This document shows positions 1-64,000 of a stretch of 64,000 bases of DNA, in pieces (position 1 is the stretch's first letter; every line of letters starts with the position of its first letter). Under the pieces are notes generated by a model, which ran no database searches, was not told where the DNA came from, and was given only the letters and a program-made list of their open reading frames with translations. The DNA lies in assembly GCA_016178785.1 (NCBI GenBank), contig JACOSO010000021.1, positions 1 to 64,000 of the forward strand, given 5' to 3'. A program made the position numbers and the translations under genes. The DNA comes from Bacteroidota bacterium. GTDB taxonomy: Bacteria > Bacteroidota > Bacteroidia > Cytophagales > Cyclobacteriaceae.

Positions 1-65
1 CCGTTGAAGTAAATGCGCTACCCACGCCCATTGCCATTGAGCTAAAGTGTATTGCAGTTATTTAG
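1..65 (+). CDS. 3' end of a probable RidA/YjgF-family protein (partial)
   Basis: Only the last 20 codons are in the window, in frame 3, ending at TAG 63-65. Seen: the residues read VEVNALPTPIAIELKCIAVI. Known: RidA-family proteins (enamine/imine deaminases) end in a similar V-x-V-x-ALP-x-x-x-x-IE-x-x-x-IAV pattern. Inferred: a RidA-like protein. The stop codon is formed by the first three bases of the left inverted repeat of the neighbouring insertion sequence, so the original stop or last residues may have been altered by the insertion. The match is short, so the family call is tentative. Confidence 0.4.
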   Translation, partial: VEVNALPTPIAIELKCIAVI

Positions 66-79
66 TCGTCCCTTAAAAA
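63..79 (+). repeat. Left terminal inverted repeat of the IS
   Basis: TAGTCGTCCCTTAAAAA, the perfect reverse complement of 1515-1531. It supplies the TAG stop of the upstream gene and the TAA stop of the transposase on the other strand. Confidence 0.9.
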
Positions 80-1417
80 CTCATTTTTAGGTTATAGAGA
101 TTTTGGATAAGGTCATATTGGCTTTTCAGAAGCCTTAAAGCTGTTTGAAAAAGTTGAGCCAAAAAGACAAGCGGGTTCAACTTCCACTTGTTGATCATTC
201 TCTTGAAGTTCATGCCTGCCGCAGCCAGCATGACATTGATGTTATCGCCTTTAATCCCTTTGTAAAAGTTGCGGCTTAAACGATGGTCTTGTTTTAAGTG
301 CCCTATTTTTGGTTCGATGGCAGCTCTGCGTTTAAACCCATTCCGGAGTTTTTGTTTTTGATAAGGCGTTCTCTGTTTATCGGGCTTATCCGGGGTAACA
401 ATGGCCGTCCCTAATACTTCTTTCACTCCACGGTAGCCACGGTCCACAAAATTATTTTCAGGGTGATTCCCGTTAGCCTTTGCTGTTGCTCGATGGCCGG
501 TTGCAATGTTTTGCTGTCATGCGCATTTTTCTCGATGTTGATCGCCCGATGATAACCCCGGTGGTTTTGGTGGTGATGATGCTGACCTTACTGCCGAACT
601 CATACTTCTTATGCTCTTTGCCTTTGCTCATGCATTGGGTGTGCGGTTCGTGCAGGCTATAAATTTTGTTGGTGTCGGTTTTCTTTTGTGCCAATACTTT
701 TTTGAAAAGAGAGAGTTCGTCTTGATGTAGGCTGGGCATGAGTTTGCGCTCTAGTTCTCTTACTAATCTTCCGGCTATGGTCTTTATTTTCCGGTCTGCT
801 TTCCGTGCCCTTCCTTTATTTTTTGGATGGTGGCGAAAGCGTTGCTCCATCAATAATTTCTTTACCGTGCGCGTGTAACTCTGGCGCAGTTCAATGCCTT
901 CCTTCAATGCAAGGCCAACACATTTCTTGATGATCTTGCGGTGCAGTTTATTGTCGGTGGGATAGGTGATGTTTTTCTCTTGCACCGTGGTGTCGGTAGT
1001 GGCCTCCTGGTCTCCACCATCTTTACCATTGACACGGATGCTTTCTTTCAAAATCAATTCGACCCCCGCTGCCCCGATACGGTTTCTAAAATGGACAAGC
1101 TCACTGGCTTCACAAGGCACGCCACAAGCATATGTTTTTTCACCGCTAAAATATTGGTAGTAAATATTTTCAAACCACTGTTCCACCACGCTCTCATCAC
1201 TGAGGTTGCGCACATGTTTGAGCATGAGCAAAGACACCATCAACCGTATTGGTTTTCCGGGGCTGCCTTCTTCGGAATACAAAGGGGTAAACGCGTCTTC
1301 AAAAATGTCCCACTTGATTTGGTTCGCTAAAATGTAAAGAGGGTGACGGTGGCTCAATTGCTCTTCGAAGGTGCTGTAGAAACTCAGTTGGGATTGCGAA
1401 ACTTGTTTTGGCGCCAT
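73..1417 (-). pseudogene. IS5-type DDE transposase, two frameshifts
   Basis: The intact N-terminal part (1417 down to about 547) has the DUF772-type start with MAPKQVSQSQLSFYS and the first catalytic Asp in TDTTVQEKN. The C-terminal part (447-73) has VDRGYRG (second Asp) and AAIEPKIGHLKQDHR (the catalytic Glu). Between them the reading frame shifts twice. Adding one base at the CCC run 545-547 restores GAINIEKNAHDSKTLQPA. Adding one at the TTT run 479-481 joins it to KANGNHPENNFVDRGYRG. Both are one-base losses in homopolymers, so decay and sequencing error are both possible. A programmed shift is unlikely because two are needed. The family call rests on the overall motif order. Confidence 0.88.
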
Positions 1418-1514
1418 AAAAAATCTGCAAGGTTTTCGACTTAAAGCTCTCCTTTCTTGCAGATTTTATCAACTCCAAATCCATCATTTCTTTTGAAATC
1501 AAACTCCGTTCAGC

Positions 1515-1531
1515 TTTTTAAGGGACGACTA
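1515..1531 (+). repeat. Right terminal inverted repeat of the IS
   Basis: TTTTTAAGGGACGACTA, the perfect inverse of the left end at 63-79. Confidence 0.9.
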
Positions 1532-1540
1532 GTTAGCGAA

Positions 1541-1628
1541 GCAATTCAAAGTTCCAGATTTAAAATTCAAAATCAGCTTAGCCCAAAAATGTTGAATCTT
1601 GAATTTTAAATCTTGAATCAATGTCGTT
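1541..1628 (+). repeat. 88-bp dispersed palindromic repeat, copy 1
   Basis: Same length as the copy at 3544-3631. It contains a perfect 13-bp inverted repeat, AGATTTAAAATTC (1556-1568) and GAATTTTAAATCT (1601-1613). All differences between the two copies, about seven, fall within the spacer 1569-1590; the arms and flanks are identical. It starts 10 bp after the IS and lies downstream of the minus-strand TolB-like pseudogene. Confidence 0.85.
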
Positions 1629-1751
1629 AACTGGGAATCCTTTACTTGCAAGCCCTTAACAAACGACATTGGCTTGACGGCTATGGTCGAAAGACCTGAC
1701 GGGCACATAAAAATGAAATGGTTGTTTCGTTTGCGCTCCAATGCTCGACTC

Positions 1752-3160
1752 CTACTTCTTCGAGGAGTTGCTCACAAATGAAATAAAGTTGCTATCGGGC
1801 GACCACGAGGGAACGTTGATTGTTCCCTGGCCTCCATACAAATAAGCAATTACTTTCGGTGGCCCACCATCTGCTTTCATGAGTTTCAGCATGACGCGCT
1901 GGTAAGCGGGATGTTCATCGGGGTTGATCGTCTCTGGAAAAGAGAGATAAGCAATCCACTTTCCGTTGGGCGAAATGTGCGGGAACCAATTATTCGACTC
2001 ATCAAAGGTGATTTGCTCTTTAGCCGTACCATCGGGTTTCATGCGCCACAGTTGCATCGTTCCGCTCTGGCTTCCGTTGTAATAAATGTATTTCCCGTCA
2101 GGCGAATATTCAGGGCCGTCCACATGACCTAAAGTATGCGAGGTGAGCTGAGTTTCTTTTCCTCCGTCAATCGAGTTTTTATAGATCTGATAAATATTGC
2201 TCCCGTTGCGCTGCGCCACATAAACCACTTCCTTGTTATCAGGCGCCCATCCATGCCAGTAAGAAGGAGTATGCTCAGTGATAAGTTTAGGAGTCCCTCC
2301 TTCCAGCGGCATGACATAGACCGTTGATCCACCACTGGGCAGCCCTTCGCGGTGATGGCTTAGCGCAAGAAGTTTTCCATTGAAGGAAATGCCGTGATCG
2401 TTATTGTTCCGGTTGGCGAAGCCGGTATTCAATTTCTCAAGTTCACCGCCATCCACGGGGATTTTGTAAAGAAATCCATCCATGTTGAACAACAGCTTTT
2501 TTCCGTCCGGCAGCCAATTGGGGGCTTCAAACCTTCCGTCAGATTCATGAATTACTTTTCGTTTTCCATCAAACACATTTGCAATTTCAAGGCGACTTCC
2601 CAGAAAGCCATCCTTGTACGGATCGTATTTTTCATGCACCGGCTGATCGATACGCACGTTCCAAACATTCGCCTCTTCCGTAACATCTGCATTGTGTGAG
2701 CAAATGAATAGTCCGGCAAGTACTTCGTCTTTCATGTTGGTCATTTCATGATAACCGATTTGCTGAAGCGGTTCTCCCTCGTGTGCTGCACGCATGATGA
2801 AGTTTTTACCTGTGCGCTCCAACTGTAAAATGCTATATCCTTTCTTAGGCGCTAAGATCTCATCTTCATCCAGCCGATCTTTCGATGTGCGTTTGTCCCT
2901 GTTCCTTCAAATGAAAAGTTGGCTGTAAGGATAAAATCGCCCCTGAGTTTTGTGAAAGAATACTGAAACTCGTCACGCTGAAACCAGATGTTATAACCTC
3001 CGCCCTTCAAATGATACGATTGATTTTGCTTATTGAAATTGGTGGCTCCTGCCAATTTTGGTTTGCCAATGTCCATTTGATTTTCAAAAATTCCCTGCTG
3101 TGCTGTGGCTGCTTGCGCAAGGAGAATAAAAGCGAGTGAAATCTTGAAATCATTCTTCAT
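1752..3160 (-). pseudogene. TolB-like beta-propeller protein, internal deletion
   Basis: An exported protein in two pieces. The 5' piece (3160-2852) has a signal peptide ending near ATAQQ and a beta-rich start including NIWFQRDEFQYSF, then runs AHRKIGWM and hits a stop. The 3' piece (2822-1752) has repeated PD40/TolB-type blades such as YSPDGKYIYYNGSQSG and ISPNGKWIAYLSF. Reading the other frame at the junction gives DEDEILAPKKGYSILQLER, which leads straight into the second piece. Compared with my recollection of related Bacteroidota proteins, roughly 40 residues between GWM and APKKGYS are missing and the frame is lost. The simplest explanation is a deletion that removed about 100-150 bp and broke the frame. 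The propeller half keeps its own Met at 2822, but without a signal peptide. Confidence 0.75.
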
Positions 3161-3224
3161 GTTGCTTCGATTTTAAGATTGAAAATTGCGACACCAAACT
3201 ATCCCCTTCAGGTCATAGACAATT

Positions 3225-3353
3225 TCAAAAATCTGGAAATTTTATTTGTACTCCTTGAGGCGTTTTTGATTTCCAGTTTTCCAAGTCAAACAATGAAGAA
3301 GCGCTCAGCAGTACAATAAAGTGCAATGCAATATTCTTTATAATCCCTGACAT
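3225..3353 (-). CDS. Possible small secreted peptide (42 aa), uncertain
   Basis: An ATG at 3353 opens a 42-codon frame starting MSGIIKNIALHFIVLLSASS, which looks like a signal peptide, and ends at TGA 3227-3225. The stop follows a TTTTT run; one T fewer would continue the frame as FEIVYDLKG and on to a stop just before the TolB-like pseudogene. It could therefore be the remnant of a slightly longer gene or a chance frame. I do not recognise the family. It lies 64 bp upstream of the TolB-like pseudogene on the same strand. Confidence 0.22.
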   Translation of the reverse strand: MSGIIKNIALHFIVLLSASSLFDLENWKSKTPQGVQIKFPDF

Positions 3354-3432
3354 GCTGATTTAGTCTGAATGTGGAAAAGAAAGATACTCAAAAAATCATT
3401 TTTTTGTCAAGGGCATGGCGCATGGAGAAAAA

Positions 3433-3478
3433 GTTCGGTGACAACCTGCCTACCAGACAGGCACCGACCTTGGGCAAG
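3433..3478 (+). repeat. GTCGGTG hairpin family member (3.4 kb)
   Basis: TCGGTG (3435-3440) pairs with CACCGA (3462-3467). The loop contains a second small inverted repeat (CCTG ... CAGG), and the right arm is followed by the family tag TTGGGCAAG. A degenerate half copy (GATCGGTGACAATAAC) follows at 3480. The rest of the gene-free stretch 3354-3635 holds this hairpin and the 88-bp repeat copy 2; no gene is convincing there. Confidence 0.7.
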
Positions 3479-3543
3479 AGATCGGTGACAATAACAGGCT
3501 TAAAATTGGGATCAGATTCAATGTCGCTGGTTAAAGCGGGGGG

Positions 3544-3631
3544 GCAATTCAAAGTTCCAGATTTAAAATTCGCAATTAGCCTAGTCCAGCAATGTTGAAT
3601 CTTGAATTTTAAATCTTGAATCAATGTCGTT
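3544..3631 (+). repeat. 88-bp dispersed palindromic repeat, copy 2
   Basis: Nearly identical to 1541-1628, with the same 13-bp arms (AGATTTAAAATTC and its inverse) and a different spacer. It ends 4 bp downstream of the minus-strand gene that stops at 3636. Confidence 0.85.
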
Positions 3632-3635
3632 GGTA

Positions 3636-3854
3636 CTACTTGAAATGCTCGTTATTTTCTTCGCTCCTGAGCAATCCTTTACCACAAGACATGTTGATGG
3701 ATACACCACATTGTCCGCACCTACCTGGCATGTACCTGCTGAATGGCCGGTATATCTTTTGATTGCATTGGGGATGATGTACATAGCCGGTGACCATACT
3801 TAATAATTTGCTGCTGATGGGGATGGGTTGAATATCTTCTTTGAATGGTTTCAT
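3636..3854 (-). CDS. Hypothetical protein, Cys-rich C-terminal half (72 aa)
   Basis: A 72-residue frame from ATG at 3854. The middle carries HHPQCNQ, then CGQCG and CGKGLL, four Cys and two His that could bind a metal or form disulphides. There is no signal peptide and no membrane segment. It lies 11 bp downstream of another small unknown gene on the same strand, so the two may be co-transcribed. The family is not recognised. The Cys pattern and the tight spacing are the only support for its being real. Confidence 0.45.
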   Translation of the reverse strand: MKPFKEDIQPIPISSKLLSMVTGYVHHPQCNQKIYRPFSRYMPGRCGQCGVSINMSCGKGLLRSEENNEHFK

Positions 3855-3865
3855 AGATGGAGCAG

Positions 3866-4114
3866 TTAGTTTTGTTGATCGCGATCGGGGGCCATACTAA
3901 AACTCACCACCAATTTGTTGGGATCTACGATCGTTCCGGGCAACTGCACATTGTAGCTGCTGCCTGAAAGCACAGCCCTTCCTACTCCAGGGGCTCCATT
4001 TGTCACCGCCCTAAAGCCGAACTCACACATCTTCATTAAGAGTTGGTTGTCGTGGATGTGTGCACCTGTTACTACAGGCCAGTTTTTATCGTTCTTGTCG
4101 AAAACATAGTCCAT
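3866..4114 (-). CDS. Hypothetical protein (82 aa)
   Basis: I use the ATG at 4114 (MDYVFDKNDKNWPVV); the frame stays open upstream to a TTG at 4138, which lies inside a direct repeat and is less likely. The product is soluble, about 82 residues, with a Gly-rich middle (NGAPGVGRAVLSGSSYNV) and a C-terminus PNKLVVSFSMAPDRDQQN. No motif is recognised. It is the first gene of a probable two-gene unit with the Cys-rich protein 11 bp downstream. Its upstream region carries a direct repeat shared with the region before the lipoprotein gene at 4727. Confidence 0.45.
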   Translation of the reverse strand: MDYVFDKNDKNWPVVTGAHIHDNQLLMKMCEFGFRAVTNGAPGVGRAVLSGSSYNVQLPGTIVDPNKLVVSFSMAPDRDQQN

Positions 4115-4129
4115 AAGCTTGCTTTTTTG

Positions 4130-4203
4130 ATGAATCAAAGGTGGAGGAACAAATCAGGCCGGGTAAGCGCATAAATACCCGTTTTCAAAAACAGGTATTT
4201 CTA
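4130..4203 (+). repeat. Direct repeat, copy 1 (AAGCGCATAAATACCC)
   Basis: It shares TCAAAGGTG, GGTAAGCGCATAAATACCCG and the following AT-rich hairpin (AAATACC ... GGTATTT) with 4574-4650, in the same orientation. It lies just upstream of a minus-strand gene; copy 2 lies upstream of a plus-strand gene. Confidence 0.65.
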
Positions 4204-4241
4204 ACTGGTTATATTGGTTTTACAGTGACGTGCTTGTTGTT

Positions 4242-4340
4242 TTAAAGTAGGCAGTAGACAAAAGGCAGTCGGCAGTAGACAGAAGGCAGTCGGCAGCGAG
4301 TATGAACTGCCTACTGGTGACTGCTTACTGCCTACTTTAA
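4242..4340 (+). repeat. GGCAGTAG-type element with 15-bp inverted ends
   Basis: A 99-bp element bounded by TTAAAGTAGGCAGTA (4242-4256) and its perfect inverse (4326-4340). Inside are tandem GGCAGT(C/A)GGCAGTAGAC units. Related sequence recurs at 41176-41265, 41287-41405, around 44045 and inside asnB (45334-45360). The remaining gene-free sequence 4341-4573 shows nothing recognisable. Confidence 0.75.
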
Positions 4341-4573
4341 TTCCGTCATAATAAACTTAACTTATCACTAGTAGATTGAGTTGATAAGAACTGAAACTCA
4401 ACTTTTTGAAACACCCCACAAAAATCCATAGGTAGCTCTTGCGCCATTGAGATTCCTAAACCGGCCACAAGAAGCTACCACGGATTCAGCCAACCTGTAT
4501 CATATTTTTCTGAGAGTCCAATCGCCAGGCCACTTCTATTCAATCGCAAACAGTGGTCTGGCGACTTTCACTT

Positions 4574-4665
4574 TGATGATTCAAAGGTGAACGGAATGGA
4601 GCAAACAGGTAAGCGCATAAATACCCGGTTTTAAAAACAGATATAAATACCTGTTTTTAAAATCC
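4574..4665 (+). repeat. Direct repeat, copy 2 (AAGCGCATAAATACCC)
   Basis: Second copy of 4130-4203. It is followed by a tandem AT-rich motif (AAATACC(C/T)G(G/T)TTTTAAAA twice). It ends about 60 bp before the lipoprotein gene and may contain part of its control region. Confidence 0.6.
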
Positions 4666-4726
4666 CGTTTTCTTTTGTCTCCCCTATCCTTTAGACTTGC
4701 ATTAAACTTAAACCATAAAAAACGTT

Positions 4727-5272
4727 ATGAAAAAATCACTTTACAGTTTACTAGCCGTTGGCCTTGTAGTGGTCTACGCGTGTAATTCTAAATCATCAGA
4801 CACAGCTCAAAAATCAGAACCACTGATCCTGAGCGGAGGGGCCACTTCCCTTTATGCTGTACCGCTCGACACGGCTGTAAAGAATATCAAACATTACGAT
4901 AAGAACATAAAAATGTATGACAGTTTAATAGCTGCAGCACAAGGCAAGAAACCCGATAAAAAAATCCCGATCAAAGCCTTTACTATCCGTGCCGCAGATT
5001 TGTTTGAAGCCATGGGCATGTCTGCTGCAGACACCGTGAAAGCCACTTATAAATATGTGCGCGTTTACCTGGCCATGAACCACAAAAATGATTTCAAAAT
5101 GTATCTCACTCCGGTAGATGGAGCGAACCTGAGCGCTAACCCTCCGGTAGCAGGAAAAGATGTTATCATGACAGGAAAATATAATGGCTTGAGTTCGGAT
5201 GGAAGTTACGTGCTGGATTTTACTCAACCGTGCCCGACTACCTGTCCAACGGGGAGTCCACTTAATAATTAA
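4727..5272 (+). CDS. Hypothetical lipoprotein (181 aa)
   Basis: The N-terminus MKKSLYSLLAVGLVVVYAC is a lipoprotein signal with the modified Cys at residue 19, so the protein should be anchored in a membrane facing the periplasm or the surface. The mature part is polar with no recognised domain; it ends in a Cys-Pro-rich tail (QPCPTTCPTGSPLNN). It lies 5 bp upstream of a membrane protein gene and in front of a sensor kinase, so it may be the first gene of a signalling operon. A role as a sensed or accessory protein is only inferred from position. Confidence 0.75.
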   Translation: MKKSLYSLLAVGLVVVYACNSKSSDTAQKSEPLILSGGATSLYAVPLDTAVKNIKHYDKNIKMYDSLIAAAQGKKPDKKIPIKAFTIRAADLFEAMGMSAADTVKATYKYVRVYLAMNHKNDFKMYLTPVDGANLSANPPVAGKDVIMTGKYNGLSSDGSYVLDFTQPCPTTCPTGSPLNN

Positions 5273-5277
5273 GACGG

Positions 5278-5931
5278 ATGGATCAAGTTATAAGTTTGAT
5301 AAATAAATGCGCCCCTTTGCCTGTGCTAGTAACCACGGCATATGGATTATTCATTTACAAACGATTAATTGAAGAACTTAAAATATTTTCCTGGTTTCTT
5401 TTTTTGTCGGGATTTATTCAATTGGTGTCTTCCCTACTTTGGTTCAACAGGCAAAACAATCTGCCCCTGCTACATTTATATGTGGCAGCGGGCTTTGTTT
5501 GCCTTGCCTGGTTTTACGCCTCGGTTTTAAAGGACTTCGTAAACCAAAAGATTATTTGGGGAGCAGCAATACTCTTTACCTTATTCACGGTTATCAACTC
5601 ACTGTTCGTTCAAAACATACTTACCTTCAACTCTTACGCACTTACAACTGAATCAGTACTGATCATTATCCTGTCGCTGTTCACATTTATCGTGCTGCTG
5701 AATGATATCGTAAAGGAAAAAAGGATGCCCCTGATTAAAAGTCTCAACTGGATCAACTCGGGATTGTTCATCTACTATACTTCCAGCTTGCTTATCTTTT
5801 ATTTTGGTGATCTTTTCACACGCAAATTTCCGGTGTACTTAAATCAATATACCTGGGTTCTTCATGCCTTTTTTTCTTTAGTGATGTATTCCTGTTTCTT
5901 TGTAGGGTTATGGAAGCGACCCCGGAACTGA
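5278..5931 (+). CDS. Multi-pass membrane protein next to a sensor kinase (217 aa)
   Basis: Six or seven hydrophobic segments are visible, including WFLFLSGFIQLVSSLLWF, IIWGAAILFTLFTVI and SVLIIILSLFTFIVLL. There are no catalytic motifs. The 3' end overlaps the start of the histidine kinase gene by 22 bp, which suggests translational coupling. Similar small multi-pass proteins often precede short histidine kinases in Bacteroidota, so a sensory membrane module for the kinase is plausible but not shown. Confidence 0.75.
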   Translation: MDQVISLINKCAPLPVLVTTAYGLFIYKRLIEELKIFSWFLFLSGFIQLVSSLLWFNRQNNLPLLHLYVAAGFVCLAWFYASVLKDFVNQKIIWGAAILFTLFTVINSLFVQNILTFNSYALTTESVLIIILSLFTFIVLLNDIVKEKRMPLIKSLNWINSGLFIYYTSSLLIFYFGDLFTRKFPVYLNQYTWVLHAFFSLVMYSCFFVGLWKRPRN

Positions 5932-6701
5932 ATTTCTTAAATACATTACTACCGCTGGCGGGCATTCTCTTTGTTATCGCAACTGGCGTCATTTTACTTA
6001 ATCAGCATTTTCATAAGAACCTTTACCGGCAAAAGCTAGAACAAGAGGAATTAAAAACTCTTCATCAGCAGCAACTATTGCAATCAAGCATACAGGTGCA
6101 GGAGGAAGAGCGCAAACGTATAGCGCAAGACCTTCACGATGAACTGGGCGCTGCACTGTCCATCGCGCGAATGCACCTGGTACAATTGGAACAGCAAAGT
6201 GCCGACAAGTCGGATGGCATACTATCTGCCTTGAAAAATGTGAGAACCCTCACCGAGTCCTCGCTGGCTTCGATGCGCAGAATAAGTCATGAGCTGATGC
6301 CTCCGCAACTGGAAGCATTCGGATTGATAAAGACGTTGAAGGCAATGGCAGATCAAATCAACAGCACAAATAAAATCACTATAAACATTTTGTCCTCGGA
6401 ATTACCTGAATTATCCTGGCCAATTAATGTAGGCTTGTACCGCGTAAGCATGGAGCTGATCCACAATACCATAAAACATGCGCAAGCCACAGAAGCACAC
6501 ATCGAACTAACGTGGGATGGCCATTCAATAACACTCCAGTATTCCGACAACGGAAAGGGGCTACCTGAAAATACGACATCAACAGGGCTTGGACTTAAGA
6601 GCATAGAAGCGAGAACAAATTCATTGCATGGCACGCTCACGCTGGGCACCGGAGAAAGCGGAGGCTTTTGCGCTGTGGTGAAAATACCATTCAGCAGGTA
6701 A
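5910..6701 (+). CDS. Sensor histidine kinase, HisKA_3/HATPase type
   Basis: 263 residues. One membrane segment at about 12-31, a short coiled-coil linker, then a HisKA_3 dimerisation domain with the phospho-acceptor His76 in RIAQDLHDELGAALS. The HATPase domain has an N box (MELIHNTIKHA, Asn186), a G1 box (DNGKG, 213-217) and a G2 box (GLGLK, 226-230). It has almost no extracytoplasmic part, so any signal probably comes through the membrane segment or the overlapping upstream membrane protein. The likely partner is the NarL-type regulator encoded at 7017, a pairing typical of the HisKA_3 class. Confidence 0.92.
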   Translation: MEATPELNFLNTLLPLAGILFVIATGVILLNQHFHKNLYRQKLEQEELKTLHQQQLLQSSIQVQEEERKRIAQDLHDELGAALSIARMHLVQLEQQSADKSDGILSALKNVRTLTESSLASMRRISHELMPPQLEAFGLIKTLKAMADQINSTNKITINILSSELPELSWPINVGLYRVSMELIHNTIKHAQATEAHIELTWDGHSITLQYSDNGKGLPENTTSTGLGLKSIEARTNSLHGTLTLGTGESGGFCAVVKIPFSR

Positions 6702-6774
6702 AACCAGGGCTGACGCATCTAAATTTTTTTGTTTTGAAATTTGAGTTAAAAGGTCTGATTCTAACCCCTCCAGC

Positions 6775-6916
6775 GTCATCGCAGAGGAGGTCTTACTGAA
6801 TTGGGAGAAGAATTTTCTTCGAAATCCGCGATCCCGATGGTAGGAGCACGCTCAACTGGATTGCGGTACTCGATTACGATTTGATTCTTATGGAGTTTCT
6901 CCTCGGCCGCAATGAC
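6775..6916 (+). repeat. Dispersed element with GTCATCGCAGAGGAGG ends
   Basis: The left end GTCATCGCAGAGGAGG (6775-6790) is an imperfect inverse of CTCCTCGGCCGCAATGAC (6899-6916). A second partial left end, CGTCATCGCAGAG, follows at 6933. The layout resembles the widespread bacterial GTCATTGCGAG-type elements that I recall. It fills most of the 315-bp gap between the kinase and its regulator. An ORF read through it from 6912 is not taken as coding. Confidence 0.6.
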
Positions 6917-7016
6917 AACCCTTGTTTTTACCGTCATCGCAGAGCATAATTTAGCTGCTCTTGCAGGTAAAACGACACCAACCAACTTTTGCACAGTAAA
7001 CCATATCTTTGGCAAT

Positions 7017-7697
7017 ATGCAAGACAAGATATGCATCGGGCTGGTGGAAGATCAGTTTCTTTTCAGGGAAGGTATGAAAGCAGTTCTGGCTTCATGGCCT
7101 GATATTGCCGTTGTCTTTGAGTCTGCCGATGGTCATTCAGTAGTTAAAAAGTTAAGTGAAAGCACCGTGCTGCCGCAGGTGTTGTTAGTAGATCTTTCGC
7201 TTCCCCCGTTAGGCAAGGAAGAGTTTAGCGGGGTTCAAGTAACTGATGCTGTACGTGAAGCTTTTCCGGACATAAAGATCCTCATTCTGTCCGTGCATGA
7301 AGATGAAAACTTCATCGCTCAGTTAATTGAACATGGCGCTCACGGATACCTTGTCAAAGACAGCAACCCGCAAGAAGTTTATGAGGCCATCCGTTCAGTG
7401 CATAACAAAGGTTCTTACATTAATGCACGCACACTGAAAGCGATTCAGAATAATATCGGAAAAAAAGAAAAGCCCAGAGGCAACGGTATGGCCAATGTTT
7501 CGCTAACCAAACGAGAGCAGGAAATTTTACAACTCGTTTGCCGGCAACACACCGCTGATGAAATTGCGGAAAAACTTTTCATCAGTGTGAAAACAGTCAA
7601 TGGCCATCGGAATAATTTGCTCCAAAAAACCGGATCACGAAATGTGGCCGGACTGGTAGTGTATGCGCTGAAAAACAATATTGTTGAAGTCTATTGA
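7017..7697 (+). CDS. NarL/LuxR-type response regulator
   Basis: 226 residues from ATG at 7017; the frame is open upstream to 6912, but that part is repeat sequence and the receiver domain starts right at MQDKICIGLVEDQ. Receiver domain: acidic pair E11/D12, phospho-acceptor D59 in LLVDLSLPP, S92 and K114. A LuxR-type helix-turn-helix follows at about 162-222 (LTKREQEILQLVC, ISVKTVNGHRNNLLQKTG). Known: phosphorylation of such proteins promotes dimerisation and DNA binding. Inferred: it is phosphorylated by the kinase at 5910-6701, separated by a repeat element of about 315 bp. Its targets are not visible. Confidence 0.92.
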   Translation: MQDKICIGLVEDQFLFREGMKAVLASWPDIAVVFESADGHSVVKKLSESTVLPQVLLVDLSLPPLGKEEFSGVQVTDAVREAFPDIKILILSVHEDENFIAQLIEHGAHGYLVKDSNPQEVYEAIRSVHNKGSYINARTLKAIQNNIGKKEKPRGNGMANVSLTKREQEILQLVCRQHTADEIAEKLFISVKTVNGHRNNLLQKTGSRNVAGLVVYALKNNIVEVY

Positions 7698-7743
7698 AAA
7701 CTTCATCGGTCATTATTCTACAGATACCATTTTAAATTTTCAA

Positions 7744-8709
7744 TCATACTCCAACAGTTATTACTACTTTCCCTTTGTGAGCTCCATCACCGAAAAGCCT
7801 GAATGCTTTAGGAACTTCATCTAACCTGTAGGGGCCATCTATCACAGGTTTGACTTTACCAGCTTCGAAAAGCTCGTTCATATAAGCTAAATCCTTGTTT
7901 AGCTTCAGCGCAACAATGCGTATCTTCTTTTTACTGATCATCGAAATCCAGGGCCACAGGATTAAAGCCTGGAAAAGCCGAACCATGGAACCCCCAACCG
8001 TAACATAAATTCCCTTGGGAGATAAAGCTCGAATATAATCGAATATCGAACGGTTCGTCTTAACATCAAGAATCAAGTCATAACATTTCCCATTCTTTGT
8101 GAAATCTTCTTTGGTATAGTCGATGACATAATCAAAGCCGAGTGAGCGCAGCATTTCCAATTTTCCTGAGCTGTCAACGCCAGTCATTTCAACTCCGTAT
8201 AATTTGGCAATCTGCACTCCGAAGGTACCCACACCTCCGCCCGCACCATTAATCAAGAGTTTTTGTCCTGCCTGAATTTGACCTTTATCCCGAAGGCCCT
8301 GTAATGCCAGCATTGCAGCCTGAGGTATTGCCGCTGCTTCCTCGAAGGTCATACCGGCAGGCTTCAAGACCAATGCATTTTCACGAGCGCATACATACTC
8401 CGCGAACCCTCCCCAGGTGCCGCTTAAATCTCCATACACTTCATCGCCCGGTTGAAACTTCTTTATTTTTTTGCCAACTGCTTCAATTCGCCCGGCTACG
8501 TCAGAGCCGAGTATTTTTATCTTCGGTTTTAGAAAGCCATTGATCATCCGATTGATGAAGTCTCCTTGAAGGAGGGCCCAGTCCCAATCGTTTATTGATA
8601 CCGCATAAACTTTTACCAGTACCTCATCTTCCTTTGGAATAGGTTTGTCTATCTCTTTTAACTCAAGAACATCAGGAGTTCCGTATTGTGTGTAGACAAT
8701 CGCTTTCAT
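7744..8709 (-). CDS. Zinc-free MDR oxidoreductase (quinone reductase-like)
   Basis: 321 residues, a typical length for NAD(P)H quinone oxidoreductase or RTN4IP1-like members of the medium-chain dehydrogenase family. The N-terminal GroES-like domain starts MKAIVYTQYGTPDVLEL. The Rossmann motif is INGAGGGVGTFG (about 153-164). The Cys and His ligands of the catalytic zinc are absent, which argues for the zinc-independent quinone or enone reductase branch. It probably reduces an activated double bond or a quinone with NADPH in the cytoplasm. It is followed on the same strand by its own end and preceded by a small membrane protein gene 24 bp upstream. Confidence 0.88.
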   Translation of the reverse strand: MKAIVYTQYGTPDVLELKEIDKPIPKEDEVLVKVYAVSINDWDWALLQGDFINRMINGFLKPKIKILGSDVAGRIEAVGKKIKKFQPGDEVYGDLSGTWGGFAEYVCARENALVLKPAGMTFEEAAAIPQAAMLALQGLRDKGQIQAGQKLLINGAGGGVGTFGVQIAKLYGVEMTGVDSSGKLEMLRSLGFDYVIDYTKEDFTKNGKCYDLILDVKTNRSIFDYIRALSPKGIYVTVGGSMVRLFQALILWPWISMISKKKIRIVALKLNKDLAYMNELFEAGKVKPVIDGPYRLDEVPKAFRLFGDGAHKGKVVITVGV

Positions 8710-8733
8710 TTACAACGATTCGTTTTTACAAGA

Positions 8734-8997
8734 TTATTCCTCAAAAAAGACGAACATCAACCCAATACCAACATACCCCACCCACCAAAATACAAGAATG
8801 ATTTTCAAATAAGTAGGAGCGTTGCTGGAGAAAATATACCGTGAGCCTACCAGGTAAATAATGATAAAGAAAATTTGCACAAAAGGCCATCCCCCACCGT
8901 AATAAAAATAATTGGTAACGGGCGAGTAGCCCAGGACTGCAGCCAACTCCAGGCAGATGCCTACAATCAAGCTTCGGTCTGCAAATAAATTTTTCAT
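8734..8997 (-). CDS. Small membrane protein (87 aa)
   Basis: 87 residues with three likely membrane segments (LIVGICLELAAVLGY, FVQIFFIIIYLVGSRYIF, YLKIILVFWWVGYVGIGLMF). No family recognised. It lies 24 bp upstream of the MDR oxidoreductase on the same strand, so co-transcription is likely. Confidence 0.65.
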   Translation of the reverse strand: MKNLFADRSLIVGICLELAAVLGYSPVTNYFYYGGGWPFVQIFFIIIYLVGSRYIFSSNAPTYLKIILVFWWVGYVGIGLMFVFFEE

Positions 8998-9144
8998 TTT
9001 TTACTTGTCCAATCTAAAACAAAAACTCCGGGAGTTAAACTATGGCTTCCTCAAGAAGGCCGTGTGGCCGACAATCGAATTCAGCAAGTATCAGGTTTCT
9101 ATCCGTTTCTCCTGCCTGTAGTTTTGAATTAAAATTTTACAAAC

Positions 9145-9618
9145 ATGAAGACACAACAAGAATCAAACATGTCAAAGGAAGAAAAAAACAAGGCCATAGT
9201 AGGCGAATGGTTCACCCATTTCTGGGGCAAAACCTGCGATCTCGGCATCGTTGACGAGCTCGCTGCTCCCAATATGCTTCTGCGTTATTCCCTTCACGAA
9301 CCTCGCCACGGGCATGAGGACATCAAAGCGTTCATGACCGACTTTCGCAAGGCATTCCCCGATCTTAACTTTTGGGGCACTGCCGATCTTATTGCCGAGG
9401 GCGACTATGTAGTTGGTCGTTGGGAAGGTGGCGGCACGCACACAGGTCCGGCTTTCAGTGATTTTCTCATCGGAGGCTTACCGGCAGCAACAGGCAGGAA
9501 GATGCATTTTACCGGCACCACTGTACTTCGTCTTGAAAATGGTAAAATCGTTGAAGAGATTGGACTGGACGATGGTGTAACAGCACTTCAACAACTTGAA
9601 TTGATTAAGGCCATCTGA
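9145..9618 (+). CDS. SnoaL-like ester cyclase family protein
   Basis: 157 residues from ATG 9145; a second Met at 9169 (MSKEEKNKAIV) is an alternative start. The NTF2-like fold of the SnoaL/ester-cyclase group is indicated by GEWFTHFWGK, the segment DIKAFMTDFRKAFPDLNFW, and the C-terminal GTTVLRLENGKIVEEIG. Known: some SnoaL proteins close polyketide rings, but most bacterial homologues in isolation have unknown substrates. It is cytoplasmic, with no signal peptide. A strong hairpin starts 5 bp after the stop. Confidence 0.82.
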   Translation: MKTQQESNMSKEEKNKAIVGEWFTHFWGKTCDLGIVDELAAPNMLLRYSLHEPRHGHEDIKAFMTDFRKAFPDLNFWGTADLIAEGDYVVGRWEGGGTHTGPAFSDFLIGGLPAATGRKMHFTGTTVLRLENGKIVEEIGLDDGVTALQQLELIKAI

Positions 9619-9623
9619 TTTTT

Positions 9624-9651
9624 AGCGGTCGGTGAGTTGTCACCGACCGCT
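9624..9651. terminator. Perfect 12-bp stem hairpin between convergent genes
   Basis: AGCGGTCGGTGA (9624-9635), loop GTTG, TCACCGACCGCT (9640-9651). It lies between the ends of a plus-strand and a minus-strand gene, so it could end transcription from both sides, although no U-run follows. Its core GGTCGGTG/CACCGACC is that of the dispersed hairpin family. Confidence 0.75.
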
Positions 9652-9707
9652 GCTCTCAACTTAAAAGCTCAATTATCTGCCCCTTTGACTCGATCAAAAA
9701 ATTCGGA

Positions 9708-10502
9708 TCATGTTGGTTCATGCAGGCGAGCTGCTTGAGAGGGGGTTATTCCTGCATATGATTTGAATTCCTTGATAAAATGCGCCTGATCGTAATAACC
9801 ACATTCAAGAGCTATGGAAGTAAGGGAAGATTCTGACGATTGAATTAGTTCAAGACTCTTATTGAATCGTTGAACGCTATGAAAGCTTTTTGGTGTTAAA
9901 CCTACCCACTCAAGAAATAATCTCTGAACATAGCGTTCAGAAAACCCATAGTGTGACGCTAGATTCTCTATACTGAAGGCATCGTCCTTATAGATATGGT
10001 TGCACAGCTCTTCAACCAATTTGAATTGCCCTGTTTTTTTATCGCTCTTGAGTAATCTCCGGATTAAGAATGAATCGAGAACTTTAATTTTTTGCGCAAG
10101 CGAATGCTGATCCATCAGTTGGTCATACCATCCGGTTGATTCTTTATTTAGTATATCGTAAAGATCAATCGAGCCGTTGGTGAAGTTAGATATCTGATCG
10201 GGAAAGAAAAGAGCACTGGCACATGAATAGAACCGCGCGACCAAAAGAGTAGTGCCTTTTGTCACTGTAGCCCTGGTCGGTGTAGTTAAATGTCCGAGCA
10301 CCTCCAGGTTGGGCACTTTTGCAAAACTATCACCTCGGTGCCTGACCGTATTCCCGTTCGAGATGTCTATACAAAGTTCTACGTGTCCGCTGGGGTACAT
10401 AACTTCCATGGAAACACTCTCATCGCAGGTGCAAACCCAATAATACTTTATATATGGTTTTAAAATATCCGATGGGGGGAACCCTTTAGACTCCGTAAAC
10501 AT
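9708..10502 (-). CDS. AraC-family transcriptional regulator
   Basis: 264 residues. The N-terminal domain (about 1-120, LKPYIKYYWVCTCDES ... MYPSGHVELCID) matches the cupin-like domain often labelled DUF6597. The C-terminal AraC domain (about 168-262) has two helix-turn-helix parts: SIENLASHYGFSERYVQRLF and TSIALECGYYDQAHFIKEFK, ending with the typical GITPSQAAR. The ligand is unknown. It is convergent with the ester-cyclase gene and divergent from the SnoaL-like gene at 10607, either of which could be a target. Confidence 0.9.
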   Translation of the reverse strand: MFTESKGFPPSDILKPYIKYYWVCTCDESVSMEVMYPSGHVELCIDISNGNTVRHRGDSFAKVPNLEVLGHLTTPTRATVTKGTTLLVARFYSCASALFFPDQISNFTNGSIDLYDILNKESTGWYDQLMDQHSLAQKIKVLDSFLIRRLLKSDKKTGQFKLVEELCNHIYKDDAFSIENLASHYGFSERYVQRLFLEWVGLTPKSFHSVQRFNKSLELIQSSESSLTSIALECGYYDQAHFIKEFKSYAGITPSQAARLHEPT

Positions 10503-10606
10503 TTTTGTCTTTCTATATTTTAATTCGGTAGTTCGTTTTTTTACAATTTTCTTTTCTCACTGGATTCTTCATTTGTATAAAATTATCTACAACAAAATTT
10601 TAACAT

Positions 10607-11086
10607 ATGAATAACAATAAAAAGATTCTACTCCTTGCCTTCCTGGCATTCGTCCATTTCATTACGCATGCGCAATCGAACAAAACCAATGAAAATGCTT
10701 TATTGGAAGAAGCCAAAAAAGCGATTGCCAAAAGTAATGCCATGCACTTCGACTTATACGCTAAAAATGACGGATCTGTTGTTAAACTATTTGCCGAAGA
10801 TGCATGCCTTATGGCACCTAACGCGCCTGCCCTATGCGGTCGTGATGGACTTGCCAAGTTTTTTAAAGATGCCTACGAAACAGGTGGAGTCAGAAGTGGT
10901 AAGATCACCACACTAAATGTCTACGGAGACGGCCACGAATTTGTAACGGAAGAAGGACTCTACGAAGTCTTTGATGCCAACAAAAAATTAGTTGATGATG
11001 GCAAATTTCTGATCCTGTGGAAAAAGACTAAAGATGGATGGAAAGATTTCAGAGATTCATTCAGCAGTAATCGTACACAGCAATAG
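10607..11086 (+). CDS. Secreted SnoaL/YybH-like (DUF4440-type) protein
   Basis: 159 residues with a cleavable signal peptide (MNNNKKILLLAFLAFVHFITHAQ). The mature part fits the NTF2-like YybH/DUF4440 group: an early helix (EEAKKAIAKSNAMHFDLYAK), then VVKLFAEDACLMAPNAPALCGRD and a C-terminal ILWKKTKDGWKDFRDSFSS. Function unknown; the fold often binds small ligands. It is transcribed away from the AraC-type gene at 9708-10502 and may be under its control. A stem-loop of the dispersed hairpin family follows 15 bp after the stop. Confidence 0.8.
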   Translation: MNNNKKILLLAFLAFVHFITHAQSNKTNENALLEEAKKAIAKSNAMHFDLYAKNDGSVVKLFAEDACLMAPNAPALCGRDGLAKFFKDAYETGGVRSGKITTLNVYGDGHEFVTEEGLYEVFDANKKLVDDGKFLILWKKTKDGWKDFRDSFSSNRTQQ

Positions 11087-11101
11087 TGCGCTGCCGTTTC
11101 T

Positions 11102-11132
11102 GCCTGTGGTCGGTGACAACATCGACCCAGGC
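11102..11132. terminator. Stem-loop of the GTCGGTG family between convergent genes
   Basis: GGTCGGTG (11108-11115), loop ACAA, CATCGACC (11120-11127), extended by GCCTG (11102-11106) with CAGGC (11128-11132). One G-T pair replaces G-C in the stem. It lies between convergent genes and fits a bidirectional terminator. Confidence 0.7.
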
Positions 11133-11138
11133 TAAAAC

Positions 11139-11678
11139 TTACCTTGTCTCGACATACATTTGAATGATGTCGACATACTCGCCAGAGATTTGCTTTATGG
11201 CTTTCACATGTTTGCCTTCTTCTACAAATCCTAAATTCTTGTACAGCTCAATGGCATTTGTATTTGTGGCAAACACATTCAAAAAAACTTTTTCAATTCG
11301 ACCGTTTTCTTTAGCCCAGTTCAAAAGAGTCTTGATTAACGCCCGCCCGATTCCTCGCGCTTGATAATCGGGATGAACGTTTACGCCAAACTCTCCGGTG
11401 TGGCAGTTTTTCTTTTTGCCAAGTGGCCCAAAAAATAAAAGTCCGACTATTTCTTTATTCATTTCTGCAACCAAAGTAATTGCCGAAGGGTTCTGTAAAG
11501 AATTGTTTATCCAGGTTTTCTCCTCCTCAATGGTTATTCCGTATTCGTCTATAGTTGTTAGCACCTGATCGGTCGATGTAAATAATACCTTGGAGTATTG
11601 AATTATTTTTTCAGCATCATTTTCATCAGGTCTTCTGATGAAAAAGGTTCTGCCGTCTTTGGTTTGGTGTTCAGTCAT
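11139..11678 (-). CDS. GNAT-family N-acetyltransferase
   Basis: I use the ATG at 11678 (MTEHQTKDGRTFFIRRP); the frame extends to a TTG at 11705, which is less likely. 179 residues. The acetyl-CoA loop is QARGIGRA (about 106-113), preceded by the beta strand GEFGVNVHPDY and followed by VFLNVFATNTNAIELYKNLGF, the usual end of the GNAT fold. The substrate is not deducible. It is cytoplasmic. Confidence 0.9.
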   Translation of the reverse strand: MTEHQTKDGRTFFIRRPDENDAEKIIQYSKVLFTSTDQVLTTIDEYGITIEEEKTWINNSLQNPSAITLVAEMNKEIVGLLFFGPLGKKKNCHTGEFGVNVHPDYQARGIGRALIKTLLNWAKENGRIEKVFLNVFATNTNAIELYKNLGFVEEGKHVKAIKQISGEYVDIIQMYVETR

Positions 11679-11818
11679 AATCACGCTGTTGCTCTTTGGG
11701 GCCAAGACTAATAAATAAAACGCTGATGAGGAACGTCAAGTTTGACGATATGATTCTTGATTATGAGTGGAGAAGGCGAAAAAATAGTAAGATGAATCTA
11801 TAACCTACCGCTGGCAAT

Positions 11819-12187
11819 TTACTTTACCACTGGCAATTTCGCGCCATTCCAACTTTCGATACCACCTTCCAGTTCAAAAACGGTTAATCCCTTTTTGCGC
11901 ATAGATACGGCTGCCGTGTGGCTGCGCTTGCCTGCCAGGCAATAAACTAAATAGGTTTTGCTTTTGTCGAGTTTGGCAGTATAGGTATCAAAATCTTTAT
12001 CATGTACATTTTTATTAACAGCCTTATCCAGGTGACCTTCATTGAATTCATCGGCAGTTCGCACATCGAGCACCACGGCAGACTTGTCATTCAACTTTGT
12101 TTTAAACTCCTGTGCCGAGAGGATTTGTTTTTGCTGCGCAAATAGCAGGGTAGGAGCTAGCGCTAGAATGAATATGAAATGTCGCAT
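11819..12187 (-). CDS. Exported rhodanese-like protein
   Basis: 122 residues: signal peptide (MRHFIFILALAPTLLFAQQ) then a single rhodanese domain with VVLDVRTADEFNEGHL and the active-site loop CLAGKRS (Cys83). Known: rhodanese domains carry sulfur as a Cys persulfide or serve redox roles. The export signal places it in the periplasm. It stands alone. Confidence 0.92.
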   Translation of the reverse strand: MRHFIFILALAPTLLFAQQKQILSAQEFKTKLNDKSAVVLDVRTADEFNEGHLDKAVNKNVHDKDFDTYTAKLDKSKTYLVYCLAGKRSHTAAVSMRKKGLTVFELEGGIESWNGAKLPVVK

Positions 12188-12372
12188 AACTGTTGATTCA
12201 AATGAATTTTATTCTCCATTTAAAGTTAGTCAGAATATAATTGGCATTCATACTCCTAGTTGTAATTCATCGCACTAGCTAGCCATCTGCCGACTCATCC
12301 TGCTGAACGTGTAAGGCAAGTAGTCTTCAACATGCATGTTTAGTAAGTTAAATCCCCAAATCATTAAAAGCC

Positions 12373-12987
12373 ATGAAGAAAATTGCATTTGTAATGTTGG
12401 CTTGTATCGAATCTATCATAGGCCTGTCGCAACCAGCGCTTGTTGCATTGGAAGACAAAACCAAAACCTTACAAGAGCGCTATCTTTTAATGAAAACCAA
12501 ATCCGAAACCTATCAAGACTACAAGGTCATTAAGGAAAGTATCCTGGATGGGGTGTGGAAAATAGGAAATGATTCCTTGAGGAAGCGAGAGCATCAACTT
12601 GAGGAAGCAAACGACAAAATAAAAGCTCTTCGAAATGAAGTGAGCATTGCCCGTGCGGAATTAAAATCCAATGAAGACTCTATGGCGAACGTTGTTTTTG
12701 CCAGCACACACCTAACTGTGTTGGGCATGAATTTTACAAAAGGGTTTTTTCTCACGCTGGTCGCCCTTGGTGGAACTGCACTGCTGGCAACAATTTTATT
12801 GCTTATGACGCGCATCAAAGCCATGCAAGTATTTGTGAAAGAAAGCAAGGTGATCGTGGCGAGTACTACCAACGAGTTTGAAGATTACAAACGAAAAATG
12901 TTTGAGAAGCAAACAAAGCTCACACGCGAATTACAAACGGAACGAAACAAATTAATCGAGCTGAAGGAATCTCAGAAGGCGGTATGA
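12373..12987 (+). CDS. Membrane-anchored coiled-coil protein, unknown function
   Basis: 204 residues. An N-terminal signal peptide (MKKIAFVMLACIESIIGLSQ), a helical periplasmic part with a coiled coil (REHQLEEANDKIKALRNEV), one membrane segment (FFLTLVALGGTALLATILLL, about 118-137) and a charged cytoplasmic helix to the end. Similar Bacteroidota proteins are sometimes labelled tRNA methyltransferase; no such domain is visible here. A diverged copy of 42 bp of its 3' end lies 1140 bp downstream at 14074-14115. Confidence 0.75.
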   Translation: MKKIAFVMLACIESIIGLSQPALVALEDKTKTLQERYLLMKTKSETYQDYKVIKESILDGVWKIGNDSLRKREHQLEEANDKIKALRNEVSIARAELKSNEDSMANVVFASTHLTVLGMNFTKGFFLTLVALGGTALLATILLLMTRIKAMQVFVKESKVIVASTTNEFEDYKRKMFEKQTKLTRELQTERNKLIELKESQKAV

Positions 12988-13015
12988 ATTTAGACTCGCA
13001 CATCACAACTCTCGT

Positions 13016-13969
13016 TTACTTCGCTGGAGTAATTACAATGTTTCTGAAATCGATCGGTCCATGGTCGCCCTGAAGAAGTAGCGGGCCCGGCTCACCTTCT
13101 TTGCTGTCGATGGCTCCGCCAGTGATACCGGGAATCTCCTGGTTGCTAATAATAGTTACTCCATTCGCAACAACCGTTACCATTCGTCCAATTAAAGTAA
13201 CATCATAGGATTGCCACTCCCCCGGATCTTTTGCCACCATTTCACTTGGTGTAAGGAAACCATAAACCCCTCCTAAGTAAGTCTTCGATGGCTCTTTTCC
13301 TTTGTTGTCTTCGATCTGCACTTCGTAACGGCCACGCAGATAAACCCCGCTGTTGCTTCCTTTGTCATAACGGAACTCGATATGCAGTTTGAAGTCACTA
13401 AACTTCTGATCGCTTACCAAATTGCTTCCCGACTTAGCGCTTCTTAAAACTCCATTTTCTACTTTCCATTGATTCTCTCCCATTGCATGCCAGCCCTTCA
13501 TATCTGCATCGTTGATAAGTTTAATCGGTTGCCCCCAGGCAGGCTCTCCTGATCCCCTTAATAAAGGAGCGCGTACTGCTGTCCATGTATATTTTTTATC
13601 ATCGGTATAAATCATCGTGCCTTTCAGGTTGCCGCCATCCAATTCTCCTTCAAAGTCCATGTTTCTAGTTCCCTGCTCCCACTGTGGTGGAATTGAGAAG
13701 CTAAATTTTCCATTCGCCACATTGACAACAGCTATAGGCCGTGCACTTCCGAATGCATACACAAACCGCCCTACTAATGTTTTGCGCCCTGACTTCTCAA
13801 TCTCCAGCCATGACGGGAGCTCTCTTCCATCTTTCTGAATGGTCATGTCCCAGCGACCTTCAATCGCGGTCATCTCTTGTGCAGATACATCGGTGCGGAC
13901 TGAGTAGAATAACACGGCAATCAATACGAAACAGAAGCGATGCACTAAAGGGAATAGTATTGTTTTCAT
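13016..13969 (-). CDS. DUF1080 (3-keto-disaccharide hydrolase) family protein
   Basis: 317 residues: signal peptide (to about residue 30, DVSAQ), a beta-rich N-terminal domain (about 32-130, EGRWDMTIQKDGRELPSWLE), then the jelly-roll DUF1080 domain (about 145-315) with DADMKGWHAMG, KLHIEFRYDKGSNSGVYLRG and YEVQIEDN. Known: DUF1080 proteins include periplasmic 3-keto-glycoside hydrolases. A second DUF1080 protein is encoded at 47215-47958. The gene is flanked on both sides by direct copies of the 3' tail of the coiled-coil gene (12934-12975 and 14074-14115). Confidence 0.88.
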   Translation of the reverse strand: MKTILFPLVHRFCFVLIAVLFYSVRTDVSAQEMTAIEGRWDMTIQKDGRELPSWLEIEKSGRKTLVGRFVYAFGSARPIAVVNVANGKFSFSIPPQWEQGTRNMDFEGELDGGNLKGTMIYTDDKKYTWTAVRAPLLRGSGEPAWGQPIKLINDADMKGWHAMGENQWKVENGVLRSAKSGSNLVSDQKFSDFKLHIEFRYDKGSNSGVYLRGRYEVQIEDNKGKEPSKTYLGGVYGFLTPSEMVAKDPGEWQSYDVTLIGRMVTVVANGVTIISNQEIPGITGGAIDSKEGEPGPLLLQGDHGPIDFRNIVITPAK

Positions 13970-14027
13970 TTCCCAATGCTACTTATTCGTTAATAAATAT
14001 CCAAGCTCTAAACTCACAGATGGTTCA

Positions 14028-14060
14028 GGTCAGTGACAACACTGACCTTGGGCAAAAAAT
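14028..14060 (+). repeat. GTCGGTG hairpin family member with compensatory change
   Basis: GGTCAGTG (14028-14035), loop ACAA, CACTGACC (14040-14047), then TTGGGCAAAAAAT. Relative to the usual GGTCGGTG/CACCGACC, a G-C pair is replaced by A-T on both arms. It lies downstream of the minus-strand dehydrogenase gene at 14159-15205. Confidence 0.8.
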
Positions 14061-14073
14061 ATCCAAAAAACTG

Positions 14074-14115
14074 CAAACGGAATGAAACAAATTGATTGAG
14101 CTGAAGGAATCTCAG
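14074..14115 (+). repeat. Duplicate of the 3' tail of the coiled-coil gene
   Basis: 42 bp matching 12934-12975 with three differences (both include GAGCTGAAGGAATCTCAG). Offset 1140 bp, same orientation. Not coding here. Confidence 0.85.
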
Positions 14116-14158
14116 GCGATTTGAATTTCTGTGTATTTATTTAAAATGATTTTAATAC

Positions 14159-15205
14159 TCACGGAGTTAACATTACTTTCATGCAGTTGTCTTCTTTAGC
14201 CGCAAAAATCCTGTAACCATCAGCGCCTTCTTTGAGTGACATGCGGTGGGTAATGATATCAATGAATGGAAATTTCTTTTCCTGGATCAACTTCAAAATT
14301 TCTGGCATCATACCTCTGGCCGGACATCTCCCGGTAACGTAAGTGATATTCTTGTCATACGCCTGCACAGGTGAGAAGGGCAAAAACTTGTCGTTGCAAA
14401 CACCAACACTCGAGATAATACCACCCGGTCTTACCAATTGATAGGACAACTTCAAACTGAATTCGCTGCCAATAGCTTCCATCACCGCATCAGCTCCTCT
14501 TCCTTCGGAAGCATTTTGCACAATGCTAACTGCATCGGCCATTGAAGTATTGATCGGTATGGCGCCAAATTTTTCAGCCATTTTTAGCCGGGCAGCTTCA
14601 CGATCTACCGCATAGATTTTCTCCGCACCATACGTGCGAGCTCCAAGTATAGCCATGAGACCCACAGGGCCGCATCCGATCACCACATAAACTCCTCGAG
14701 GTTTTATTTGCGCTTGCTTTGCACTGTAAAAACCAGTCGAGATGATATCACCGGCAAGCACACCTTCTTCCACTGAAACACCTTCGGGTAGTTTCATCAG
14801 TGATGAATCTGCCAGAGGCACGCGAACAAATTCAGCCTGGCCACCGTGCAATCCAATTCCATTTTCTACCCAGCCAAAGAGCTGATTTTTCACACATCGG
14901 CTGGTAAGACCAATTTGACAATAAAAGCATTCACCACAGCTTATTGAAAAAGGTGAAATGACCACATCGCCTACACGCAATGACTTCACTCCCTTCCCTA
15001 CCTCCATTACCTCTCCTGCAAATTCATGGCCCATGCATGTGTGCATGTCAAGCCCGGTTTCGCGTCCGTGATAAACGTGCAGGTCTGAGCCACAAATGGC
15101 GCAACATTTCACTTTTACTACGACATCTGACGGCTGAGCGATTCCAGGATCAGCTACAGATTCATAAGTGATTTTCTCAATCCCATTGAAAGTAAGTGCT
15201 TTCAT
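14159..15205 (-). CDS. Zinc-dependent MDR alcohol/polyol dehydrogenase
   Basis: 348 residues. Catalytic zinc ligands Cys38 (CAICGSDLH), His60 and Glu61 (MGHEFAGEV). Structural zinc Cys90, 93, 96 and 104 (SCGECFYCQIGLTSRC). The NAD(P) motif is GCGPVG (177-182), followed by an acidic residue in AVDREAARL that favours NAD. The family includes alcohol, threonine, sorbitol and glutathione-dependent formaldehyde dehydrogenases; the substrate cannot be chosen from sequence alone. A member of the hairpin family follows its stop codon. Confidence 0.92.
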   Translation of the reverse strand: MKALTFNGIEKITYESVADPGIAQPSDVVVKVKCCAICGSDLHVYHGRETGLDMHTCMGHEFAGEVMEVGKGVKSLRVGDVVISPFSISCGECFYCQIGLTSRCVKNQLFGWVENGIGLHGGQAEFVRVPLADSSLMKLPEGVSVEEGVLAGDIISTGFYSAKQAQIKPRGVYVVIGCGPVGLMAILGARTYGAEKIYAVDREAARLKMAEKFGAIPINTSMADAVSIVQNASEGRGADAVMEAIGSEFSLKLSYQLVRPGGIISSVGVCNDKFLPFSPVQAYDKNITYVTGRCPARGMMPEILKLIQEKKFPFIDIITHRMSLKEGADGYRIFAAKEDNCMKVMLTP

Positions 15206-15338
15206 TTATCTGGTGTTTGTTTAATCATTCGCAAGATGAGATGAAGTTAAGTCATGGGCAACAAAGTGATGTCACGTGCAGGGTGGTATTTGATTTTTTA
15301 ACGGCCGCCCTTTGTTTGGTCAGGTGATAATTGCTCAA

Positions 15339-15400
15339 GGTTGGTGACAACCTACCTGCATCCGTACGACTCCGGGAGGCGGGCACCGACCTTGGACAAA
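15339..15400 (+). repeat. GTCGGTG hairpin family member with expanded loop
   Basis: GGTTGGTG (15339-15346) pairs with CACCGACC (15384-15391) through one G-T pair, with a 37-nt loop instead of ACAA. The tag TTGGACAAA follows. It lies just downstream of the stop at 15405 on the minus strand. Confidence 0.7.
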
Positions 15401-15404
15401 CACG

Positions 15405-17450
15405 CTATAGTTTATAACAAACTATTTCAGCAGGAATTGGCCTGTAATAAACGTAGTTGTAGATCTGATCCACATCATATTCAGGCTCGCGATCGTTCTT
15501 AATGTCAATGGCACTTACAATAACACCACTGCTCTTGCTTACTTGTATTAACTGATTTCCCTTTTTCTCTTGCGCGGTCATCATCATCACAAAACCAGGA
15601 GTATTTTGTGAAGCTTTGAAACGAGCACTGAATTGTTTCATGGCCATAGAAGAATAAGCGAACCCGGCCTGCCCCAACTGACCGAAACTCTTAGACAATT
15701 GCTGGCCCATGGCTTTGCCTGACGGATCTGTTGTCTTCTGCGAAGCCTGAGCAAACGCTGCTGAATAAGCAGAAGCGGCTGCTCCGATGTAGGCAGCTCT
15801 CACCGCCTGAGCAAGCAAGAGCGCACGAACAAGAGCAGGCTGCCTCGGTGCAGGATAATACTTCCCGAATTTCAGAAGGCCATCATAACTCACCTTTACA
15901 ATATTTTGCTCTGATGACAGTACTAATCCATCATCAGCCACATCAATACTTCGTGGTCTCTCTTTTCCTTCGAACTGAATTTTTGATGAAGTTATTTTCT
16001 TATTGCTACCTGCTTGTTTATCTACCTCATAAACACTTTCATCCTTTGGCGAATAAACGTAGAGTTTATTTCCCTTGTCGCCTGTTGGGAATGGCCGCAC
16101 TTTATCTCCCGAGGAAGGTCCTCCTGCTTCAATCGAATTTTCCCAAACCAGAGTTCCTGAGTTTACATCCAGTATGTTTACTTCACGGGTGGTAATAAAC
16201 AAGAGTCCCTTGGGTACCAACTCCGATCGCACCAAATCCCCTTTCAGCTTTACTGACTTCTCATATCTTAACTTACCTGCCACAGGGTCTAATACATTTA
16301 AGTAATACTCCTCTGCTTTGTCGTTCCAAGCATTATCAAATGCAGTGGTAATCAATATTCCATTCTCTGTGGGGAGATAATTCACAACGCTGCCTTGCGC
16401 TTTGATACCTTTTCCTTTGTTGCCCCACATAGTTTCACCGGTTTCATAATTCACGAGGTTAATCGTAGGTTTTTGAGATGATCTCGGGCAAATAATAATT
16501 CCCTTTTCGTGCATGATCACTTGGTTCATGTGATCATTTTCTTTCGCTGGTTGTTTCCACAGCGGGCCTCCGGTATTGCTGTCGAATGCGTAATAAAGAT
16601 TGGTATAGAATTTCGTTGGGCCTTGCTGCTTTGAAGTGGTGAACCCCGAGCCGCTTTCTGACTCCACTTCCGTTGCCACAAAAGTTACATTCTTTTTAAA
16701 TGGTGAAAATAAAATAGCTGCATTCTTTGAGGTAGTGATTTTGTTTTTCCACACCAGTTCACCCGTCTCTGATTTTAATTTCATGACATAACTGGGGTGT
16801 GTGATCACCACATTTTGTGCGTCTACTTCCAGTGGCTCACTGGTGAGTTTTTGCAAATTCCCAAATTGCTGACCAAGCGCCTGAAGTTTGCCTAAGAAGC
16901 CTTTCGTTGTAGTGGCTTCCGGTTTGAAGAGGTCTTCGTTTATCCACAGTTGTTTTCCTGATTGAATGTCATACATGAAAAGCGTGGCCACAATATTTTT
17001 CAAATCCTGGCCCTGCTTCACGCCAATGATTAAAAGCCTGCCGGAAAGAGGCAACACATGTCGACTCAGCACACCAATACCCTCTTTCTGAGAATCGAAA
17101 AGAACTTTGCCACCTGTCACTTCAATAAGTGCTTGCAAAGGAATGGTGGAACTCTGATCCGTCTTGTAAGAGATAGTCAAAAATTCCGTGCCTTCCACTT
17201 CCTCCAACAGAGAAGGATCGAGGGCAGCATATTTCTTGTTTTCCCAAATTATTTTTCCGTCAGTAGGATTTACTCCATAAAGTCCGTCATTGGTGCTGAC
17301 AATAATGTAACCTAAAGAATGAACCCGCTGCCAATTAATGGCGCTTGTAAATTTTGCCGACCATGACGCAGCCGTCTTCGGCTGTGCGAGCGACAGCAGA
17401 GAAATGAATAAAATCCCTGCGATGAAAAAGGGTTTGAATAAAGGGTTCAT
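15405..17450 (-). CDS. Exported PQQ-like beta-propeller repeat protein
   Basis: 681 residues from ATG 17450 (MNPLFKPFFIAGILFISLLSLAQ, a signal peptide); the frame continues to an ATG at 17480, which would bury the signal. PQQ-type blades are visible as repeated W-containing units: DGLYGVNPTDGKIIWENK, MYDIQSGKQLWINED, LKSETGELVWKNK, FDSNTGGPLWKQP, LDVNSGTLVWENS. There is no cytochrome motif, and the PQQ ligands were not identified, so an enzyme activity is not claimed; such propellers also act as scaffolds. Near the C-terminus an Ala/Gln-rich helix region (AAYIGAAASAYSAAFAQA) is unusual. Confidence 0.82.
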   Translation of the reverse strand: MNPLFKPFFIAGILFISLLSLAQPKTAASWSAKFTSAINWQRVHSLGYIIVSTNDGLYGVNPTDGKIIWENKKYAALDPSLLEEVEGTEFLTISYKTDQSSTIPLQALIEVTGGKVLFDSQKEGIGVLSRHVLPLSGRLLIIGVKQGQDLKNIVATLFMYDIQSGKQLWINEDLFKPEATTTKGFLGKLQALGQQFGNLQKLTSEPLEVDAQNVVITHPSYVMKLKSETGELVWKNKITTSKNAAILFSPFKKNVTFVATEVESESGSGFTTSKQQGPTKFYTNLYYAFDSNTGGPLWKQPAKENDHMNQVIMHEKGIIICPRSSQKPTINLVNYETGETMWGNKGKGIKAQGSVVNYLPTENGILITTAFDNAWNDKAEEYYLNVLDPVAGKLRYEKSVKLKGDLVRSELVPKGLLFITTREVNILDVNSGTLVWENSIEAGGPSSGDKVRPFPTGDKGNKLYVYSPKDESVYEVDKQAGSNKKITSSKIQFEGKERPRSIDVADDGLVLSSEQNIVKVSYDGLLKFGKYYPAPRQPALVRALLLAQAVRAAYIGAAASAYSAAFAQASQKTTDPSGKAMGQQLSKSFGQLGQAGFAYSSMAMKQFSARFKASQNTPGFVMMMTAQEKKGNQLIQVSKSSGVIVSAIDIKNDREPEYDVDQIYNYVYYRPIPAEIVCYKL

Positions 17451-17626
17451 GGGCAAAATAATTTTAGCGTTAATGCACATGAAATGATCAACGGGGGGTC
17501 ATTTTACATGCGAAGGTTTTTTGATTGTACTGATTAAAACCAAATAAGATGCCACATCCCACTCACGCTTAGATAGCGTAACGAAGTTAACGTTATATTT
17601 TTCTCAAGTCTTATGTCTTTCTAGTT

Positions 17627-18577
17627 TTATTCTGGGTTAAGCCACACTACATTTTGCTGCGATTTGTGATCTTGGCCGATAATGCCCCTGTACAAGCCCG
17701 GCCGTCTTGCTTTTTTGTAACGGTATCCACCTGATTGCGTGAGCTTCTCAGACACAATAGTAGCTGTTGCGTAACTATCGTCAAACGAGCGACACTCTGC
17801 GATTACATCTCCAAAAGGATCAATAATCATCGAGCAACCATTTTTCAGTTGATCATCGTCCATACCTATCGGGTTTGAAAAAACTACATACACTCCGTTA
17901 TCGTAAGCTCTCGCGGGCAGCCATTTCATTAACCAACCTCGTCCTTTCATGCCATCAAATTCTAATCGCAATGATGTTGGGTCGCTGTCTCGATTTTCCC
18001 AAAGCTTGGGATCAACAAAACCGGCACCTGGTCTGGTGGAAGGCGTGCACATGGTAACGTGTGGCATAAAAATGATATCCGCTCCAAGCAGGGCAGTTGC
18101 TCTTACATTTTCTATGATATTGTTATCGTAACAAATCAGTATGCCGCATTTCCATCCATGTATCTCGAAAACGCAGTATTCGTGCCCCGCGGTTAAATAG
18201 GGATTAATAAACGGATGTAGTTTTCTAAACTTTGCAACTAACCCGTTTTTGTCAACGCATACATAAGCTTTGAATAAATTGTCATTGCCATCCTTCTCAA
18301 ATAGTCCTGCCAAAACGGTGATGTTGTACTTCGTTGCAATTTCTCTAAGCCTTAAAATACTTTTTCCTTCAGGAATGAGCTCCGCCAGGTCAAGCATTTG
18401 ATCTTTTGAGAGTCTCCTTGCAAAAGTGTAACCGGTAATCGAGCATTCGTGAAATGCGGTTACGTTAGAACCCTCTTGAGATGCTCTTTTAGAAAGTTCT
18501 TCAATCACCGAAAGATTGTAATCCTTGTCACCGCTTCTGTGCTCAAACTGAGCACTTGAAATTTTTAGCCTATCCAT
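17627..18577 (-). CDS. Carbon-nitrogen hydrolase (nitrilase superfamily)
   Basis: 316 residues. The Glu-Lys-Cys triad is visible: E44 in AFHECSITGY, K119 in KFRKLHPF and C149 in GILICYDNN. A C-terminal extension of about 40 residues (YRYKKARRPGLYRGIIG) is longer than in basic amidases. Known: the superfamily hydrolyses amides, carbamoyl groups or nitriles in the cytoplasm. The lipoprotein cyclophilin gene lies 14 bp upstream on the same strand, which suggests co-transcription but no clear functional link. Confidence 0.9.
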   Translation of the reverse strand: MDRLKISSAQFEHRSGDKDYNLSVIEELSKRASQEGSNVTAFHECSITGYTFARRLSKDQMLDLAELIPEGKSILRLREIATKYNITVLAGLFEKDGNDNLFKAYVCVDKNGLVAKFRKLHPFINPYLTAGHEYCVFEIHGWKCGILICYDNNIIENVRATALLGADIIFMPHVTMCTPSTRPGAGFVDPKLWENRDSDPTSLRLEFDGMKGRGWLMKWLPARAYDNGVYVVFSNPIGMDDDQLKNGCSMIIDPFGDVIAECRSFDDSYATATIVSEKLTQSGGYRYKKARRPGLYRGIIGQDHKSQQNVVWLNPE

Positions 18578-18591
18578 TGTATTCGTATACT

Positions 18592-19320
18592 TTACTTTTT
18601 GATTTCATTTAATAAGAACATCTTCATTCGCACATCGCTCTCGGGCCGGTCGGACTTGTTGGTTTTGACGGCCGCTATTTTATCCAGCACATCAAATCCC
18701 AATTCGAGTTCTCCATACACAGTGTAGCCTCCATCGAGGTGAGGTGTTCCGCCAAAGGTCGTATAGATTTTCTTTTGTGTGTCGTTTAGGGTCAGGTTGC
18801 GCTTCATGATCGTACTGTCCAGCTGCGATGGTCTCCAGACCTTGCGTTGCACAATATAAAATTGACAATTGCTGCTTGCCTTTTCCGGGTTGTTGTCACG
18901 AGCAGCAGCCAGCACACCCCGTTTGTGATAAATATTCTGTTCGGTTCTAAACTCTGCAGGAATCCGCTCACCGGCAGCAGATCCTCCTCCCAGCGCTTCT
19001 TCTGGTTTGACTTCTTTGCTCTTCGGATCGCCACCCTGAATCATAAAATTATTAATGACACGATGAAATAGCAGGCTGTCATAAAAACCTGCTTTTATTT
19101 TGGCTACGAAATTATCGCGATGGAGGGGTGTCTCATTGTATAGCTTCACCACCATGTCGCCCAGGGAGGTAGTGATCAGTACATGATAACGACCATCTTT
19201 GATGTCGATAAGCTTAGTGTATTTTTTAATGGACGCTGTCTCTTCACGCGTGAATTTTCGAAACGTCTTAGTGGAAGAGCATGCTGCAAAAACGAAGCAA
19301 AGTAGAATAAGTTTTTTCAC
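18592..19320 (-). CDS. Cyclophilin-type peptidyl-prolyl isomerase, lipoprotein
   Basis: 242 residues from a GTG start at 19320, chosen because it completes the lipoprotein signal (VKKLILLCFVFAACSS, read as Met; modified Cys14). The cyclophilin domain (about 45-240) has LLFHRVINNFMIQGGDP and the CQFYIVQ strand. Known: such proteins catalyse proline cis-trans isomerisation and assist folding of exported proteins. An insertion of about 25 residues (STIMKRNLTLNDTQKKIY) lies between two conserved strands, common in Bacteroidota members. Confidence 0.92.
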   Translation of the reverse strand: MKKLILLCFVFAACSSTKTFRKFTREETASIKKYTKLIDIKDGRYHVLITTSLGDMVVKLYNETPLHRDNFVAKIKAGFYDSLLFHRVINNFMIQGGDPKSKEVKPEEALGGGSAAGERIPAEFRTEQNIYHKRGVLAAARDNNPEKASSNCQFYIVQRKVWRPSQLDSTIMKRNLTLNDTQKKIYTTFGGTPHLDGGYTVYGELELGFDVLDKIAAVKTNKSDRPESDVRMKMFLLNEIKK

Positions 19321-19417
19321 GAGTGATATCGTTGTTAGCTGTTGGTTTTAAATATATGGAGAATTCGTCTTTTGTGCCGAACCGTCTACAGAAGTGATAC
19401 AAACAGATTTGGTTTCA

Positions 19418-19456
19418 GGTTGGTGACAACACGTGACAACACCGACCTTGGGCAAA
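19418..19456 (+). repeat. GTCGGTG hairpin family member, duplicated loop
   Basis: GGTTGGTG (19418-19425) pairs with CACCGACC (19440-19447). The loop repeats the unit GTGACAACAC, as if one arm had slipped. The tag TTGGGCAAA follows. It lies just downstream of the CPBP gene stop at 19480. Confidence 0.75.
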
Positions 19457-19479
19457 CCAACCAGCAACGAAAGGCTCCA

Positions 19480-20307
19480 TTATATCATTGCACCCACTTT
19501 TTCAGGTAAATACAATTCCAATTGATTTCTCTTCCTCAAAAGAAGGAGGTAAAAAACAACACCGGTTGCAATTACAACCACAAGTCCGATCAGATAAAAA
19601 TAATTCTTGTTAAGAATAATTGTTTTACTCTCTATCATCGAAGCTATTCCATTATTCGCTCCATGTGCAAGTACTGCCCACCAAACACTTTTTCCATTTA
19701 AAGTTAACCACGCGTAGATAAAGCTCAGCGAAATGCAAAACAACGGGAACCAAATAAACGCTTCTATTAATGGATACTCGGGTACATTGTATCCTAATAA
19801 TGCAACCGGCATGTGCCATAGTCCCCATATTGTTCCGAGTATTAATACCCCCTTCGTTAATCCGTACTCCTTGATCAATAAATTTTGCAAAAATCCTCGC
19901 CAACCTAATTCTTCACCAAAGGCAAACAACGAGGTTCCGATTGAGGCTACGGGAGCCAGGAAAGCAATGGCCATAAAATATTTTTCTTTGGGAATGTTGT
20001 AGGCAGCAGTTTTAAGATTGGTCTGAATCAACATCTCAACTAGGGCATACAGCATTACAATACCGATGGCATAAAATAAAAACTGCCAGCTTTTAAACTT
20101 TAATCCAAATCCCTTCCAACCGAGATTATAGTATTTTGTCAATATAATGGTTACTAGGGTTGGGATATACATCATGCCAATAAGGATTGACTGCGCACTA
20201 TCTGACTTGGCATTTGAAATAAAGAAATAACAGATTGGCCCAAATATTCCCCACGAAAGACCTATGGACAAAAGGACAAATTGATAGATTAATTTTTTTC
20301 TAATCAT
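19480..20307 (-). CDS. CPBP-family intramembrane metalloprotease
   Basis: 275 residues with about eight membrane segments. The CPBP motif 1 is EELGWRGF (Glu132, Glu133, Arg137); motif 2 is GLWHMP, and a third His lies in LAHGANNGI. Known: CAAX-type proteases of this family cleave in the membrane, and many bacterial members have immunity or maturation roles. A second CPBP gene lies at 21321-22172, with a Crp-like regulator gene between them. Confidence 0.9.
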   Translation of the reverse strand: MIRKKLIYQFVLLSIGLSWGIFGPICYFFISNAKSDSAQSILIGMMYIPTLVTIILTKYYNLGWKGFGLKFKSWQFLFYAIGIVMLYALVEMLIQTNLKTAAYNIPKEKYFMAIAFLAPVASIGTSLFAFGEELGWRGFLQNLLIKEYGLTKGVLILGTIWGLWHMPVALLGYNVPEYPLIEAFIWFPLFCISLSFIYAWLTLNGKSVWWAVLAHGANNGIASMIESKTIILNKNYFYLIGLVVVIATGVVFYLLLLRKRNQLELYLPEKVGAMI

Positions 20308-20379
20308 GTGAGTAAAACTTTAAGAATTAAATTTTACTCAAAACTATTTAATCAAATAATTTCTACTGATGCACCCAGG

Positions 20380-20970
20380 TTAAGAAATGGTTTTAGCAAC
20401 TCGTTTTCTTATCCTGCTCAGCGATTGAGGCTTCACTCCAATGAAGGAAGCAATCAAATATTGTGGTATGCGTTGAGTTAATTCGCTGTAATTTTTTACG
20501 AAATTCAAATATCGCTGTTCAGGGGTGTGGGTATAGAGCGATAACAACTGATTTACCACTATGGCAAACCGATGTTCAAGCACAATTCTACCAATTTTGT
20601 TTCCGTCTTTTATGTCGCAGTAAATGATTTGCAAATCATAGTAATTGATTACCAAAAATTCACAATCCTCGATCGCCTTTATAGAATGTATGGCATTAGA
20701 CTTGTTAATGAACGTGTGATATTCTGAAACGAAGTCTCCTTCTTTTGTAAAATCGGTAATAGCCTCATCATCGTTTTTGAGAACGTAATAGTAAACGAGT
20801 CCTTTATTTAAAAAACCAACGAGATTATTTCTGCTGCCTTCTTTTAAAAAGAATTCTCCTTTTTTAATTGATAAAGGTTTGAACAAGTTTTCCATTAATT
20901 TCCTTTCAGCATCACTTAAGTCTGCAATTCGACCAAAAGTATTTAATAACAGCTCGTGCATTTCACTCAT
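20380..20970 (-). CDS. Crp/Fnr-type transcriptional regulator
   Basis: 196 residues. N-terminal cyclic-nucleotide-binding-like fold (about 18-135, KGEFFLKEGSRNNLVGFLNKGLVYYY) and a C-terminal helix-turn-helix (QYLIASFIGVKPQSLSRIRKRV). The pattern is that of the many Bacteroidota Crp homologues; the PRAARRT-like cAMP contacts are not seen, so it may bind another ligand or none. It lies 72 bp upstream of a CPBP protease gene on the same strand and may control it. Confidence 0.9.
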   Translation of the reverse strand: MSEMHELLLNTFGRIADLSDAERKLMENLFKPLSIKKGEFFLKEGSRNNLVGFLNKGLVYYYVLKNDDEAITDFTKEGDFVSEYHTFINKSNAIHSIKAIEDCEFLVINYYDLQIIYCDIKDGNKIGRIVLEHRFAIVVNQLLSLYTHTPEQRYLNFVKNYSELTQRIPQYLIASFIGVKPQSLSRIRKRVAKTIS

Positions 20971-21083
20971 CTCTTAAAGTAATTGATTCGTAAAATTACC
21001 TATTTCTCGCCTTAGTATTTTGGTGTGCGTCAGGTTTGGAATGTTACCAGGAGATCATTTTGCGTCAGGTCGGGGAGACACTG

Positions 21084-21302
21084 CTAAGAAAGAGGGTTAA
21101 CTCTCCCATCGAGGTGAAGATTACCGCCAAGTATCGTCTCCTGTTTCAGGGACGATACGCTATCGGTGACAGGCATCGTCCTCTTCGAGAGACGATGCTC
21201 GAACAATAAAAAACTATGTTCACCCATTGCAGTTGTCATAGAAATCACCGAACCGCCCTCCAGCTTATAAATGCTCCGCAAAGAAATGTCTACGGTTGCC
21301 AT
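21084..21302 (-). CDS. Possible small protein (72 aa), read through a repeat
   Basis: ATG at 21302, product MATVDISLRSIYKLEGGSVI and on to residue 72. The N-terminal 30 residues look protein-like, but the C-terminal half is encoded by the two GTATCGTC/GCATCGTC hairpins at 21131-21198, which also occur outside genes (23141). The start may be a real gene whose 3' end was replaced by repeat DNA, or the whole frame may be chance. It lies 18 bp downstream of a CPBP protease gene on the same strand. Confidence 0.32.
   Translation of the reverse strand: MATVDISLRSIYKLEGGSVISMTTAMGEHSFLLFEHRLSKRTMPVTDSVSSLKQETILGGNLHLDGRVNPLS
21131..21198 (+). repeat. Two nested hairpins, GTATCGTC and GCATCGTC types
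   Basis: First: GTATCGTC (21131-21138) with GACGATAC (21151-21158), and an inner CCTG/CAGG stem. Second: GCATCGTC (21173-21180) with GACGATGC (21191-21198), again with an inner stem. The first recurs at 23141-23168. Confidence 0.85.
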
Positions 21303-21320
21303 TTTGTTAATCTAGTAAAT

Positions 21321-22172
21321 TTATTGACTTATTTTTCGTTTTATAATTTTGCCTTCTTTTTTTGCAAGAACATAGAGAATAACCCCAATGAGCAATAAGA
21401 AGACCGCTGTAAAAATTGAGCCTTCAACACCCATAGCTCCTCCTGTAAGCAATTCAGGTCCATTCAATTTCGCTTGAATTATACTTCCCATATCATCCAG
21501 ACCTGTAAGATTAGAACCATAAAAAGGTTGTGCGAAATTCCATCCTACATGAAAGAAAAAAGGCAGCCAAATTCTTTTAGTATATACGTATAACATAGCC
21601 ATCGTGAATCCCCAAATCAAAATAAAAAATACACTGAATAGATTAACATTGGGATTAAACAAATGGTCAGTTTCAAACAGCATTCCAATGACTAAGGTTA
21701 TGTTAGTGCCCAACCAATTTTCACACTGCCGTATTATTATGCCTCTAAAGAATAAGTCTTCAAGTAATGCGGCAACCACTAAAAGTCCGAATAGCCTTAA
21801 CGAATAGTGAACTGCTGTTATGCCAAGAAACTGATAGTAGTCTAAAAAATATAAAATGGAAATGGATAAGGAAATTGTTAAAAATCCCAAAGCAAAACCT
21901 CCAAGCATTTCTTTGGGCAAATATTTTATTGACAGTTCTGTGATTTTTCTTTTGTCATACAACCGAAACAAATAGTAGTATCCGAGCAATAGAACCATGA
22001 CAGAAACGCCATGGATCATGGGGTCAGCAATACCCTTATCTTGAATGATACCATAAAAAAATGGTTTTGATACGAAGTTTTGAATTGCCACAAATAGTGA
22101 AAAGCAAACGCCAATACCTATGATAATTTTGGTAATTGGAAAGTACAGTACTCTTTTGATTGATGTAGTCAT
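21321..22172 (-). CDS. CPBP-family intramembrane metalloprotease (variant motif)
   Basis: 283 residues, about eight membrane segments. Motif 1 reads LLEDLFFRGI (Glu138, Asp139, Arg143), so the second Glu of the usual E-E pair is Asp. Motif 2 is FETDHLFN and motif 3 is HVGWN; both His ligands are present, so activity is plausible. It is longer than its neighbour and clearly distinct from it, so it is not a recent duplicate. It is the first of the run of minus-strand genes leading to the Crp and CPBP pair. Confidence 0.88.
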   Translation of the reverse strand: MTTSIKRVLYFPITKIIIGIGVCFSLFVAIQNFVSKPFFYGIIQDKGIADPMIHGVSVMVLLLGYYYLFRLYDKRKITELSIKYLPKEMLGGFALGFLTISLSISILYFLDYYQFLGITAVHYSLRLFGLLVVAALLEDLFFRGIIIRQCENWLGTNITLVIGMLFETDHLFNPNVNLFSVFFILIWGFTMAMLYVYTKRIWLPFFFHVGWNFAQPFYGSNLTGLDDMGSIIQAKLNGPELLTGGAMGVEGSIFTAVFLLLIGVILYVLAKKEGKIIKRKISQ

Positions 22173-22278
22173 TATTTTTAGATTAACTCAATGATTTTGA
22201 GCTTGGACGCGATAAGCGGCCGGAGAGTTACCAGTTTATTGTTCTTAAAGTTCCGGTAAATAGAAGGACAGAATTGCT

Positions 22279-22544
22279 GGAGTGTGTTGCGGTCAGCGAC
22301 ACGACAACGAAAGGTGACCAACTTCATCTAAGGGAAAACGAACGCTAAATTTTTGGGGATTCTTCGCTGGTGGATGATTATTTTTTATGTGCCTGTATAT
22401 TCAAGACCCGTGCAGAAGTTTAAGTGTCTTGTTACTCTTTGCCGCTCAGAATTGGGTTCATTTTTTTCGCAACCAATCCTGAGCAAAGCGAAGGATCTCC
22501 TCTTCGCAGCTCCGATCAAAACTAACAACACCGACCTTGGACAT
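22279..22544 (+). repeat. Composite dispersed repeat, copy A
   Basis: The head is TTGCGG ... GACAACGAAAGGTGACC. The core starts CTAAATTTTTGGGGATTC and includes ATCCTGAGCAAAGCGAAGG, and the tail is ACACCGACCTTGGACA. It matches copies B (30253), C (30512) and D (35916) in the same order and orientation. It fills much of the 564-bp gap between the CPBP and DUF2200 genes; no gene is supported in that gap. Confidence 0.88.
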
Positions 22545-22695
22545 AAGGACTGCCCATGATTTATTTACGCTCATCTGCCTTAAAGGAGATGCCGCCAATT
22601 CGAACATGTAGCCGTGAAAAATTCAATGCATTGGACATGAACACCAAGTTAGAAAGAAAATAAAAAGATGAGTTTGGGGTTGAAAGTCAGAGTCA

Positions 22696-22725
22696 GATCG
22701 GTGAAAACACCGACCTTTGGAGAAA
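22696..22725 (+). repeat. GTCGGTG hairpin family member
   Basis: GATCGGTG (22696-22703), loop AAAA, CACCGACC (22708-22715), tag TTTGGAGAAA. It lies about 12 bp beyond the stop of the minus-strand DUF2200 gene. Confidence 0.7.
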
Positions 22726-22736
22726 TTTCACAACAC

Positions 22737-23102
22737 CTATGAGCCACGCAAAATCTTCTCCATCTTCTTGCCCTTCGCCAACTCATCCACCAACTTATCT
22801 AAATACCTAACCTGTTGGGTCAAAGGATCCCTGATTTCCTCCACACGATACCCGCAGATTACTCCGGTGATGAGATTCGCATTGGAGTTTAGCGAAGCAC
22901 GTTGAAAGAATATTTCAAAAGTTATCTTTTCTTTTATTAGTTCCTGCAGCCTCTTGTTATCGAAGCCTGTTAACCACTTTATGACCTGATGCAATTCTTC
23001 CTTGGTTCTGCCTTTCTTCTCTACTTTTGAGACATACATAGGATAGACCGAGGCGAATGTCATTTTTGCGATACGCTCATTGTGTGTGTTGGAGTTGTCC
23101 AT
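22737..23102 (-). CDS. DUF2200 family protein
   Basis: 121 residues covering the whole family: RIAKMTFASVYPMYVSKVEKK, KEELHQVIKWLTGFD, FFQRASLNSNANLITGVICG and YRVEEIRDPLTQQVRYLDKL. Known: the fold occurs widely in Bacteria and its function is unknown. It is cytoplasmic. It lies between repeats on both sides: copy A with a hairpin downstream, and a GTATCGTC hairpin upstream. Confidence 0.9.
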   Translation of the reverse strand: MDNSNTHNERIAKMTFASVYPMYVSKVEKKGRTKEELHQVIKWLTGFDNKRLQELIKEKITFEIFFQRASLNSNANLITGVICGYRVEEIRDPLTQQVRYLDKLVDELAKGKKMEKILRGS

Positions 23103-23140
23103 GCCCGTTAGTTTCTAAAATGAAATTGTTTTACTGTCAA

Positions 23141-23168
23141 GTATCGTCTCCTGTTTCAGGCACGATAC
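23141..23168 (+). repeat. GTATCGTC nested hairpin, second copy
   Basis: Same as 21131-21158 except for one base in the right arm (CACGATAC for GACGATAC), which opens the base pair next to the inner stem. It is followed by CGCTATCAGTGACA, as in the first copy (CGCTATCGGTGACA). Confidence 0.8.
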
Positions 23169-23518
23169 GCTATCAGTGACAAAGATTAATAATAATTTAT
23201 TCAAATGTTAGTTCAACAAATTGAAGCTTCCGCTTTCTTTTAAAAAAAATCCTAAGAAAAATAAAACAATCGGTGTAATGATGGACCGCACTCTGAAATT
23301 GCTGCAACCCACAGGAAACCAGACCAACATCAACTTGCAGGATGACAACACTGACCTTGACAAAAAGGTTGTTATAGAATCGGACATCCATGTAGCATAA
23401 ACGAACATATTAAACTTTATGTATAGCTTATGACAGCCTATTATCAAACTTATATATTCTGGCATGATTATGCAGTTGTGAATCGATTCTTCATGGTTAA
23501 TCTTAAAACTCAAAATCG
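23169..23518. other. Gene-free stretch before the permease
   Basis: It holds one degenerate half copy of the hairpin family (GATGACAACACTGACCTTGA, 23341-23360). A 41-codon frame from ATG 23276 to 23398 runs through that repeat and is not taken as a gene. The last part before 23519 is AT-rich and presumably carries the permease promoter; no clear -33/-7 pair was found. Confidence 0.5.
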
Positions 23519-25900
23519 ATGTTTCATAACTACTTAAAAATTGCAGTCAGAAATATCAACCGATATACTTCCTATACTTTAATTAATGTTTTAGGCCTGG
23601 CACTTGGAATATCTTGTGCGTTAATAATTTTCTCCGTAGTTAAACACCATCTGACCTTTGATAATTTTCATCCGAATTCAGATCGTATTTATCGTTTTGT
23701 AACCGAACAACACCGAGATCAGACCAGTTATCAATCAAGTGTCCCCAATCCATTGGGAAAAGTGTTTCGTGAAGATTACACTTTTGGTGAGAAAGTCGCA
23801 CGTATATGCACCTTTGATGAGTTGGTGATTACATTTGAGCTAAAAGGGAAAGAGAAAAAATTTAAGGAAGCTGAGGTGGCTTTTGTAGAATCTGAGTTCT
23901 TTGATATTTTCAACTACCCACTTAGTCAGGGAAATTCCCAAACTGCTTTAACCGAACCCAATACTGCAATTATAACCGAAAAAATTGCGCAAAAATATTT
24001 TGGTGACGAAAGCGCTATCGGTAAACTATTCAGGCTTGATAAAATTGAATTTAAAGTTACCGGCATACTAAAAGACTTTTCTAAAAATACAGATCGAAGG
24101 ACAGAAATCTATTTCTCGTACAGCACGCTCAAGGATTACAACGAATGGTTTGCAAGTGATGACTCTTGGGGAGGTATTTCAAGTCAAATGCAATGTTTTG
24201 TTAGACTTAAACCTGGCATTACATCTTCTGAAGTAGAGCAGGTGCTACCGGCTTATGTTAAAAAGTATCGTCCGACCAGCAAAAATGTACACCATTATAA
24301 ACTTCAGCCGCTCAATGATATCCATTTCAACGCTCAATATGGTGGTGTCATGGAGAAGCGTAATCTTTGGGTTCTTTCGTGTATCGGATTTTTTCTCCTC
24401 ATCACCGCTTGTGTTAATTTTATCAATCTGGCTACGGCCCAGGCAGTCAATCGTTCGAAAGAAGTAGGTATCCGAAAAGTTTTAGGTAGTGTTCGCAGGC
24501 AGCTCTTCTGGCAATTTATTTTGGAGACGGGTATCATCACACTATTAGCTATGGTAATCGCATATACCATTTCGCATTCCGCTTTGCCCTATGTGAGTGA
24601 GTGGTTCACATCTCCCATAAGCACCGATGTGCTTTTTGAATGGCCGTTGATGCTGTTTATGCTCCTGTTATTTTTTCTCGTGACCTTGGTCTCTGGCTCG
24701 TACCCTGGACTGATTTTGGCTGGCTTCAAACCAGTAGCTGCCCTGAAGGGGAAACTTTCACATCAGCATACCGGAGGATTCAAAATAAGACGCGCGCTGA
24801 TTATCACCCAGTTTTCTATTTCTCAGGTTCTCATGATCGCACTAATAGTAATTATTTATCAAATGCACTACGCAAAGCAATCTGATCTGGGATTTAACAA
24901 AGATGCCATTGTCATGGTACCCATTGGTTCGCACGATGAGAAAATGAATACATTGAAGCATCAGTTATCCGGAATATCTGGTGTTGAAAAGATTTCCCTT
25001 TGCTTTACTGCTCCGTCTGCTTCATGGTCTTGGAGTACTTCTTTGCGCTACGAGAATCGGGCAGAAGAAGAAGGTTTCTCGATCAATTTCAAAGGCGGTG
25101 ATGAGCATTACCTCTCCACATTTGATCTTGGCCTGGTCGCTGGAAGAAATCTATTGCCTTCCGATACAGCCAGGGAATTTTTAGTAAACGAAACATTTGT
25201 CAAGAAACTTAACTTACAATCACCTGATGATATTCTGGGCACAACGATCATCTCTGGTGGTGGTAGAATGAGGGGTCCGGTGGTTGGGGTTGTGAAAGAT
25301 TTTCATGATCAGTCATTCCATCAAAAAATCAATCCCATATTTATTTCGACAGTAAATGATCAGTACAACTATTATGCATTGAAAGTAAGCTCTTCAAATC
25401 TACAGAACACGTTGGCCGCCTTAGAGAAATCATGGAGTCAGATGTACCCTGAAAAGGTTTATGAATACACTTTTCTGGATGACCAAATTGCAGAATTTTA
25501 CGAGACGGAAGATACTGTACTGAAACTGATACAGGCATTTTCGTTTATCGCCATTCTTATTGGATGCATGGGTTTATACGGGCTGGTATCGTTTATGGCC
25601 GCACAAAAAACTAAGGAAATAGGAATACGTAAAGTTCTGGGTGGGAGTGTCTCACAAATACTTTGGATTTTCGGGAAGGAATTTTCCGGTCTCATTATTA
25701 TATCCTTTTTACTAGCTGCTCCGGCAAGCTGGTGGTTGATGAATGGATGGCTCCAGAATTTTCAGTATCGAATTGACATAGGTGCATGGATTTTTATAAT
25801 AGCTATATCGATCACATTCACTATTGCTCTGTTGACAGTTGGATTTCAGTCGTTCAAGGCAGCTTTAATGAATCCAGTGAATTCATTAAAGACTGAATAG
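23519..25900 (+). CDS. FtsX/MacB-like ABC transporter permease
   Basis: 793 residues with four long membrane regions: near residue 20-40 (YTLINVLGLALGISCALIIF), 285-305 (WVLSCIGFFLLITACVNFI), 330-400 and the C-terminus. Two FtsX domains are present, each with NRSKEVGIRKVLGS- and QKTKEIGIRKVLGGS-type signatures, and large periplasmic MacB-PCD domains between. Known: such permeases work with a separate ATPase in export, lipoprotein sorting or antimicrobial peptide resistance. No ATPase gene lies nearby, which is common for this Cytophagales-type family. The gene is intact and isolated. Confidence 0.93.
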   Translation: MFHNYLKIAVRNINRYTSYTLINVLGLALGISCALIIFSVVKHHLTFDNFHPNSDRIYRFVTEQHRDQTSYQSSVPNPLGKVFREDYTFGEKVARICTFDELVITFELKGKEKKFKEAEVAFVESEFFDIFNYPLSQGNSQTALTEPNTAIITEKIAQKYFGDESAIGKLFRLDKIEFKVTGILKDFSKNTDRRTEIYFSYSTLKDYNEWFASDDSWGGISSQMQCFVRLKPGITSSEVEQVLPAYVKKYRPTSKNVHHYKLQPLNDIHFNAQYGGVMEKRNLWVLSCIGFFLLITACVNFINLATAQAVNRSKEVGIRKVLGSVRRQLFWQFILETGIITLLAMVIAYTISHSALPYVSEWFTSPISTDVLFEWPLMLFMLLLFFLVTLVSGSYPGLILAGFKPVAALKGKLSHQHTGGFKIRRALIITQFSISQVLMIALIVIIYQMHYAKQSDLGFNKDAIVMVPIGSHDEKMNTLKHQLSGISGVEKISLCFTAPSASWSWSTSLRYENRAEEEGFSINFKGGDEHYLSTFDLGLVAGRNLLPSDTAREFLVNETFVKKLNLQSPDDILGTTIISGGGRMRGPVVGVVKDFHDQSFHQKINPIFISTVNDQYNYYALKVSSSNLQNTLAALEKSWSQMYPEKVYEYTFLDDQIAEFYETEDTVLKLIQAFSFIAILIGCMGLYGLVSFMAAQKTKEIGIRKVLGGSVSQILWIFGKEFSGLIIISFLLAAPASWWLMNGWLQNFQYRIDIGAWIFIIAISITFTIALLTVGFQSFKAALMNPVNSLKTE

Positions 25901-26008
25901 ACTGTTCATTCATTAAAGAATTGGCCAGGACTGGGTAGACCACAAGGTGAAAAGAGACCGCAACAATTCTACCTGAATATAACTGCTCCGAAAATATGCT
26001 TAAGTATT

Positions 26009-26890
26009 CTACTCTGGAGAATCCGCTGATCTGATTGGTGGAGTCAAATGCACCCACTCCATGGTCCAGTTAAGGCCGCCACCTTCCATGAAAAGTTTTT
26101 GACCATCGCGTATACCTGTAATTGGATACCACGCCCAGTTAGTAAATATCTGTTGACCCACAAAAACCGGATCGTCAGCTAATTGAATTTTCAGTATCAC
26201 ATCTCCATTGACAAGTGCGGGGCTATTGCTCTTAATGCAGATCCCTTGTGCACCTTCAATCTCGAATCCGTATTGCAAGTTCTCGGCAGTGTCCAACCAC
26301 ATCCACCGGCCGCGGAAGGAATCGGTGTTAACTGGATATTTTTTTTTGCCACCCGAATAACTTTGCAAGGCACTTGCGGCCATAGATCGTATTTCAGCAT
26401 CCTTGTCATTTCGCACCAAGTCAATGAATATCGATGGTTCAACTTGAGCTGTAACAAAACCCAGTGCCCATACTGCATCGGCCCGCGCTCCATTCTCCGA
26501 ACTTTTAAGCATGTCGAGTAAAAGAGGAGTAACTTTTTTCTTATTGGATTCTATGAGACCGATGAGGGTATTGGTGAGGCTATCATTGTCATGACCATCA
26601 AGTTCACCTTGTTCCATGGCGCGAAACAAATGAGGAAGCACCTTGATTCCCTCCAACCTTGTCAATGGCACAGCAGCAGTTTCGCGCACAAAAAAGTTTG
26701 GAGACTGAAGTAATGAATAAAGTTCCTTCACGTGCTCCGGGCCCGCCACTTTAGAAATGGCTTTGGCTGCTTTGATGGATGCTTCTATTTCATTGGGATT
26801 ATCCAACCGACTTATCAGATCATGCCACTGAAGTTGTTCTTTCGCCATACGGGGTTGCGTTATTTGTTTTTCATTTTGGCTGTTCTTCAT
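26009..26890 (-). CDS. HEAT-repeat protein with unknown C-terminal domain
   Basis: 293 residues from ATG 26890 (a second Met at 26848 is possible). Residues about 30-190 form HEAT/PBS-type repeats: HVKELYSLLQSPNFFVRETAAVPLTRL, IGLIESNKKKVTPLLLDML, ENGARADAVWALGFV, DAEIRSMAASALQSY. The C-terminal about 95 residues (FRGRWMWLDTAENLQYGFE ... LNWTMEWVHLTPPI) are beta-rich and unrecognised. There is no signal peptide, so it is cytoplasmic, probably binding another protein. It lies 18 bp downstream of a 75-residue gene that may encode its partner. Confidence 0.82.
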   Translation of the reverse strand: MKNSQNEKQITQPRMAKEQLQWHDLISRLDNPNEIEASIKAAKAISKVAGPEHVKELYSLLQSPNFFVRETAAVPLTRLEGIKVLPHLFRAMEQGELDGHDNDSLTNTLIGLIESNKKKVTPLLLDMLKSSENGARADAVWALGFVTAQVEPSIFIDLVRNDKDAEIRSMAASALQSYSGGKKKYPVNTDSFRGRWMWLDTAENLQYGFEIEGAQGICIKSNSPALVNGDVILKIQLADDPVFVGQQIFTNWAWYPITGIRDGQKLFMEGGGLNWTMEWVHLTPPIRSADSPE

Positions 26891-26908
26891 TTGGCCGTTC
26901 CCGTTCTG

Positions 26909-27136
26909 CTACCTTAACCGATGTTCCCCTTCTTTTAACCAGTATTGAAGGTCAAAGCCACGACCCCACCATGACCTGGAAATCTTGTCTGCTTCCTCAT
27001 CAGACACATTCAGTTTGTATGTTTTGGTTTGCTCATCAAAGTAGATGTACATCAGCAAATCATATTGCTGATTTACAAATTGCATTTCATACCTACCGGT
27101 TTCTTTGTTGAGCACATAATCGGCAAACATGGCCAT
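26909..27136 (-). CDS. Small hypothetical protein paired with the HEAT protein (75 aa)
   Basis: 75 residues from ATG 27136 (an alternative Met at 27130). The composition is acidic and aromatic: NQQYDLLMYIYFDEQTKTYKLNV and SRSWWGRGFDLQYWLKEGEHR. No family recognised; no signal or membrane segment. The 18-bp gap to the HEAT-repeat gene suggests one transcript and perhaps a complex. This is position evidence only. Confidence 0.6.
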   Translation of the reverse strand: MAMFADYVLNKETGRYEMQFVNQQYDLLMYIYFDEQTKTYKLNVSDEEADKISRSWWGRGFDLQYWLKEGEHRLR

Positions 27137-27426
27137 AGAGATGAGATTGCTGAATATATAAAACTAATGAATTCCCCAGATAAGTTGATAATCTGCGAGG
27201 GTGCCCTTTTCAAATTGTCGCGGGGTGATTGTAATTAGAGGGAAGACAAAACTTTTAGGTTATTGTTTGTCGTGACCAACAATCTTAAACCTCAGAATCA
27301 TGACACAAAAAATCCGTGTCGCAAAACTTTGCTGAGCTGAATTTGCAATTCTGCGTTGCAAACTGCAGTAAAAAATTGAAGATGATGCTAACTGGTCTGC
27401 GTTTTCAAAAATAAGAAAATCAGTGT
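27137..27426. other. Gene-free stretch upstream of the small protein
   Basis: No gene seen. A short inverted repeat GACAC/GTGTC with the loop AAAAAATCC lies near 27303-27324. The rest is unremarkable and presumably contains the promoter for the minus-strand pair. Confidence 0.4.
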
Positions 27427-27494
27427 AGTGGTGGAGTGTGTTGCGGGTCAGTCAGGCGCCACCACAACAACAAAGGCGACCAACTTCAACCAAG
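27427..27494 (+). repeat. Composite repeat, head only
   Basis: It matches the head part of copies A-D (GTGTTGCGGGTCAG ... CAACAACAAAGGCGACC) but lacks the core and tail. It ends 52 bp before the stop of the minus-strand gene at 27546. Confidence 0.7.
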
Positions 27495-27545
27495 TTTTCT
27501 AAAATCGGATTGCTTTGCGAAAAATATTGGCATCATACTCAAAAA

Positions 27546-27926
27546 TTATTTTCTCTTATTTATTGCGAAAATCAATGCTGAAGAAATAATACACATTACT
27601 AAAGCACTAATGATCAGTGCATTTTCTTTTTGTAAAATTCCAATTAAGAAGTCGCCAACAAACATTACTAAAAAGAAAATGTATGCAATTGTCAGCATGG
27701 GAATTGATCTTTTAAATGTCGCAAAGGCAAAGATAAAACCAAGGGCAAATTGCCGGGCAGCCCACATATAAATTACATAGTCAACGCCTTTAGCGTTAAG
27801 GTCAACTGTCTCCACAACGGATTGCGGTGAAATGCATAATACTACACTTACCATAATTTCCATAAATGCAAAAAGCCCTGATACTATAAGTATCCACTTT
27901 GGCAATGATTTTTGTTCTTCAGTCAT
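27546..27926 (-). CDS. Four-helix membrane protein, unknown (126 aa)
   Basis: 126 residues with four likely membrane segments: ILIVSGLFAFMEIMVSVVLC, YMWAARQFALGFIFAFAT, MLTIAYIFFLVMFVGDFLIG and ALIISALVMCIISSALIFAI. The pattern resembles small integral membrane proteins of unknown role (DoxX-like or DUF4267-like layout), but no diagnostic motif is visible. It stands alone between repeats. Confidence 0.7.
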   Translation of the reverse strand: MTEEQKSLPKWILIVSGLFAFMEIMVSVVLCISPQSVVETVDLNAKGVDYVIYMWAARQFALGFIFAFATFKRSIPMLTIAYIFFLVMFVGDFLIGILQKENALIISALVMCIISSALIFAINKRK

Positions 27927-28070
27927 AATTTTAAGTTTGGTTGTCAGTCGTGACGAAACTAATTAAAGAAATGAACTCTTCAAACTTGCCGATCGCCCGA
28001 AACTGGCATACGCACTTTTGTTAATGCGCATGTGCTATTCTTCGTTCGAAGTATCGTTTCATGAGATCAG

Positions 28071-28634
28071 TCATTTTTTCGCAGGCTCATAGTAAAAAGT
28101 TACTGCACCACAACCAAATGTTTTTGTTTTTAAGAGTTTGAGATTAATTCTATCCTGAACGTTTTTAAATAGTGGCAAACCGCTTCCTACTATAGTTGGC
28201 TGAACACTGAGTTGGTATTCATCAATTAAGTCAAGTTTCATTAAGGCTACTATCAAACTTGGGCTGCCAACTACAATGTTTTTACTCCCGCCATTGCGGG
28301 ATTGCTTGAGTTCTATAACTTCTTCCTTAATGACTTCCTTTTTCAATTTTGTATTTCTCCATTCAACTTTTTCCAGCGTGTGGGAAAAAACAATTTTTGA
28401 AATGCTGTCTATTAGAATAGCAAATTCATCTATTGGTTTGTTACCGGTAGGATTTTTTACTACAGTTGGCCAGTAACTTTCCATAAGTTGATATGCTATC
28501 CTTCCGTATATAAGGGTGTCTGCTCTACTTAATAGCTCATTGTAATGTTGATGTATTTCATCGTCAGCAATCATTGCTGTGTGGTCGCAAAACCCATCAA
28601 GTGTCATATTGATTGCTGCAATTAGTTTTCTCAT
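28071..28634 (-). CDS. RibD C-terminal/dihydrofolate reductase-family protein
   Basis: 187 residues. The start MRKLIAAINMTLDGFCDHT and the segments RADTLIYGRIAYQLMESYWP, KNIVVGSPSLIVALMKLDLIDEY and VQPTIVGSGLPLFKN are typical of the YyaP/RibD C-terminal group. Known: the fold binds NADPH and reduces pteridine- or pyrimidine-type substrates, but stand-alone members rarely have known substrates. It is cytoplasmic. No operon partner is obvious; the MATE gene upstream is 48 bp away on the same strand. Confidence 0.88.
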   Translation of the reverse strand: MRKLIAAINMTLDGFCDHTAMIADDEIHQHYNELLSRADTLIYGRIAYQLMESYWPTVVKNPTGNKPIDEFAILIDSISKIVFSHTLEKVEWRNTKLKKEVIKEEVIELKQSRNGGSKNIVVGSPSLIVALMKLDLIDEYQLSVQPTIVGSGLPLFKNVQDRINLKLLKTKTFGCGAVTFYYEPAKK

Positions 28635-28682
28635 ACTATTTTGTAACTATGGAAAAAAATTACTGCGTAATCCATGTTAACG

Positions 28683-30119
28683 TTACACCTTCACAGCTTT
28701 CCATCCACCTCTTGAAAAGAGCCAAAGTGTAAATAACCCTACCGATGTTTCGGAAATAAATACGCCCCAAAATACACCTGAATGTTGCCAGTCGAGGGTG
28801 ATGGCTAGGTAATAGGATAATGGAATTTGTATAAACCAAAAGAACACCAGGTTGATTTTTGTTGGCGTATTGGTATCACCCGCTCCATTGAATGCCTGAC
28901 TCGACACCATCCACCAGCCGTACACCAGGTAAGAATACGAGAGTATGCGGATCCACTCACCGCCAATAGCGATCACACGTGCATCATCTGTAAAAATGTC
29001 TACCAGTGATTCGTTCCAAGTGAAATACACAACAGAAACAAAAATGAGAAATATCATATTGTAAAAACCAATCCTCCAAACGGATGACTCCGCCCGCTCC
29101 GGATGTCCTGCTCCCAGGTTTTGTCCAACCAAAGTAGCAGCTGCATTAGATAGTCCCCAGGCAGGCATAAGCGTAAACATCATAAGCCGCACAGCAATAG
29201 TGGCGCCTGCTACCGCTTCGTTACTTACACTCGCCAATATGCGCATGAGAAAAATCCACGAGGTCATGGCCACAATCATTTGGCCCACTCCGCCTAACGA
29301 AGTGCGCACAATATTGAGAACAATTTTAACATCCCAATAAATTTGAGAAAAAGATACGCGGATGTGCTTCCCACCTTGCAAAAGAGTCCACAGCTGAATG
29401 AGAACAGCGATGCCACGGCCTGTGGTTGTAGCTATACCAGCGCCTTCAATACCAAAGGCGGGAATAGGTCCCCATCCAAAAATCAGAAGCGGATCTAAAA
29501 GTATGTTTATGCCATTGGCGATCCATAATACTCGCATGGCAATGGCTGCATCTCCTGCTCCACGAAATATCGCATTGATCACGAATAACAAAACAATGAC
29601 TACGTTTCCACCTAGCATCCATCGCGTAAAGCGGTAGCCATGTTCGATGCCCCAAGCATCTGCGCCCATGATTGCGAGTAAGTCCTTCGCAAAGAAAATC
29701 CCCGCAATGGCAAACGGAATGGAACACAACACGCTCAGAAAAATAGATTGCACTGCAGCGATACCGGCATCTTCCATTTTCTTCTCTCCCACTCTTCTGG
29801 CAATGATTGCCGTAACAGCAGTGGCGAGTCCCATCGCGAGGGAGTACAATAAAAACAAATATGTCTCGGTAAGACCAACGGTAGCTACAGCGGAAGGCCC
29901 CAGCTTGCCCACAAAAAATATATCTACCACTGCGAATGTAGACTCCATCACCAACTCTAAGATCATGGGCACGGCCAACAGAAAGATGGCTCTTTTAAGA
30001 TCAATCTTGGTGTAGTCAGCTTCGGTGCCGCGGATGGCATCTTTAAGTGCCTGCCAATTCGAGTTAGATGGCAGTGGGGCAACTACCTCAGAGACTAATT
30101 CCTGGTTCGCGTGTTCCAT
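28683..30119 (-). CDS. MATE-family efflux transporter
   Basis: 478 residues, about twelve membrane segments in two MatE halves, starting with the cytoplasmic tail and IDLKRAIFLLAVPMILELVME. It contains FVGKLGPSAVATVGLTE, INAIFRGAGDAAIAMRV and AWGLSNAAATLVGQNLGAGHPE, all typical of the family. Known: MATE pumps export cationic drugs or metabolites using H+ or Na+. The first of its likely downstream genes is the RibD-like reductase. Confidence 0.93.
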   Translation of the reverse strand: MEHANQELVSEVVAPLPSNSNWQALKDAIRGTEADYTKIDLKRAIFLLAVPMILELVMESTFAVVDIFFVGKLGPSAVATVGLTETYLFLLYSLAMGLATAVTAIIARRVGEKKMEDAGIAAVQSIFLSVLCSIPFAIAGIFFAKDLLAIMGADAWGIEHGYRFTRWMLGGNVVIVLLFVINAIFRGAGDAAIAMRVLWIANGINILLDPLLIFGWGPIPAFGIEGAGIATTTGRGIAVLIQLWTLLQGGKHIRVSFSQIYWDVKIVLNIVRTSLGGVGQMIVAMTSWIFLMRILASVSNEAVAGATIAVRLMMFTLMPAWGLSNAAATLVGQNLGAGHPERAESSVWRIGFYNMIFLIFVSVVYFTWNESLVDIFTDDARVIAIGGEWIRILSYSYLVYGWWMVSSQAFNGAGDTNTPTKINLVFFWFIQIPLSYYLAITLDWQHSGVFWGVFISETSVGLFTLWLFSRGGWKAVKV

Positions 30120-30252
30120 GTCTTAAACTAATTTAATTGATCATGCCGAAAGTAAGCCGCCTTTAGTGACAACGCTATGTCATCAATAAAGTTTATTACA
30201 CAAATTTAATTGTCGTTCGGTTTAACAAGGGTGGTCAAATACGACATTGTGA

Positions 30253-30511
30253 GGGGTGGATTGCGCTAAATACAACAAAAGGCGACCAACTTCAACTAAG
30301 GGCAAAACGCGCTAAATTTTTGGGGATTCTTCGCTGGTAATAATTATTTTTTATATGGCTGTATATTCAAGACCCGTGCAAAGTTTAAGCGTCTTGCTCT
30401 TTTGCCGCTCAGAATTTGGGTTCATTTTTTTCGCAACCAATCCTGAGCAAAGCGAAGGATCTCCTCTTCGCAGCTCCGATCAAAGCTAACAACATCGACT
30501 TTGGGCAAAAA
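30253..30511 (+). repeat. Composite dispersed repeat, copy B
   Basis: Head (30253-30300) shortened, then the core from CTAAATTTTTGGGGATTC to TCTCCTCTTCGCAGCTCC, and the tail AACATCGACTTTGGGCAAA. It is directly followed by copy C, so the two are in tandem. Confidence 0.88.
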
Positions 30512-30800
30512 AGTGTGGGGCTTGGAGTGTGAATGTCTCGGATCAGGTGACACCGCAACAACGAAAGGTGACCAACTTAAACCAAGAATAAAACGCGTGC
30601 TAAATTTTTGAGGATTCTTCGCTGGTAATAATTATTTTTTATATGGTTGTATATTCAAGACCCGTGCAAAAGTTTAAGCGTCTTGCTCTTTTGCCGCTCA
30701 GAATTTGTGTTCATTTTTTTTGCAACCAATCCTGAGCAAAGCGAAGGATCTCCTCTTCGCAGCTCTGATCAAAGCTAACAACACCGACCTTGGACAGAGT
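30512..30800 (+). repeat. Composite dispersed repeat, copy C
   Basis: A complete unit: head with CACCGCAACAACGAAAGGTG, core (TAAATTTTTGAGGATTC onward), tail ACACCGACCTTGGACA. It ends 15 bp before the stop of the outer-membrane protein gene. Copies B and C occupy almost the whole 696-bp gap 30120-30815; the first 130 bp of the gap show nothing else. Confidence 0.9.
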
Positions 30801-30815
30801 GAACGATTCACACAT

Positions 30816-33275
30816 TTAGTTCCCAATTCTTTTCTGCACATCTTCCAGTGTATTTCTTCTATGCGAGGCTTTGCCAGTCGCTTTACCCATCGTATAGGTG
30901 AAGTTGAGCCTTACTATACGGGTTTCATTGCGAACATAAATATTCATGTCGAGCCCGGGATATTCGATTCTATTCCGCACCCGATTTGTTTGGAATATGT
31001 CGGTGATATTCAAGCGTAAGGTGGCTTTTTTGTTAAATAGCTGTTTCTGTAGTCCTGCATTTAATGACCCCAAGGCCTGGTTCTGAAAAAGTCCCGTCAC
31101 CGTGGGGGCATTGTACACTCCCACAATTTCTCCTGTCATTCCCCAAGGCAAGGTGATTGTCTGTGAAACGTTCGCTATACCGCTAAAACGACTTGATGTA
31201 TAAATTTCATTCAGGAATTGAGTGTTGAAATTATTGTAGAATAAATTGAGGTTACAGTTTATCGTCCAATGGTTGGTTACTCTAATGGGAGCAATAACGG
31301 TGAGATAATAATTTTGAAAGGCATCAAAATTCTTCTTGATAGCATAGCTGGATACCTGGTTTTCATAAAGGAGAATGGCAAATGCCATGTACTGTGCGAT
31401 AGAACTGTATCCAAAGTTAATTACATAGTCTTTTGCAATAGTTTGTGAGACCTGGAAGTTGTGGGTAAACTGTGGCAGTAAAGTTGGGTTGCCAAACTGG
31501 CTGTCGAATGGATCAAAGTAGAAGACATAGGGATACAGGTCTTTATAAGTAGGTCGGTCAATGCGGTAACTATAAGACAGGCCCAACTGATAATTCTCAG
31601 TAAGATTGCGATTGAAGGTAATGCCTGGAAAGACATTAAAATAATTTCGCTCGATGGATTTATTGGCCCTTATGGAAGAGCCCCGGTATTGGGTATGCTC
31701 TGCCCGAAGACCCAATTGAGCATCAAAACCCAGCAGTTTTGTTTTTACGTTAACGTAGCCTGCACCTATTTGCTCAGCATATTTGAAGTCACTTGATCGG
31801 ATCGTGTCTGTTTCGTATTGACCACTCAGATTATTTTTAAAACGTATATCGTTTACAGTTTTTACATAACTACACTTGATACCTGTTTCGAAAGACACTT
31901 GTTCGTTCAGACGATGAGTGTAATCTGCTCTTCCTGTATAGATATTAAATGAGGAGTGTTGATTGCTCAATACATTGTACTCATTTTTATAAACATCGCT
32001 TTTCTCGAATCGTTTTATAATAAAATTGTCATTCAGGTTAAATCCGTACGTGGAGTGATCAAAATCAACAGTAAGTTCACTTCCGACACGATTAAAAGTG
32101 TGTTTATACCCAACTGAGCCGGAAATGTTGTACCACCGGTATTGCTGATCATTAGCTATTGTAAATGTGGAATCAGGTTCGTAAGCTGAGGCCGCTCTGA
32201 TTTGTACGAATGAGTTGTTATCAGTAAACCGCTCGTTGTAGCTTCCGGTAGTACTTATAGCAATTGAGTTCCTGGGATTCCATTGCCATTCTGATCCTGC
32301 CTGCCATGTGTGTGATGGCAATTGTTGAACCCGATGAATCTCTTGCGTAAAGCTGATTGCTGTACCATTGCCTGGTGAAATCCGCTCAGCCCACGCATAG
32401 TAAAATCGTTTATCAAAGACATATCCGTAGTTAAGAAAATGTGCCCATTTCTTAGTACGGTAGTTGAGGTTAATATTTCCATTGGCTTTGCCGTAGCGAC
32501 CGTAACCTGTTCCTACGGTGGCGGAACCATTAAAGCCTTCACGCGTGCTCTTTTTCATTTTTATATTGATCATCCCGGAATTGCCAGCCGCATCATAGCG
32601 TGCGGATGGATTGGAGATAACCTCTACGGTAGCAATGCTGTTTGCATTCATACTGCGAAGCAGTGTGGCAAGTTCGGCAGGTGGCAGGTAGGTAATCTTT
32701 CCGTCAATCATTATAGTAACACCTGTTTTTCCGTTGAGCGAAATCTGATCGTTTTGGTCTATGCTCACACCGGGCGTTCGTTGCAAAAGTTCTGCGGCAT
32801 TGCCCCCGGCAGCAACGACAGAGTTTTGCGCATGGAATATGAGTTTGCCACCTTCTTGTTCGATTAAAGGTTTCTGCCCGCGAACAACTACTTCACCAAG
32901 CAGTTGGGTATCTTCTTTTAAAATTATTTCAGGTGCCGTGAAACGGTTAGCTCCATCTTGCAGTTCGATGGCCATCGATTGCTTGCGGTATCCAACAAAT
33001 GTCAGTGTCAGAATGTATTTTCCACGTGCTACAGATTCGAACGTGTACTGACCAGTGGCACTGGTAGTTGTTCCAGTTATAAGAACTGAGTCCTGCGGTT
33101 GCCGCAATAAGACTGTAACATATTCTATTGGCTCACCTTTCCCATTGCTGACACTCCCTTCAATTCTTCCCGCCTTGTCGACCGGCAGGCCGGATGTTGG
33201 CTGAGCGACAGAACAAATAACAATCGCCATGTACAAAAGACTGGCGATAATGATTTTAAGCATAATTTTTCTCAT
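30816..33275 (-). CDS. Outer-membrane beta-barrel receptor with CarboxypepD-like domain
   Basis: 819 residues. Signal peptide (ending near CSVAQP), a carboxypeptidase regulatory-like domain (about 38-120, GSVSNGKGEPIEYVTVLLRQP), a plug (about 128-240, VVVRGQKPLIEQEGGKL ... GVSIDQNDQISLNGKTGV) and a barrel of the OMP_b-brl_3 type. No TonB box was confirmed. Known: this family includes TonB-dependent-like proteins of unresolved substrate. An AraC-type membrane regulator is encoded directly upstream on the same strand, and a copy of that regulator's 3' tail lies in the gap. Regulation of the barrel gene by it is inferred from position only. Confidence 0.9.
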   Translation of the reverse strand: MRKIMLKIIIASLLYMAIVICSVAQPTSGLPVDKAGRIEGSVSNGKGEPIEYVTVLLRQPQDSVLITGTTTSATGQYTFESVARGKYILTLTFVGYRKQSMAIELQDGANRFTAPEIILKEDTQLLGEVVVRGQKPLIEQEGGKLIFHAQNSVVAAGGNAAELLQRTPGVSIDQNDQISLNGKTGVTIMIDGKITYLPPAELATLLRSMNANSIATVEVISNPSARYDAAGNSGMINIKMKKSTREGFNGSATVGTGYGRYGKANGNINLNYRTKKWAHFLNYGYVFDKRFYYAWAERISPGNGTAISFTQEIHRVQQLPSHTWQAGSEWQWNPRNSIAISTTGSYNERFTDNNSFVQIRAASAYEPDSTFTIANDQQYRWYNISGSVGYKHTFNRVGSELTVDFDHSTYGFNLNDNFIIKRFEKSDVYKNEYNVLSNQHSSFNIYTGRADYTHRLNEQVSFETGIKCSYVKTVNDIRFKNNLSGQYETDTIRSSDFKYAEQIGAGYVNVKTKLLGFDAQLGLRAEHTQYRGSSIRANKSIERNYFNVFPGITFNRNLTENYQLGLSYSYRIDRPTYKDLYPYVFYFDPFDSQFGNPTLLPQFTHNFQVSQTIAKDYVINFGYSSIAQYMAFAILLYENQVSSYAIKKNFDAFQNYYLTVIAPIRVTNHWTINCNLNLFYNNFNTQFLNEIYTSSRFSGIANVSQTITLPWGMTGEIVGVYNAPTVTGLFQNQALGSLNAGLQKQLFNKKATLRLNITDIFQTNRVRNRIEYPGLDMNIYVRNETRIVRLNFTYTMGKATGKASHRRNTLEDVQKRIGN

Positions 33276-33310
33276 GAAATTCGATTGGTTTGATTTTCCA
33301 ATAAATTTCA

Positions 33311-33412
33311 GAGAAACCGGATGGCGACCCGTTCAGTCCGATAAAGTATAACCTAATTTCAGCCTTAAACCCGGTATGATTTATTTTTCGATACTCCGTT
33401 GGAGTTACCCTG
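33311..33412 (+). repeat. Tandem copy of the AraC gene 3' end (outer copy)
   Basis: About 102 bp similar to 33416-33519, in the same orientation. In the minus-strand frame it encodes GVTPTEYRKINHTGFKAE, matching the regulator's own end (GVTPTEYRKTNHPGFKSEN). It lacks the stop at the matching place and is not translated from the gene. Confidence 0.88.
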
Positions 33413-33415
33413 CGA

Positions 33416-33519
33416 GAGAAACCGGACCATGACCCGTTTAGCCCGATAAAGTATAACCTAATTTTCTGACTTAAACCCGGGGTGATTTGTTTTTCGATAC
33501 TCCGTTGGTGTTACCCCTG
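33416..33519 (+). repeat. Tandem copy of the AraC gene 3' end (functional copy)
   Basis: The inner of two head-to-tail units of about 104 bp; it overlaps the true 3' end of the gene, including its stop at 33458. The duplication must have been made in place. Confidence 0.85.
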
Positions 33520-34678
33520 TGATTCGTTTAAAGACCGTATTAAAAGTCACTTTGTTGTTATAACCAACAGCATACGCTATTTCTATGATGTTCATCTCGT
33601 GACTACCACTGACCAACAGGCGTTTGGCCTCATCAATTCTCCTGGCATTGATGAAATCAAAAAAGTTGGTCTTGTAAAATTGGTTGATCACCTGAGAGAC
33701 AAAGTGCCGGTTGCTTTTCAATTTTTCGGCAAGTGTCTCCAGCTTTAAGTTGTTTTCTTTATAGAGCTGCTCCCGGGACATTAGCAGTTCAAGTTCGCCC
33801 GCCAGTTTTTTAGCCAGAGAGGCTGGGAGACCAGAGTTTTTATATTTTATATCTCCTCCCTCACTGGAAAAGTTTTCATCCGGGTGAGAACCGGCTGATA
33901 ATGGCTGGCCGCTTTGCTGAGTTTGCTGCTTTAAATGCGGCAGTAATGAGTCAACTATTGGCTCGCCCTCTTTGAGTTTTTCATAGCTATCACCCAACCA
34001 GGCTAATAAGATAATAGAGCCACAAGCAGAGAGAGAAATGAAATAGTCTGCGAGTAAAATGTATCCCAGCGTAACAACGATTGACCAATAAAGTATTGTC
34101 AGAACAATGAATGAGATGAAGAAGACGAGTATCCAATTAGCCCACGGGCGCATATATCCTATGCTTGGGTAGGAACGGATTTGCCTTAGTAAAACGTAGC
34201 CGTAAATGGAAAGATGAGTGATCTTAACGATTTCAGCATAATCAATGTATCCGTTTATAATATAAGAAAGAGCAGGTTGCTCGGGATGTAGAATCTTGAT
34301 TTCCCCTGAACTGAGATAAAAGGGCATCTTGAGGCCCAGCATGATCAGGAAGGGTAAAAAATGAAAACCATAGTTGATCAGGGGTTTAGGATTTTCAAAT
34401 ACAGAATCAAAATAAATTAACAGCAGTGGGCCGTAGAGCAAGGCGAAAAGAGAGGTTGATCCATAGAACTCAGGAACGCGATAAAAGTAATTCGTCCAAA
34501 AAAGGCAAGATTCCAGCAAACCGAGAGACTGTAAAAGAAGATAAAAGCCCAGCGCCTTAGATGCCCTGTCATTTAGGCGAGCCGTAATTAATTTGATCGA
34601 AAAAAATATTCCAATAAACGAAAGCCCGATAAACAAGAAGTTCCAAAAATTTAGAAGGATTTCGGGTAGCTCTTTCAT
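33458..34678 (-). CDS. Membrane-anchored AraC-type regulator
   Basis: 406 residues from ATG 34678 (the frame extends to a TTG at 34690). Seven likely membrane segments occupy residues 1-230 (starting LLNFWNFLFIGLSFIGIFFSI), then a linker and an AraC helix-turn-helix domain near residues 300-400 (ETLAEKLKSNRHFVSQVIN, IIEIAYAVGYNNKVTFNTVFKR, GVTPTEYRK). Known: such proteins occur in Bacteroidota, sensing a membrane or periplasmic signal and acting on DNA. The likely target is the outer-membrane barrel gene at 30816-33275. Confidence 0.9.
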   Translation of the reverse strand: MKELPEILLNFWNFLFIGLSFIGIFFSIKLITARLNDRASKALGFYLLLQSLGLLESCLFWTNYFYRVPEFYGSTSLFALLYGPLLLIYFDSVFENPKPLINYGFHFLPFLIMLGLKMPFYLSSGEIKILHPEQPALSYIINGYIDYAEIVKITHLSIYGYVLLRQIRSYPSIGYMRPWANWILVFFISFIVLTILYWSIVVTLGYILLADYFISLSACGSIILLAWLGDSYEKLKEGEPIVDSLLPHLKQQTQQSGQPLSAGSHPDENFSSEGGDIKYKNSGLPASLAKKLAGELELLMSREQLYKENNLKLETLAEKLKSNRHFVSQVINQFYKTNFFDFINARRIDEAKRLLVSGSHEMNIIEIAYAVGYNNKVTFNTVFKRITGVTPTEYRKTNHPGFKSEN

Positions 34679-34795
34679 GACAGAGTTCAAATCTGCAAAA
34701 AAGGAACTATAGAATGCAACATCACACTGATTTTTAGGAGTATTTTGAAGGCAGTTTGTGACAACCAGCCCTGGGGCAGAAAAACAACTAGTGTA

Positions 34796-35809
34796 CTATC
34801 TTATGTGAAATTTCTTCGTAATCGTTTTTCCGTTGATGGTTTCATTTTTTCTCCATGAACTTTCGTCATTCATTGGAACCCATCTCCGTTCTTCGGTTCG
34901 ATAATGCCAATCTTTGTCTTTTTGATAAAAGAGTTGAATACCCAGTGTCTCAACAAACTTGAGAATTTCGTTGTCATGATAATTCAGCTGATCGTAATCG
35001 GTGTATGCAAGCTGAGCCATTTCTGAATACAATTCATTCAGCTTTAATAAATCATCATTGATTTCACTTTTTAAAACGTTCACAGTCAACCCAATTTTCT
35101 TTGCTTCCGAGAAAGTAATTGGATAGCTGTGGGAGGGATATTCCGAATTTAAATGGTTACTTATTTTTTGTGCCTTGTTCTTGTCTTTCAAATGATAGGA
35201 CAGGATATCAGTTGTGATTTTGATTGAAAGGGATGAGGCTCTATCAACTCCTCCAAACACCAAGGGATGGATGTACTTATAGAGGTCGTTGTATGGATTT
35301 AAATCACTTTTTTGTCTTTTCTGTTCCCAAAGCTTTATCACTCTACCCAATTCTATTTGGCTTACACTTGTAAGATCATTGAATTTATCAACAGGCGATA
35401 AATCATGTTTAATGGACGTGTCAATTGCAGAGAGATAGCCTAACGGTCCCATTTGAATCGAGTCTGCTCCTAATACCAACATTGTGGCAGCTGATGCGCA
35501 GTCCAAAGGAACAAATGCAACGATTTTACCATAATACTTTCTTAACAAGTTAACAATTCTCAACGACCCCTCACCCGAACCGCCACCACTTTTTACAAAG
35601 AAATAAAGTTTGTTTCTGATTTTCTCGTTTCCTAATATTTTGAAGAAAGCAATAACGTCTTCATCGACAATCCTACTATTTCCGGATGTCCAATAAGTCA
35701 AGAAATCGCCATCCAGTCCCTTTGAAATTTTCGCGACCACTTTTTGAGTTTCGCTAAATAAAATTGGCGGTTTCTTGATCTCAACCTTACTCCTATCTTC
35801 CTTTTTCAT
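34796..35809 (-). CDS. SDH-type (ClpP/SppA-fold) serine protease
   Basis: 337 residues. The core (about 35-200) has the SDH_protease/ClpP-crotonase fold: LYFFVKSGGGSGEGSLRIVNL, the nucleophile region PLDCASAATMLVLGAD (Ser106), and MGPLGYLSAIDTSI. Known: the family is related to SppA and archaeal membrane-associated serine dehydrogenase-like proteases. No signal peptide or membrane helix is seen here, so it appears cytoplasmic. The C-terminal part (about 270-337) ends DWHYRTEERRWVPMND and is unassigned. The gene is AT-richer than glnS. It is flanked by the AraC regulator (117 bp downstream) and composite repeats. Confidence 0.78.
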   Translation of the reverse strand: MKKEDRSKVEIKKPPILFSETQKVVAKISKGLDGDFLTYWTSGNSRIVDEDVIAFFKILGNEKIRNKLYFFVKSGGGSGEGSLRIVNLLRKYYGKIVAFVPLDCASAATMLVLGADSIQMGPLGYLSAIDTSIKHDLSPVDKFNDLTSVSQIELGRVIKLWEQKRQKSDLNPYNDLYKYIHPLVFGGVDRASSLSIKITTDILSYHLKDKNKAQKISNHLNSEYPSHSYPITFSEAKKIGLTVNVLKSEINDDLLKLNELYSEMAQLAYTDYDQLNYHDNEILKFVETLGIQLFYQKDKDWHYRTEERRWVPMNDESSWRKNETINGKTITKKFHIR

Positions 35810-35915
35810 TTTTAGATTTGTTATTTGAGTATCACATGTCGAAATATAAGGAATTCTTCATCGCACGTTGAATCCTTAAGTTTACAACTGTGACAACACC
35901 GATCTTGGGCAAAAG

Positions 35916-36188
35916 TGTTAGAGTGTGTTGCGGGTCAGGCAACACTGAACATCGAAAGATGACCAACTTCAACTAAGGATAAACGCGCGTTAAATTTTTG
36001 GGGATTCTTCGCTGGTGATGATTATTTTTTATGTGGCTGTATACTCAAGACCCGTGCAAAAGTTCAAAATGTCTTGCTCTTTTGCCGCTCAGAATTGAGT
36101 TCATTTTTTTTTCGCAACCAATCCTGAGCAAAGCGAAGGATCTCCTCTTCGCAGTTCCGATCAAAGCTAACAACACCGACCTTGGACA
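35916..36188 (+). repeat. Composite dispersed repeat, copy D
   Basis: The fourth full unit, with head (GTGTTGCGGGTCAGG), core and tail (ACACCGACCTTGGACA). A degenerate hairpin-family half copy (ACTGTGACAACACCGATC) lies just before it at 35887. Confidence 0.88.
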
Positions 36189-36190
36189 GA

Positions 36191-36264
36191 AAAGTGTGGG
36201 GGCTTGGAGTGTGAACTTTGCGGGTCAGGCGACACCGCAACAACGAAAGGTGACCAACTTCAAG
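36191..36264 (+). repeat. Composite repeat, extra head directly after copy D
   Basis: AAGTGTGGGGGCTTGGAGTG then CGGGTCAGGCGACACCGCAA. It matches the start of copy C and stops at the gene end, 7 bp before the stop at 36271. Together with copy D it fills the 461-bp gap 35810-36270. Confidence 0.75.
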
Positions 36265-36270
36265 TAGCGA

Positions 36271-36582
36271 TTAATTCCCTCCTCTCACAAAATTAAGCAT
36301 CAAAGAAATTATCTGGCTTGTTAACAAAACAAATGAAAGCACAAGCAAAATGTTAAGGAAACGAGAAATATGGAGATTTCTTTTGGGCCAGATAAATAAC
36401 AAGAATAGAGAGAGACAAATGGTAATCGCAACGAAGACGAATAACGATGCAATGAATTTCAACAGAAGAGAAGATGACTCTTCGGCCAATGCACTGATAA
36501 CTGAATACAACATGGAGATGGCAGCAAATCCAATCCAGTGCAGTTTATAATCTCCAAACCAATTGGGAGTTGACTCTTCCAT
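36271..36582 (-). CDS. Small membrane protein (103 aa)
   Basis: 103 residues with three likely membrane segments (IGFAAISMLYSVISALA, FIASLFVFVAITICLSLFLLFI, FLNILLVLSFVLLTSQIISL). No family recognised. The gene lies 9 bp downstream of a larger membrane protein gene on the same strand; the two probably form one operon. Confidence 0.65.
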   Translation of the reverse strand: MEESTPNWFGDYKLHWIGFAAISMLYSVISALAEESSSLLLKFIASLFVFVAITICLSLFLLFIWPKRNLHISRFLNILLVLSFVLLTSQIISLMLNFVRGGN

Positions 36583-36591
36583 AACGCACTG

Positions 36592-37185
36592 CTATTTGTT
36601 GTGTTCTCTCCCCATCGCATCATCAAATTGCTTTTGAAGCTCCTCGTCTTGAGGATTTTCCAAAGCTTTGATCATGAGTTCTGCAAATGCCGGGTTGTCC
36701 CGATGATAAATTCTTATCAGTGATCGTCCAGGAGTAAGGAAAACTATGACGGCTAAAAGTAATGCAACCACTCCCCTAACAAAGATGCCTTTGTAAAAGG
36801 AGTCAATGGTTTTTCTTTTTATTAAAAATACAATTCCAGCTGCTAAAAGAGTCATGAATAGTCCAGTAGCGCCAATGGTGATCATTTCACGTGAGCCATT
36901 CCAAATTTGTAGCTTGAAAAGTATCCCAATCAAAACAATAGAAAGGAATAAGCCCACTCCAATCGCACCCAAGACTCGACCTGTGCTGATGTCGGCATAA
37001 GAAGCTTTTTTAAACATGGTTCTGAATCCAATGTCATTCAATAAAGCAAATCCAAAATAGAAGTAAATCATTGCCAACACGGAAGCACTGATGATTAAGA
37101 TTGGATTTCCCGTTCGAATTAGTAATAGTTTTAACAGAAACCCGAGCAAAGAAATTATAAGGCCTGCACGTTCAATAAGTTTCAT
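36592..37185 (-). CDS. Multi-pass membrane protein, unknown (197 aa)
   Basis: 197 residues from ATG 37185. The open frame continues to 37260, but that part is composite repeat sequence (37236-37293) and is rejected. Five or six membrane segments (GLIISLLGFLLKLLLI, VLGAIGVGLFLSIVLIGILF, GATGLFMTLLAAGIVFLI, GVVALLLAVIVFLTPG) are followed by an acidic C-terminal tail (NPQDEELQKQFDDAMGRE). No family recognised. It is the first gene of a two-gene unit. Confidence 0.65.
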   Translation of the reverse strand: MKLIERAGLIISLLGFLLKLLLIRTGNPILIISASVLAMIYFYFGFALLNDIGFRTMFKKASYADISTGRVLGAIGVGLFLSIVLIGILFKLQIWNGSREMITIGATGLFMTLLAAGIVFLIKRKTIDSFYKGIFVRGVVALLLAVIVFLTPGRSLIRIYHRDNPAFAELMIKALENPQDEELQKQFDDAMGREHNK

Positions 37186-37235
37186 GAGAAATAATTTATT
37201 AATTGCATCAAAGGTATTTAAAAATGGAAGACTGT

Positions 37236-37293
37236 TCTTGTGTTGCGGGTTAGACGACACCGCAACAACGAAAGATGACCAACTTCAACTAAG
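37236..37293 (+). repeat. Composite repeat head, with degenerate hairpin downstream
   Basis: TGTTGCGGGTTAGACGACAC, then CGCAACAACGAAAGATGACC. A weak hairpin-family copy (GACCGGTGACACACCAACCC) follows at 37320, with the tag CTGGGCATAAAA. It lies in the divergent gap between the membrane genes and the AlbA_2 gene. Confidence 0.7.
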
Positions 37294-37418
37294 AGAGTCT
37301 CAAGTTAAATTTGGTTTCAGACCGGTGACACACCAACCCTGGGCATAAAACGACATACCTGTTAGATACTTAAAAATTTCTGACCTTTACATCTCAAGTC
37401 AGTTAATTATTTGAAGAC

Positions 37419-39080
37419 ATGACACCACATGAACTCACTCTAATATTAAGTCAACTCCAACAGCTACCTGGAGAAACGGAGGTCGTGGAATTCAAGGAGG
37501 CTAAAAACACTTTTGATTTTTCTAAGCTCGGAAAATATTTTTCAGCATTGAGCAATGAAGCTAATTTAAAAAGGAAGAAATATGCGTGGCTCATCTTTGG
37601 TATCGAGAATAAACACTTTCACGTAGTTGGATCTAATTTCAGAACAGATAGAAAATATCTTGATAGCCTCAAAGGAGAAATTGCCAGCAAAACCACTAAT
37701 CGTATCACATTTATTGAAATTTATGAATTAACTCAAGAGAGCAAGCGAGTGGTAATGCTACAGATTCCATCAGCACCCAAAGGCATACCTGTTGCATTCG
37801 AAGGACATTATTATGGGCGTGATGGCGAAGAATTGTCTCCTTTAAATATTGAGGAGATGGAAAGAATAAGAAGTCAATCAATACAAGAAGACTGGAGTTC
37901 AGAGATAGTTCCGGATGCTACATTAAATGATCTTGATCCTAAGGCAATTTTAGTTGCAAGAGATAACTTTAAAAGTAAGTTCCCTGCTAAAGCCACTGAG
38001 GTAGATAGTTTGGATGATATTACATTCTTAAATAAAGCCAAGATTACAATTAAAGGCAAAATTACACGCGCCTCCATACTGTTGCTTGGCAAGGAGGAAT
38101 CTGAGCACTTCATCAGTCCAGCAGACGCAAAAATTAGGTGGGTTTTAAAAGATGCAAAAGGAAACGATAAGGACTATTCAATTGAAGGATGCCCTATATT
38201 ATTGGCTGTGGATAAGATTTATTCAAGAATCAGAAATTTAAAGTATCGATACATCAAGCAGGGAACATTATTCCCCGATGAGATTGACCAATATGAACCT
38301 TATACCATTCGCGAGGCAATAAATAATTGCATTGCTCACCAAGATTATCTTAAAGGAGGAAGAATCAATGTCATAGAGATGGAGGATCAATTGGTATTTA
38401 CGAATCTGGGTAATTTTATTCCCGGATCCGTTGAGAGAGTAGTTAAAGATAATTCACCGGAAGAGCAATACAGAAATAAATTCCTTGCAACCGCTATGTA
38501 TAATCTAAAAATGGTTGATACAGCGGGCGGTGGCATTCGAAAAATGTTCATTCATCAGCGTGAGAGATTTTTCCCATTACCTGATTTTGATCTATCTGAG
38601 GGTCGGGTTAAGGTTACGATTACGGGTAAAATACTTGACATCGATTATGCTCAATTATTGGCGCGTAATCCTGACCTATCATTGGATGAAATTATTATGC
38701 TTGATAAGGTTCAGAAAAGAATGCGGCTAACTGATGCTGAAGAAAAATATCTTCATGAAAAGAAATTAATTGAAGGAAGAAAGCCTAATTATTACATATC
38801 GTTAGGCGTAGCTCAAAAGATTGGTCAAAAAGCTGTCTACTCTAAGAATAGTGCATTCGACAAAGTTTACTATCTAGATCTTATTTTAAAATCAATTAAG
38901 GAGCATGGCTTTATGGAGCGCAATGATTTAGATCAATTGTTATGGACAAAATTGCCTGAATGGATGAATGAAAAACAGAAGAAAATTAAGATAAATAATT
39001 TACTCTCTGAACTTAGAACAAAACGTAAGATAAAAAATGAGGGACACGATAGGAAACCCAAATGGGTACTAATTAATTAA
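37419..39080 (+). CDS. AlbA_2/Schlafen-like ATP-binding protein (RecG-C-like)
   Basis: 553 residues. N-terminal AlbA_2/Slfn domain (about 15-135) with the E-F-K motif (EVVEFKEAKNTFDFSKLGKYF), then a divergent HATPase_c_4-type domain (about 295-390) with YTIREAINNCIAHQDYLKGG, a Gly-containing strand (FTNLGNFIPGSVE) and TAGGGIRKM. The C-terminal part (about 400-553) looks like a winged-helix region (MNEKQKKIKINNLLSELRTKRK). Known: proteins of this layout are often labelled transcriptional regulators or RecG-related; relatives with a Slfn domain can act on nucleic acids, including in defence. AT-rich codon use unlike glnS, and repeats upstream, suggest transfer. Confidence 0.82.
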   Translation: MTPHELTLILSQLQQLPGETEVVEFKEAKNTFDFSKLGKYFSALSNEANLKRKKYAWLIFGIENKHFHVVGSNFRTDRKYLDSLKGEIASKTTNRITFIEIYELTQESKRVVMLQIPSAPKGIPVAFEGHYYGRDGEELSPLNIEEMERIRSQSIQEDWSSEIVPDATLNDLDPKAILVARDNFKSKFPAKATEVDSLDDITFLNKAKITIKGKITRASILLLGKEESEHFISPADAKIRWVLKDAKGNDKDYSIEGCPILLAVDKIYSRIRNLKYRYIKQGTLFPDEIDQYEPYTIREAINNCIAHQDYLKGGRINVIEMEDQLVFTNLGNFIPGSVERVVKDNSPEEQYRNKFLATAMYNLKMVDTAGGGIRKMFIHQRERFFPLPDFDLSEGRVKVTITGKILDIDYAQLLARNPDLSLDEIIMLDKVQKRMRLTDAEEKYLHEKKLIEGRKPNYYISLGVAQKIGQKAVYSKNSAFDKVYYLDLILKSIKEHGFMERNDLDQLLWTKLPEWMNEKQKKIKINNLLSELRTKRKIKNEGHDRKPKWVLIN

Positions 39081-39300
39081 TAATTATAGGGTAAATTAAT
39101 TAGTAAATTAATCCGCTATAAACCGTAAGTAATTGAGTATCCGATATGTTGATTTCTAATTGACTAGAATTCGTGTATAAATCTATTAGAAAAAATAGCT
39201 AATATTTTAATCATTAGCCTCTCATTAATACCTCGATTGCCTGAACTCCTTTCTGTTATCCTGAACATATTGTGAACTTGAGAGCTAACAAAGCTAGTAT
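39081..39300. other. AT-rich gene-free stretch
   Basis: Nothing recognised. It is rich in TTAATTAGTAAATTAAT-type sequence and separates the AT-rich AlbA_2 gene from the GC-richer glnS region. Confidence 0.4.
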
Positions 39301-39445
39301 CGTTTAGCCACCCTTGGCTCAAATTTTCCTACGAACCTCAACCCCAGCAAGGGATAGAAGTGAAAAGCCCGAAGCGTGATGGCAAACACGTGGCCGGACT
39401 TGTAACGGATGAGCCCGGTGGCGCGTCTCGCGCCAGGCCGCATAA
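39301..39445 (+). ncRNA. Candidate structured RNA/element upstream of glnS
   Basis: A GC-rich block, in contrast to both sides. It has two plausible helices: AAGCCCG (39365-39371) with CGGACTT (39395-39401), enclosing CGTG/CACG (39375-39378, 39387-39390); and a strong hairpin GGCGCG, loop TCT, CGCGCC (39420-39434). The sequence GGGATAGAAGTGAAAAG ... TAACGGATGAGCCCGG resembles, from memory, a motif I have seen in many Bacteroidota genomes. The glnS promoter lies downstream, so it would not be in that mRNA leader but an independent RNA or a DNA element. Strand is assumed. Confidence 0.4.
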
Positions 39446-39480
39446 CAAACAAAACCAAAACAAATGTTTCGATTAATTAC

Positions 39481-39512
39481 TTTTGTAGTCTTTTATTAAC
39501 CTTTTAGTATTG
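39481..39512 (+). promoter_or_regulatory. Candidate Bacteroidota-type promoter of glnS
   Basis: TTTTG at 39481-39485 and TAGTATTG at 39505-39512, separated by 19 bp, close to the -33 TTTG and -7 TAnnTTTG consensus. The start codon is 12 bp downstream, so the leader is very short. Confidence 0.55.
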
Positions 39513-39523
39513 TTTTTACAACC

Positions 39524-41173
39524 ATGATGACCGAAGAAAAGAGCTTGAACTTCATTGAAGAGATTATCGAGGCCGACTTGAAGGCCGGGAAACATAAGAC
39601 GATTGCTACACGCTTTCCGCCCGAGCCCAACGGCTACTTGCATATAGGCCACGCCAAAAGCATTTGCCTCAACTTTGGCCTCGCGCAGAAATATGGCGGC
39701 AAAACCAACCTGCGCTTTGATGACACCAACCCCGTAACAGAGGAAACTGAATACGTAGAGAACATCAAGGCCGATGTGAAGTGGCTCGGCTTTGAGTGGG
39801 CCGAAGAACTGTATGCCTCGGATTATTTTCCGCAGCTGTATGCGTTTGCCGTGAAGCTGATCAACAAGGGCTTCGCTTACGTAGACGACAGCACGAGCGA
39901 GGAGATGGCCAAACAAAAAGGAGCGCCTACCGTGCCAGGCACGAACAGCAAGTATAGAAGCAGAAGCATTGAAGAGAACCTGAAGTTGTTTACCGAGATG
40001 AAAGAGGGCAAACACCCTGACGGCTCGAAGGTACTGCGCGCGAAAATTGACATGGGCCACGTGAACATGCTCATGCGCGACCCGGTGATCTACCGCGTGA
40101 AGCATGCGCACCATCACCGCACGGGCGACACGTGGTGTGTGTACCCGATGTATGACTTCGCCCACGGCCAAAGTGATGCGATCGAACAGATCACACACAG
40201 TGTTTGCACGCTGGAGTTTGTGCCGCATCGTGAGTTGTATGATTGGTTCATTGAGAAGCTGGAAATCTATCCTTCGAAACAATATGAGTTCGCGCGCCTG
40301 AACATGACGTACACCATGATGAGCAAGCGCAAGCTGATGCAACTGGTGAATGAAAATTTGGTGAGCGGCTGGGATGACCCGCGCATGCCAACGCTGAGCG
40401 GTGCGCGAAGAAGAGGTTATACACCTGAGGCCTTCCGCGAGTTCTGTGAAAAGATTGGTGTTGCCAAGCGCGATAATTTAATTGACTTGAGCTTGCTGGA
40501 GTTTTGTGTGCGCGAGCATCTGAACAAAATTGCTTACAGGCGCATGGTGGTGTTTGATCCACTGAAAGTGGTGATCACGAATTACGAAGAAGGAAAATTG
40601 GAAATGATGCCGAGCGAGAACAACACGGAAGCGGCTGAGAATGCCGGTGTGCGCGAGATGCCATTCAGTCGGGAGTTGTTTATTGAGAAAGATGACTTCA
40701 TGGAGGTTCCTCCGAAGAAATATTTCAGGCTATCTCCCGGTGGGATGGTGCGGTTGAAGAGTGGCTTCATCATCAAGTGCGGAGAGGTGATCAAAGATGC
40801 GAATGGAAATGTGACGGAGCTTCGCTGCACGTACATCTCTGAAAGTCGCAGTGGTCATGACACTTCGGGAGTGCAAGTGAAAGGTGTTATCCATTGGGTG
40901 AGTGCTGCTCATGCAGTGCCTGTGGAAGTTCGTCAATATGAAAAACTCTTCGTAACCGAAGATATGAATGCCATTGAAGATGATTTCAAAAATCATTTGA
41001 ACCCACACTCGTTGCATGTGCTTCCTAAAGTTTATGCGGAGCCTGCGTTGCTGAATGCAAAAGTTGGTGAGCATTTTCAGTTTTTGAGGATGGGGTATTT
41101 TTGCCTTGATCCGGATTCTACACGAGAGAAGTTGGTGTTTAACAGAACGGTGACGCTGAGAGACAGTAAGTAA
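39524..41173 (+). CDS. glnS: Glutamine-tRNA ligase
   Basis: 549 residues, class I aminoacyl-tRNA synthetase that charges tRNA-Gln. The HIGH signature is HIGH itself (40-43) in PNGYLHIGHAKS; the KMSKS counterpart is MSKRK (266-270). The catalytic domain is followed by the two anticodon-binding beta-barrels (VTNYEEGKLEMMPSEN onward), including CTYISESRSGHDTSG and HWVSAAHAVPVEVRQY. The length equals the usual bacterial GlnRS. The codon use is GC-richer than in the genes to its left. A repeat of the GGCAGTAG type begins directly after the stop. Confidence 0.97.
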   Translation: MMTEEKSLNFIEEIIEADLKAGKHKTIATRFPPEPNGYLHIGHAKSICLNFGLAQKYGGKTNLRFDDTNPVTEETEYVENIKADVKWLGFEWAEELYASDYFPQLYAFAVKLINKGFAYVDDSTSEEMAKQKGAPTVPGTNSKYRSRSIEENLKLFTEMKEGKHPDGSKVLRAKIDMGHVNMLMRDPVIYRVKHAHHHRTGDTWCVYPMYDFAHGQSDAIEQITHSVCTLEFVPHRELYDWFIEKLEIYPSKQYEFARLNMTYTMMSKRKLMQLVNENLVSGWDDPRMPTLSGARRRGYTPEAFREFCEKIGVAKRDNLIDLSLLEFCVREHLNKIAYRRMVVFDPLKVVITNYEEGKLEMMPSENNTEAAENAGVREMPFSRELFIEKDDFMEVPPKKYFRLSPGGMVRLKSGFIIKCGEVIKDANGNVTELRCTYISESRSGHDTSGVQVKGVIHWVSAAHAVPVEVRQYEKLFVTEDMNAIEDDFKNHLNPHSLHVLPKVYAEPALLNAKVGEHFQFLRMGYFCLDPDSTREKLVFNRTVTLRDSK

Positions 41174-41175
41174 AA

Positions 41176-41265
41176 AGTAGGCAGTGGGCAGTCGTGAGTA
41201 ATTAGTATTGAGTCTTGAGAAAAGTTGGCAGTAGGCAGGTTGCAGTAGGCAGTAATGTTTACGAC
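41176..41265 (+). repeat. GGCAGTAG-type repeat after glnS
   Basis: AAGTAGGCAGTGGGCAGT begins 3 bp after the stop; a second part, TTGGCAGTAGGCAGG, and a third, GCAGTAGGCAGTAA, follow. No coding sequence. Confidence 0.7.
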
Positions 41266-41286
41266 TGTTTAACAAAAAATAAGTAA

Positions 41287-41405
41287 AAAAGCAGGCGGTA
41301 GGCAGACAGCAGTAGGGTAGTCTTGAGGTTTCTAGAGTTTAAAGAAAGGTCTGCCCTTGCATCCTAGCTACCCACACTTTAAAACTGCTGACTGCCGACT
41401 TTTTT
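41287..41405 (+). repeat. GGCAGTAG-type repeat, inverted pair
   Basis: AAAAAAGCAGGCGGTAGGC at the left end and CTGCTGACTGCCGACTTTTTT at the right end are imperfect inverses. It lies between glnS and the VF530-type gene. Confidence 0.6.
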
Positions 41406-41417
41406 ATATTCTATAAA

Positions 41418-41636
41418 ATGGAACAACAACTCAACAACCCGCTACACGGGAAAACACTGGAGATGATTTTGAATCACCTGGTGGAGCTATACGGGTGGGA
41501 GGATTTGGGAAACATTATTAAGATCAATTGTTTCATGCACGACCCGAGTATCAAATCGAGTCTTACTTTTCTACGAAAGACGGAGTGGGCAAGAAAAAAA
41601 GTGGAACAGCTTTATTTGGATTCTTTGAGAAGTTAA
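41418..41636 (+). CDS. VF530-family (DUF2132) DNA-binding-like protein
   Basis: 72 residues spanning the complete family: [40 protein letters not shown] and [20 protein letters not shown]. Known: the VF530 structure suggests a DNA-binding helical protein, but its role is unknown. It lies between repeats; its stop codon is inside the left end of the CGTTAATCG-type element. Confidence 0.92.
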
Positions 41637-41712
41637 TCGTTATACGTTACACGTTAATTGTCTTTGCTTTAATATACTACTAACGATTGACTTTTAACGA
41701 ATAACGATTAAC
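41632..41712 (+). repeat. CGTTAATCG-type element with 12-bp inverted ends
   Basis: GTTAATCGTTAT (41632-41643) and its perfect inverse ATAACGATTAAC (41701-41712), with further ACGTTA and TAACGATT units between. The left end contains the TAA stop of the VF530-type gene. A related block lies at 57324-57393. Confidence 0.8.
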
Positions 41713-41796
41713 ACCTACCCAGCGCAAACGTTTCCGTGATTATAAATCATGCAATACTTCAAGGTTGCAGGTTTAAAATTTACTTTTAAATCTTAA

Positions 41797-43044
<1,248 letters not shown>

Positions 43045-43046
43045 AG

Positions 43047-43952
43047 CTACTTCACACTTTTCCAGAATTCGGTGACGACTTTATTGAATTCGTCAGGCTG
43101 TTCTATGAAAGGGAAATGACCACTATGCTTGATGATCACAATTCTAGAATCAGGAATATTCTCTTTGTACACCGGAGCCGAAACTGTGGCGGCTGGTTCT
43201 TGATCTCCATAAATAATTAAAGTCGGGGCTATGATGCGTTTGAGCTGTTCGGTAATATCGAATGAATAGAGTTCAGGGCCCAGATGCGAGAAAATTGCAG
43301 AGCGCTGAAAGTAATCTTTCGGCAGTTTGATTTTCAAGTGTGAAAGTTTTGTGGTATCGGCAAACGTAAGTTTGAACGATATTTTCATTAGCGAATCAAC
43401 TAACGTGACGTCCTTGTTCTTGAATCCTTCTGACTCTATAATTGTTTCGCGAACAAGGCTGTCGTAAGCTGAAGTGCGTTTTGCGATTTCATTCTCTTCT
43501 TGCTGCCACAATCTTTCGGTGGGAGGCATGGCGTCACAAAGAATCAGCGACTTCACAAACAAAGGATGCGCACCGGCATATTTTGCTGCGAGCAACCCTC
43601 CCCACGAGTGCCCGAGGATATGCACCTTGTCCAAGGAAAGTTTTTTCCGAAGCTCGACAATATCTTCGATCATGTTTTTCATAGTAATCGAAGAGGTGTC
43701 AACTGCAGCCGTAGATTTGCCGCTCACGCGTTGATCATAAAAAATCAAGAGATGATTTTCTGAAAGTTTTTTCAGATGCTCGAATAGATAAGACTGATCG
43801 AGCACCGGGCCACCGTGGATGACAATCACCGGCTCACCTCGACCAATCATATGATAGTAGAGAGAAGTTCCGTTTACGTCCAGTAAACCTTGTTCGTCTT
43901 CATGGGAACCTGAACAAGCAGCAAGAATAAAAAGGAATAAAAATTTCTTCAT
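43047..43952 (-). CDS. Alpha/beta hydrolase, proline iminopeptidase-like lipoprotein
   Basis: 301 residues with a lipoprotein signal (MKKFLFLFILAACSGS, Cys13). Oxyanion motif HGGPVLDQ, then FYDQRVSGKST, nucleophile Ser116 in GHSWGGLLA, and a C-terminal His in IKHSGHFPF; the acid is likely in IYGDQEPA. The HGGP and YDQR-SGKS motifs place it in the S33 peptidase group. The substrate is not deducible. It is convergent with the GH97 gene, 2 bp away. Confidence 0.9.
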   Translation of the reverse strand: MKKFLFLFILAACSGSHEDEQGLLDVNGTSLYYHMIGRGEPVIVIHGGPVLDQSYLFEHLKKLSENHLLIFYDQRVSGKSTAAVDTSSITMKNMIEDIVELRKKLSLDKVHILGHSWGGLLAAKYAGAHPLFVKSLILCDAMPPTERLWQQEENEIAKRTSAYDSLVRETIIESEGFKNKDVTLVDSLMKISFKLTFADTTKLSHLKIKLPKDYFQRSAIFSHLGPELYSFDITEQLKRIIAPTLIIYGDQEPAATVSAPVYKENIPDSRIVIIKHSGHFPFIEQPDEFNKVVTEFWKSVK

Positions 43953-44068
43953 TCTTAAAGGTAAAGAATTTAGGAGGCAGAAGTTAGAAGTCAGAACTGA
44001 TACTTTAACACCATAAATCTGGTGCCTGTTAATTATCCATTTGGTTACTGCCCACTGGAAACTGCCTA

Positions 44069-45985
44069 CTACTTATTGCTATTGTACTTCTTCCACCACC
44101 ATTGAAACACTACGAGTGCCCAGATGCGCGCATGCACGTCTCCAGGGTTTAGTGAAAAGAGTTTTCGCCTGAGTCTATTGATTGCTTTGTAATCGAAAAT
44201 GTTTTGTTCGCGGACAAATTTTTCAGAGAGCAGTTCGTCTTTGATCAGCGACTTCATATCCTTCCGCAGCCATTTCAATAACGGTACTTCAAAACCTTTT
44301 TTGGGACGGTTGTAAAGTTGGGCCGGCAGCATTTCTTTAAAGGCATCTTGAACAATTCGTTTTCTGATTTCAGGATTGATCTTGAAATCATCGGGGAGTG
44401 AGAAAGCAAAATTCACGAGCTCGTAATCAAGGAAAGGAGTGCGAATTTCGAGTCCGTGCGCCATGCTCATCAAGTCGACTTTGGTGAGCATGTCATTGGG
44501 CAGCACAAGATTAAAGTCGGTAAGAAGAATGTCGTTGATGTTTTCCTTTTCGGGAATAAACTTTAAAAAATCCTGCTTGAAAGAATCATATTCCTGCTTC
44601 TCAAAATTATTTCGCGACTGCTCTGAAAATAACTGAAACGCCTTTGATTCCGTTGCAAAACCTGCCCATCGCCAATATCTCTCTTTTGATGAAAGTTTCA
44701 TTCCTTCAGCAAAACGTTGAAGTTGTCTTGTCTTGTTGCTAAAGAAACCGTTTCGTGATTTGGGCATCATCTTCCATAACGGAAGCATTGAACCGACTAT
44801 TGATTCCTTCGTTCCTGCATGAATGGCCCGATAAAAAGCCGCGTGCTTGTTGTACCCGGCAAGAAGTTCATCTGCGCCATCGCCCGAAAGGGCAACAGTA
44901 GCGTGCTTGCGGGTCTCCTTACTCAATATATATACATTGATGGCGGAAGAGTCGGCAAATGGTTCGTCTATGTAATCGAGGATGGAATGGACGTGCTCAA
45001 AGAGATCTTTGTTCGTCAGTGAAAAGACGGTGTGTTCAGTGTTGAAATGCTTCGCAACCAAACGCGCATATTCCGTTTCATCAAAAAACTTTTCATCGCG
45101 AAAGCCAATGGAAAAAGTATGAAGATCAGGTTTATGACGGGCAGCCAATCCTGTGACGATCGAAGAATCAATTCCTCCACTCAAAAAAGCCCCAAGCGGA
45201 ACATCGGAAATCAACCTGCGCTGAACAGAGGCCTCTAATAGCTCTTTAAATTTATTTTTTGCTTGATCATAGTCGATGGTCGATGGTCGATGGTCGCTCG
45301 CATTATTAAAGGGTATACTATAATATCTACCTGCTGCTAACTGCCTACTGCTTACTTTTAAAAATTCGCCTGGTAAAAGTTTTTTTACGTTCTTGAAAAT
45401 AGTGCGAGGTCCGGGAATGTAGTTGAGTTGCAGATAGGTGTGCAGTGACGTATAATCCAATTCCTTTTCGGGGCCATAAGCGAGGATAGATTTCATTTCT
45501 GAAGCGAAAATAAATTTGTCCTCATCGAAAAGGTAGATCAAAGGCTTTACGCCATATCTATCGCGCGCAATGAAAAAGCTTTGCTCTTGTCGATCGTAAA
45601 TACAAAAGGCAAAAAAGCCGTTGAGTTTATTGAGGCATTTTTCTCCATCGAGGATGAAGAGTTTCAGAAAAACTTCAGTATCTGAATGTGAGAAAAAAGA
45701 GGTTACTCCTCTGCTCTCCAGCTCCTTTTTTAGTTCGGGAAAGTTGAAAATCTCTCCATTAAAAATCATGCAATAGCGCTTCGACTCATCCCACATGGGC
45801 TGGTGCGCAACTGCGCTGGTGTCTATGATTGAAAGCCTGCGGTGGCCAAGGCCGACAAATTCATCGTGATAAATGTCTTGATTGTCCGGTCCGCGTCTGT
45901 GTAATGCTTTCGTTGCTGCTGCTATGTTGACTAAATTAAATTTCCCGACCAGGTTAAAAGCAAAAATGCCAGTGATGCCGCACAT
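44069..45985 (-). CDS. asnB: Asparagine synthase (glutamine-hydrolysing)
   Basis: 638 residues from ATG 45985, chosen so that Cys2 (MCGITGIF) is the N-terminal nucleophile; a TTG 9 bp upstream is an alternative but would hide it. N-terminal Ntn glutaminase domain (about 2-205) and a synthetase domain with the PP-loop LSGGIDSS near residue 268. Between them, residues about 209-239 (KVSSRQLAAGRYYSIPFNNAS, then DHRPSTIDYDQAK) are encoded by repeat DNA. The gene starts 5 bp after the doc-like gene ends. Known: it makes asparagine from aspartate with glutamine and ATP; long AsnB paralogues may serve cell-surface biosynthesis. No sugar-transfer cluster is nearby. Confidence 0.93.
   Translation of the reverse strand: MCGITGIFAFNLVGKFNLVNIAAATKALHRRGPDNQDIYHDEFVGLGHRRLSIIDTSAVAHQPMWDESKRYCMIFNGEIFNFPELKKELESRGVTSFFSHSDTEVFLKLFILDGEKCLNKLNGFFAFCIYDRQEQSFFIARDRYGVKPLIYLFDEDKFIFASEMKSILAYGPEKELDYTSLHTYLQLNYIPGPRTIFKNVKKLLPGEFLKVSSRQLAAGRYYSIPFNNASDHRPSTIDYDQAKNKFKELLEASVQRRLISDVPLGAFLSGGIDSSIVTGLAARHKPDLHTFSIGFRDEKFFDETEYARLVAKHFNTEHTVFSLTNKDLFEHVHSILDYIDEPFADSSAINVYILSKETRKHATVALSGDGADELLAGYNKHAAFYRAIHAGTKESIVGSMLPLWKMMPKSRNGFFSNKTRQLQRFAEGMKLSSKERYWRWAGFATESKAFQLFSEQSRNNFEKQEYDSFKQDFLKFIPEKENINDILLTDFNLVLPNDMLTKVDLMSMAHGLEIRTPFLDYELVNFAFSLPDDFKINPEIRKRIVQDAFKEMLPAQLYNRPKKGFEVPLLKWLRKDMKSLIKDELLSEKFVREQNIFDYKAINRLRRKLFSLNPGDVHARIWALVVFQWWWKKYNSNK
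45271..45360 (+). repeat. Repeat sequences inside asnB coding region
   Basis: TCGATGGT units three times in tandem (45273-45296) and the GGCAGTAG-type piece CTAACTGCCTACTGCTTACT (45338-45357), the same motif as in the intergenic copies, here in frame. It falls at the domain linker, where length is tolerated. Confidence 0.8.
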
Positions 45986-45990
45986 AAAAT

Positions 45991-46374
45991 TCAAGAATCG
46001 ATTTTGAAACTACGCTGGATGATCCAATTCCTTATCCCTTCAAATTTTAGTTCCCCTTTCGCAGATGCAATTACAAAATCATACTTATCCCCTTCATTTG
46101 CTACGATATCAAATCGGCCTTCAAGAAGTATTAGCCGCATTAGGACATAAGCCCTTCTTTTATTTCCGTCAATAAAAGGGTGATTGGAGATGAGACTTTC
46201 AAAAATAGCCGCTGTTTTGTCTATACAACTTGGGTAAAGTTCTTTCTGATCAAAAGTTTGAAAAGGTCGATTAATTGCAGAGTCCAGAATAGTTCTGTCG
46301 CGAATTCCACTTACACTTCCGAATTTCTCAATTAGAATAGTATGGATATTCTCAACATCTCTGATGTCAATCAT
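45991..46374 (-). CDS. doc: Doc/Fic-type toxin
   Basis: 127 residues, complete Doc-family length. The Fic motif is HPFIDGNKRRA (65-75), close to HxFx(D/E)GN(K/G)R. Known: Doc kinases phosphorylate EF-Tu and stop translation; the Lys in GNK rather than the Gly of classical Fic AMPylators fits the Doc branch. Its start overlaps the stop of the 62-residue upstream gene by 4 bp (ATGA), the classic toxin-antitoxin arrangement. The symbol is by family only. Confidence 0.88.
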   Translation of the reverse strand: MIDIRDVENIHTILIEKFGSVSGIRDRTILDSAINRPFQTFDQKELYPSCIDKTAAIFESLISNHPFIDGNKRRAYVLMRLILLEGRFDIVANEGDKYDFVIASAKGELKFEGIRNWIIQRSFKIDS

Positions 46375-46559
46375 CTCGCAAGGCGCTCAAGTAGATTTTT
46401 GTCTTCAGTTAAAATTAAGCGAAGGTTTTTTGCAAAGACAATTTCATTCACCGGATGTTTTTCATATTCCTTTAGGTAACTCAAAATATCCTGAAGCACA
46501 TTTTCAGGAACATTATCCAGAGTCTTTTGAATTTCCGTTTTTAACTCCTTAACTGACAT
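46371..46559 (-). CDS. Candidate antitoxin of the Doc-type toxin (62 aa)
   Basis: 62 residues: MSVKELKTEIQKTLDNVPEN, then an acidic helix (LQDILSYLKEYE) and LRLILTEDKNLLERLAR. The C-terminal part resembles short antitoxins that wrap a toxin; the N-terminal part does not look like the Phd DNA-binding domain of the P1 pair. Its position just upstream and overlapping the toxin gene is the main evidence. Confidence 0.8.
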   Translation of the reverse strand: MSVKELKTEIQKTLDNVPENVLQDILSYLKEYEKHPVNEIVFAKNLRLILTEDKNLLERLAR

Positions 46560-46636
46560 ACAACTGCATTATACCTCTAAATTACAAAACCGATTTCAAA
46601 AAAATTAAACAGAGATGCCCGGATACCACACGTGAC

Positions 46637-47215
46637 CTACAACTGCATTTTGGCTCCTATAACACTTACCATTTTAATAACACCTAAGAGAATAACCCAC
46701 GAGAATAAGATAACATGCTCCATGAAAGTTCCACCTACGTTTGGCAACGTTCCCATTACGCGAGGAAGGTAGGTCAAAAAGAAAATTAGCCACACATAAG
46801 AAAAATAGACGGTTTCAATTCTATTGAAGTTCTTTACTGATAATTCACCTCTGTCTTTTTTGAGAACAATAACGGGCATCGCAAAAATCATGGCATAAGC
46901 GATGAACCCACCGAAAACGCGCAGGGGAATTAATTCCACTCCTGAAATACGTACATAAAAAAGCAATTCAATTAAATGAATGCCATGAAGTAAAGCGAAA
47001 ATAAAAAAGGCTCTGTCGATTCTGATTACTCCGCGCTTGTCATACAAAAGAAGAATAAGGCTGAATGCCAGGAGTGAGAGTCTCCCTGAATACCGGGTTG
47101 TAGTATGAAGGGCCTCCAACGTAAAGCCATCTACAGCAACAGAAAATAAAATAATGGCGGCTTCCAGTAAAATACCAATTGCTGTTACTGTTCCAATTCC
47201 TTTTAGTGAAGCCAT
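46637..47215 (-). CDS. Six-helix membrane protein, unknown
   Basis: 192 residues with six likely membrane segments, including VTAIGILLEAAIILFSVAV, LSLLAFSLILLLYD, FFIFALLHGIHLIELLFYV and VYFSYVWLIFFLTYLP. The third segment ends with an ALLHGIH that recalls the ferric-reductase-like haem-binding fold, but only loosely. The start codon shares one base with the stop of the upstream DUF1080 gene, so translation is probably coupled. Confidence 0.65.
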   Translation of the reverse strand: MASLKGIGTVTAIGILLEAAIILFSVAVDGFTLEALHTTTRYSGRLSLLAFSLILLLYDKRGVIRIDRAFFIFALLHGIHLIELLFYVRISGVELIPLRVFGGFIAYAMIFAMPVIVLKKDRGELSVKNFNRIETVYFSYVWLIFFLTYLPRVMGTLPNVGGTFMEHVILFSWVILLGVIKMVSVIGAKMQL

Positions 47216-47958
47216 TAAAGCGTTTTAATCATAATGTTCTTATACCAAACTTCACTTCCATGATCCTGTAAATCGATGTGTCCCTTCTTTGACATGCCAT
47301 AGCCTTTAGCATCCTTCCACTTACTGTTTCCCTTTCTGCTTTTCCAATCGTCTGAATTCAATTCGTATTCTACAGTTTTTTGTCCGTTGAGCCAGTGCTC
47401 CACATGGTTTCCATTAACTACAATTTTAGATGAGTTCCATTCACCCACAGGTTTGATATTTTTTTCTGCAGCAACGTGCATGTCATAGTTAGCACCGGTC
47501 AATTGCTTGTCGGTTGGTTTTGGCGAGTAACCTCCATCATCGATCACCTGATATTCAGGACCGGAATAATAGGGCTGCTCAAATTCTTCAGTCACGCGGA
47601 ACATCACTCCGCTATTTCCTTTGGGAGAAATTTTCCAGTCGAACGCAAACTCAAAATTTTCAAACTCATCGGTAGTCATGATGTCTGACCGCTCATCACC
47701 ATCGCCTTTTACTTGTTCGTTGATTGGCTTGCAGTGCAACGTTCCGTCTTTCGCTTCCCAAGTATTGTTTTTTCTGTCTTTAAAAATTTTCCAGCCATTC
47801 AGCGTCTGCCCATCAAAGAGCAGTTTCCACCCTTCGGATTTTTGGGCATCGTTGAGTGAAGCAGCCATTGATGTTTCCGTTTGCTCCTGATTTTCTTTTT
47901 TTGAAGGAGAACATGCTGCCGCAACCAAGACGAGAACAAATAGTTTTTTCATAGTCAT
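47215..47958 (-). CDS. DUF1080-family lipoprotein
   Basis: 247 residues from ATG 47958 (a second Met at 47952). A lipoprotein signal with Cys16 (MTMKKLFVLVLVAAACSPS), then the DUF1080 jelly roll (about 40-247): EGWKLLFDGQTLNGWKIFKD, ENFEFAFDWKISPKGNSGVM, FRVTEEFEQPYYSGPEYQVID and KKGHIDLQDHGSEVWYKNI. Known: the family includes 3-keto-glycoside hydrolases. It is a single-domain lipoprotein, unlike the two-domain protein at 13016-13969. It is the first gene of a pair with the membrane protein at 46637. Confidence 0.9.
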   Translation of the reverse strand: MTMKKLFVLVLVAAACSPSKKENQEQTETSMAASLNDAQKSEGWKLLFDGQTLNGWKIFKDRKNNTWEAKDGTLHCKPINEQVKGDGDERSDIMTTDEFENFEFAFDWKISPKGNSGVMFRVTEEFEQPYYSGPEYQVIDDGGYSPKPTDKQLTGANYDMHVAAEKNIKPVGEWNSSKIVVNGNHVEHWLNGQKTVEYELNSDDWKSRKGNSKWKDAKGYGMSKKGHIDLQDHGSEVWYKNIMIKTL

Positions 47959-47973
47959 TTTAAAGTTAAAAGA

Positions 47974-49416
47974 TCAGAAAATTTTTCCGGGATTTAAAAT
48001 TCCATTCGGGTCAAAGACTTTTTTGATGCCTCGCATAAGGCTGAGATTCACCTCGCTCATAGCGATGGGCATGTACGGTCGCTTGGCAATACCGATGCCG
48101 TGTTCGCCCGAAAGTGTGCCACCGAGGCTCACTGTAAGCTTAAAAATTTCACCAATGCCTTCAGGAATTTCTTTTTCCCAGCGCTCGTCAGAAATACTTT
48201 CTTTGAGAATGTTCACATGCAAATTGCCGTCTCCTAAGTGACCGAAACAAACTGTATTGAATCCGTAGCGTTTTCCAATCTCTTTAATTCCCGAGATGAG
48301 TTTTGGCAAATTCGCACGAGGCACCACCACATCGTCTGACTTGGTGAGTGTGAACCAATTCACGGCCGGAGAAATATTTTTTCTAATCTTCCAAAGTTCT
48401 TCTTTCTGTGCCGCACTCTCGGCAAACAGAATTTCTCCACTCTGAAATTTTTCAACCACGGCCATCACACGCTCGGCATCGCGCATAAGCAGCTCTTCAT
48501 CATTTCCGTCAAGTTCGCAGAGCAAGTACGCGTCCATTCCTTCAGTGAGTTTCGTGGTCACAGGACTGCTCAACACTTTATCGCAGTACTCAAAAGTTTT
48601 TTCAGCTGCTTCTCTCTCGAAAAATTCCATTCCGGAAGGAACAATTCCTGAAGTAAAAATGGCAGCAATGGCTTTGCAAGCTTCCTCGTTCGTTACAAAT
48701 GGGATCATCATCAACACGGTCTTCTGCGGATTGCCCCGAAGCTTGAAAACGATTTTGGTAATGATACCCAGTGTGCCTTCGCTTCCGCACATGAGTTGAG
48801 TCAAATTATACCCGGTCGAGTTTTTCAGAACGTTGGCTGCTGTCCAGATAATTTCTCCCGAGGGAAGAACCACTTCCATGTTGATCACATAATCGCGGGT
48901 AACGCCATACTTCACGGCTTTTGGTCCACCCGAATTATTGGCAAGGTTGCCTCCCAGGAAACAGGAACCTTTGCTTGCAGGATCTGGCGGATAGAACAAC
49001 CCTTTCTCTTTTACTTTATTTTGAAATATTTCAGTGATTACACCCGGCTCGACTGTGGCCTGCAAATTCATTTCATCGATGTTCAAAATTTTATTGAACC
49101 GCTCCATGGAAATGACCACTCCTTTTTTAACCGGTAATGCTCCCCCGCTCAGACCTGTTCCGGCACCACGCGGTGTAACCGGTATCAAGTGCTTATTGCA
49201 GATTTTTAAAAGTTCACTCACCTCTTGCGTTGTACCCGGCATGACAACCACATCAGGAGTAAATTGATAGTCTTCCGTTTTGTCGTGGCCATACTCTGTT
49301 CGCTTTGATTCATCAACGAATACATAGCTATTCCCCACAATCCTTTGAAAAGAGTTGATTACTTCTTCGTTAACCAAATTTTTTATTGCCGTTTCCATTT
49401 CTTTCGTCTGCGCCAT
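47974..49416 (-). CDS. glcD: FAD-linked oxidase, glycolate oxidase GlcD-like
   Basis: 480 residues from ATG 49416 (MAQTKEMETAIKNL); a longer frame to 49557 would overlap the divergent NlpC/P60 gene and is rejected. FAD_binding_4 domain with VTPRGAGTGLSGGALPV and GPKAVKYGVTRDYV, then the FAD-oxidase_C domain with NTVCFGHLGDGNLHVN and GTLSGEHGIGIAKR. Known: the family oxidises 2-hydroxy acids such as glycolate or D-lactate. GlcE and GlcF partners are not nearby, so a single-subunit D-lactate dehydrogenase-like role is as likely; the symbol is by family resemblance. Confidence 0.85.
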   Translation of the reverse strand: MAQTKEMETAIKNLVNEEVINSFQRIVGNSYVFVDESKRTEYGHDKTEDYQFTPDVVVMPGTTQEVSELLKICNKHLIPVTPRGAGTGLSGGALPVKKGVVISMERFNKILNIDEMNLQATVEPGVITEIFQNKVKEKGLFYPPDPASKGSCFLGGNLANNSGGPKAVKYGVTRDYVINMEVVLPSGEIIWTAANVLKNSTGYNLTQLMCGSEGTLGIITKIVFKLRGNPQKTVLMMIPFVTNEEACKAIAAIFTSGIVPSGMEFFEREAAEKTFEYCDKVLSSPVTTKLTEGMDAYLLCELDGNDEELLMRDAERVMAVVEKFQSGEILFAESAAQKEELWKIRKNISPAVNWFTLTKSDDVVVPRANLPKLISGIKEIGKRYGFNTVCFGHLGDGNLHVNILKESISDERWEKEIPEGIGEIFKLTVSLGGTLSGEHGIGIAKRPYMPIAMSEVNLSLMRGIKKVFDPNGILNPGKIF

Positions 49417-49444
49417 TACCTTACTTTTGTAGTAGTCGTTTTTA

Positions 49445-49924
49445 GTGAAGCATAAAATTACGCAATTATATTTTTTCATCTTATTGCTTTTAATAGCAAC
49501 GGGATGCGCTTCCTCCAGAAAATCCAGAATCAGAGACCAGGTTTCCTCCGTCATCAAAACAGCCAGGTCGTATACGGGTACTCCTTATTTATGGGGTGGA
49601 ACAACCCGTGCCGGCATCGATTGCTCCGGGCTAACCGGCCGTGCATTTCAGGCGATCAGTGTCACACTTCCACGTACAGCCGATGTACAGGCTAAACAAG
49701 GTGAAAAGGTGAAAAAAGAAGAATTACAGCCTGGCGATCTCGTCTTTTTTGCAACAGGGAAAAAGAGACGGGTGATCACCCATGTCGGCATCGTTACAGA
49801 AGTGAAGGGAAGCGACAACGTGAAGTTCATTCATGCATCAACTTCGCTGGGGGTGATGGAAACTAATTTGTATTCCGAGTATTTTATCAAACGCTTTCGC
49901 GGAGCGAGGAGGGTTATTAAATAA
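49445..49924 (+). CDS. NlpC/P60-family C40 peptidase, lipoprotein
   Basis: 159 residues from a GTG start at 49445, the only start that keeps the lipoprotein signal (ILLLLIATGCASS, Cys21). The NlpC/P60 domain has the catalytic Cys60 (IDCSGLTGR), His113 (ITHVGIV) and His130 (FIHAST). Known: it cleaves peptide bonds in peptidoglycan stems. A TACTTTTG box at 49422-49429 is a plausible -7 element 15 bp upstream of the start. Its upstream region is shared with the divergent glcD-like gene. Confidence 0.92.
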   Translation: MKHKITQLYFFILLLLIATGCASSRKSRIRDQVSSVIKTARSYTGTPYLWGGTTRAGIDCSGLTGRAFQAISVTLPRTADVQAKQGEKVKKEELQPGDLVFFATGKKRRVITHVGIVTEVKGSDNVKFIHASTSLGVMETNLYSEYFIKRFRGARRVIK

Positions 49925-49928
49925 ATTT

Positions 49929-50624
49929 TTACCAACGATAGTTTCGCATATAACGAGCACTATCAATCCTCTTAGTGGTAATAAATCCTAATGAGTCAAT
50001 TTCATGAATGAATGTTAAAGAATCTACAGTTGCCGGCACCACCTGAACATTATGATCAGATTTTACAGTAATGTTTAACACAAAAGATCGAATTATGTTC
50101 TTGTCAAAAAAACATTTCTTAATCGGCCTCAACAGGGTAATTGAGTCATTCTCCTCCAATGGTCCACTATTTTCTCCGCCATTTAAATACATTCCGGAGA
50201 TATAATTGCCTTTTTCGTCCAAAGTAATCAAAGCTTGCGCAGCAAAATCGGTCCCCATGGCTTCGATTATTATGGGTTGTATACATCCAACCCTTTCTTG
50301 TTTCGAAACGTACCACGATCGAATATCATTTTTTAACCAATAGGAATTGCGATGCAAAACCAGCGGTAAGAGTTTCAACTTTTCATCCGCTGTCATTTCT
50401 ATATATGAAATTGAATCAGGCGTATTTGGGAAAAATCGATCCCAGCTCCACATATAATTATCTATTTTCTCAGTTGAAGAAACTCCTTTTTTATAGTAGA
50501 ATAAGCTATCTGGCAATGCTTCCGCACACGTGGTGGCTTTTGGCCCTTCGTCCAGGGATTCTTGTTTTTTCTCCCTACAAGAAAGGAGGATCAACAAGCC
50601 AAGAAGGAAAAAATATTGTCTCAT
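49929..50624 (-). CDS. Hypothetical lipoprotein (231 aa)
   Basis: 231 residues with a lipoprotein signal (MRQYFFLLGLLILLSCREK, Cys16). The mature part has several Cys (TTCAEALPDS, ERVGCIQP, KKCFFDKNI) and no recognised domain. It is convergent with the NlpC/P60 gene, 4 bp away. The tRNA-Ala gene lies 41 bp upstream on the same strand. Confidence 0.7.
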   Translation of the reverse strand: MRQYFFLLGLLILLSCREKKQESLDEGPKATTCAEALPDSLFYYKKGVSSTEKIDNYMWSWDRFFPNTPDSISYIEMTADEKLKLLPLVLHRNSYWLKNDIRSWYVSKQERVGCIQPIIIEAMGTDFAAQALITLDEKGNYISGMYLNGGENSGPLEENDSITLLRPIKKCFFDKNIIRSFVLNITVKSDHNVQVVPATVDSLTFIHEIDSLGFITTKRIDSARYMRNYRW

Positions 50625-50665
50625 CGTACCAAATAAAAAATCTCACCACCATGATGAGATTTTAG

Positions 50666-50741
<76 letters not shown>

Positions 50742-50780
50742 TTTTTTATAACTCTTCTGAGGAATGCTCATCTTGAAGCG

Positions 50781-50817
50781 TCCCGACAGAAGTCGGGACC
50801 AGCTGAGCTAATCCCCC
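50781..50817 (+). repeat. Hairpin plus fragment of the tRNA-Ala 5' end
   Basis: TCCCGAC (50781-50787), loop AGAA, GTCGGGA (50792-50798), then CCAGCTGAGCTAATCCCCC (50799-50817), identical to 50721-50739, the first 19 nt of the tRNA gene. On the minus strand it reads as a tRNA start that breaks off in the D loop. Confidence 0.85.
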
Positions 50818-50925
50818 GAGGGGTGCAAATATATTTATTTTTGCCTTCCGCAAGAACTCTATCCGAAGAAAGAAATAGTTCACAGGCAATCAGAAAGTAT
50901 TTTTTAACTTTCTTAAACATCGCCT

Positions 50926-53079
50926 ATGAAAAATCCCCGATTGCTCATTGTCGTAATTTGCTTTGTCTCCTGTTCTCAACATAAAAACAACCACAGCACC
51001 TGGCGTGTAACAGGCGGATCGAAAGAAAACATCCACTTCAGTTCACTCACACAGATTGACACTTTGAACGTGAAACAACTGCAAGTAGCCTGGACTTACC
51101 ATACCGGGGATGCTGACACTTTAAATCACTCTCAAATTCAATGCAATCCAATCGTGATTGATGGTGTGGTGTATGGCACTACACCTCAGCTCAAACTTTT
51201 TGCACTGGATGCATTCTCCGGAAAAGAGAAATGGGTCTTCGATCCGCAGGCTGAACAAAAAACAAAGATGTCTTCCTTTGTGCGGTTCATATTGAACAAC
51301 AATCGCGGCGTTACTTATTGGGAGGATGGGAAGGAAAAAAGAATTCTATACGCAGCTGGCTCGTTTATTTATTCAATCGATGCCTTAATAGGAAAACCAG
51401 ATCTGAAATTTGGCAATGAAGGATCGATCGATCTGCACAACGGACTGGGCGAAGAGGTTTCTGATTTATATGTGGCAGCCACTTCGCCCGGCATCATTTA
51501 CAAGGATTTGTTCATCATTGGCTCGCGTGTGTCTGAAGGAGGCGATGCTGCACCCGGGCATATTCGGGCATACGATGTGCATTCAGGAAAATTAGCTTGG
51601 ATCTTTCACACCATTCCTCATCCGGGTGAAGTTGGCTATGATACTTGGGAAGATTCAACTGCTTATAAACACCTTGGCGGAGCAAATTCATGGGCAGGCT
51701 TCAGTCTGGATGAGAAACGGGGAATTCTCTTCGCCCCCACTGGATCTGTTTCATTCGATTTTTATGGAGGGAAAAGAAAAGGCCCTGATCTCTTTGGGAA
51801 TAGTATATTGGCCTTGGACGCTACAACAGGAAAATACATCTGGCACTTTCAAACAATTCATCATGATGTATGGGACAAGGACTTACCGACAGCTCCCGCG
51901 TTGATCACTCTTAAAAAAGAAGGTAAAGAAATTGATGCCATTGCTCAGCCAACGAAAAACGGTTTTGTGTTTTTGCTTGAGCGTGAAACTGGAAAACCGA
52001 TTTACCCAATTAAAGAGCGCCCTGTACCAACTCAGTCAGAACTAAAAGGCGAAAAACTTTGGCCTACACAGCCCTTCCCCACTTTTCCGAAACCATTTGC
52101 CCGGCAGACTTTTACCGAAGACGAATTGAATCATCTTGTGCCTGACTCCTCCTATCAGGACTTAAAGAAAAGGCTCTCAGGCTATAAATATGGAAATATG
52201 TACGAGCCTCCTACTTTTCAGGGAACTATTTTTTTTCCGGGTCTCGATGGTGGTGGCGAATGGGGAGGGTCTGCTTTTGATCCAAGCTCACAGTTATTAT
52301 TCGTGAACGCGAATGAAATGCCGTGGATGTTAAAGATGACAGAAGTAAAACTGGAAGCTCCAAAAAAAGAAAATTATATCGAGGCTGGTGATCGATTATA
52401 TAAAACTAATTGCATGGCTTGCCACGGCCCTGATAGAAAGGGTTCCGGAAATAATCCCACGATCATAGACGCAAACAAAAAATATTCTGAACAAACGTTG
52501 GCAGACTTGATCAGCACGGGCAGGCGAATGATGCCTGCATTCAAAAATCTATCGAAAGAAGAAAGTATTGCCATTGCTTCTTTCATTTTGGATTTAAAAA
52601 CGAATCTAAAAAAGGAATTTGTCACACCGCCTGTAACCATCGATTCGTTCCGTCAACTCCCTTACAACATCACCGGCTATAATAAATTTTTATCCAAGGA
52701 AGGTTATGCGGGGATAATGCCGCCCTGGGGAACTTTGAACGCGGTGAATTTAAGATCGGGCGAAATCGAATGGAAAATTCCATTAGGTGAAATAAAGGAA
52801 TTCAAAGAAAAAGGAATCATCACGGGCTCTGAAAACTATGGAGGACCAGCAGTGACAGCCAGCGGTTTGTTGTTTATAGCAGCAACACCAGATGGGAAAT
52901 TCAGAGCATTCAATAAACACAACGGAAAGATTTTATGGGAAACCCAACTACCCGCACCCGGATTCGCAACACCCAGTATTTACGAAGTCAACGGAAAACA
53001 ATTTATTGTGATTGCCTGTGGTGGGGGCAAGCTCAAAACAAAGTCGGGAGATAGTTATGTGGCCTTTGCCTTGCCTTAG
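50926..53079 (+). CDS. PQQ-dependent dehydrogenase with c-type cytochrome domain, lipoprotein
   Basis: 717 residues. Lipoprotein signal (LIVVICFVSCSQH, Cys16). Eight-bladed PQQ propeller in two parts: about 25-470 (QVAWTYHTGDADTLNHSQ, GGANSWAGFSLDEKRGILF, IWHFQTIHHDVWDKD) and about 590-717 (NLRSGEIEWKIPLGE). Between them a cytochrome c insert with CMACH (Cys496, Cys499, His500) and a likely Met ligand in RRMMPAF. Known: PQQ/haem dehydrogenases oxidise sugars or alcohols in the periplasm and pass electrons to the respiratory chain. The substrate is open; DUF1080 and glycosidase genes nearby make a sugar plausible. Confidence 0.92.
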   Translation: MKNPRLLIVVICFVSCSQHKNNHSTWRVTGGSKENIHFSSLTQIDTLNVKQLQVAWTYHTGDADTLNHSQIQCNPIVIDGVVYGTTPQLKLFALDAFSGKEKWVFDPQAEQKTKMSSFVRFILNNNRGVTYWEDGKEKRILYAAGSFIYSIDALIGKPDLKFGNEGSIDLHNGLGEEVSDLYVAATSPGIIYKDLFIIGSRVSEGGDAAPGHIRAYDVHSGKLAWIFHTIPHPGEVGYDTWEDSTAYKHLGGANSWAGFSLDEKRGILFAPTGSVSFDFYGGKRKGPDLFGNSILALDATTGKYIWHFQTIHHDVWDKDLPTAPALITLKKEGKEIDAIAQPTKNGFVFLLERETGKPIYPIKERPVPTQSELKGEKLWPTQPFPTFPKPFARQTFTEDELNHLVPDSSYQDLKKRLSGYKYGNMYEPPTFQGTIFFPGLDGGGEWGGSAFDPSSQLLFVNANEMPWMLKMTEVKLEAPKKENYIEAGDRLYKTNCMACHGPDRKGSGNNPTIIDANKKYSEQTLADLISTGRRMMPAFKNLSKEESIAIASFILDLKTNLKKEFVTPPVTIDSFRQLPYNITGYNKFLSKEGYAGIMPPWGTLNAVNLRSGEIEWKIPLGEIKEFKEKGIITGSENYGGPAVTASGLLFIAATPDGKFRAFNKHNGKILWETQLPAPGFATPSIYEVNGKQFIVIACGGGKLKTKSGDSYVAFALP

Positions 53080-53081
53080 CA

Positions 53082-55112
53082 TTACTTCACAATGGGGAAA
53101 GCAGAAATCCTCAATCGCGCTGCACCCATCGGTACCAAAATAATTTCCTCTTCAGGTTCATTGGTAGCAACAGGGCTTTGCGGAAGCTCTGCACACAATC
53201 CGTATTGATCGATTGCCCAAGAAGGGATTTTCTTTCCCTTCGTTTTAATTTCAATTGGAACAGATTCAAGTGTGAAAGGAAAATTATCTTTCGGCCAAGT
53301 TTTGCGTGTAATGGTGAAAGTCTTTCCCAGTTCATTCAGGTTTCCCGATAACCCATAATTCCAGGCACTTGCAGGTAGGATTTCATACGATGGCCATTTG
53401 GCGGGATCAGAATTTTCCTGCCACTTTGAATCATACTGAGCTGTTTGCTTACTGTCTAAGCGGACGTAATTTTCTTTGATCTTTAGCGAATAAGTGAGAG
53501 GGCCGAGATTGAGGCTGACACTGCTTTTATTTTTATCCCAGGTTCGCAATTTCAATTTCATTGGAAATTCAATACTAATAACATCATCACTTTTCCATTC
53601 GCGATCCAGCTTTAAATACTGACTGGCAGAAACCGCTATCAGTGGCTCATTGTTCACTCTCACTCTTGCGTTGTTACACCAGGCGGGAATTCTCAGGTAC
53701 AAGGGGAAGTGAATCGGTTTGCTAATCCGCAATTTCAGATTCACAGATTCTTCGAAGGGATAATGGGTCTGTTCCGTTATCGTCACCACAGTTCCATCGC
53801 CTACTTTTGCTTTTACTTCACTTTCGGAATAAAGAACTACAGCCAATCCGTTATCCGGAGTAGCCATCCAAAGATTCTCTGCATAATATATCCATCCGCC
53901 CGTATGATTGTGCTGGCAACAGCGGCTGCTAAATGGATTCATCATTAAGTACGGTCCAGGGTTGTCGATGCCGGGGTTGTGATTCTTGCTGTCGCTCGCA
54001 ATCATATTGGGAGCAGTCAGATAACGAAGCGACTTATAATCGGGCATGAATGAAGCAGGAAAAGTATTGAAAGCTACATCCTCGCAATTCTCTGCCCAAA
54101 AAGTATCGCCTGTGATGCGCATCATGATTTCATCTGAAGTCATTTGTTCCACCAAGCCGCAAGTTTCAATCGCCTGTCGCGGATCGACATAACCTTTGCG
54201 TGAGTTTTCATCACCTCCCCACATACCTCCTGGTACTTGACCATACATTTCCCGAATGAAATTTTGGTTGTCATAGCTTGCTTGCAAATCCGATGGATCA
54301 CAGCTTTGCTGATAGTAGGTGGCTGGCTCGCGAAAACACTGCGCGATATTTACATTGTGCCAATTGGGCAACCAATTTTTCAGTTTCCAGTTTGCCGTGT
54401 TGCGATGGATTTTTTGCGCAAGGTCAAGCAACCATTTTTCTTTGGTGATGTTGTAAAGCCAGTAGACACTATAAAGATTATCTCCCCCGCGACTGTTCTC
54501 CCAATAATCCGTGAGAAAATCATTTTCAGGAATGGAAAGTTGCCACTTGAAATAGTTGGTCATGTGCGTAATCACACGCGCATCGTTACTTTGCTCATAA
54601 TACGATTGAAGCACAAACAACATCAACATCTGCGCCCACAGATCACGCTTGCCTGTACTTTTGCGAATGACGTAAGGACCAAAGTCGCCATTGTCGCGCT
54701 GACTGTTTAATGTTCCGTTGATCCAAACCATGGCTTCATCGATCATTTTCTTATCGTTGAGCACATAGCCCATGTTGGCATAACCCTTCAACCAGTAAGG
54801 CATTTCCTCCCAACCCCAATCGCCTTTACCATCTTTATTTAGCCACGCGTTATTTTTTTTAGTAAGCCATGCACTGATTTCGCCAAGGTTGCCTGCCAAG
54901 CCATCGCGCTCAAGCTCAAGACTTTTCAAAAGCCAGCCGCCCGGCTTAATTGCTCCCACCGGAAGTTTTACGAGATGTTGCGACTTGAGTGGTGCCTGGT
55001 TGGTGAAGTAGAATGAATTCATTTTATCTGAAGATGGAACCCGGACACTGCTGGCCCATGGAGTTTGTGAAAACCCAGAAGCTGCAATGAACAACAAAAA
55101 TGCAAATCGCAT
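53082..55112 (-). CDS. GH127 (DUF1680) beta-L-arabinofuranosidase-like protein
   Basis: 676 residues with a signal peptide (MRFAFLLFIAASGFSQ). The all-alpha barrel has the family's residues: Glu and Cys in IETCGLVEQ (about 316-318) and the double Cys in SSRCCQHNH (about 399-400), positioned like the Glu and Cys cluster that binds zinc in GH127. A C-terminal beta-sandwich follows (ISIEFPMKLKLRTWDK). Known: GH127 removes beta-L-arabinofuranose residues; the wider DUF1680 group has other activities. It is convergent with the PQQ-dehydrogenase gene, 2 bp away. Confidence 0.9.
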   Translation of the reverse strand: MRFAFLLFIAASGFSQTPWASSVRVPSSDKMNSFYFTNQAPLKSQHLVKLPVGAIKPGGWLLKSLELERDGLAGNLGEISAWLTKKNNAWLNKDGKGDWGWEEMPYWLKGYANMGYVLNDKKMIDEAMVWINGTLNSQRDNGDFGPYVIRKSTGKRDLWAQMLMLFVLQSYYEQSNDARVITHMTNYFKWQLSIPENDFLTDYWENSRGGDNLYSVYWLYNITKEKWLLDLAQKIHRNTANWKLKNWLPNWHNVNIAQCFREPATYYQQSCDPSDLQASYDNQNFIREMYGQVPGGMWGGDENSRKGYVDPRQAIETCGLVEQMTSDEIMMRITGDTFWAENCEDVAFNTFPASFMPDYKSLRYLTAPNMIASDSKNHNPGIDNPGPYLMMNPFSSRCCQHNHTGGWIYYAENLWMATPDNGLAVVLYSESEVKAKVGDGTVVTITEQTHYPFEESVNLKLRISKPIHFPLYLRIPAWCNNARVRVNNEPLIAVSASQYLKLDREWKSDDVISIEFPMKLKLRTWDKNKSSVSLNLGPLTYSLKIKENYVRLDSKQTAQYDSKWQENSDPAKWPSYEILPASAWNYGLSGNLNELGKTFTITRKTWPKDNFPFTLESVPIEIKTKGKKIPSWAIDQYGLCAELPQSPVATNEPEEEIILVPMGAARLRISAFPIVK

Positions 55113-55115
55113 AAT

Positions 55116-55865
55116 TTATTTGGTCTCGTTCTTTTCCGCCATCGCTCTCATATTCTTTACTCGCCCCGGATCAACGGTTCGAAGCTTGAATTCAGAGCCA
55201 GAGTCATCGCCCATGCCCGCAATATTCTGATTTCTGAATTTCATTTCGCTTTCGCGGGAAGCAGTGGCAGAAAAATGAATTTCTTTTGTTCCTGTCTTTC
55301 TCACGATCTCTTCGACAGTATTTTCATTCACGCCAGAACCCGGCATAATCGCGATTCGCCCATTGGCCTTTTTAATAAGTTCAGCAATGAGGTCAACTCC
55401 TTCAATCGCTTTAGCTCTTTGCCCTGCCGTAAGAATCCTGTCGAAACCAACTTCAATACAATCTTCAAGGGCTTCAAACGGATCGCGCGTCATGTCGAAG
55501 GCACGATGGCAAGTCACTTTCATGGGACGAGCACGGTCGATCAATTCTTTGCATCTCTTTTTATCGATTGTTCCGTCCGGGTTTAAAACTCCGAACACTA
55601 CGCCATCGGCACTCAATTTTTGACATTGATCAATGTCGCGCTTCATGGCATGAAATTCATAACTGGAATAATGGAAGTCTCCACCACGAGGACGGATCAT
55701 GACGAAAACATCAAGGCTTACGTTTTGCCTTACATTTTCGATTATCCCATAAGATGGAGTTGTTCCCCCATCAGCAGGATTGTCGCACAACTCAATGCGG
55801 TCAGCACGACCTTCTTGGGCTTTAAGTGCGGACTCTATATTGTAAACTACTATCTCAAGTGTCAT
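55116..55865 (-). CDS. cutC: CutC-family protein
   Basis: 249 residues from ATG 55865 (MTLEIVVYNIESALKAQEGR); the longer frame to 55928 would overlap the toxin gene. TIM-barrel CutC signatures: ADRIELCDNPADGGTTPSYG, FVMIRPRGGDFHYS, MKVTCHRAFDMT and AIMPGSGVNENTV. Known: CutC was described as a copper-homeostasis protein in E. coli; its true role is disputed. It ends 3 bp from the GH127 start and probably shares a transcript with it and with the toxin-antitoxin pair. Confidence 0.92.
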   Translation of the reverse strand: MTLEIVVYNIESALKAQEGRADRIELCDNPADGGTTPSYGIIENVRQNVSLDVFVMIRPRGGDFHYSSYEFHAMKRDIDQCQKLSADGVVFGVLNPDGTIDKKRCKELIDRARPMKVTCHRAFDMTRDPFEALEDCIEVGFDRILTAGQRAKAIEGVDLIAELIKKANGRIAIMPGSGVNENTVEEIVRKTGTKEIHFSATASRESEMKFRNQNIAGMGDDSGSEFKLRTVDPGRVKNMRAMAEKNETK

Positions 55866-55872
55866 AACTATA

Positions 55873-56139
55873 TTAAGGAAAATAGCGATAGATTTCTTTT
55901 CGATGCAAGACCCTTGCAAACTCAACATGACTACCTTCTACGAAGATCCCAATTCTGTACTCGCCAATCCTGATTCGATAAGCCGATCGAAATCCCTTCA
56001 ACTTTTTGATGTTCGAGATTTGAGTGATGGAATTAGACGTTTTTACTGCGTCTATTGTTTCTGCGATTGAGCTTTTAACTGATTTAAGATGTATCCGATC
56101 AAGGTCGCGATTAAATTTTGCAAGAAATTCAACTTGCAT
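55873..56139 (-). CDS. RelE/ParE-type toxin
   Basis: 88 residues. The RelE fold is shown by FLAKFNRDLDRI, NIKKLKGFRSAYRIRIGEYR and IGIFVEGSHVEFARVLHRKEIYRYF. Known: such toxins cleave mRNA on the ribosome (RelE) or poison gyrase (ParE). The start shares a base with the upstream gene's stop (TGATG), a typical toxin-antitoxin overlap. It lies between the cutC and glycosylasparaginase genes. Confidence 0.88.
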   Translation of the reverse strand: MQVEFLAKFNRDLDRIHLKSVKSSIAETIDAVKTSNSITQISNIKKLKGFRSAYRIRIGEYRIGIFVEGSHVEFARVLHRKEIYRYFP

Positions 56140-56336
56140 CAGCGCCCCAATTTTTTCATAATGATCGTTTCAGAAACCTTTTTTGTTCTATCAGCCTCGC
56201 GCATGGATAATGCAAGGCCTAAGTCTTCTTTTTCCTCAATGGAAAGCTTTTTAGAATTGATACCTAATTTATTCAATAAATCAGATACAAATTCCAGTTC
56301 CTTTTTGTTTCGTGGAGTGATAATTACAGATTCCAT
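56139..56336 (-). CDS. Candidate antitoxin of the RelE/ParE toxin (65 aa)
   Basis: 65 residues from ATG 56336 (MESVIITPRNKKELEFVSD); an upstream frame to 56474 overlaps the asparaginase gene and is rejected. The N-terminal strand and the segment KELEFVSDLLNKLGINSKKLS, followed by an acidic helix (IEEKEDLGLALSMREADRTK), fit the small DUF2683-like antitoxins. It ends by overlapping the toxin start by one base. Confidence 0.82.
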   Translation of the reverse strand: MESVIITPRNKKELEFVSDLLNKLGINSKKLSIEEKEDLGLALSMREADRTKKVSETIIMKKLGR

Positions 56337-56349
56337 ACTCAAAGATAAT

Positions 56350-57315
56350 TCAATAAAAGCTTTTTGCTTCGAAAATTTTATTAGCAACCTCATTCGAATA
56401 AACGGCATACGTGAATCCTTTCTGTAATGCATAAGCGCCCATCTCCCCGTTTTTATCAAGCGCCAAAAAACCAACCTGAATTTCTTTTGATTTCTTCGGC
56501 TGGTTTTTCACGATTCTTTTCACAGCAAGTTCGCATGCCTGCTGTGGTGAATTGCCCTGTCGCATCAGCTCAACCACCAGATGTGAACCACAAATACGAA
56601 TCACTTCCTCTCCTACTCCTGTAGACGTAGCAGCTCCAATTTCATTATCAACAAAAAGTCCTGCACCGATGATCGGTGAGTCACCTACGCGACCATGAAT
56701 TTTATACGCCATACCACTGGTAGTGCATGCCCCCGAAAAGTTTTGTTGGCTGTCCAACGCAATCATACCAATGGTGTCGTGATTCTCAATGTTAGCGATG
56801 GGTTTGTACTCGGCTTTCTTCAGCCATTCTTTCCACGCTTGTTCAGATTCAGGTGTTAACAAATTTTCTTTCTTAAATCCACTAGCCAGCGCGAACTGCA
56901 AAGCGCCATCACCTACGAGCATCACATGCGGAGTTTTTTCCATCACTTTTCTTGCAACGGAGATTGGGTGAACGATGTGTTCCAGACAAGCCACTGATCC
57001 GCAGTTAGAAAGTTCATCCATAATACACGCATCGAGTGTCACCCGACCATCGCGATCGGGTAATCCGCCAAGTCCCACAGAAGTTTCTTTCGGATCCCCC
57101 TCAGGTACTTGCACACCAGCCTCAACAGCATCCAGCGCACGACCGTTCTTGGATAAAATTTTCCAAGCTTCTGCATTTGCTCCAACACCAAAGTTCCAGG
57201 TGGAGATAACAATGGGTTTGGTTACAGTCTTATCGCGTGCGAACAATTTCTGCACCGATGCGAGTGAAGCAAGCACAGTTGAGGCTTGGATGAATTTTCT
57301 TCTTGAAGTTTTCAT
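56350..57315 (-). CDS. N(4)-(beta-N-acetylglucosaminyl)-L-asparaginase
   Basis: 321 residues. Twin-arginine-type start (TSRRKFIQASTVLASLAS), then the Ntn-hydrolase glycosylasparaginase with the nucleophile Thr181 in ENHDTIGMIALD, the substrate segment GRVGDSPIIGAGLFVDN and GEEVIRICGSHLVVELMRQG. Known: the precursor self-cleaves before Thr and releases aspartate from GlcNAc-Asn. The export signal puts it in the periplasm. Repeat DNA of the CGTTAATCG type lies upstream. Confidence 0.93.
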   Translation of the reverse strand: MKTSRRKFIQASTVLASLASVQKLFARDKTVTKPIVISTWNFGVGANAEAWKILSKNGRALDAVEAGVQVPEGDPKETSVGLGGLPDRDGRVTLDACIMDELSNCGSVACLEHIVHPISVARKVMEKTPHVMLVGDGALQFALASGFKKENLLTPESEQAWKEWLKKAEYKPIANIENHDTIGMIALDSQQNFSGACTTSGMAYKIHGRVGDSPIIGAGLFVDNEIGAATSTGVGEEVIRICGSHLVVELMRQGNSPQQACELAVKRIVKNQPKKSKEIQVGFLALDKNGEMGAYALQKGFTYAVYSNEVANKIFEAKSFY

Positions 57316-57323
57316 ATCGTTAT

Positions 57324-57393
57324 TAGTTAAACGTTAAACGTTAATAGTGACTCGTTTTCATTTTACGATTAACGAATAACTATTAACGATTAA
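57324..57393 (+). repeat. CGTTAATCG-type element, second copy
   Basis: GTTAAACGTTAAACGTTAATAG at the left and CGATTAACG ... ACTATTAACGATTAAC at the right, the inverted layout of 41632-41712. It ends 2 bp before the stop of the DPP-IV gene. Confidence 0.75.
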
Positions 57394-57394
57394 C

Positions 57395-59572
57395 TTACTT
57401 TGCTCCCGGAGGACAATACTTTTTCAAATACTCTGTATACAACGTTGTCAGGTGTAGGTTCGTACCTTCTCCTTCACTGATGCTGTGCGTGCGGTTGGGG
57501 TAGGCCATGAACTGAAACTGTTTGTTGTTTTTGATCAATTCATTGATCAGCATTTCTGCATTATTATAATGCACATTGTCATCGCCAGTGCCGTGGATGT
57601 ACAACAGGTTTCCTTTCAGGTTTTTCGCATAAGTAACTGGCGAACCTTTCACAATGTCTTCCAAATTTTCCTGTGGCAAGCCCATGTAACGCTCCTGATA
57701 AATATTGTCGTATGTCAATTGATTTGCAACAGCTGCCACGGCTATTCCTGTTTTATAAATTTCTGGATATTGGAACATGAGGTTTAAAGTTGTTGATCCT
57801 CCGCCACTCCATCCCCACACGGCAATACGATCACTGTCAACAAAAGACCACTTCAAAATTTCTTTAGCCGCGAGCGCCTGATCTTTGATATTGATCTGCC
57901 CGATTTTTCTGTAAATCGATTTACGCCACTCGCGACCTTTTGGTGCTGGCGTTCCTCTTCCATCTAGTGAGATATAAATGTATCCATCCGCAGCCATGTC
58001 GCCACGGTACATGCGGTTGTTGCCCATGCCGAATGCATCGCGCACGGTTTGAGAAGCGGGTTCTGTGTAAACAAAGAAGACCACAGGATATTTTTTCGAT
58101 GCATCGAAGTTGGTGGGCTTTACCATCCATCCGTCCATCTCCGTTCCTTCTTCGGTCTTGATTTTAAAGAACTCCACTTTTTTTGGTGGCGTTGCAGATG
58201 CACGAGAGGGGGTATTTTCTTTTTCGCCTAACGCCTTGTTGGTAGCAAGTTCAATCAGCTCATTAGTGGGTCGGGTCGTTGCATTTGAGAAATTGTGCTG
58301 GGCAAATTTTCCATTCGGAGAAATAGAGTAGTCATGAGTGCCTTGCTGGTCGGCAGGTGAAACTAATTCCAGTTTTCCTTTACCGTCAAGCTTGGTCTTG
58401 TACAAATACTTTTGTGTGGCGTTGGTTGGTGAAGCGATAAAATAAATGGTGTTATTCTTTTCATCAATGTGAGAAAAGTCGATCACGTCATAATCTCCTT
58501 TGGTGATGAGCGTCTCTTTTCCATCTTTCGTAACCCTATATAAATGAGCCCAACCGTCTTTTTCGCTCATCCACAAAAATTCTTTGTTACCATTCAACCA
58601 GACAAAGGGGTGGCGTGAATAATAATTATCTGAAATGAAAGAATACATGTCAACCCACGCCTTGTCGCTTTCTGAATAAATCTGTTTTGCTTCGCCGGTC
58701 ATCGCATTGCATGAAAAGATCTTGCTCTCTTGTTGCTTGCGGTTGAGTTGCTGTATAAAAATTTCGCTGTTGGAATTCCACTCCATACGAGGTAAATAAT
58801 TTTGCTGAGGATCTCCGGGGATATTCAACCAGGTGGTTTTGTTCGCAGCAACATCAACCACCCCGATTTTGGTAGGCGATGGGCTTTGACCAATAGTTGG
58901 ATACTCAACCGGAATGACTTTAGAGTAAGCCGAGTCGGTGGTGTTCACCATATAATAGTCTCTGATCTTGTTGGCATCGATTTGCCAGTAAGCTATTTGC
59001 TTGCCATCAGGACTCCACTGAAATCCATCACGGCAGCCGAACTCCTCTTCATAAACCCAATCGAAAGTTCCGCTGATCAGTTTTCTGGAGTGATTCGAAG
59101 TGATCGCCTGCACTTGTCCTGTGACTAGGTCTTCCACATACAAATCGTACTCACTCACATAACCTACTTTCTTTCCATCTGGAGAAAATTTTGCAAAGCG
59201 AAGTGATGAGGCAGGTTTGTCTTTACCGATTTTCGTTAGCGTCTTTGCTATTTTATTCAACACCCAATAGTCACCTTGCGTATCGTAGCGCCATACTTTT
59301 TTGCTGTTGGTATAAATCAATATGAGGTTGCCATCATCCGATAATAAAAAATTCCGCACCTTCAAACTTTCCGTTTGCCCTGCAGGAGTGAGGTCGGCCT
59401 TCGACAAAAAAGTGGTTTTTGTGTTGGCAGGCAGTTCATAGCGGTTTACTTCGCCAGCTTCGTTTCTATAATAAGCATTTCCATCTTTTGCCCAACGAAT
59501 ATTTTGGCTGAACAAGAGGGCTGGCAAAAAGAAGATTAACAACAATAATAGAGGTGTGCGTTTCATGGTCAT
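57395..59572 (-). CDS. S9 dipeptidyl peptidase IV-like
   Basis: 725 residues from ATG 59572 with a signal peptide (PLLLLLIFFLPALLFSQ). N-terminal DPP-IV beta-propeller (about 40-480) with DWVYEEEFGCRDGFQWSPDG, whose E-E pair binds the substrate amino group. The alpha/beta hydrolase domain has Ser588 in WGWSGGGSTT, Asp in HGTGDDNVHYNN and His in NRTHSISEGE. Known: it removes X-Pro dipeptides from peptides outside the cytoplasm. It is a single gene with no close partner. Confidence 0.95.
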   Translation of the reverse strand: MTMKRTPLLLLLIFFLPALLFSQNIRWAKDGNAYYRNEAGEVNRYELPANTKTTFLSKADLTPAGQTESLKVRNFLLSDDGNLILIYTNSKKVWRYDTQGDYWVLNKIAKTLTKIGKDKPASSLRFAKFSPDGKKVGYVSEYDLYVEDLVTGQVQAITSNHSRKLISGTFDWVYEEEFGCRDGFQWSPDGKQIAYWQIDANKIRDYYMVNTTDSAYSKVIPVEYPTIGQSPSPTKIGVVDVAANKTTWLNIPGDPQQNYLPRMEWNSNSEIFIQQLNRKQQESKIFSCNAMTGEAKQIYSESDKAWVDMYSFISDNYYSRHPFVWLNGNKEFLWMSEKDGWAHLYRVTKDGKETLITKGDYDVIDFSHIDEKNNTIYFIASPTNATQKYLYKTKLDGKGKLELVSPADQQGTHDYSISPNGKFAQHNFSNATTRPTNELIELATNKALGEKENTPSRASATPPKKVEFFKIKTEEGTEMDGWMVKPTNFDASKKYPVVFFVYTEPASQTVRDAFGMGNNRMYRGDMAADGYIYISLDGRGTPAPKGREWRKSIYRKIGQINIKDQALAAKEILKWSFVDSDRIAVWGWSGGGSTTLNLMFQYPEIYKTGIAVAAVANQLTYDNIYQERYMGLPQENLEDIVKGSPVTYAKNLKGNLLYIHGTGDDNVHYNNAEMLINELIKNNKQFQFMAYPNRTHSISEGEGTNLHLTTLYTEYLKKYCPPGAK

Positions 59573-59725
59573 CGGGTTTTTAGAACCCCAAAAATAGAAA
59601 GGCCAGCGGGACTACCTAATGTTTTTATTTGAAAGTAAGTTCTAGGGAATAATTTGTGGTTCGTGAGGACACGAAACCACGGGGCAGGAGCACGATCGAG
59701 TACTATTTTAATATGCCATCAAGTT

Positions 59726-60403
59726 TTAAAAAGGAACTGCCGATTCTCTTTTCTTATATTTTCCATCCTTAATAACCCAAACGAGAACATAAGCACCTGC
59801 ACCATCGCTATTGCTGGCTGTAATATACATTGTGTTACTAACTCCATCGAAATACACATCGGTACGATTGAGATCCGGATTATATAAATTAAAGATTGCT
59901 TCTTTTGGCAGACTCTGCGCATACTTTCCGAAAGAATAATATACAGACTGATATTCTGTATGTGGTATCATGCCAAAGTTTCCCCAAGTTTCACCACCAT
60001 TAATTTTCATAACGTCTTTTTGGTCACCTCTGGCTCGGAATTCAATTCTATTTTCTGATTCCCTGAAAGGCTTAATTTTTATTTCAACCTTAATTGAATC
60101 CTTTTGAAAGGTGAGATCATCTGGTTGAGTTTTGATCTTTGGAATCATCTGAAAGCTCGAAACAAACTTAATTCTTGATTTATGAATATACCCGGAGCCG
60201 CCTTTGAAATCAACTTGGTACCAATCACCTTCTGGCCATAGACACCAAAAAATATCTTGCTCAGTGAATTTTTTGATTATTTCACTTTTGACATCAGGCT
60301 TCTTTCTAAGGTTTACATAACCATCCTTGTCGTCAATTTTCGCAAACTGGCCTGATGAATATATAGCGATGAATATGAATGCAAATGATAAATGAAATTT
60401 CAT
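59726..60403 (-). CDS. Exported SH3-domain protein, unknown
   Basis: 225 residues with a signal peptide (MKFHLSFAFIFIAIYSSGQ). An SH3b-like domain (about 22-80): DDKDGYVNLRKKPDVKSEII, CLWPEGDWYQVDFKGGSGYI, HKSRIK. The C-terminal beta-rich part (about 100-225) ends SDGAGAYVLVWVIKDGKYKK and is unassigned. Possibly binds cell-wall peptide, as other SH3b proteins do; this is inference. Confidence 0.75.
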   Translation of the reverse strand: MKFHLSFAFIFIAIYSSGQFAKIDDKDGYVNLRKKPDVKSEIIKKFTEQDIFWCLWPEGDWYQVDFKGGSGYIHKSRIKFVSSFQMIPKIKTQPDDLTFQKDSIKVEIKIKPFRESENRIEFRARGDQKDVMKINGGETWGNFGMIPHTEYQSVYYSFGKYAQSLPKEAIFNLYNPDLNRTDVYFDGVSNTMYITASNSDGAGAYVLVWVIKDGKYKKRESAVPF

Positions 60404-60470
60404 CTGGTTTTTAATTTTGATTTTTAAAAGTACTTAAATTCTTAAACTCATCTCGGCCAGCAATGTACCC

Positions 60471-61397
60471 TCAAGCTGCCTTAGCCACGGGAGAAATACT
60501 GACATTTAGCATCTCCGCGTGGCGGATCACAGAAATATCGACCAGCGTGAGTATTTCTTTTTTGGTTAACTCCTTAAATAACTGATGCAGCGACTGCACA
60601 GGTTTACCGTTGAACGAAACAATAATGTCGCCCGCTACCACCTGCGAGCGTGAGGCAGGAGAATTTTCTTCCAAGCTCACTACAAACAATCCTTTGTCGT
60701 TGGCCAGATGATAGTGGTGCTTGACTTTAGGAATGAGGTCTACTTCTTGAAGCTGAAAACCCAAATACGCCTTGAACACTTTTCCGTTATTGATGAGCTG
60801 ACTCGCCACTTCTTTTGCCGTGTTGATATCGACCGAAAAACTCAAGCCTTGTGCTCCTTGAATAATAGCTGTGTTTACGCCAACCGCTTCGCCATCGGTG
60901 GTGATCATTGGGCCACCTGAGTTTCCCGGGTTGAGGGCAGCATCCGATTGGATGACATTGTCAACGAGCATTCCATTTTGCGAACGCAATGTACGGCCGA
61001 GAGCACTCACTACACCAGTAGTAACGGTGTGTTGATAGCCAAGTGGATTGCCAATAGCTATGACTAACTGGCCGATCTGGAGTGTTTCTGCATCCCCTAA
61101 TTTTGCAACCGAGTAACCCTCCGAATAAATTTTTAAGATGGCGAGATCGGTATCAGGATCTTTGCCAATGAGTGTGGCTTCAATTTCATTTTCATTGAGT
61201 AATGAAACCATGATTTTCTCAGCACCATTCACCACGTGGCAGTTGGTAAAGATCATTCCATCGGACGAAAAAATAAAGCCCGAGCCAGAACCCGCAGAGC
61301 GAAGCTTTCCCCCCACTTTTTTATAGACATCAATTTTTACAACTGCATTTTTTACGAGCGCAACCGCATCAACAATCATTTGAGAATAGGCATCCAT
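60471..61397 (-). CDS. S1C trypsin-like protease with PDZ domain (HtrA-like)
   Basis: 308 residues from ATG 61397 (MDAYSQMIVDAVALVKNAVV). A frame to 61466 adds a Cys-rich, unconvincing N-terminus. Catalytic triad His (TNCHVVNG), Asp (DPDTDLAILKI) and Ser (NPGNSGGPMI), then a PDZ domain (about 220-305, LFVVSLEENSPASRSQVVAGD). The usual HtrA/DegP signal peptide is missing, so it may be cytoplasmic. Known: HtrA proteases degrade or refold damaged proteins. It is divergent from the 487-residue unknown gene at 61552. Confidence 0.88.
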   Translation of the reverse strand: MDAYSQMIVDAVALVKNAVVKIDVYKKVGGKLRSAGSGSGFIFSSDGMIFTNCHVVNGAEKIMVSLLNENEIEATLIGKDPDTDLAILKIYSEGYSVAKLGDAETLQIGQLVIAIGNPLGYQHTVTTGVVSALGRTLRSQNGMLVDNVIQSDAALNPGNSGGPMITTDGEAVGVNTAIIQGAQGLSFSVDINTAKEVASQLINNGKVFKAYLGFQLQEVDLIPKVKHHYHLANDKGLFVVSLEENSPASRSQVVAGDIIVSFNGKPVQSLHQLFKELTKKEILTLVDISVIRHAEMLNVSISPVAKAA

Positions 61398-61551
61398 AGC
61401 TTTTTTGGGGATGAAGATCAAAAAACAATCCGAGGCTTTTTTACAGAAAAGTTGGCAGATTATCAATTGGAAACTTGCCTTAATGGCGGTGATGTAAGAT
61501 TATTGCGTGGGTATTTAAATTTTGTAACTTTAAGAGCATAAGTGTTTTTAC

Positions 61552-63015
61552 ATGGCCAAACTCAAGAATATCATCAAGCAGCTCTCTGAGAAAGATTATA
61601 AGCAGATTCATGATTCATTGATGGAAAGCAACGCAGAAAAATCTGCGTACGTACTTCGAGCATTACGCGAAAGACAACTTTCTGACAGTAAAATTATGGT
61701 AGAGCTTGATGTAAATGCCAATGCCTATTATACTTTACGCTCACGCCTCAACCAAAAAATTGAAGAGCATCTCTTGCAGCAAATGGAAAGCCCGCGCACA
61801 GATATTCTTCGCAAAGTGGCGAATCTGAATGAAGTGCTTTTCACGAAGAAAAGAACGATTTCCATCACTACGCTTAAAAAATTAGAGAAAGAACTTCAGG
61901 ATTACGATCTGGCCAGTGAGCTCACCGTGGTCTACAAGTCTTTGAAGAAGCTTCATATTCACTCTCCTGAATATTTCAATTACTCGCAGTTATACAACCG
62001 CCACGTGGCGTACATGCTTGCAGTCGATAAAGCCGAAGATTTGCTGGCAGACTACTTTAAAAAGTATGGCAATTATTTTTTTACGGGCGATCCGGTAGAG
62101 AAAATGGGGCTCGACTTATTGCTGAAGGAAACACAAAATGTCTCCAAGCTTTATGAGTCGCATCGCTTGTACGTTTATCAAAGTTGCATGTTGATCTTCC
62201 ACCGACTGTTTGTCGAGTCTGACGAAACAATGGCTCAGGAAGGCGAAGCCACAGAAGATATTTTTGCGCGGGTTCAGAAAATTTTTGAGACCTACAATCT
62301 TGATCCGCTTTATTACCATTTGAATTTGGTTTTTGAGTTTTTACATCTGGAGTATTACAATCATTACAAAGTCTATCGACAGGCTGAAAAGCATTATGAA
62401 GAAATCAACGATGCTACGTCTACACTCCTCGTCAATTATCCGAATTATACTTTCTCTGCTCGCTTCCTAATTTCAAAAATCGAAAGACACCTGCGTAACA
62501 ACACCGAAAAAACGTTGTTTGCTGAAAATGAAAGTTTGCTAATCGACATTGAAGCGGAGCCGCAAGACATGCCCAAGCATGCTGTTTACGTTTGCTATCT
62601 GGCGATCAGTTGCTACTATGCCGGGAAATATGATCAGGCCGCTAAAGTCATTAATGCTATGCTTAACGAAGTGAGTTTGAAAAAATTTCCGTTTGTGCAG
62701 ATGGAAGTGAAAGCATTGCTCGCTCTTCAGTATTGTATGCTCAAGGATTTCGAATTGTTCACGCAGCTTACCAATAGTATTCAGCGGCAAATCAGGATGT
62801 TTGGCAAAGATGAGTGCGAAAACGTTTTGTTGTTTCTGAAAATTTTGCGCGTGGCAACCAGCGAAGCAAAAAAGGAAAAGGCAAAAAAGATCACTGCGAT
62901 TATTCCAAAATTCAAAGAGGTAAAAGTAAATTATTTCGCGCCAACTGCGTTGATTAAAATGGATGATGAATTTGTGGAGATGCTTTCCGCGATCGAAGGG
63001 GCGGTGGATGCCTGA
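61552..63015 (+). CDS. Helical repeat (TPR-like) protein, unknown
   Basis: 487 residues, cytoplasmic, almost all helical. The first 90 residues (LSEKDYKQIHDSLMESNAEKS onward) and the middle (HAVYVCYLAISCYYAGKYDQAAKVI) look TPR-like, though no single repeat is clean. The segment RIVRxR-type motifs are absent. It shares a divergent region with the HtrA-like gene. No function can be named. Confidence 0.75.
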   Translation: MAKLKNIIKQLSEKDYKQIHDSLMESNAEKSAYVLRALRERQLSDSKIMVELDVNANAYYTLRSRLNQKIEEHLLQQMESPRTDILRKVANLNEVLFTKKRTISITTLKKLEKELQDYDLASELTVVYKSLKKLHIHSPEYFNYSQLYNRHVAYMLAVDKAEDLLADYFKKYGNYFFTGDPVEKMGLDLLLKETQNVSKLYESHRLYVYQSCMLIFHRLFVESDETMAQEGEATEDIFARVQKIFETYNLDPLYYHLNLVFEFLHLEYYNHYKVYRQAEKHYEEINDATSTLLVNYPNYTFSARFLISKIERHLRNNTEKTLFAENESLLIDIEAEPQDMPKHAVYVCYLAISCYYAGKYDQAAKVINAMLNEVSLKKFPFVQMEVKALLALQYCMLKDFELFTQLTNSIQRQIRMFGKDECENVLLFLKILRVATSEAKKEKAKKITAIIPKFKEVKVNYFAPTALIKMDDEFVEMLSAIEGAVDA

Positions 63016-63105
63016 TTGTGTATCAATTTCTTAACCGCAATGGCGCGAAGACGCTAAGAGAAAATTTAACTGAACAAGCTTTCTAAATCTTAAAAGAAAG
63101 ATCTT

Positions 63106-63513
63106 TTACACATCAATTTTCATGATGCTGTCGTGCGACAGGGGCTTGTTAAGATAAAGCTTTACATTCTCATATTTCTTGGCCCGATTAAAATCTTGCG
63201 GGTTGATTGATGAGGTGAGCATAATGATGCGGCTCTTCTTTCTGGTAACCTGCGAAAGGTTTGCAAACTCATCCAAAAACTGAAAACCGTCCATCAATGG
63301 CATATCTATGTCGAGGAAAATCACATCGGGCAAAACTTTATCTGCTACGTCCATCTTCTCCATGTTCTTCAGAAATTCGATCGCACTCTTGGCTCCTGTA
63401 TGTGTATAAATATTTTCGGTGATGGCAGATGCCTCAATCATTTTTTGGTTGATGAGGTTATCGATTTCGTTATCATCGATGAGCATGACTGCACGGTATT
63501 TTCTGGAACTCAT
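63106..63513 (-). CDS. Single-domain response regulator
   Basis: 135 residues, receiver domain only. Acidic pair D13/D14 (MLIDDNEIDN), phospho-acceptor D68 (IFLDIDMPLMDG), T/S in IIMLTSSINPQD and Lys in YLNKPLS. Known: such stand-alone receivers pass phosphate in phosphorelays or control motility. It has no kinase gene next to it. The MDG after the acceptor and the NEID start are common in Bacteroidota receivers. Confidence 0.9.
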   Translation of the reverse strand: MSSRKYRAVMLIDDNEIDNLINQKMIEASAITENIYTHTGAKSAIEFLKNMEKMDVADKVLPDVIFLDIDMPLMDGFQFLDEFANLSQVTRKKSRIIMLTSSINPQDFNRAKKYENVKLYLNKPLSHDSIMKIDV

Positions 63514-63669
63514 AGATTAAAGTTGAATTCACTAAAAGTAGGCCGAATTAGTTGGTTTTCCAAACGGAGTATTGCCAATAAACTTACATGAAGTAAGGTC
63601 CGAAATTCCAGCACCCCGCAACTAAGGAAATCCAATTATTGGGTTAACTAATTGAAGTTGAGTTCAGGT

Positions 63670-64000
63670 TTATAAGTCAAATTTGATCCCCTGGGCCAGC
63701 GGAAGACTCTCCCCAAAGTTGATCGTGTTAGTCTGCCTGCGCATGTACACTTTCCAAGAATCAGAACCCGACTCGCGGCCGCCCCCCGTTTCTTTTTCGC
63801 CACCGAAAGCTCCGCCAATTTCAGCGCCTGATGTACCGATGTTTACATTGGCAATGCCACAATCCGATCCGGCATGCGAAAGGAATTTTTCCATATCCTG
63901 CATGCGCGTTGTCATGATGGCTGAAGACAATCCTTGCTTCACCCCATTTTGAAGGTCAATAGCCTCTTCTGTGGTTTTGTACTTTATCAAATAAAGAATA
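63670..64000 (-). CDS. ALDH7-type aldehyde dehydrogenase, C-terminal part (partial)
   Basis: Only the last 110 codons are in the window; the frame continues past 64000. It reads [32 protein letters not shown], then [20 protein letters not shown], typical of the C-terminus of the ALDH7/aminoadipic-semialdehyde dehydrogenase group, where the Gly-rich loop follows the catalytic domain. The product would oxidise an aldehyde with NAD(P)+ in lysine or related amino acid catabolism. The catalytic Cys and cofactor sites lie outside the window. Confidence 0.9.

Follow-up and report, generated by a model that had tools for sequence, protein, structure and literature searches.

RAYTs, the REP-associated tyrosine transposases, are HUH-type enzymes that act on single-stranded DNA. 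Short derivatives are known among the IS200/IS605 elements. The spreading of REPs is still unsettled. According to the sections of the 2018 survey drawn on here, TnpA-Y1 subclass 2.6 occurs mostly in Bacteroidetes and has atypical flanking structures (PMC6006769). The sections used of a further source report no evidence for mobility of the RAYT gene itself (PMC8266576).

The window, the whole stretch of 64,000 nucleotides analyzed here, contains short hairpins that are interpreted, with a probability of roughly 0.87, as REP-like RAYT recognition ends with a one-sided 5' tag; the copies in the window appear to have decayed, and the RAYT seems to have been lost except for a stub. This interpretation builds on the observed anatomy, the co-segregation of hairpins and RAYTs, the whole-unit copies of one relative (same ends, unrelated sites), and the stub in the window. 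The features are given below with their matches to R1, a covariance model with training copies solely from other genomes; E values refer to the window's own genome unless stated otherwise.

3431..3478, minus strand: type-I hairpin with a nested hairpin in the loop and tag TTGCCCAA (minus strand); R1 25.1 bits, E=0.0015.
9618..9650, plus strand: type-I-like hairpin between convergent genes, 6-base loop, no usual tag; R1 21.7 bits, E=0.017.
11106..11135, minus strand: type-I hairpin between convergent genes, one G-T pair, tag TAGCC (minus strand); R1 26.5 bits, E=5.5e-4.
14026..14056, minus strand: type-I hairpin, the best preserved one in the window, with an A-T pair replacing G-C in its stem and tag TTGCCCAA; R1 41.3 bits, E=1.5e-8.
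15337..15400, minus strand: type-I hairpin whose loop carries a long insert, tag TTGTCCAA; R1 18.4 bits, E=0.18, weak.
19416..19456, minus strand: type-I hairpin with a 10-base extra loop stretch, tag TTGCCCAA; R1 25.6 bits, E=0.0011.
22266..22546, minus strand: repeat unit, ~280 bp long, that includes a second hairpin as well as one half of a type-I hairpin; self-comparison.
22583..22636, minus strand: remnant of a type-I RAYT gene start, codons 2-19; tblastn with type-I RAYTs.
22694..22724, minus strand: type-I hairpin (at 22696-22715) with a degenerate tag, opening a decayed RAYT unit; R1 31.9 bits, E=1.3e-5.
35886..35913, minus strand: degenerate type-I hairpin with tag TTGCCCAA retained; R1 18.1 bits, E=0.22 (0.003 in the window alone).
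37318..37347, minus strand: doubtful degenerate type-I hairpin between divergent genes; R1 13.1 bits, E=7.3 (0.1 in the window alone).

The preliminary description had listed seven main and three degenerate copies. At E<=10 in the own genome, R1 recovered every main copy and two degenerate ones but missed the third, near 34750. Copies 14028, 22696, 11108, 19418, 3435 and 9624 lie at E<=0.1, and 15339 (E=0.18), 35887 (E=0.22) and 37320 (E=7.3, or 0.1 with R1 run on the window alone) are weaker matches. In the own assembly (4,469,967 bp, or 4.47 Mb; 96% complete), 8 R1 matches reach E<=0.1, 7 of them on one contig; counted as distinct sites, contig C7 (87,374 bp) has six and contig C80 has one. 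The hairpin family is real but local in the window's own genome, for which the earlier term "dispersed" is wrong, and the high genome-wide copy number of REPs is absent there, 7 of the 8 matches sharing a contig. Across the genus, 43 of 62 genomes contain 1 to 41 R1 matches and the rest none. A stem closed by the loop ACAA had been proposed as the shared form; no exact palindrome of this kind occurs in the window, and three copies lie within three mismatches of it (0.03 expected). Loop inserts are present in copies 3435, 15339 and 19418, and copy 9624 combines a 6-base loop with the lack of the usual tag. The exact palindrome was found in 2 of 296 genomes of a phylum sample, one of them of the same genus, and its one-mismatch form in 38 of 62 genomes of the genus, compared to 11 of 62 for a reversed-pattern control with at most two matches each. 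The only match among public contigs, L028, has the same match places as genome G005 and is not independent; viral contigs gave no match, and an Rfam scan returned a tRNA as its sole match at gathering scores. The ~280 bp unit has further window copies near 30272-30531, 30534-30798 and 35907-36265, with 88 to 92% pairwise identity in the self-comparison. A search of 58 relatives with a 300-bp unit gave own-genome matches and one 36-bp match (G027).

The tag has the consensus T(T/A)G(C/T)(C/T) and stands on the 5' side. In an alignment of 62 copies from loci selected for hairpins and not for the tag, (T/A)G(C/T)(C/T) is found in 57 and the exact T(T/A)GCC in 28, which makes the tag conserved and one-sided as in REPs; neither of the named tag classes, GTAG/GTGG or CGTC, appears there. 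In the window, TTGGGCAAA occurs six times (1.5 expected), a number reached in 1 of 100 shuffles. The claim that it accompanies most copies was not borne out as stated: it adjoins hairpins at 14048, 19448 and 35905, a half copy at 30501, and neither at 21913 and 59487. The RAYT of genome G019 has neighboring hairpins without the tag but with a different 5' sequence, TTTACGAA, all in the same direction. Hairpins of other RAYT clades show mixed 5' bases.

The paired stem changes read from the sequence, an A-T for a G-C at 14028 and G-T pairs at 11108, 15339 and 19418, are present. Covariation was evaluated at 10 pairs in 55 copies picked on the 5' half alone, with 2000 shuffles. Two pairs exceed all shuffles, a C-G/T-A pair (50 of 55 copies paired, 40.0 expected) and an A-T/T-A pair at the stem foot (39 of 55, 20.4 expected), and the remaining eight do not; the excess of paired substitutions looked for is confined to these two. 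Neither pairs with a change on both sides (3 versus 2.3 in shuffles) nor further pair types (13 versus 12.3) show an excess. Selection on the hairpin fold is suggested by the alignment, with support at two pairs.

Paired stem changes would also be expected of intrinsic terminators or mRNA 3'-end stabilizers kept for their RNA fold, and the positions of the hairpins, mostly after genes, agree with such a role. Among the relatives, 22 of 59 copies lie between convergent genes, compared to 3.3% of random places, and one of 59 lies inside a crudely called ORF, compared to 76% at random; these short palindromes of 20 to 40 bp are mostly intergenic, as REPs are. The nine window sites comprise six between same-strand genes, two between convergent genes and one between divergent genes. 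REPs, too, sit at gene ends in the part of the literature considered (PMC3733652). In a terminator scan of positions 9000-23200, 12 sites looked like terminators, with 12.6 expected, and no hairpin of this family was among them, two long-loop copies being unscorable by the rules; no copy in that region scored as a stem followed by a T run. The single orientation downstream of genes noted earlier proved not to hold for the family as a whole: of 30 tandem sites in the relatives, 17 have the hairpin in the direction of the genes and 13 in the opposite direction. Opposite neighbors occur as in BIMEs or REPINs, with 11 such pairs within 250 bp among the 59 copies. The confinement to one contig in this genome and a hairpin sequence that tracks RAYT clades also speak against terminators or stabilizers, which are judged very unlikely.

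The reading as RAYT recognition ends draws on the RAYT genes of the genus. Top-group (type-I) RAYT genes (287 to 374 bits), encoding proteins of ~170 amino acids, are found in 7 of 62 genomes, and in all seven a hairpin flanks the gene on both sides; six were detected by a strict finder, and the left hairpin of G005 by R1. All seven proteins contain NH-x-H, which we take to be the HUH motif, and Y-x-x-NP, which presumably holds the catalytic tyrosine in these RAYTs. Three of the seven were run against the NCBI RAYT model NF047646 (NCBIfam), and all three pass, with 82 to 86 bits against a cut-off of 80. A PDB search gave one match, TnpA-REP 4er8 (E=0.003), and Pfam gave no family at a threshold of 0.001. 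The earlier option of a REP-like element served by a transposase-like protein finds good support in these RAYTs between hairpin copies. At least three R1 matches occur in 7 of 7 type-I RAYT genomes and in 10 of 55 others (p=4e-5; p=0.0012 at thresholds of 5 and 7). In genomes G356 and G006, which have 41 and 16 R1 matches, a RAYT search at E<=1e-10 was negative; R1 may pick up related hairpin types as well. Across the genus, hairpin type agrees with the RAYT tree, in that 32 labeled rows with nine labels require eight changes, compared to 17 to 25 in 300 shuffles. A matching inverted hairpin pair was found at 37 of 63 RAYT loci, compared to 7 of 400 random windows, and none was found at the other 26 loci. 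Y1_Tnp (PF01797) was considered as the cognate enzyme and rejected, as two mutually similar genes of G356 have their own, other hairpins. Matches to this family occur in 50 of 62 genomes; of the four in G356, three have a hairpin at a distance of up to ~0.8 kb. An initial regular-expression search near Y1_Tnp genes returned no tagged hairpin.

The own genome, in its 96%-complete assembly, contains no type-I RAYT gene in the top group. The stub at 22583-22636 lies just inside the hairpin at 22696-22715 and is matched in tblastn by all seven type-I RAYTs, with 67 to 87% identity over 15 to 18 codons and E values of 0.001 to 0.089; the stub is short, the best control reaches E=0.24, and one unrelated window match reaches E=0.032. 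As the window keeps this stub, the hairpin copies in it look like remnants of a system that has been lost.

One relative (G003, a 77%-complete draft assembly) contains one 674-bp RAYT unit and three 211-bp units, whose ends are the same but whose flanks are unrelated. The 211-bp units keep RAYT codons 141-170 and are internal-deletion copies. From its sequence, the RAYT unit of the relatives looks able to move as a whole; recombination could also multiply the G003 units. A comparison of 14 kb of the window with the genus gave single-gene matches and no readable empty insertion site. There are about even odds that the RAYTs of the genus are self-mobile, IS-like elements and not domesticated housekeeping enzymes. 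The gene would move with two tagged hairpins and breed short internal-deletion copies as well as lone hairpins, at least six subfamilies would each have their own stem and perhaps their own 5' guide, and the recognition code would be readable from natural variation.

In its intact form, as seen in the relatives, the system has a RAYT gene of ~170 codons between mostly inverted hairpins with outward tags in a unit of 0.6 to 0.7 kb. From these data, we infer a likely cycle of binding and cutting. The RAYT would bind a hairpin formed by folding of one DNA strand and cut beside the tag, which may act as its guide. The cut strand would be joined elsewhere, mostly in gaps after genes, and the cycle would spread single hairpins and internal-deletion derivatives along with the RAYT unit itself. 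The window's genome probably lost the RAYT afterwards, which left decaying copies and the gene stub in one region.

The local cluster after stop codons, mostly in one orientation and beside small cassette-like genes (e.g., GNAT, SnoaL and DUF2200), also resembles an integron cassette array, with the hairpins as attC-like sites. None of 12 own-genome matches passes the integron integrase cut-off, and 14 of 14 control genomes yield the same weak matches; with this negative search in a 96%-complete assembly and with RAYTs accounting for the hairpins, the integron reading was dropped as extremely unlikely. Palindromic operators bound by a regulator would likewise place a short palindrome in several neighboring spacers, but divergent gene pairs enclose only one of the nine window sites and 5 of the 59 copies from relatives, the tag is asymmetric, and the hairpins tightly flank RAYT genes, which leaves operators with an almost negligible probability.

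With the hairpins read as RAYT recognition ends, a genus with several RAYT subfamilies, their own hairpins and same-end units makes RAYT-hairpin recognition testable, and its whole-unit and deletion copies do the same for self-movement of RAYTs. For annotation, gene-end hairpins in this group would be mobile-DNA relics and not terminators.

The system is of an already known kind, as the consulted part of the 2018 survey includes Bacteroidetes RAYTs with atypical flanks (PMC6006769); the earlier statement that no named family fits holds for the tag, which is neither named REP tag, and fails for these published RAYTs. Newer are the tag, the co-segregation and the 674-bp unit beside three 211-bp same-end copies in one genome. 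As portrayed in that part of the survey, RAYT-like TnpA-Y1 subclass 2.6 shares the flanking of the gene by hairpins that lack GT[AG]G, the copies elsewhere in the genome and the occurrence in Bacteroidetes, whereas its structures are described there as weaker (PMC6006769) and those seen here are strong 8- to 11-bp stems with a TTGCC-kind tag. GTAG- and CGTC-tagged REPs, in the portion of the source used, are likewise palindromes of 20 to 40 bp that bear a tag on one side, sit at gene ends, frequently form inverted pairs and flank RAYTs, but here the tag is T(T/A)G(C/T)(C/T) and the copies are few and clustered (PMC3733652). The REPtrons of E. coli and Stenotrophomonas, as the cited excerpt presents them, also place a RAYT between its own REPs, with RAYT groups co-evolved with REP form; their RAYTs are mostly single-copy, in contrast to the full unit and three deletion copies in one genome here (PMC8266576). 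Elements of the IS200/IS605 family resemble the system in having a Y1 transposase, a hairpin at each end and guide bases, partly according to the survey sections used (PMC6006769) and otherwise from general knowledge. Unlike in that family, a single tagged hairpin, mostly in inverted copies, forms the ends here, and the protein fits the RAYT model, Pfam giving no family at 0.001.

In three relatives from the same genus (genomes G202, G353 and G003), a 170-amino-acid open reading frame lies between inverted copies of the type-I hairpin, the REP-like stem-loop with a one-sided tag that occurs between genes in the window. A Pfam search of this protein returns no family at 0.001. All three proteins score above the cut-off of NCBIfam NF047646, REP-associated tyrosine transposase (RAYT), with 82 to 86 bits versus 80, and a PDB profile search with the RAYT protein gives a single match, TnpA-REP (4er8, E=0.003). 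RAYT matches at E<=1e-10 are found in 47 of the 62 genus genomes, with a top group of 287 to 374 bits in seven of them (G353, G202, G003, G035, G005, G026 and G019). All seven carry the hairpin on both sides of the RAYT gene; a strict finder recovers both-sided hairpins at six of these loci, five of them inverted. The left copy in G005 is supplied by R1, the covariance model of the type-I hairpin, and the hairpins in G019 all share one orientation, with TTTACGAA replacing the usual tag.

R1 is built from 62 distinct copies, all from other genomes of the genus, and its E-values are rough owing to a short calibration. The consensus of the aligned copies places the tag three bases ahead of the stem GGTYGGTG, followed by the loop TTNT and CACCRACC. 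The tag reads T(T/A)GCC in 28 of the 62 copies, T(T/A)G(C/T)(C/T) in 46 and (T/A)G(C/T)(C/T) in 57. The palindrome with one mismatch is present in 38/62 genus genomes, compared to 11/62 for a reversed-pattern control, and R1 at E<=0.1 matches 43/62 genomes 1 to 41 times each in a search with strict filters that may also catch related hairpin types. With thresholds fixed after the counts were seen, at least three R1 matches occur in 7/7 genomes of the top RAYT group versus 10/55 others (p=4e-5), and at least five or at least seven in 5/7 versus 6/55 (p=0.0012). G356 and G006, with 41 and 16 R1 matches and no RAYT match at E<=1e-10, count against a simple link between hairpin and RAYT.

Inspection of 63 RAYT loci, a part of the matches (30 returned by the genus search and 33 hand-picked from its list, among them L128 and L129, identical over 2.2 kb), shows that 37 are flanked by inverted hairpins that agree at 7 or more of 8 arm bases, compared to 7 of 400 random windows drawn from hairpin-rich loci. 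Some loci lacking a pair lie at contig ends, and some encode the most distant proteins. When the inner five bases of the arm serve as hairpin label, 32 of 55 intact RAYT proteins are labeled, the other 23 being left out. The nine labels need eight changes on the RAYT tree, the minimum possible, versus 17 to 25 in 300 shuffles; without single-row labels, six labels on 29 rows need five changes. The tree is a quick one, with 19 of 52 forks open and some long branches. The type of hairpin thus tracks the branching of the RAYTs. The RAYT on contig C58 of the window's own genome groups with the TGGTC clade, and the imperfect hairpin GTTGTTGGTC-AGC-GACACAACAAC adjoining it on one side is what this rule would predict. 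As judged by eye, GCC precedes the stem in most type-I and TGGTG loci and GTT in most TGGTC loci; many CTGTG loci have CC there, and TCGTG loci are mixed. At L018 458-1439 (C58:23162-24142), two RAYT-like stretches inside one open frame of 359 codons resemble a fused pair.

Whole units also recur in relatives. In the draft assembly of G003 (77% complete), a RAYT sits in a 674-bp unit, and shorter units of 211 bp occur twice on C80 and once on C48; all four start with TTGCC and finish with GGCAA in unrelated flanks. The 211-bp units are ∼92 to 95% alike and still encode RAYT codons 141 to 170. They thus look like copies of the 674-bp unit that lost internal sequence and ended up at separate places. 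G005 has two TGGTG-type units of 650 and 634 bp, 96% identical between the hairpin ends, both with broken RAYT genes; their surroundings differ save for an extra partial copy beside one and a 94-bp match ∼600 bp farther out. No target duplication is evident at the whole-unit copies in relatives.

The preliminary description had read changes on both arms as selection on the fold. In 55 copies from the window and loci L028-L053, L084-L090 and L149-L153, for which tag, 5' arm and loop were the sole criteria so as to avoid selection by pairing, with the 3' arm examined afterwards, this holds for two of ten stem pairs, in which two-sided variation exceeds that in every one of 2000 shuffles (50/55 paired versus 40.0 expected; 39/55 versus 20.4), but not for the other eight. 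The 62-copy alignment was selected by pairing and is therefore biased for covariation; in it 94.6% of cells are paired, and two-sided changes affect 50 cells versus 21.5 in shuffles, with pairs showing two-sided change (3 versus 2.3) and pair types (13 versus 12.3) unremarkable. Copies inside one genome are kin and so are not independent events.

Among 59 copies from 16 loci chosen for their hairpins, with crude ORF calls, one lies within an ORF, compared to 76% of random places. Spacers between convergent genes hold 22 (3.3% at random), tandem spacers 29 (10.7%), divergent spacers five (3.5%) and locus edges two. A single orientation relative to genes does not hold in relatives, where 17 hairpins at tandem sites are codirectional with the genes and 13 point the opposite way; eleven adjacent pairs within 250 bp are opposite.

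Repeated features of the window
14026, 22694, 11106, 19416, 3431, 9618: R1 sites, E<=0.1 in own genome
15337: weaker R1 site, E=0.18 in own genome
35886: weaker R1 site, E=0.22 in own genome
37318: weaker R1 site, E=7.3 in own genome
22266-22546, 30272-30531, 30534-30798, 35907-36265: repeated noncoding units, ∼280 to 300 bp, ending in half a type-I hairpin
22284-22308, 27440-27465, 30533-30559, 35924-35950, 36211-36241, 37238-37266: second hairpin family, imperfect, GTTGCGGGTC-AGGC-GACACCGCAAC
33310-33410, 33415-33516: direct repeat between genes, ∼100 bp, 87% identical

On inspection of the hairpins listed earlier for the window, three fit the palindrome with any 4-base loop and at most three mismatches (0.03 expected). 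The others deviate: 3435, 15339 and 19418 have inserts in the loop, the loop of 9624 is longer, and the remainder carry further changes. R1 at E<=0.1 gives eight matches in the whole own genome, seven on C7, the contig of the window, and one on C80; one C7 site is matched on both strands, leaving six. A family first called dispersed is thus concentrated on C7, 87,374 of 4,469,967 bp. Transposase pieces (DDE_Tnp_1_6, DUF772) at 73-1417, the very start of the contig, place the hairpin region near an assembly break. The second hairpin family shares the region and is carried by the ∼280- to 300-bp units near 22266, 30272, 30534 and 35907, two of which stand in tandem; it resembles the hairpin beside the C58 RAYT, a weak link (E=0.068). 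The ∼100-bp direct repeat overlaps the 3' end of the 33458-34690 gene.

All seven type-I RAYT proteins, the kind flanked by type-I hairpins, match window positions 22636-22583 on the minus strand (67 to 87% identity over 15 to 18 codons, E=0.001 to 0.089). One other match in the window is as good as E=0.032; in controls, reversing the window or the query gives best E-values of 0.24 and 0.46. Between the start of the stub and the hairpin at 22696-22715 lie 59 bp, a spacing similar to the 48 bp of the intact unit in L084. On this sequence evidence, the hairpins of the window look like remains of a RAYT system since lost.

PMC6006769 describes a RAYT-like subclass 2.6, mostly from Bacteroidetes, flanked by atypical structures without GT[AG]G that also have copies elsewhere in the genome. 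Among the literature matches listed, judged by title and abstract opening, no report of a TTGCC-type tag or of whole-unit mobility in this group is recognized. The genus belongs to the Bacteroidota as well, and the hairpin-RAYT kind is already known.
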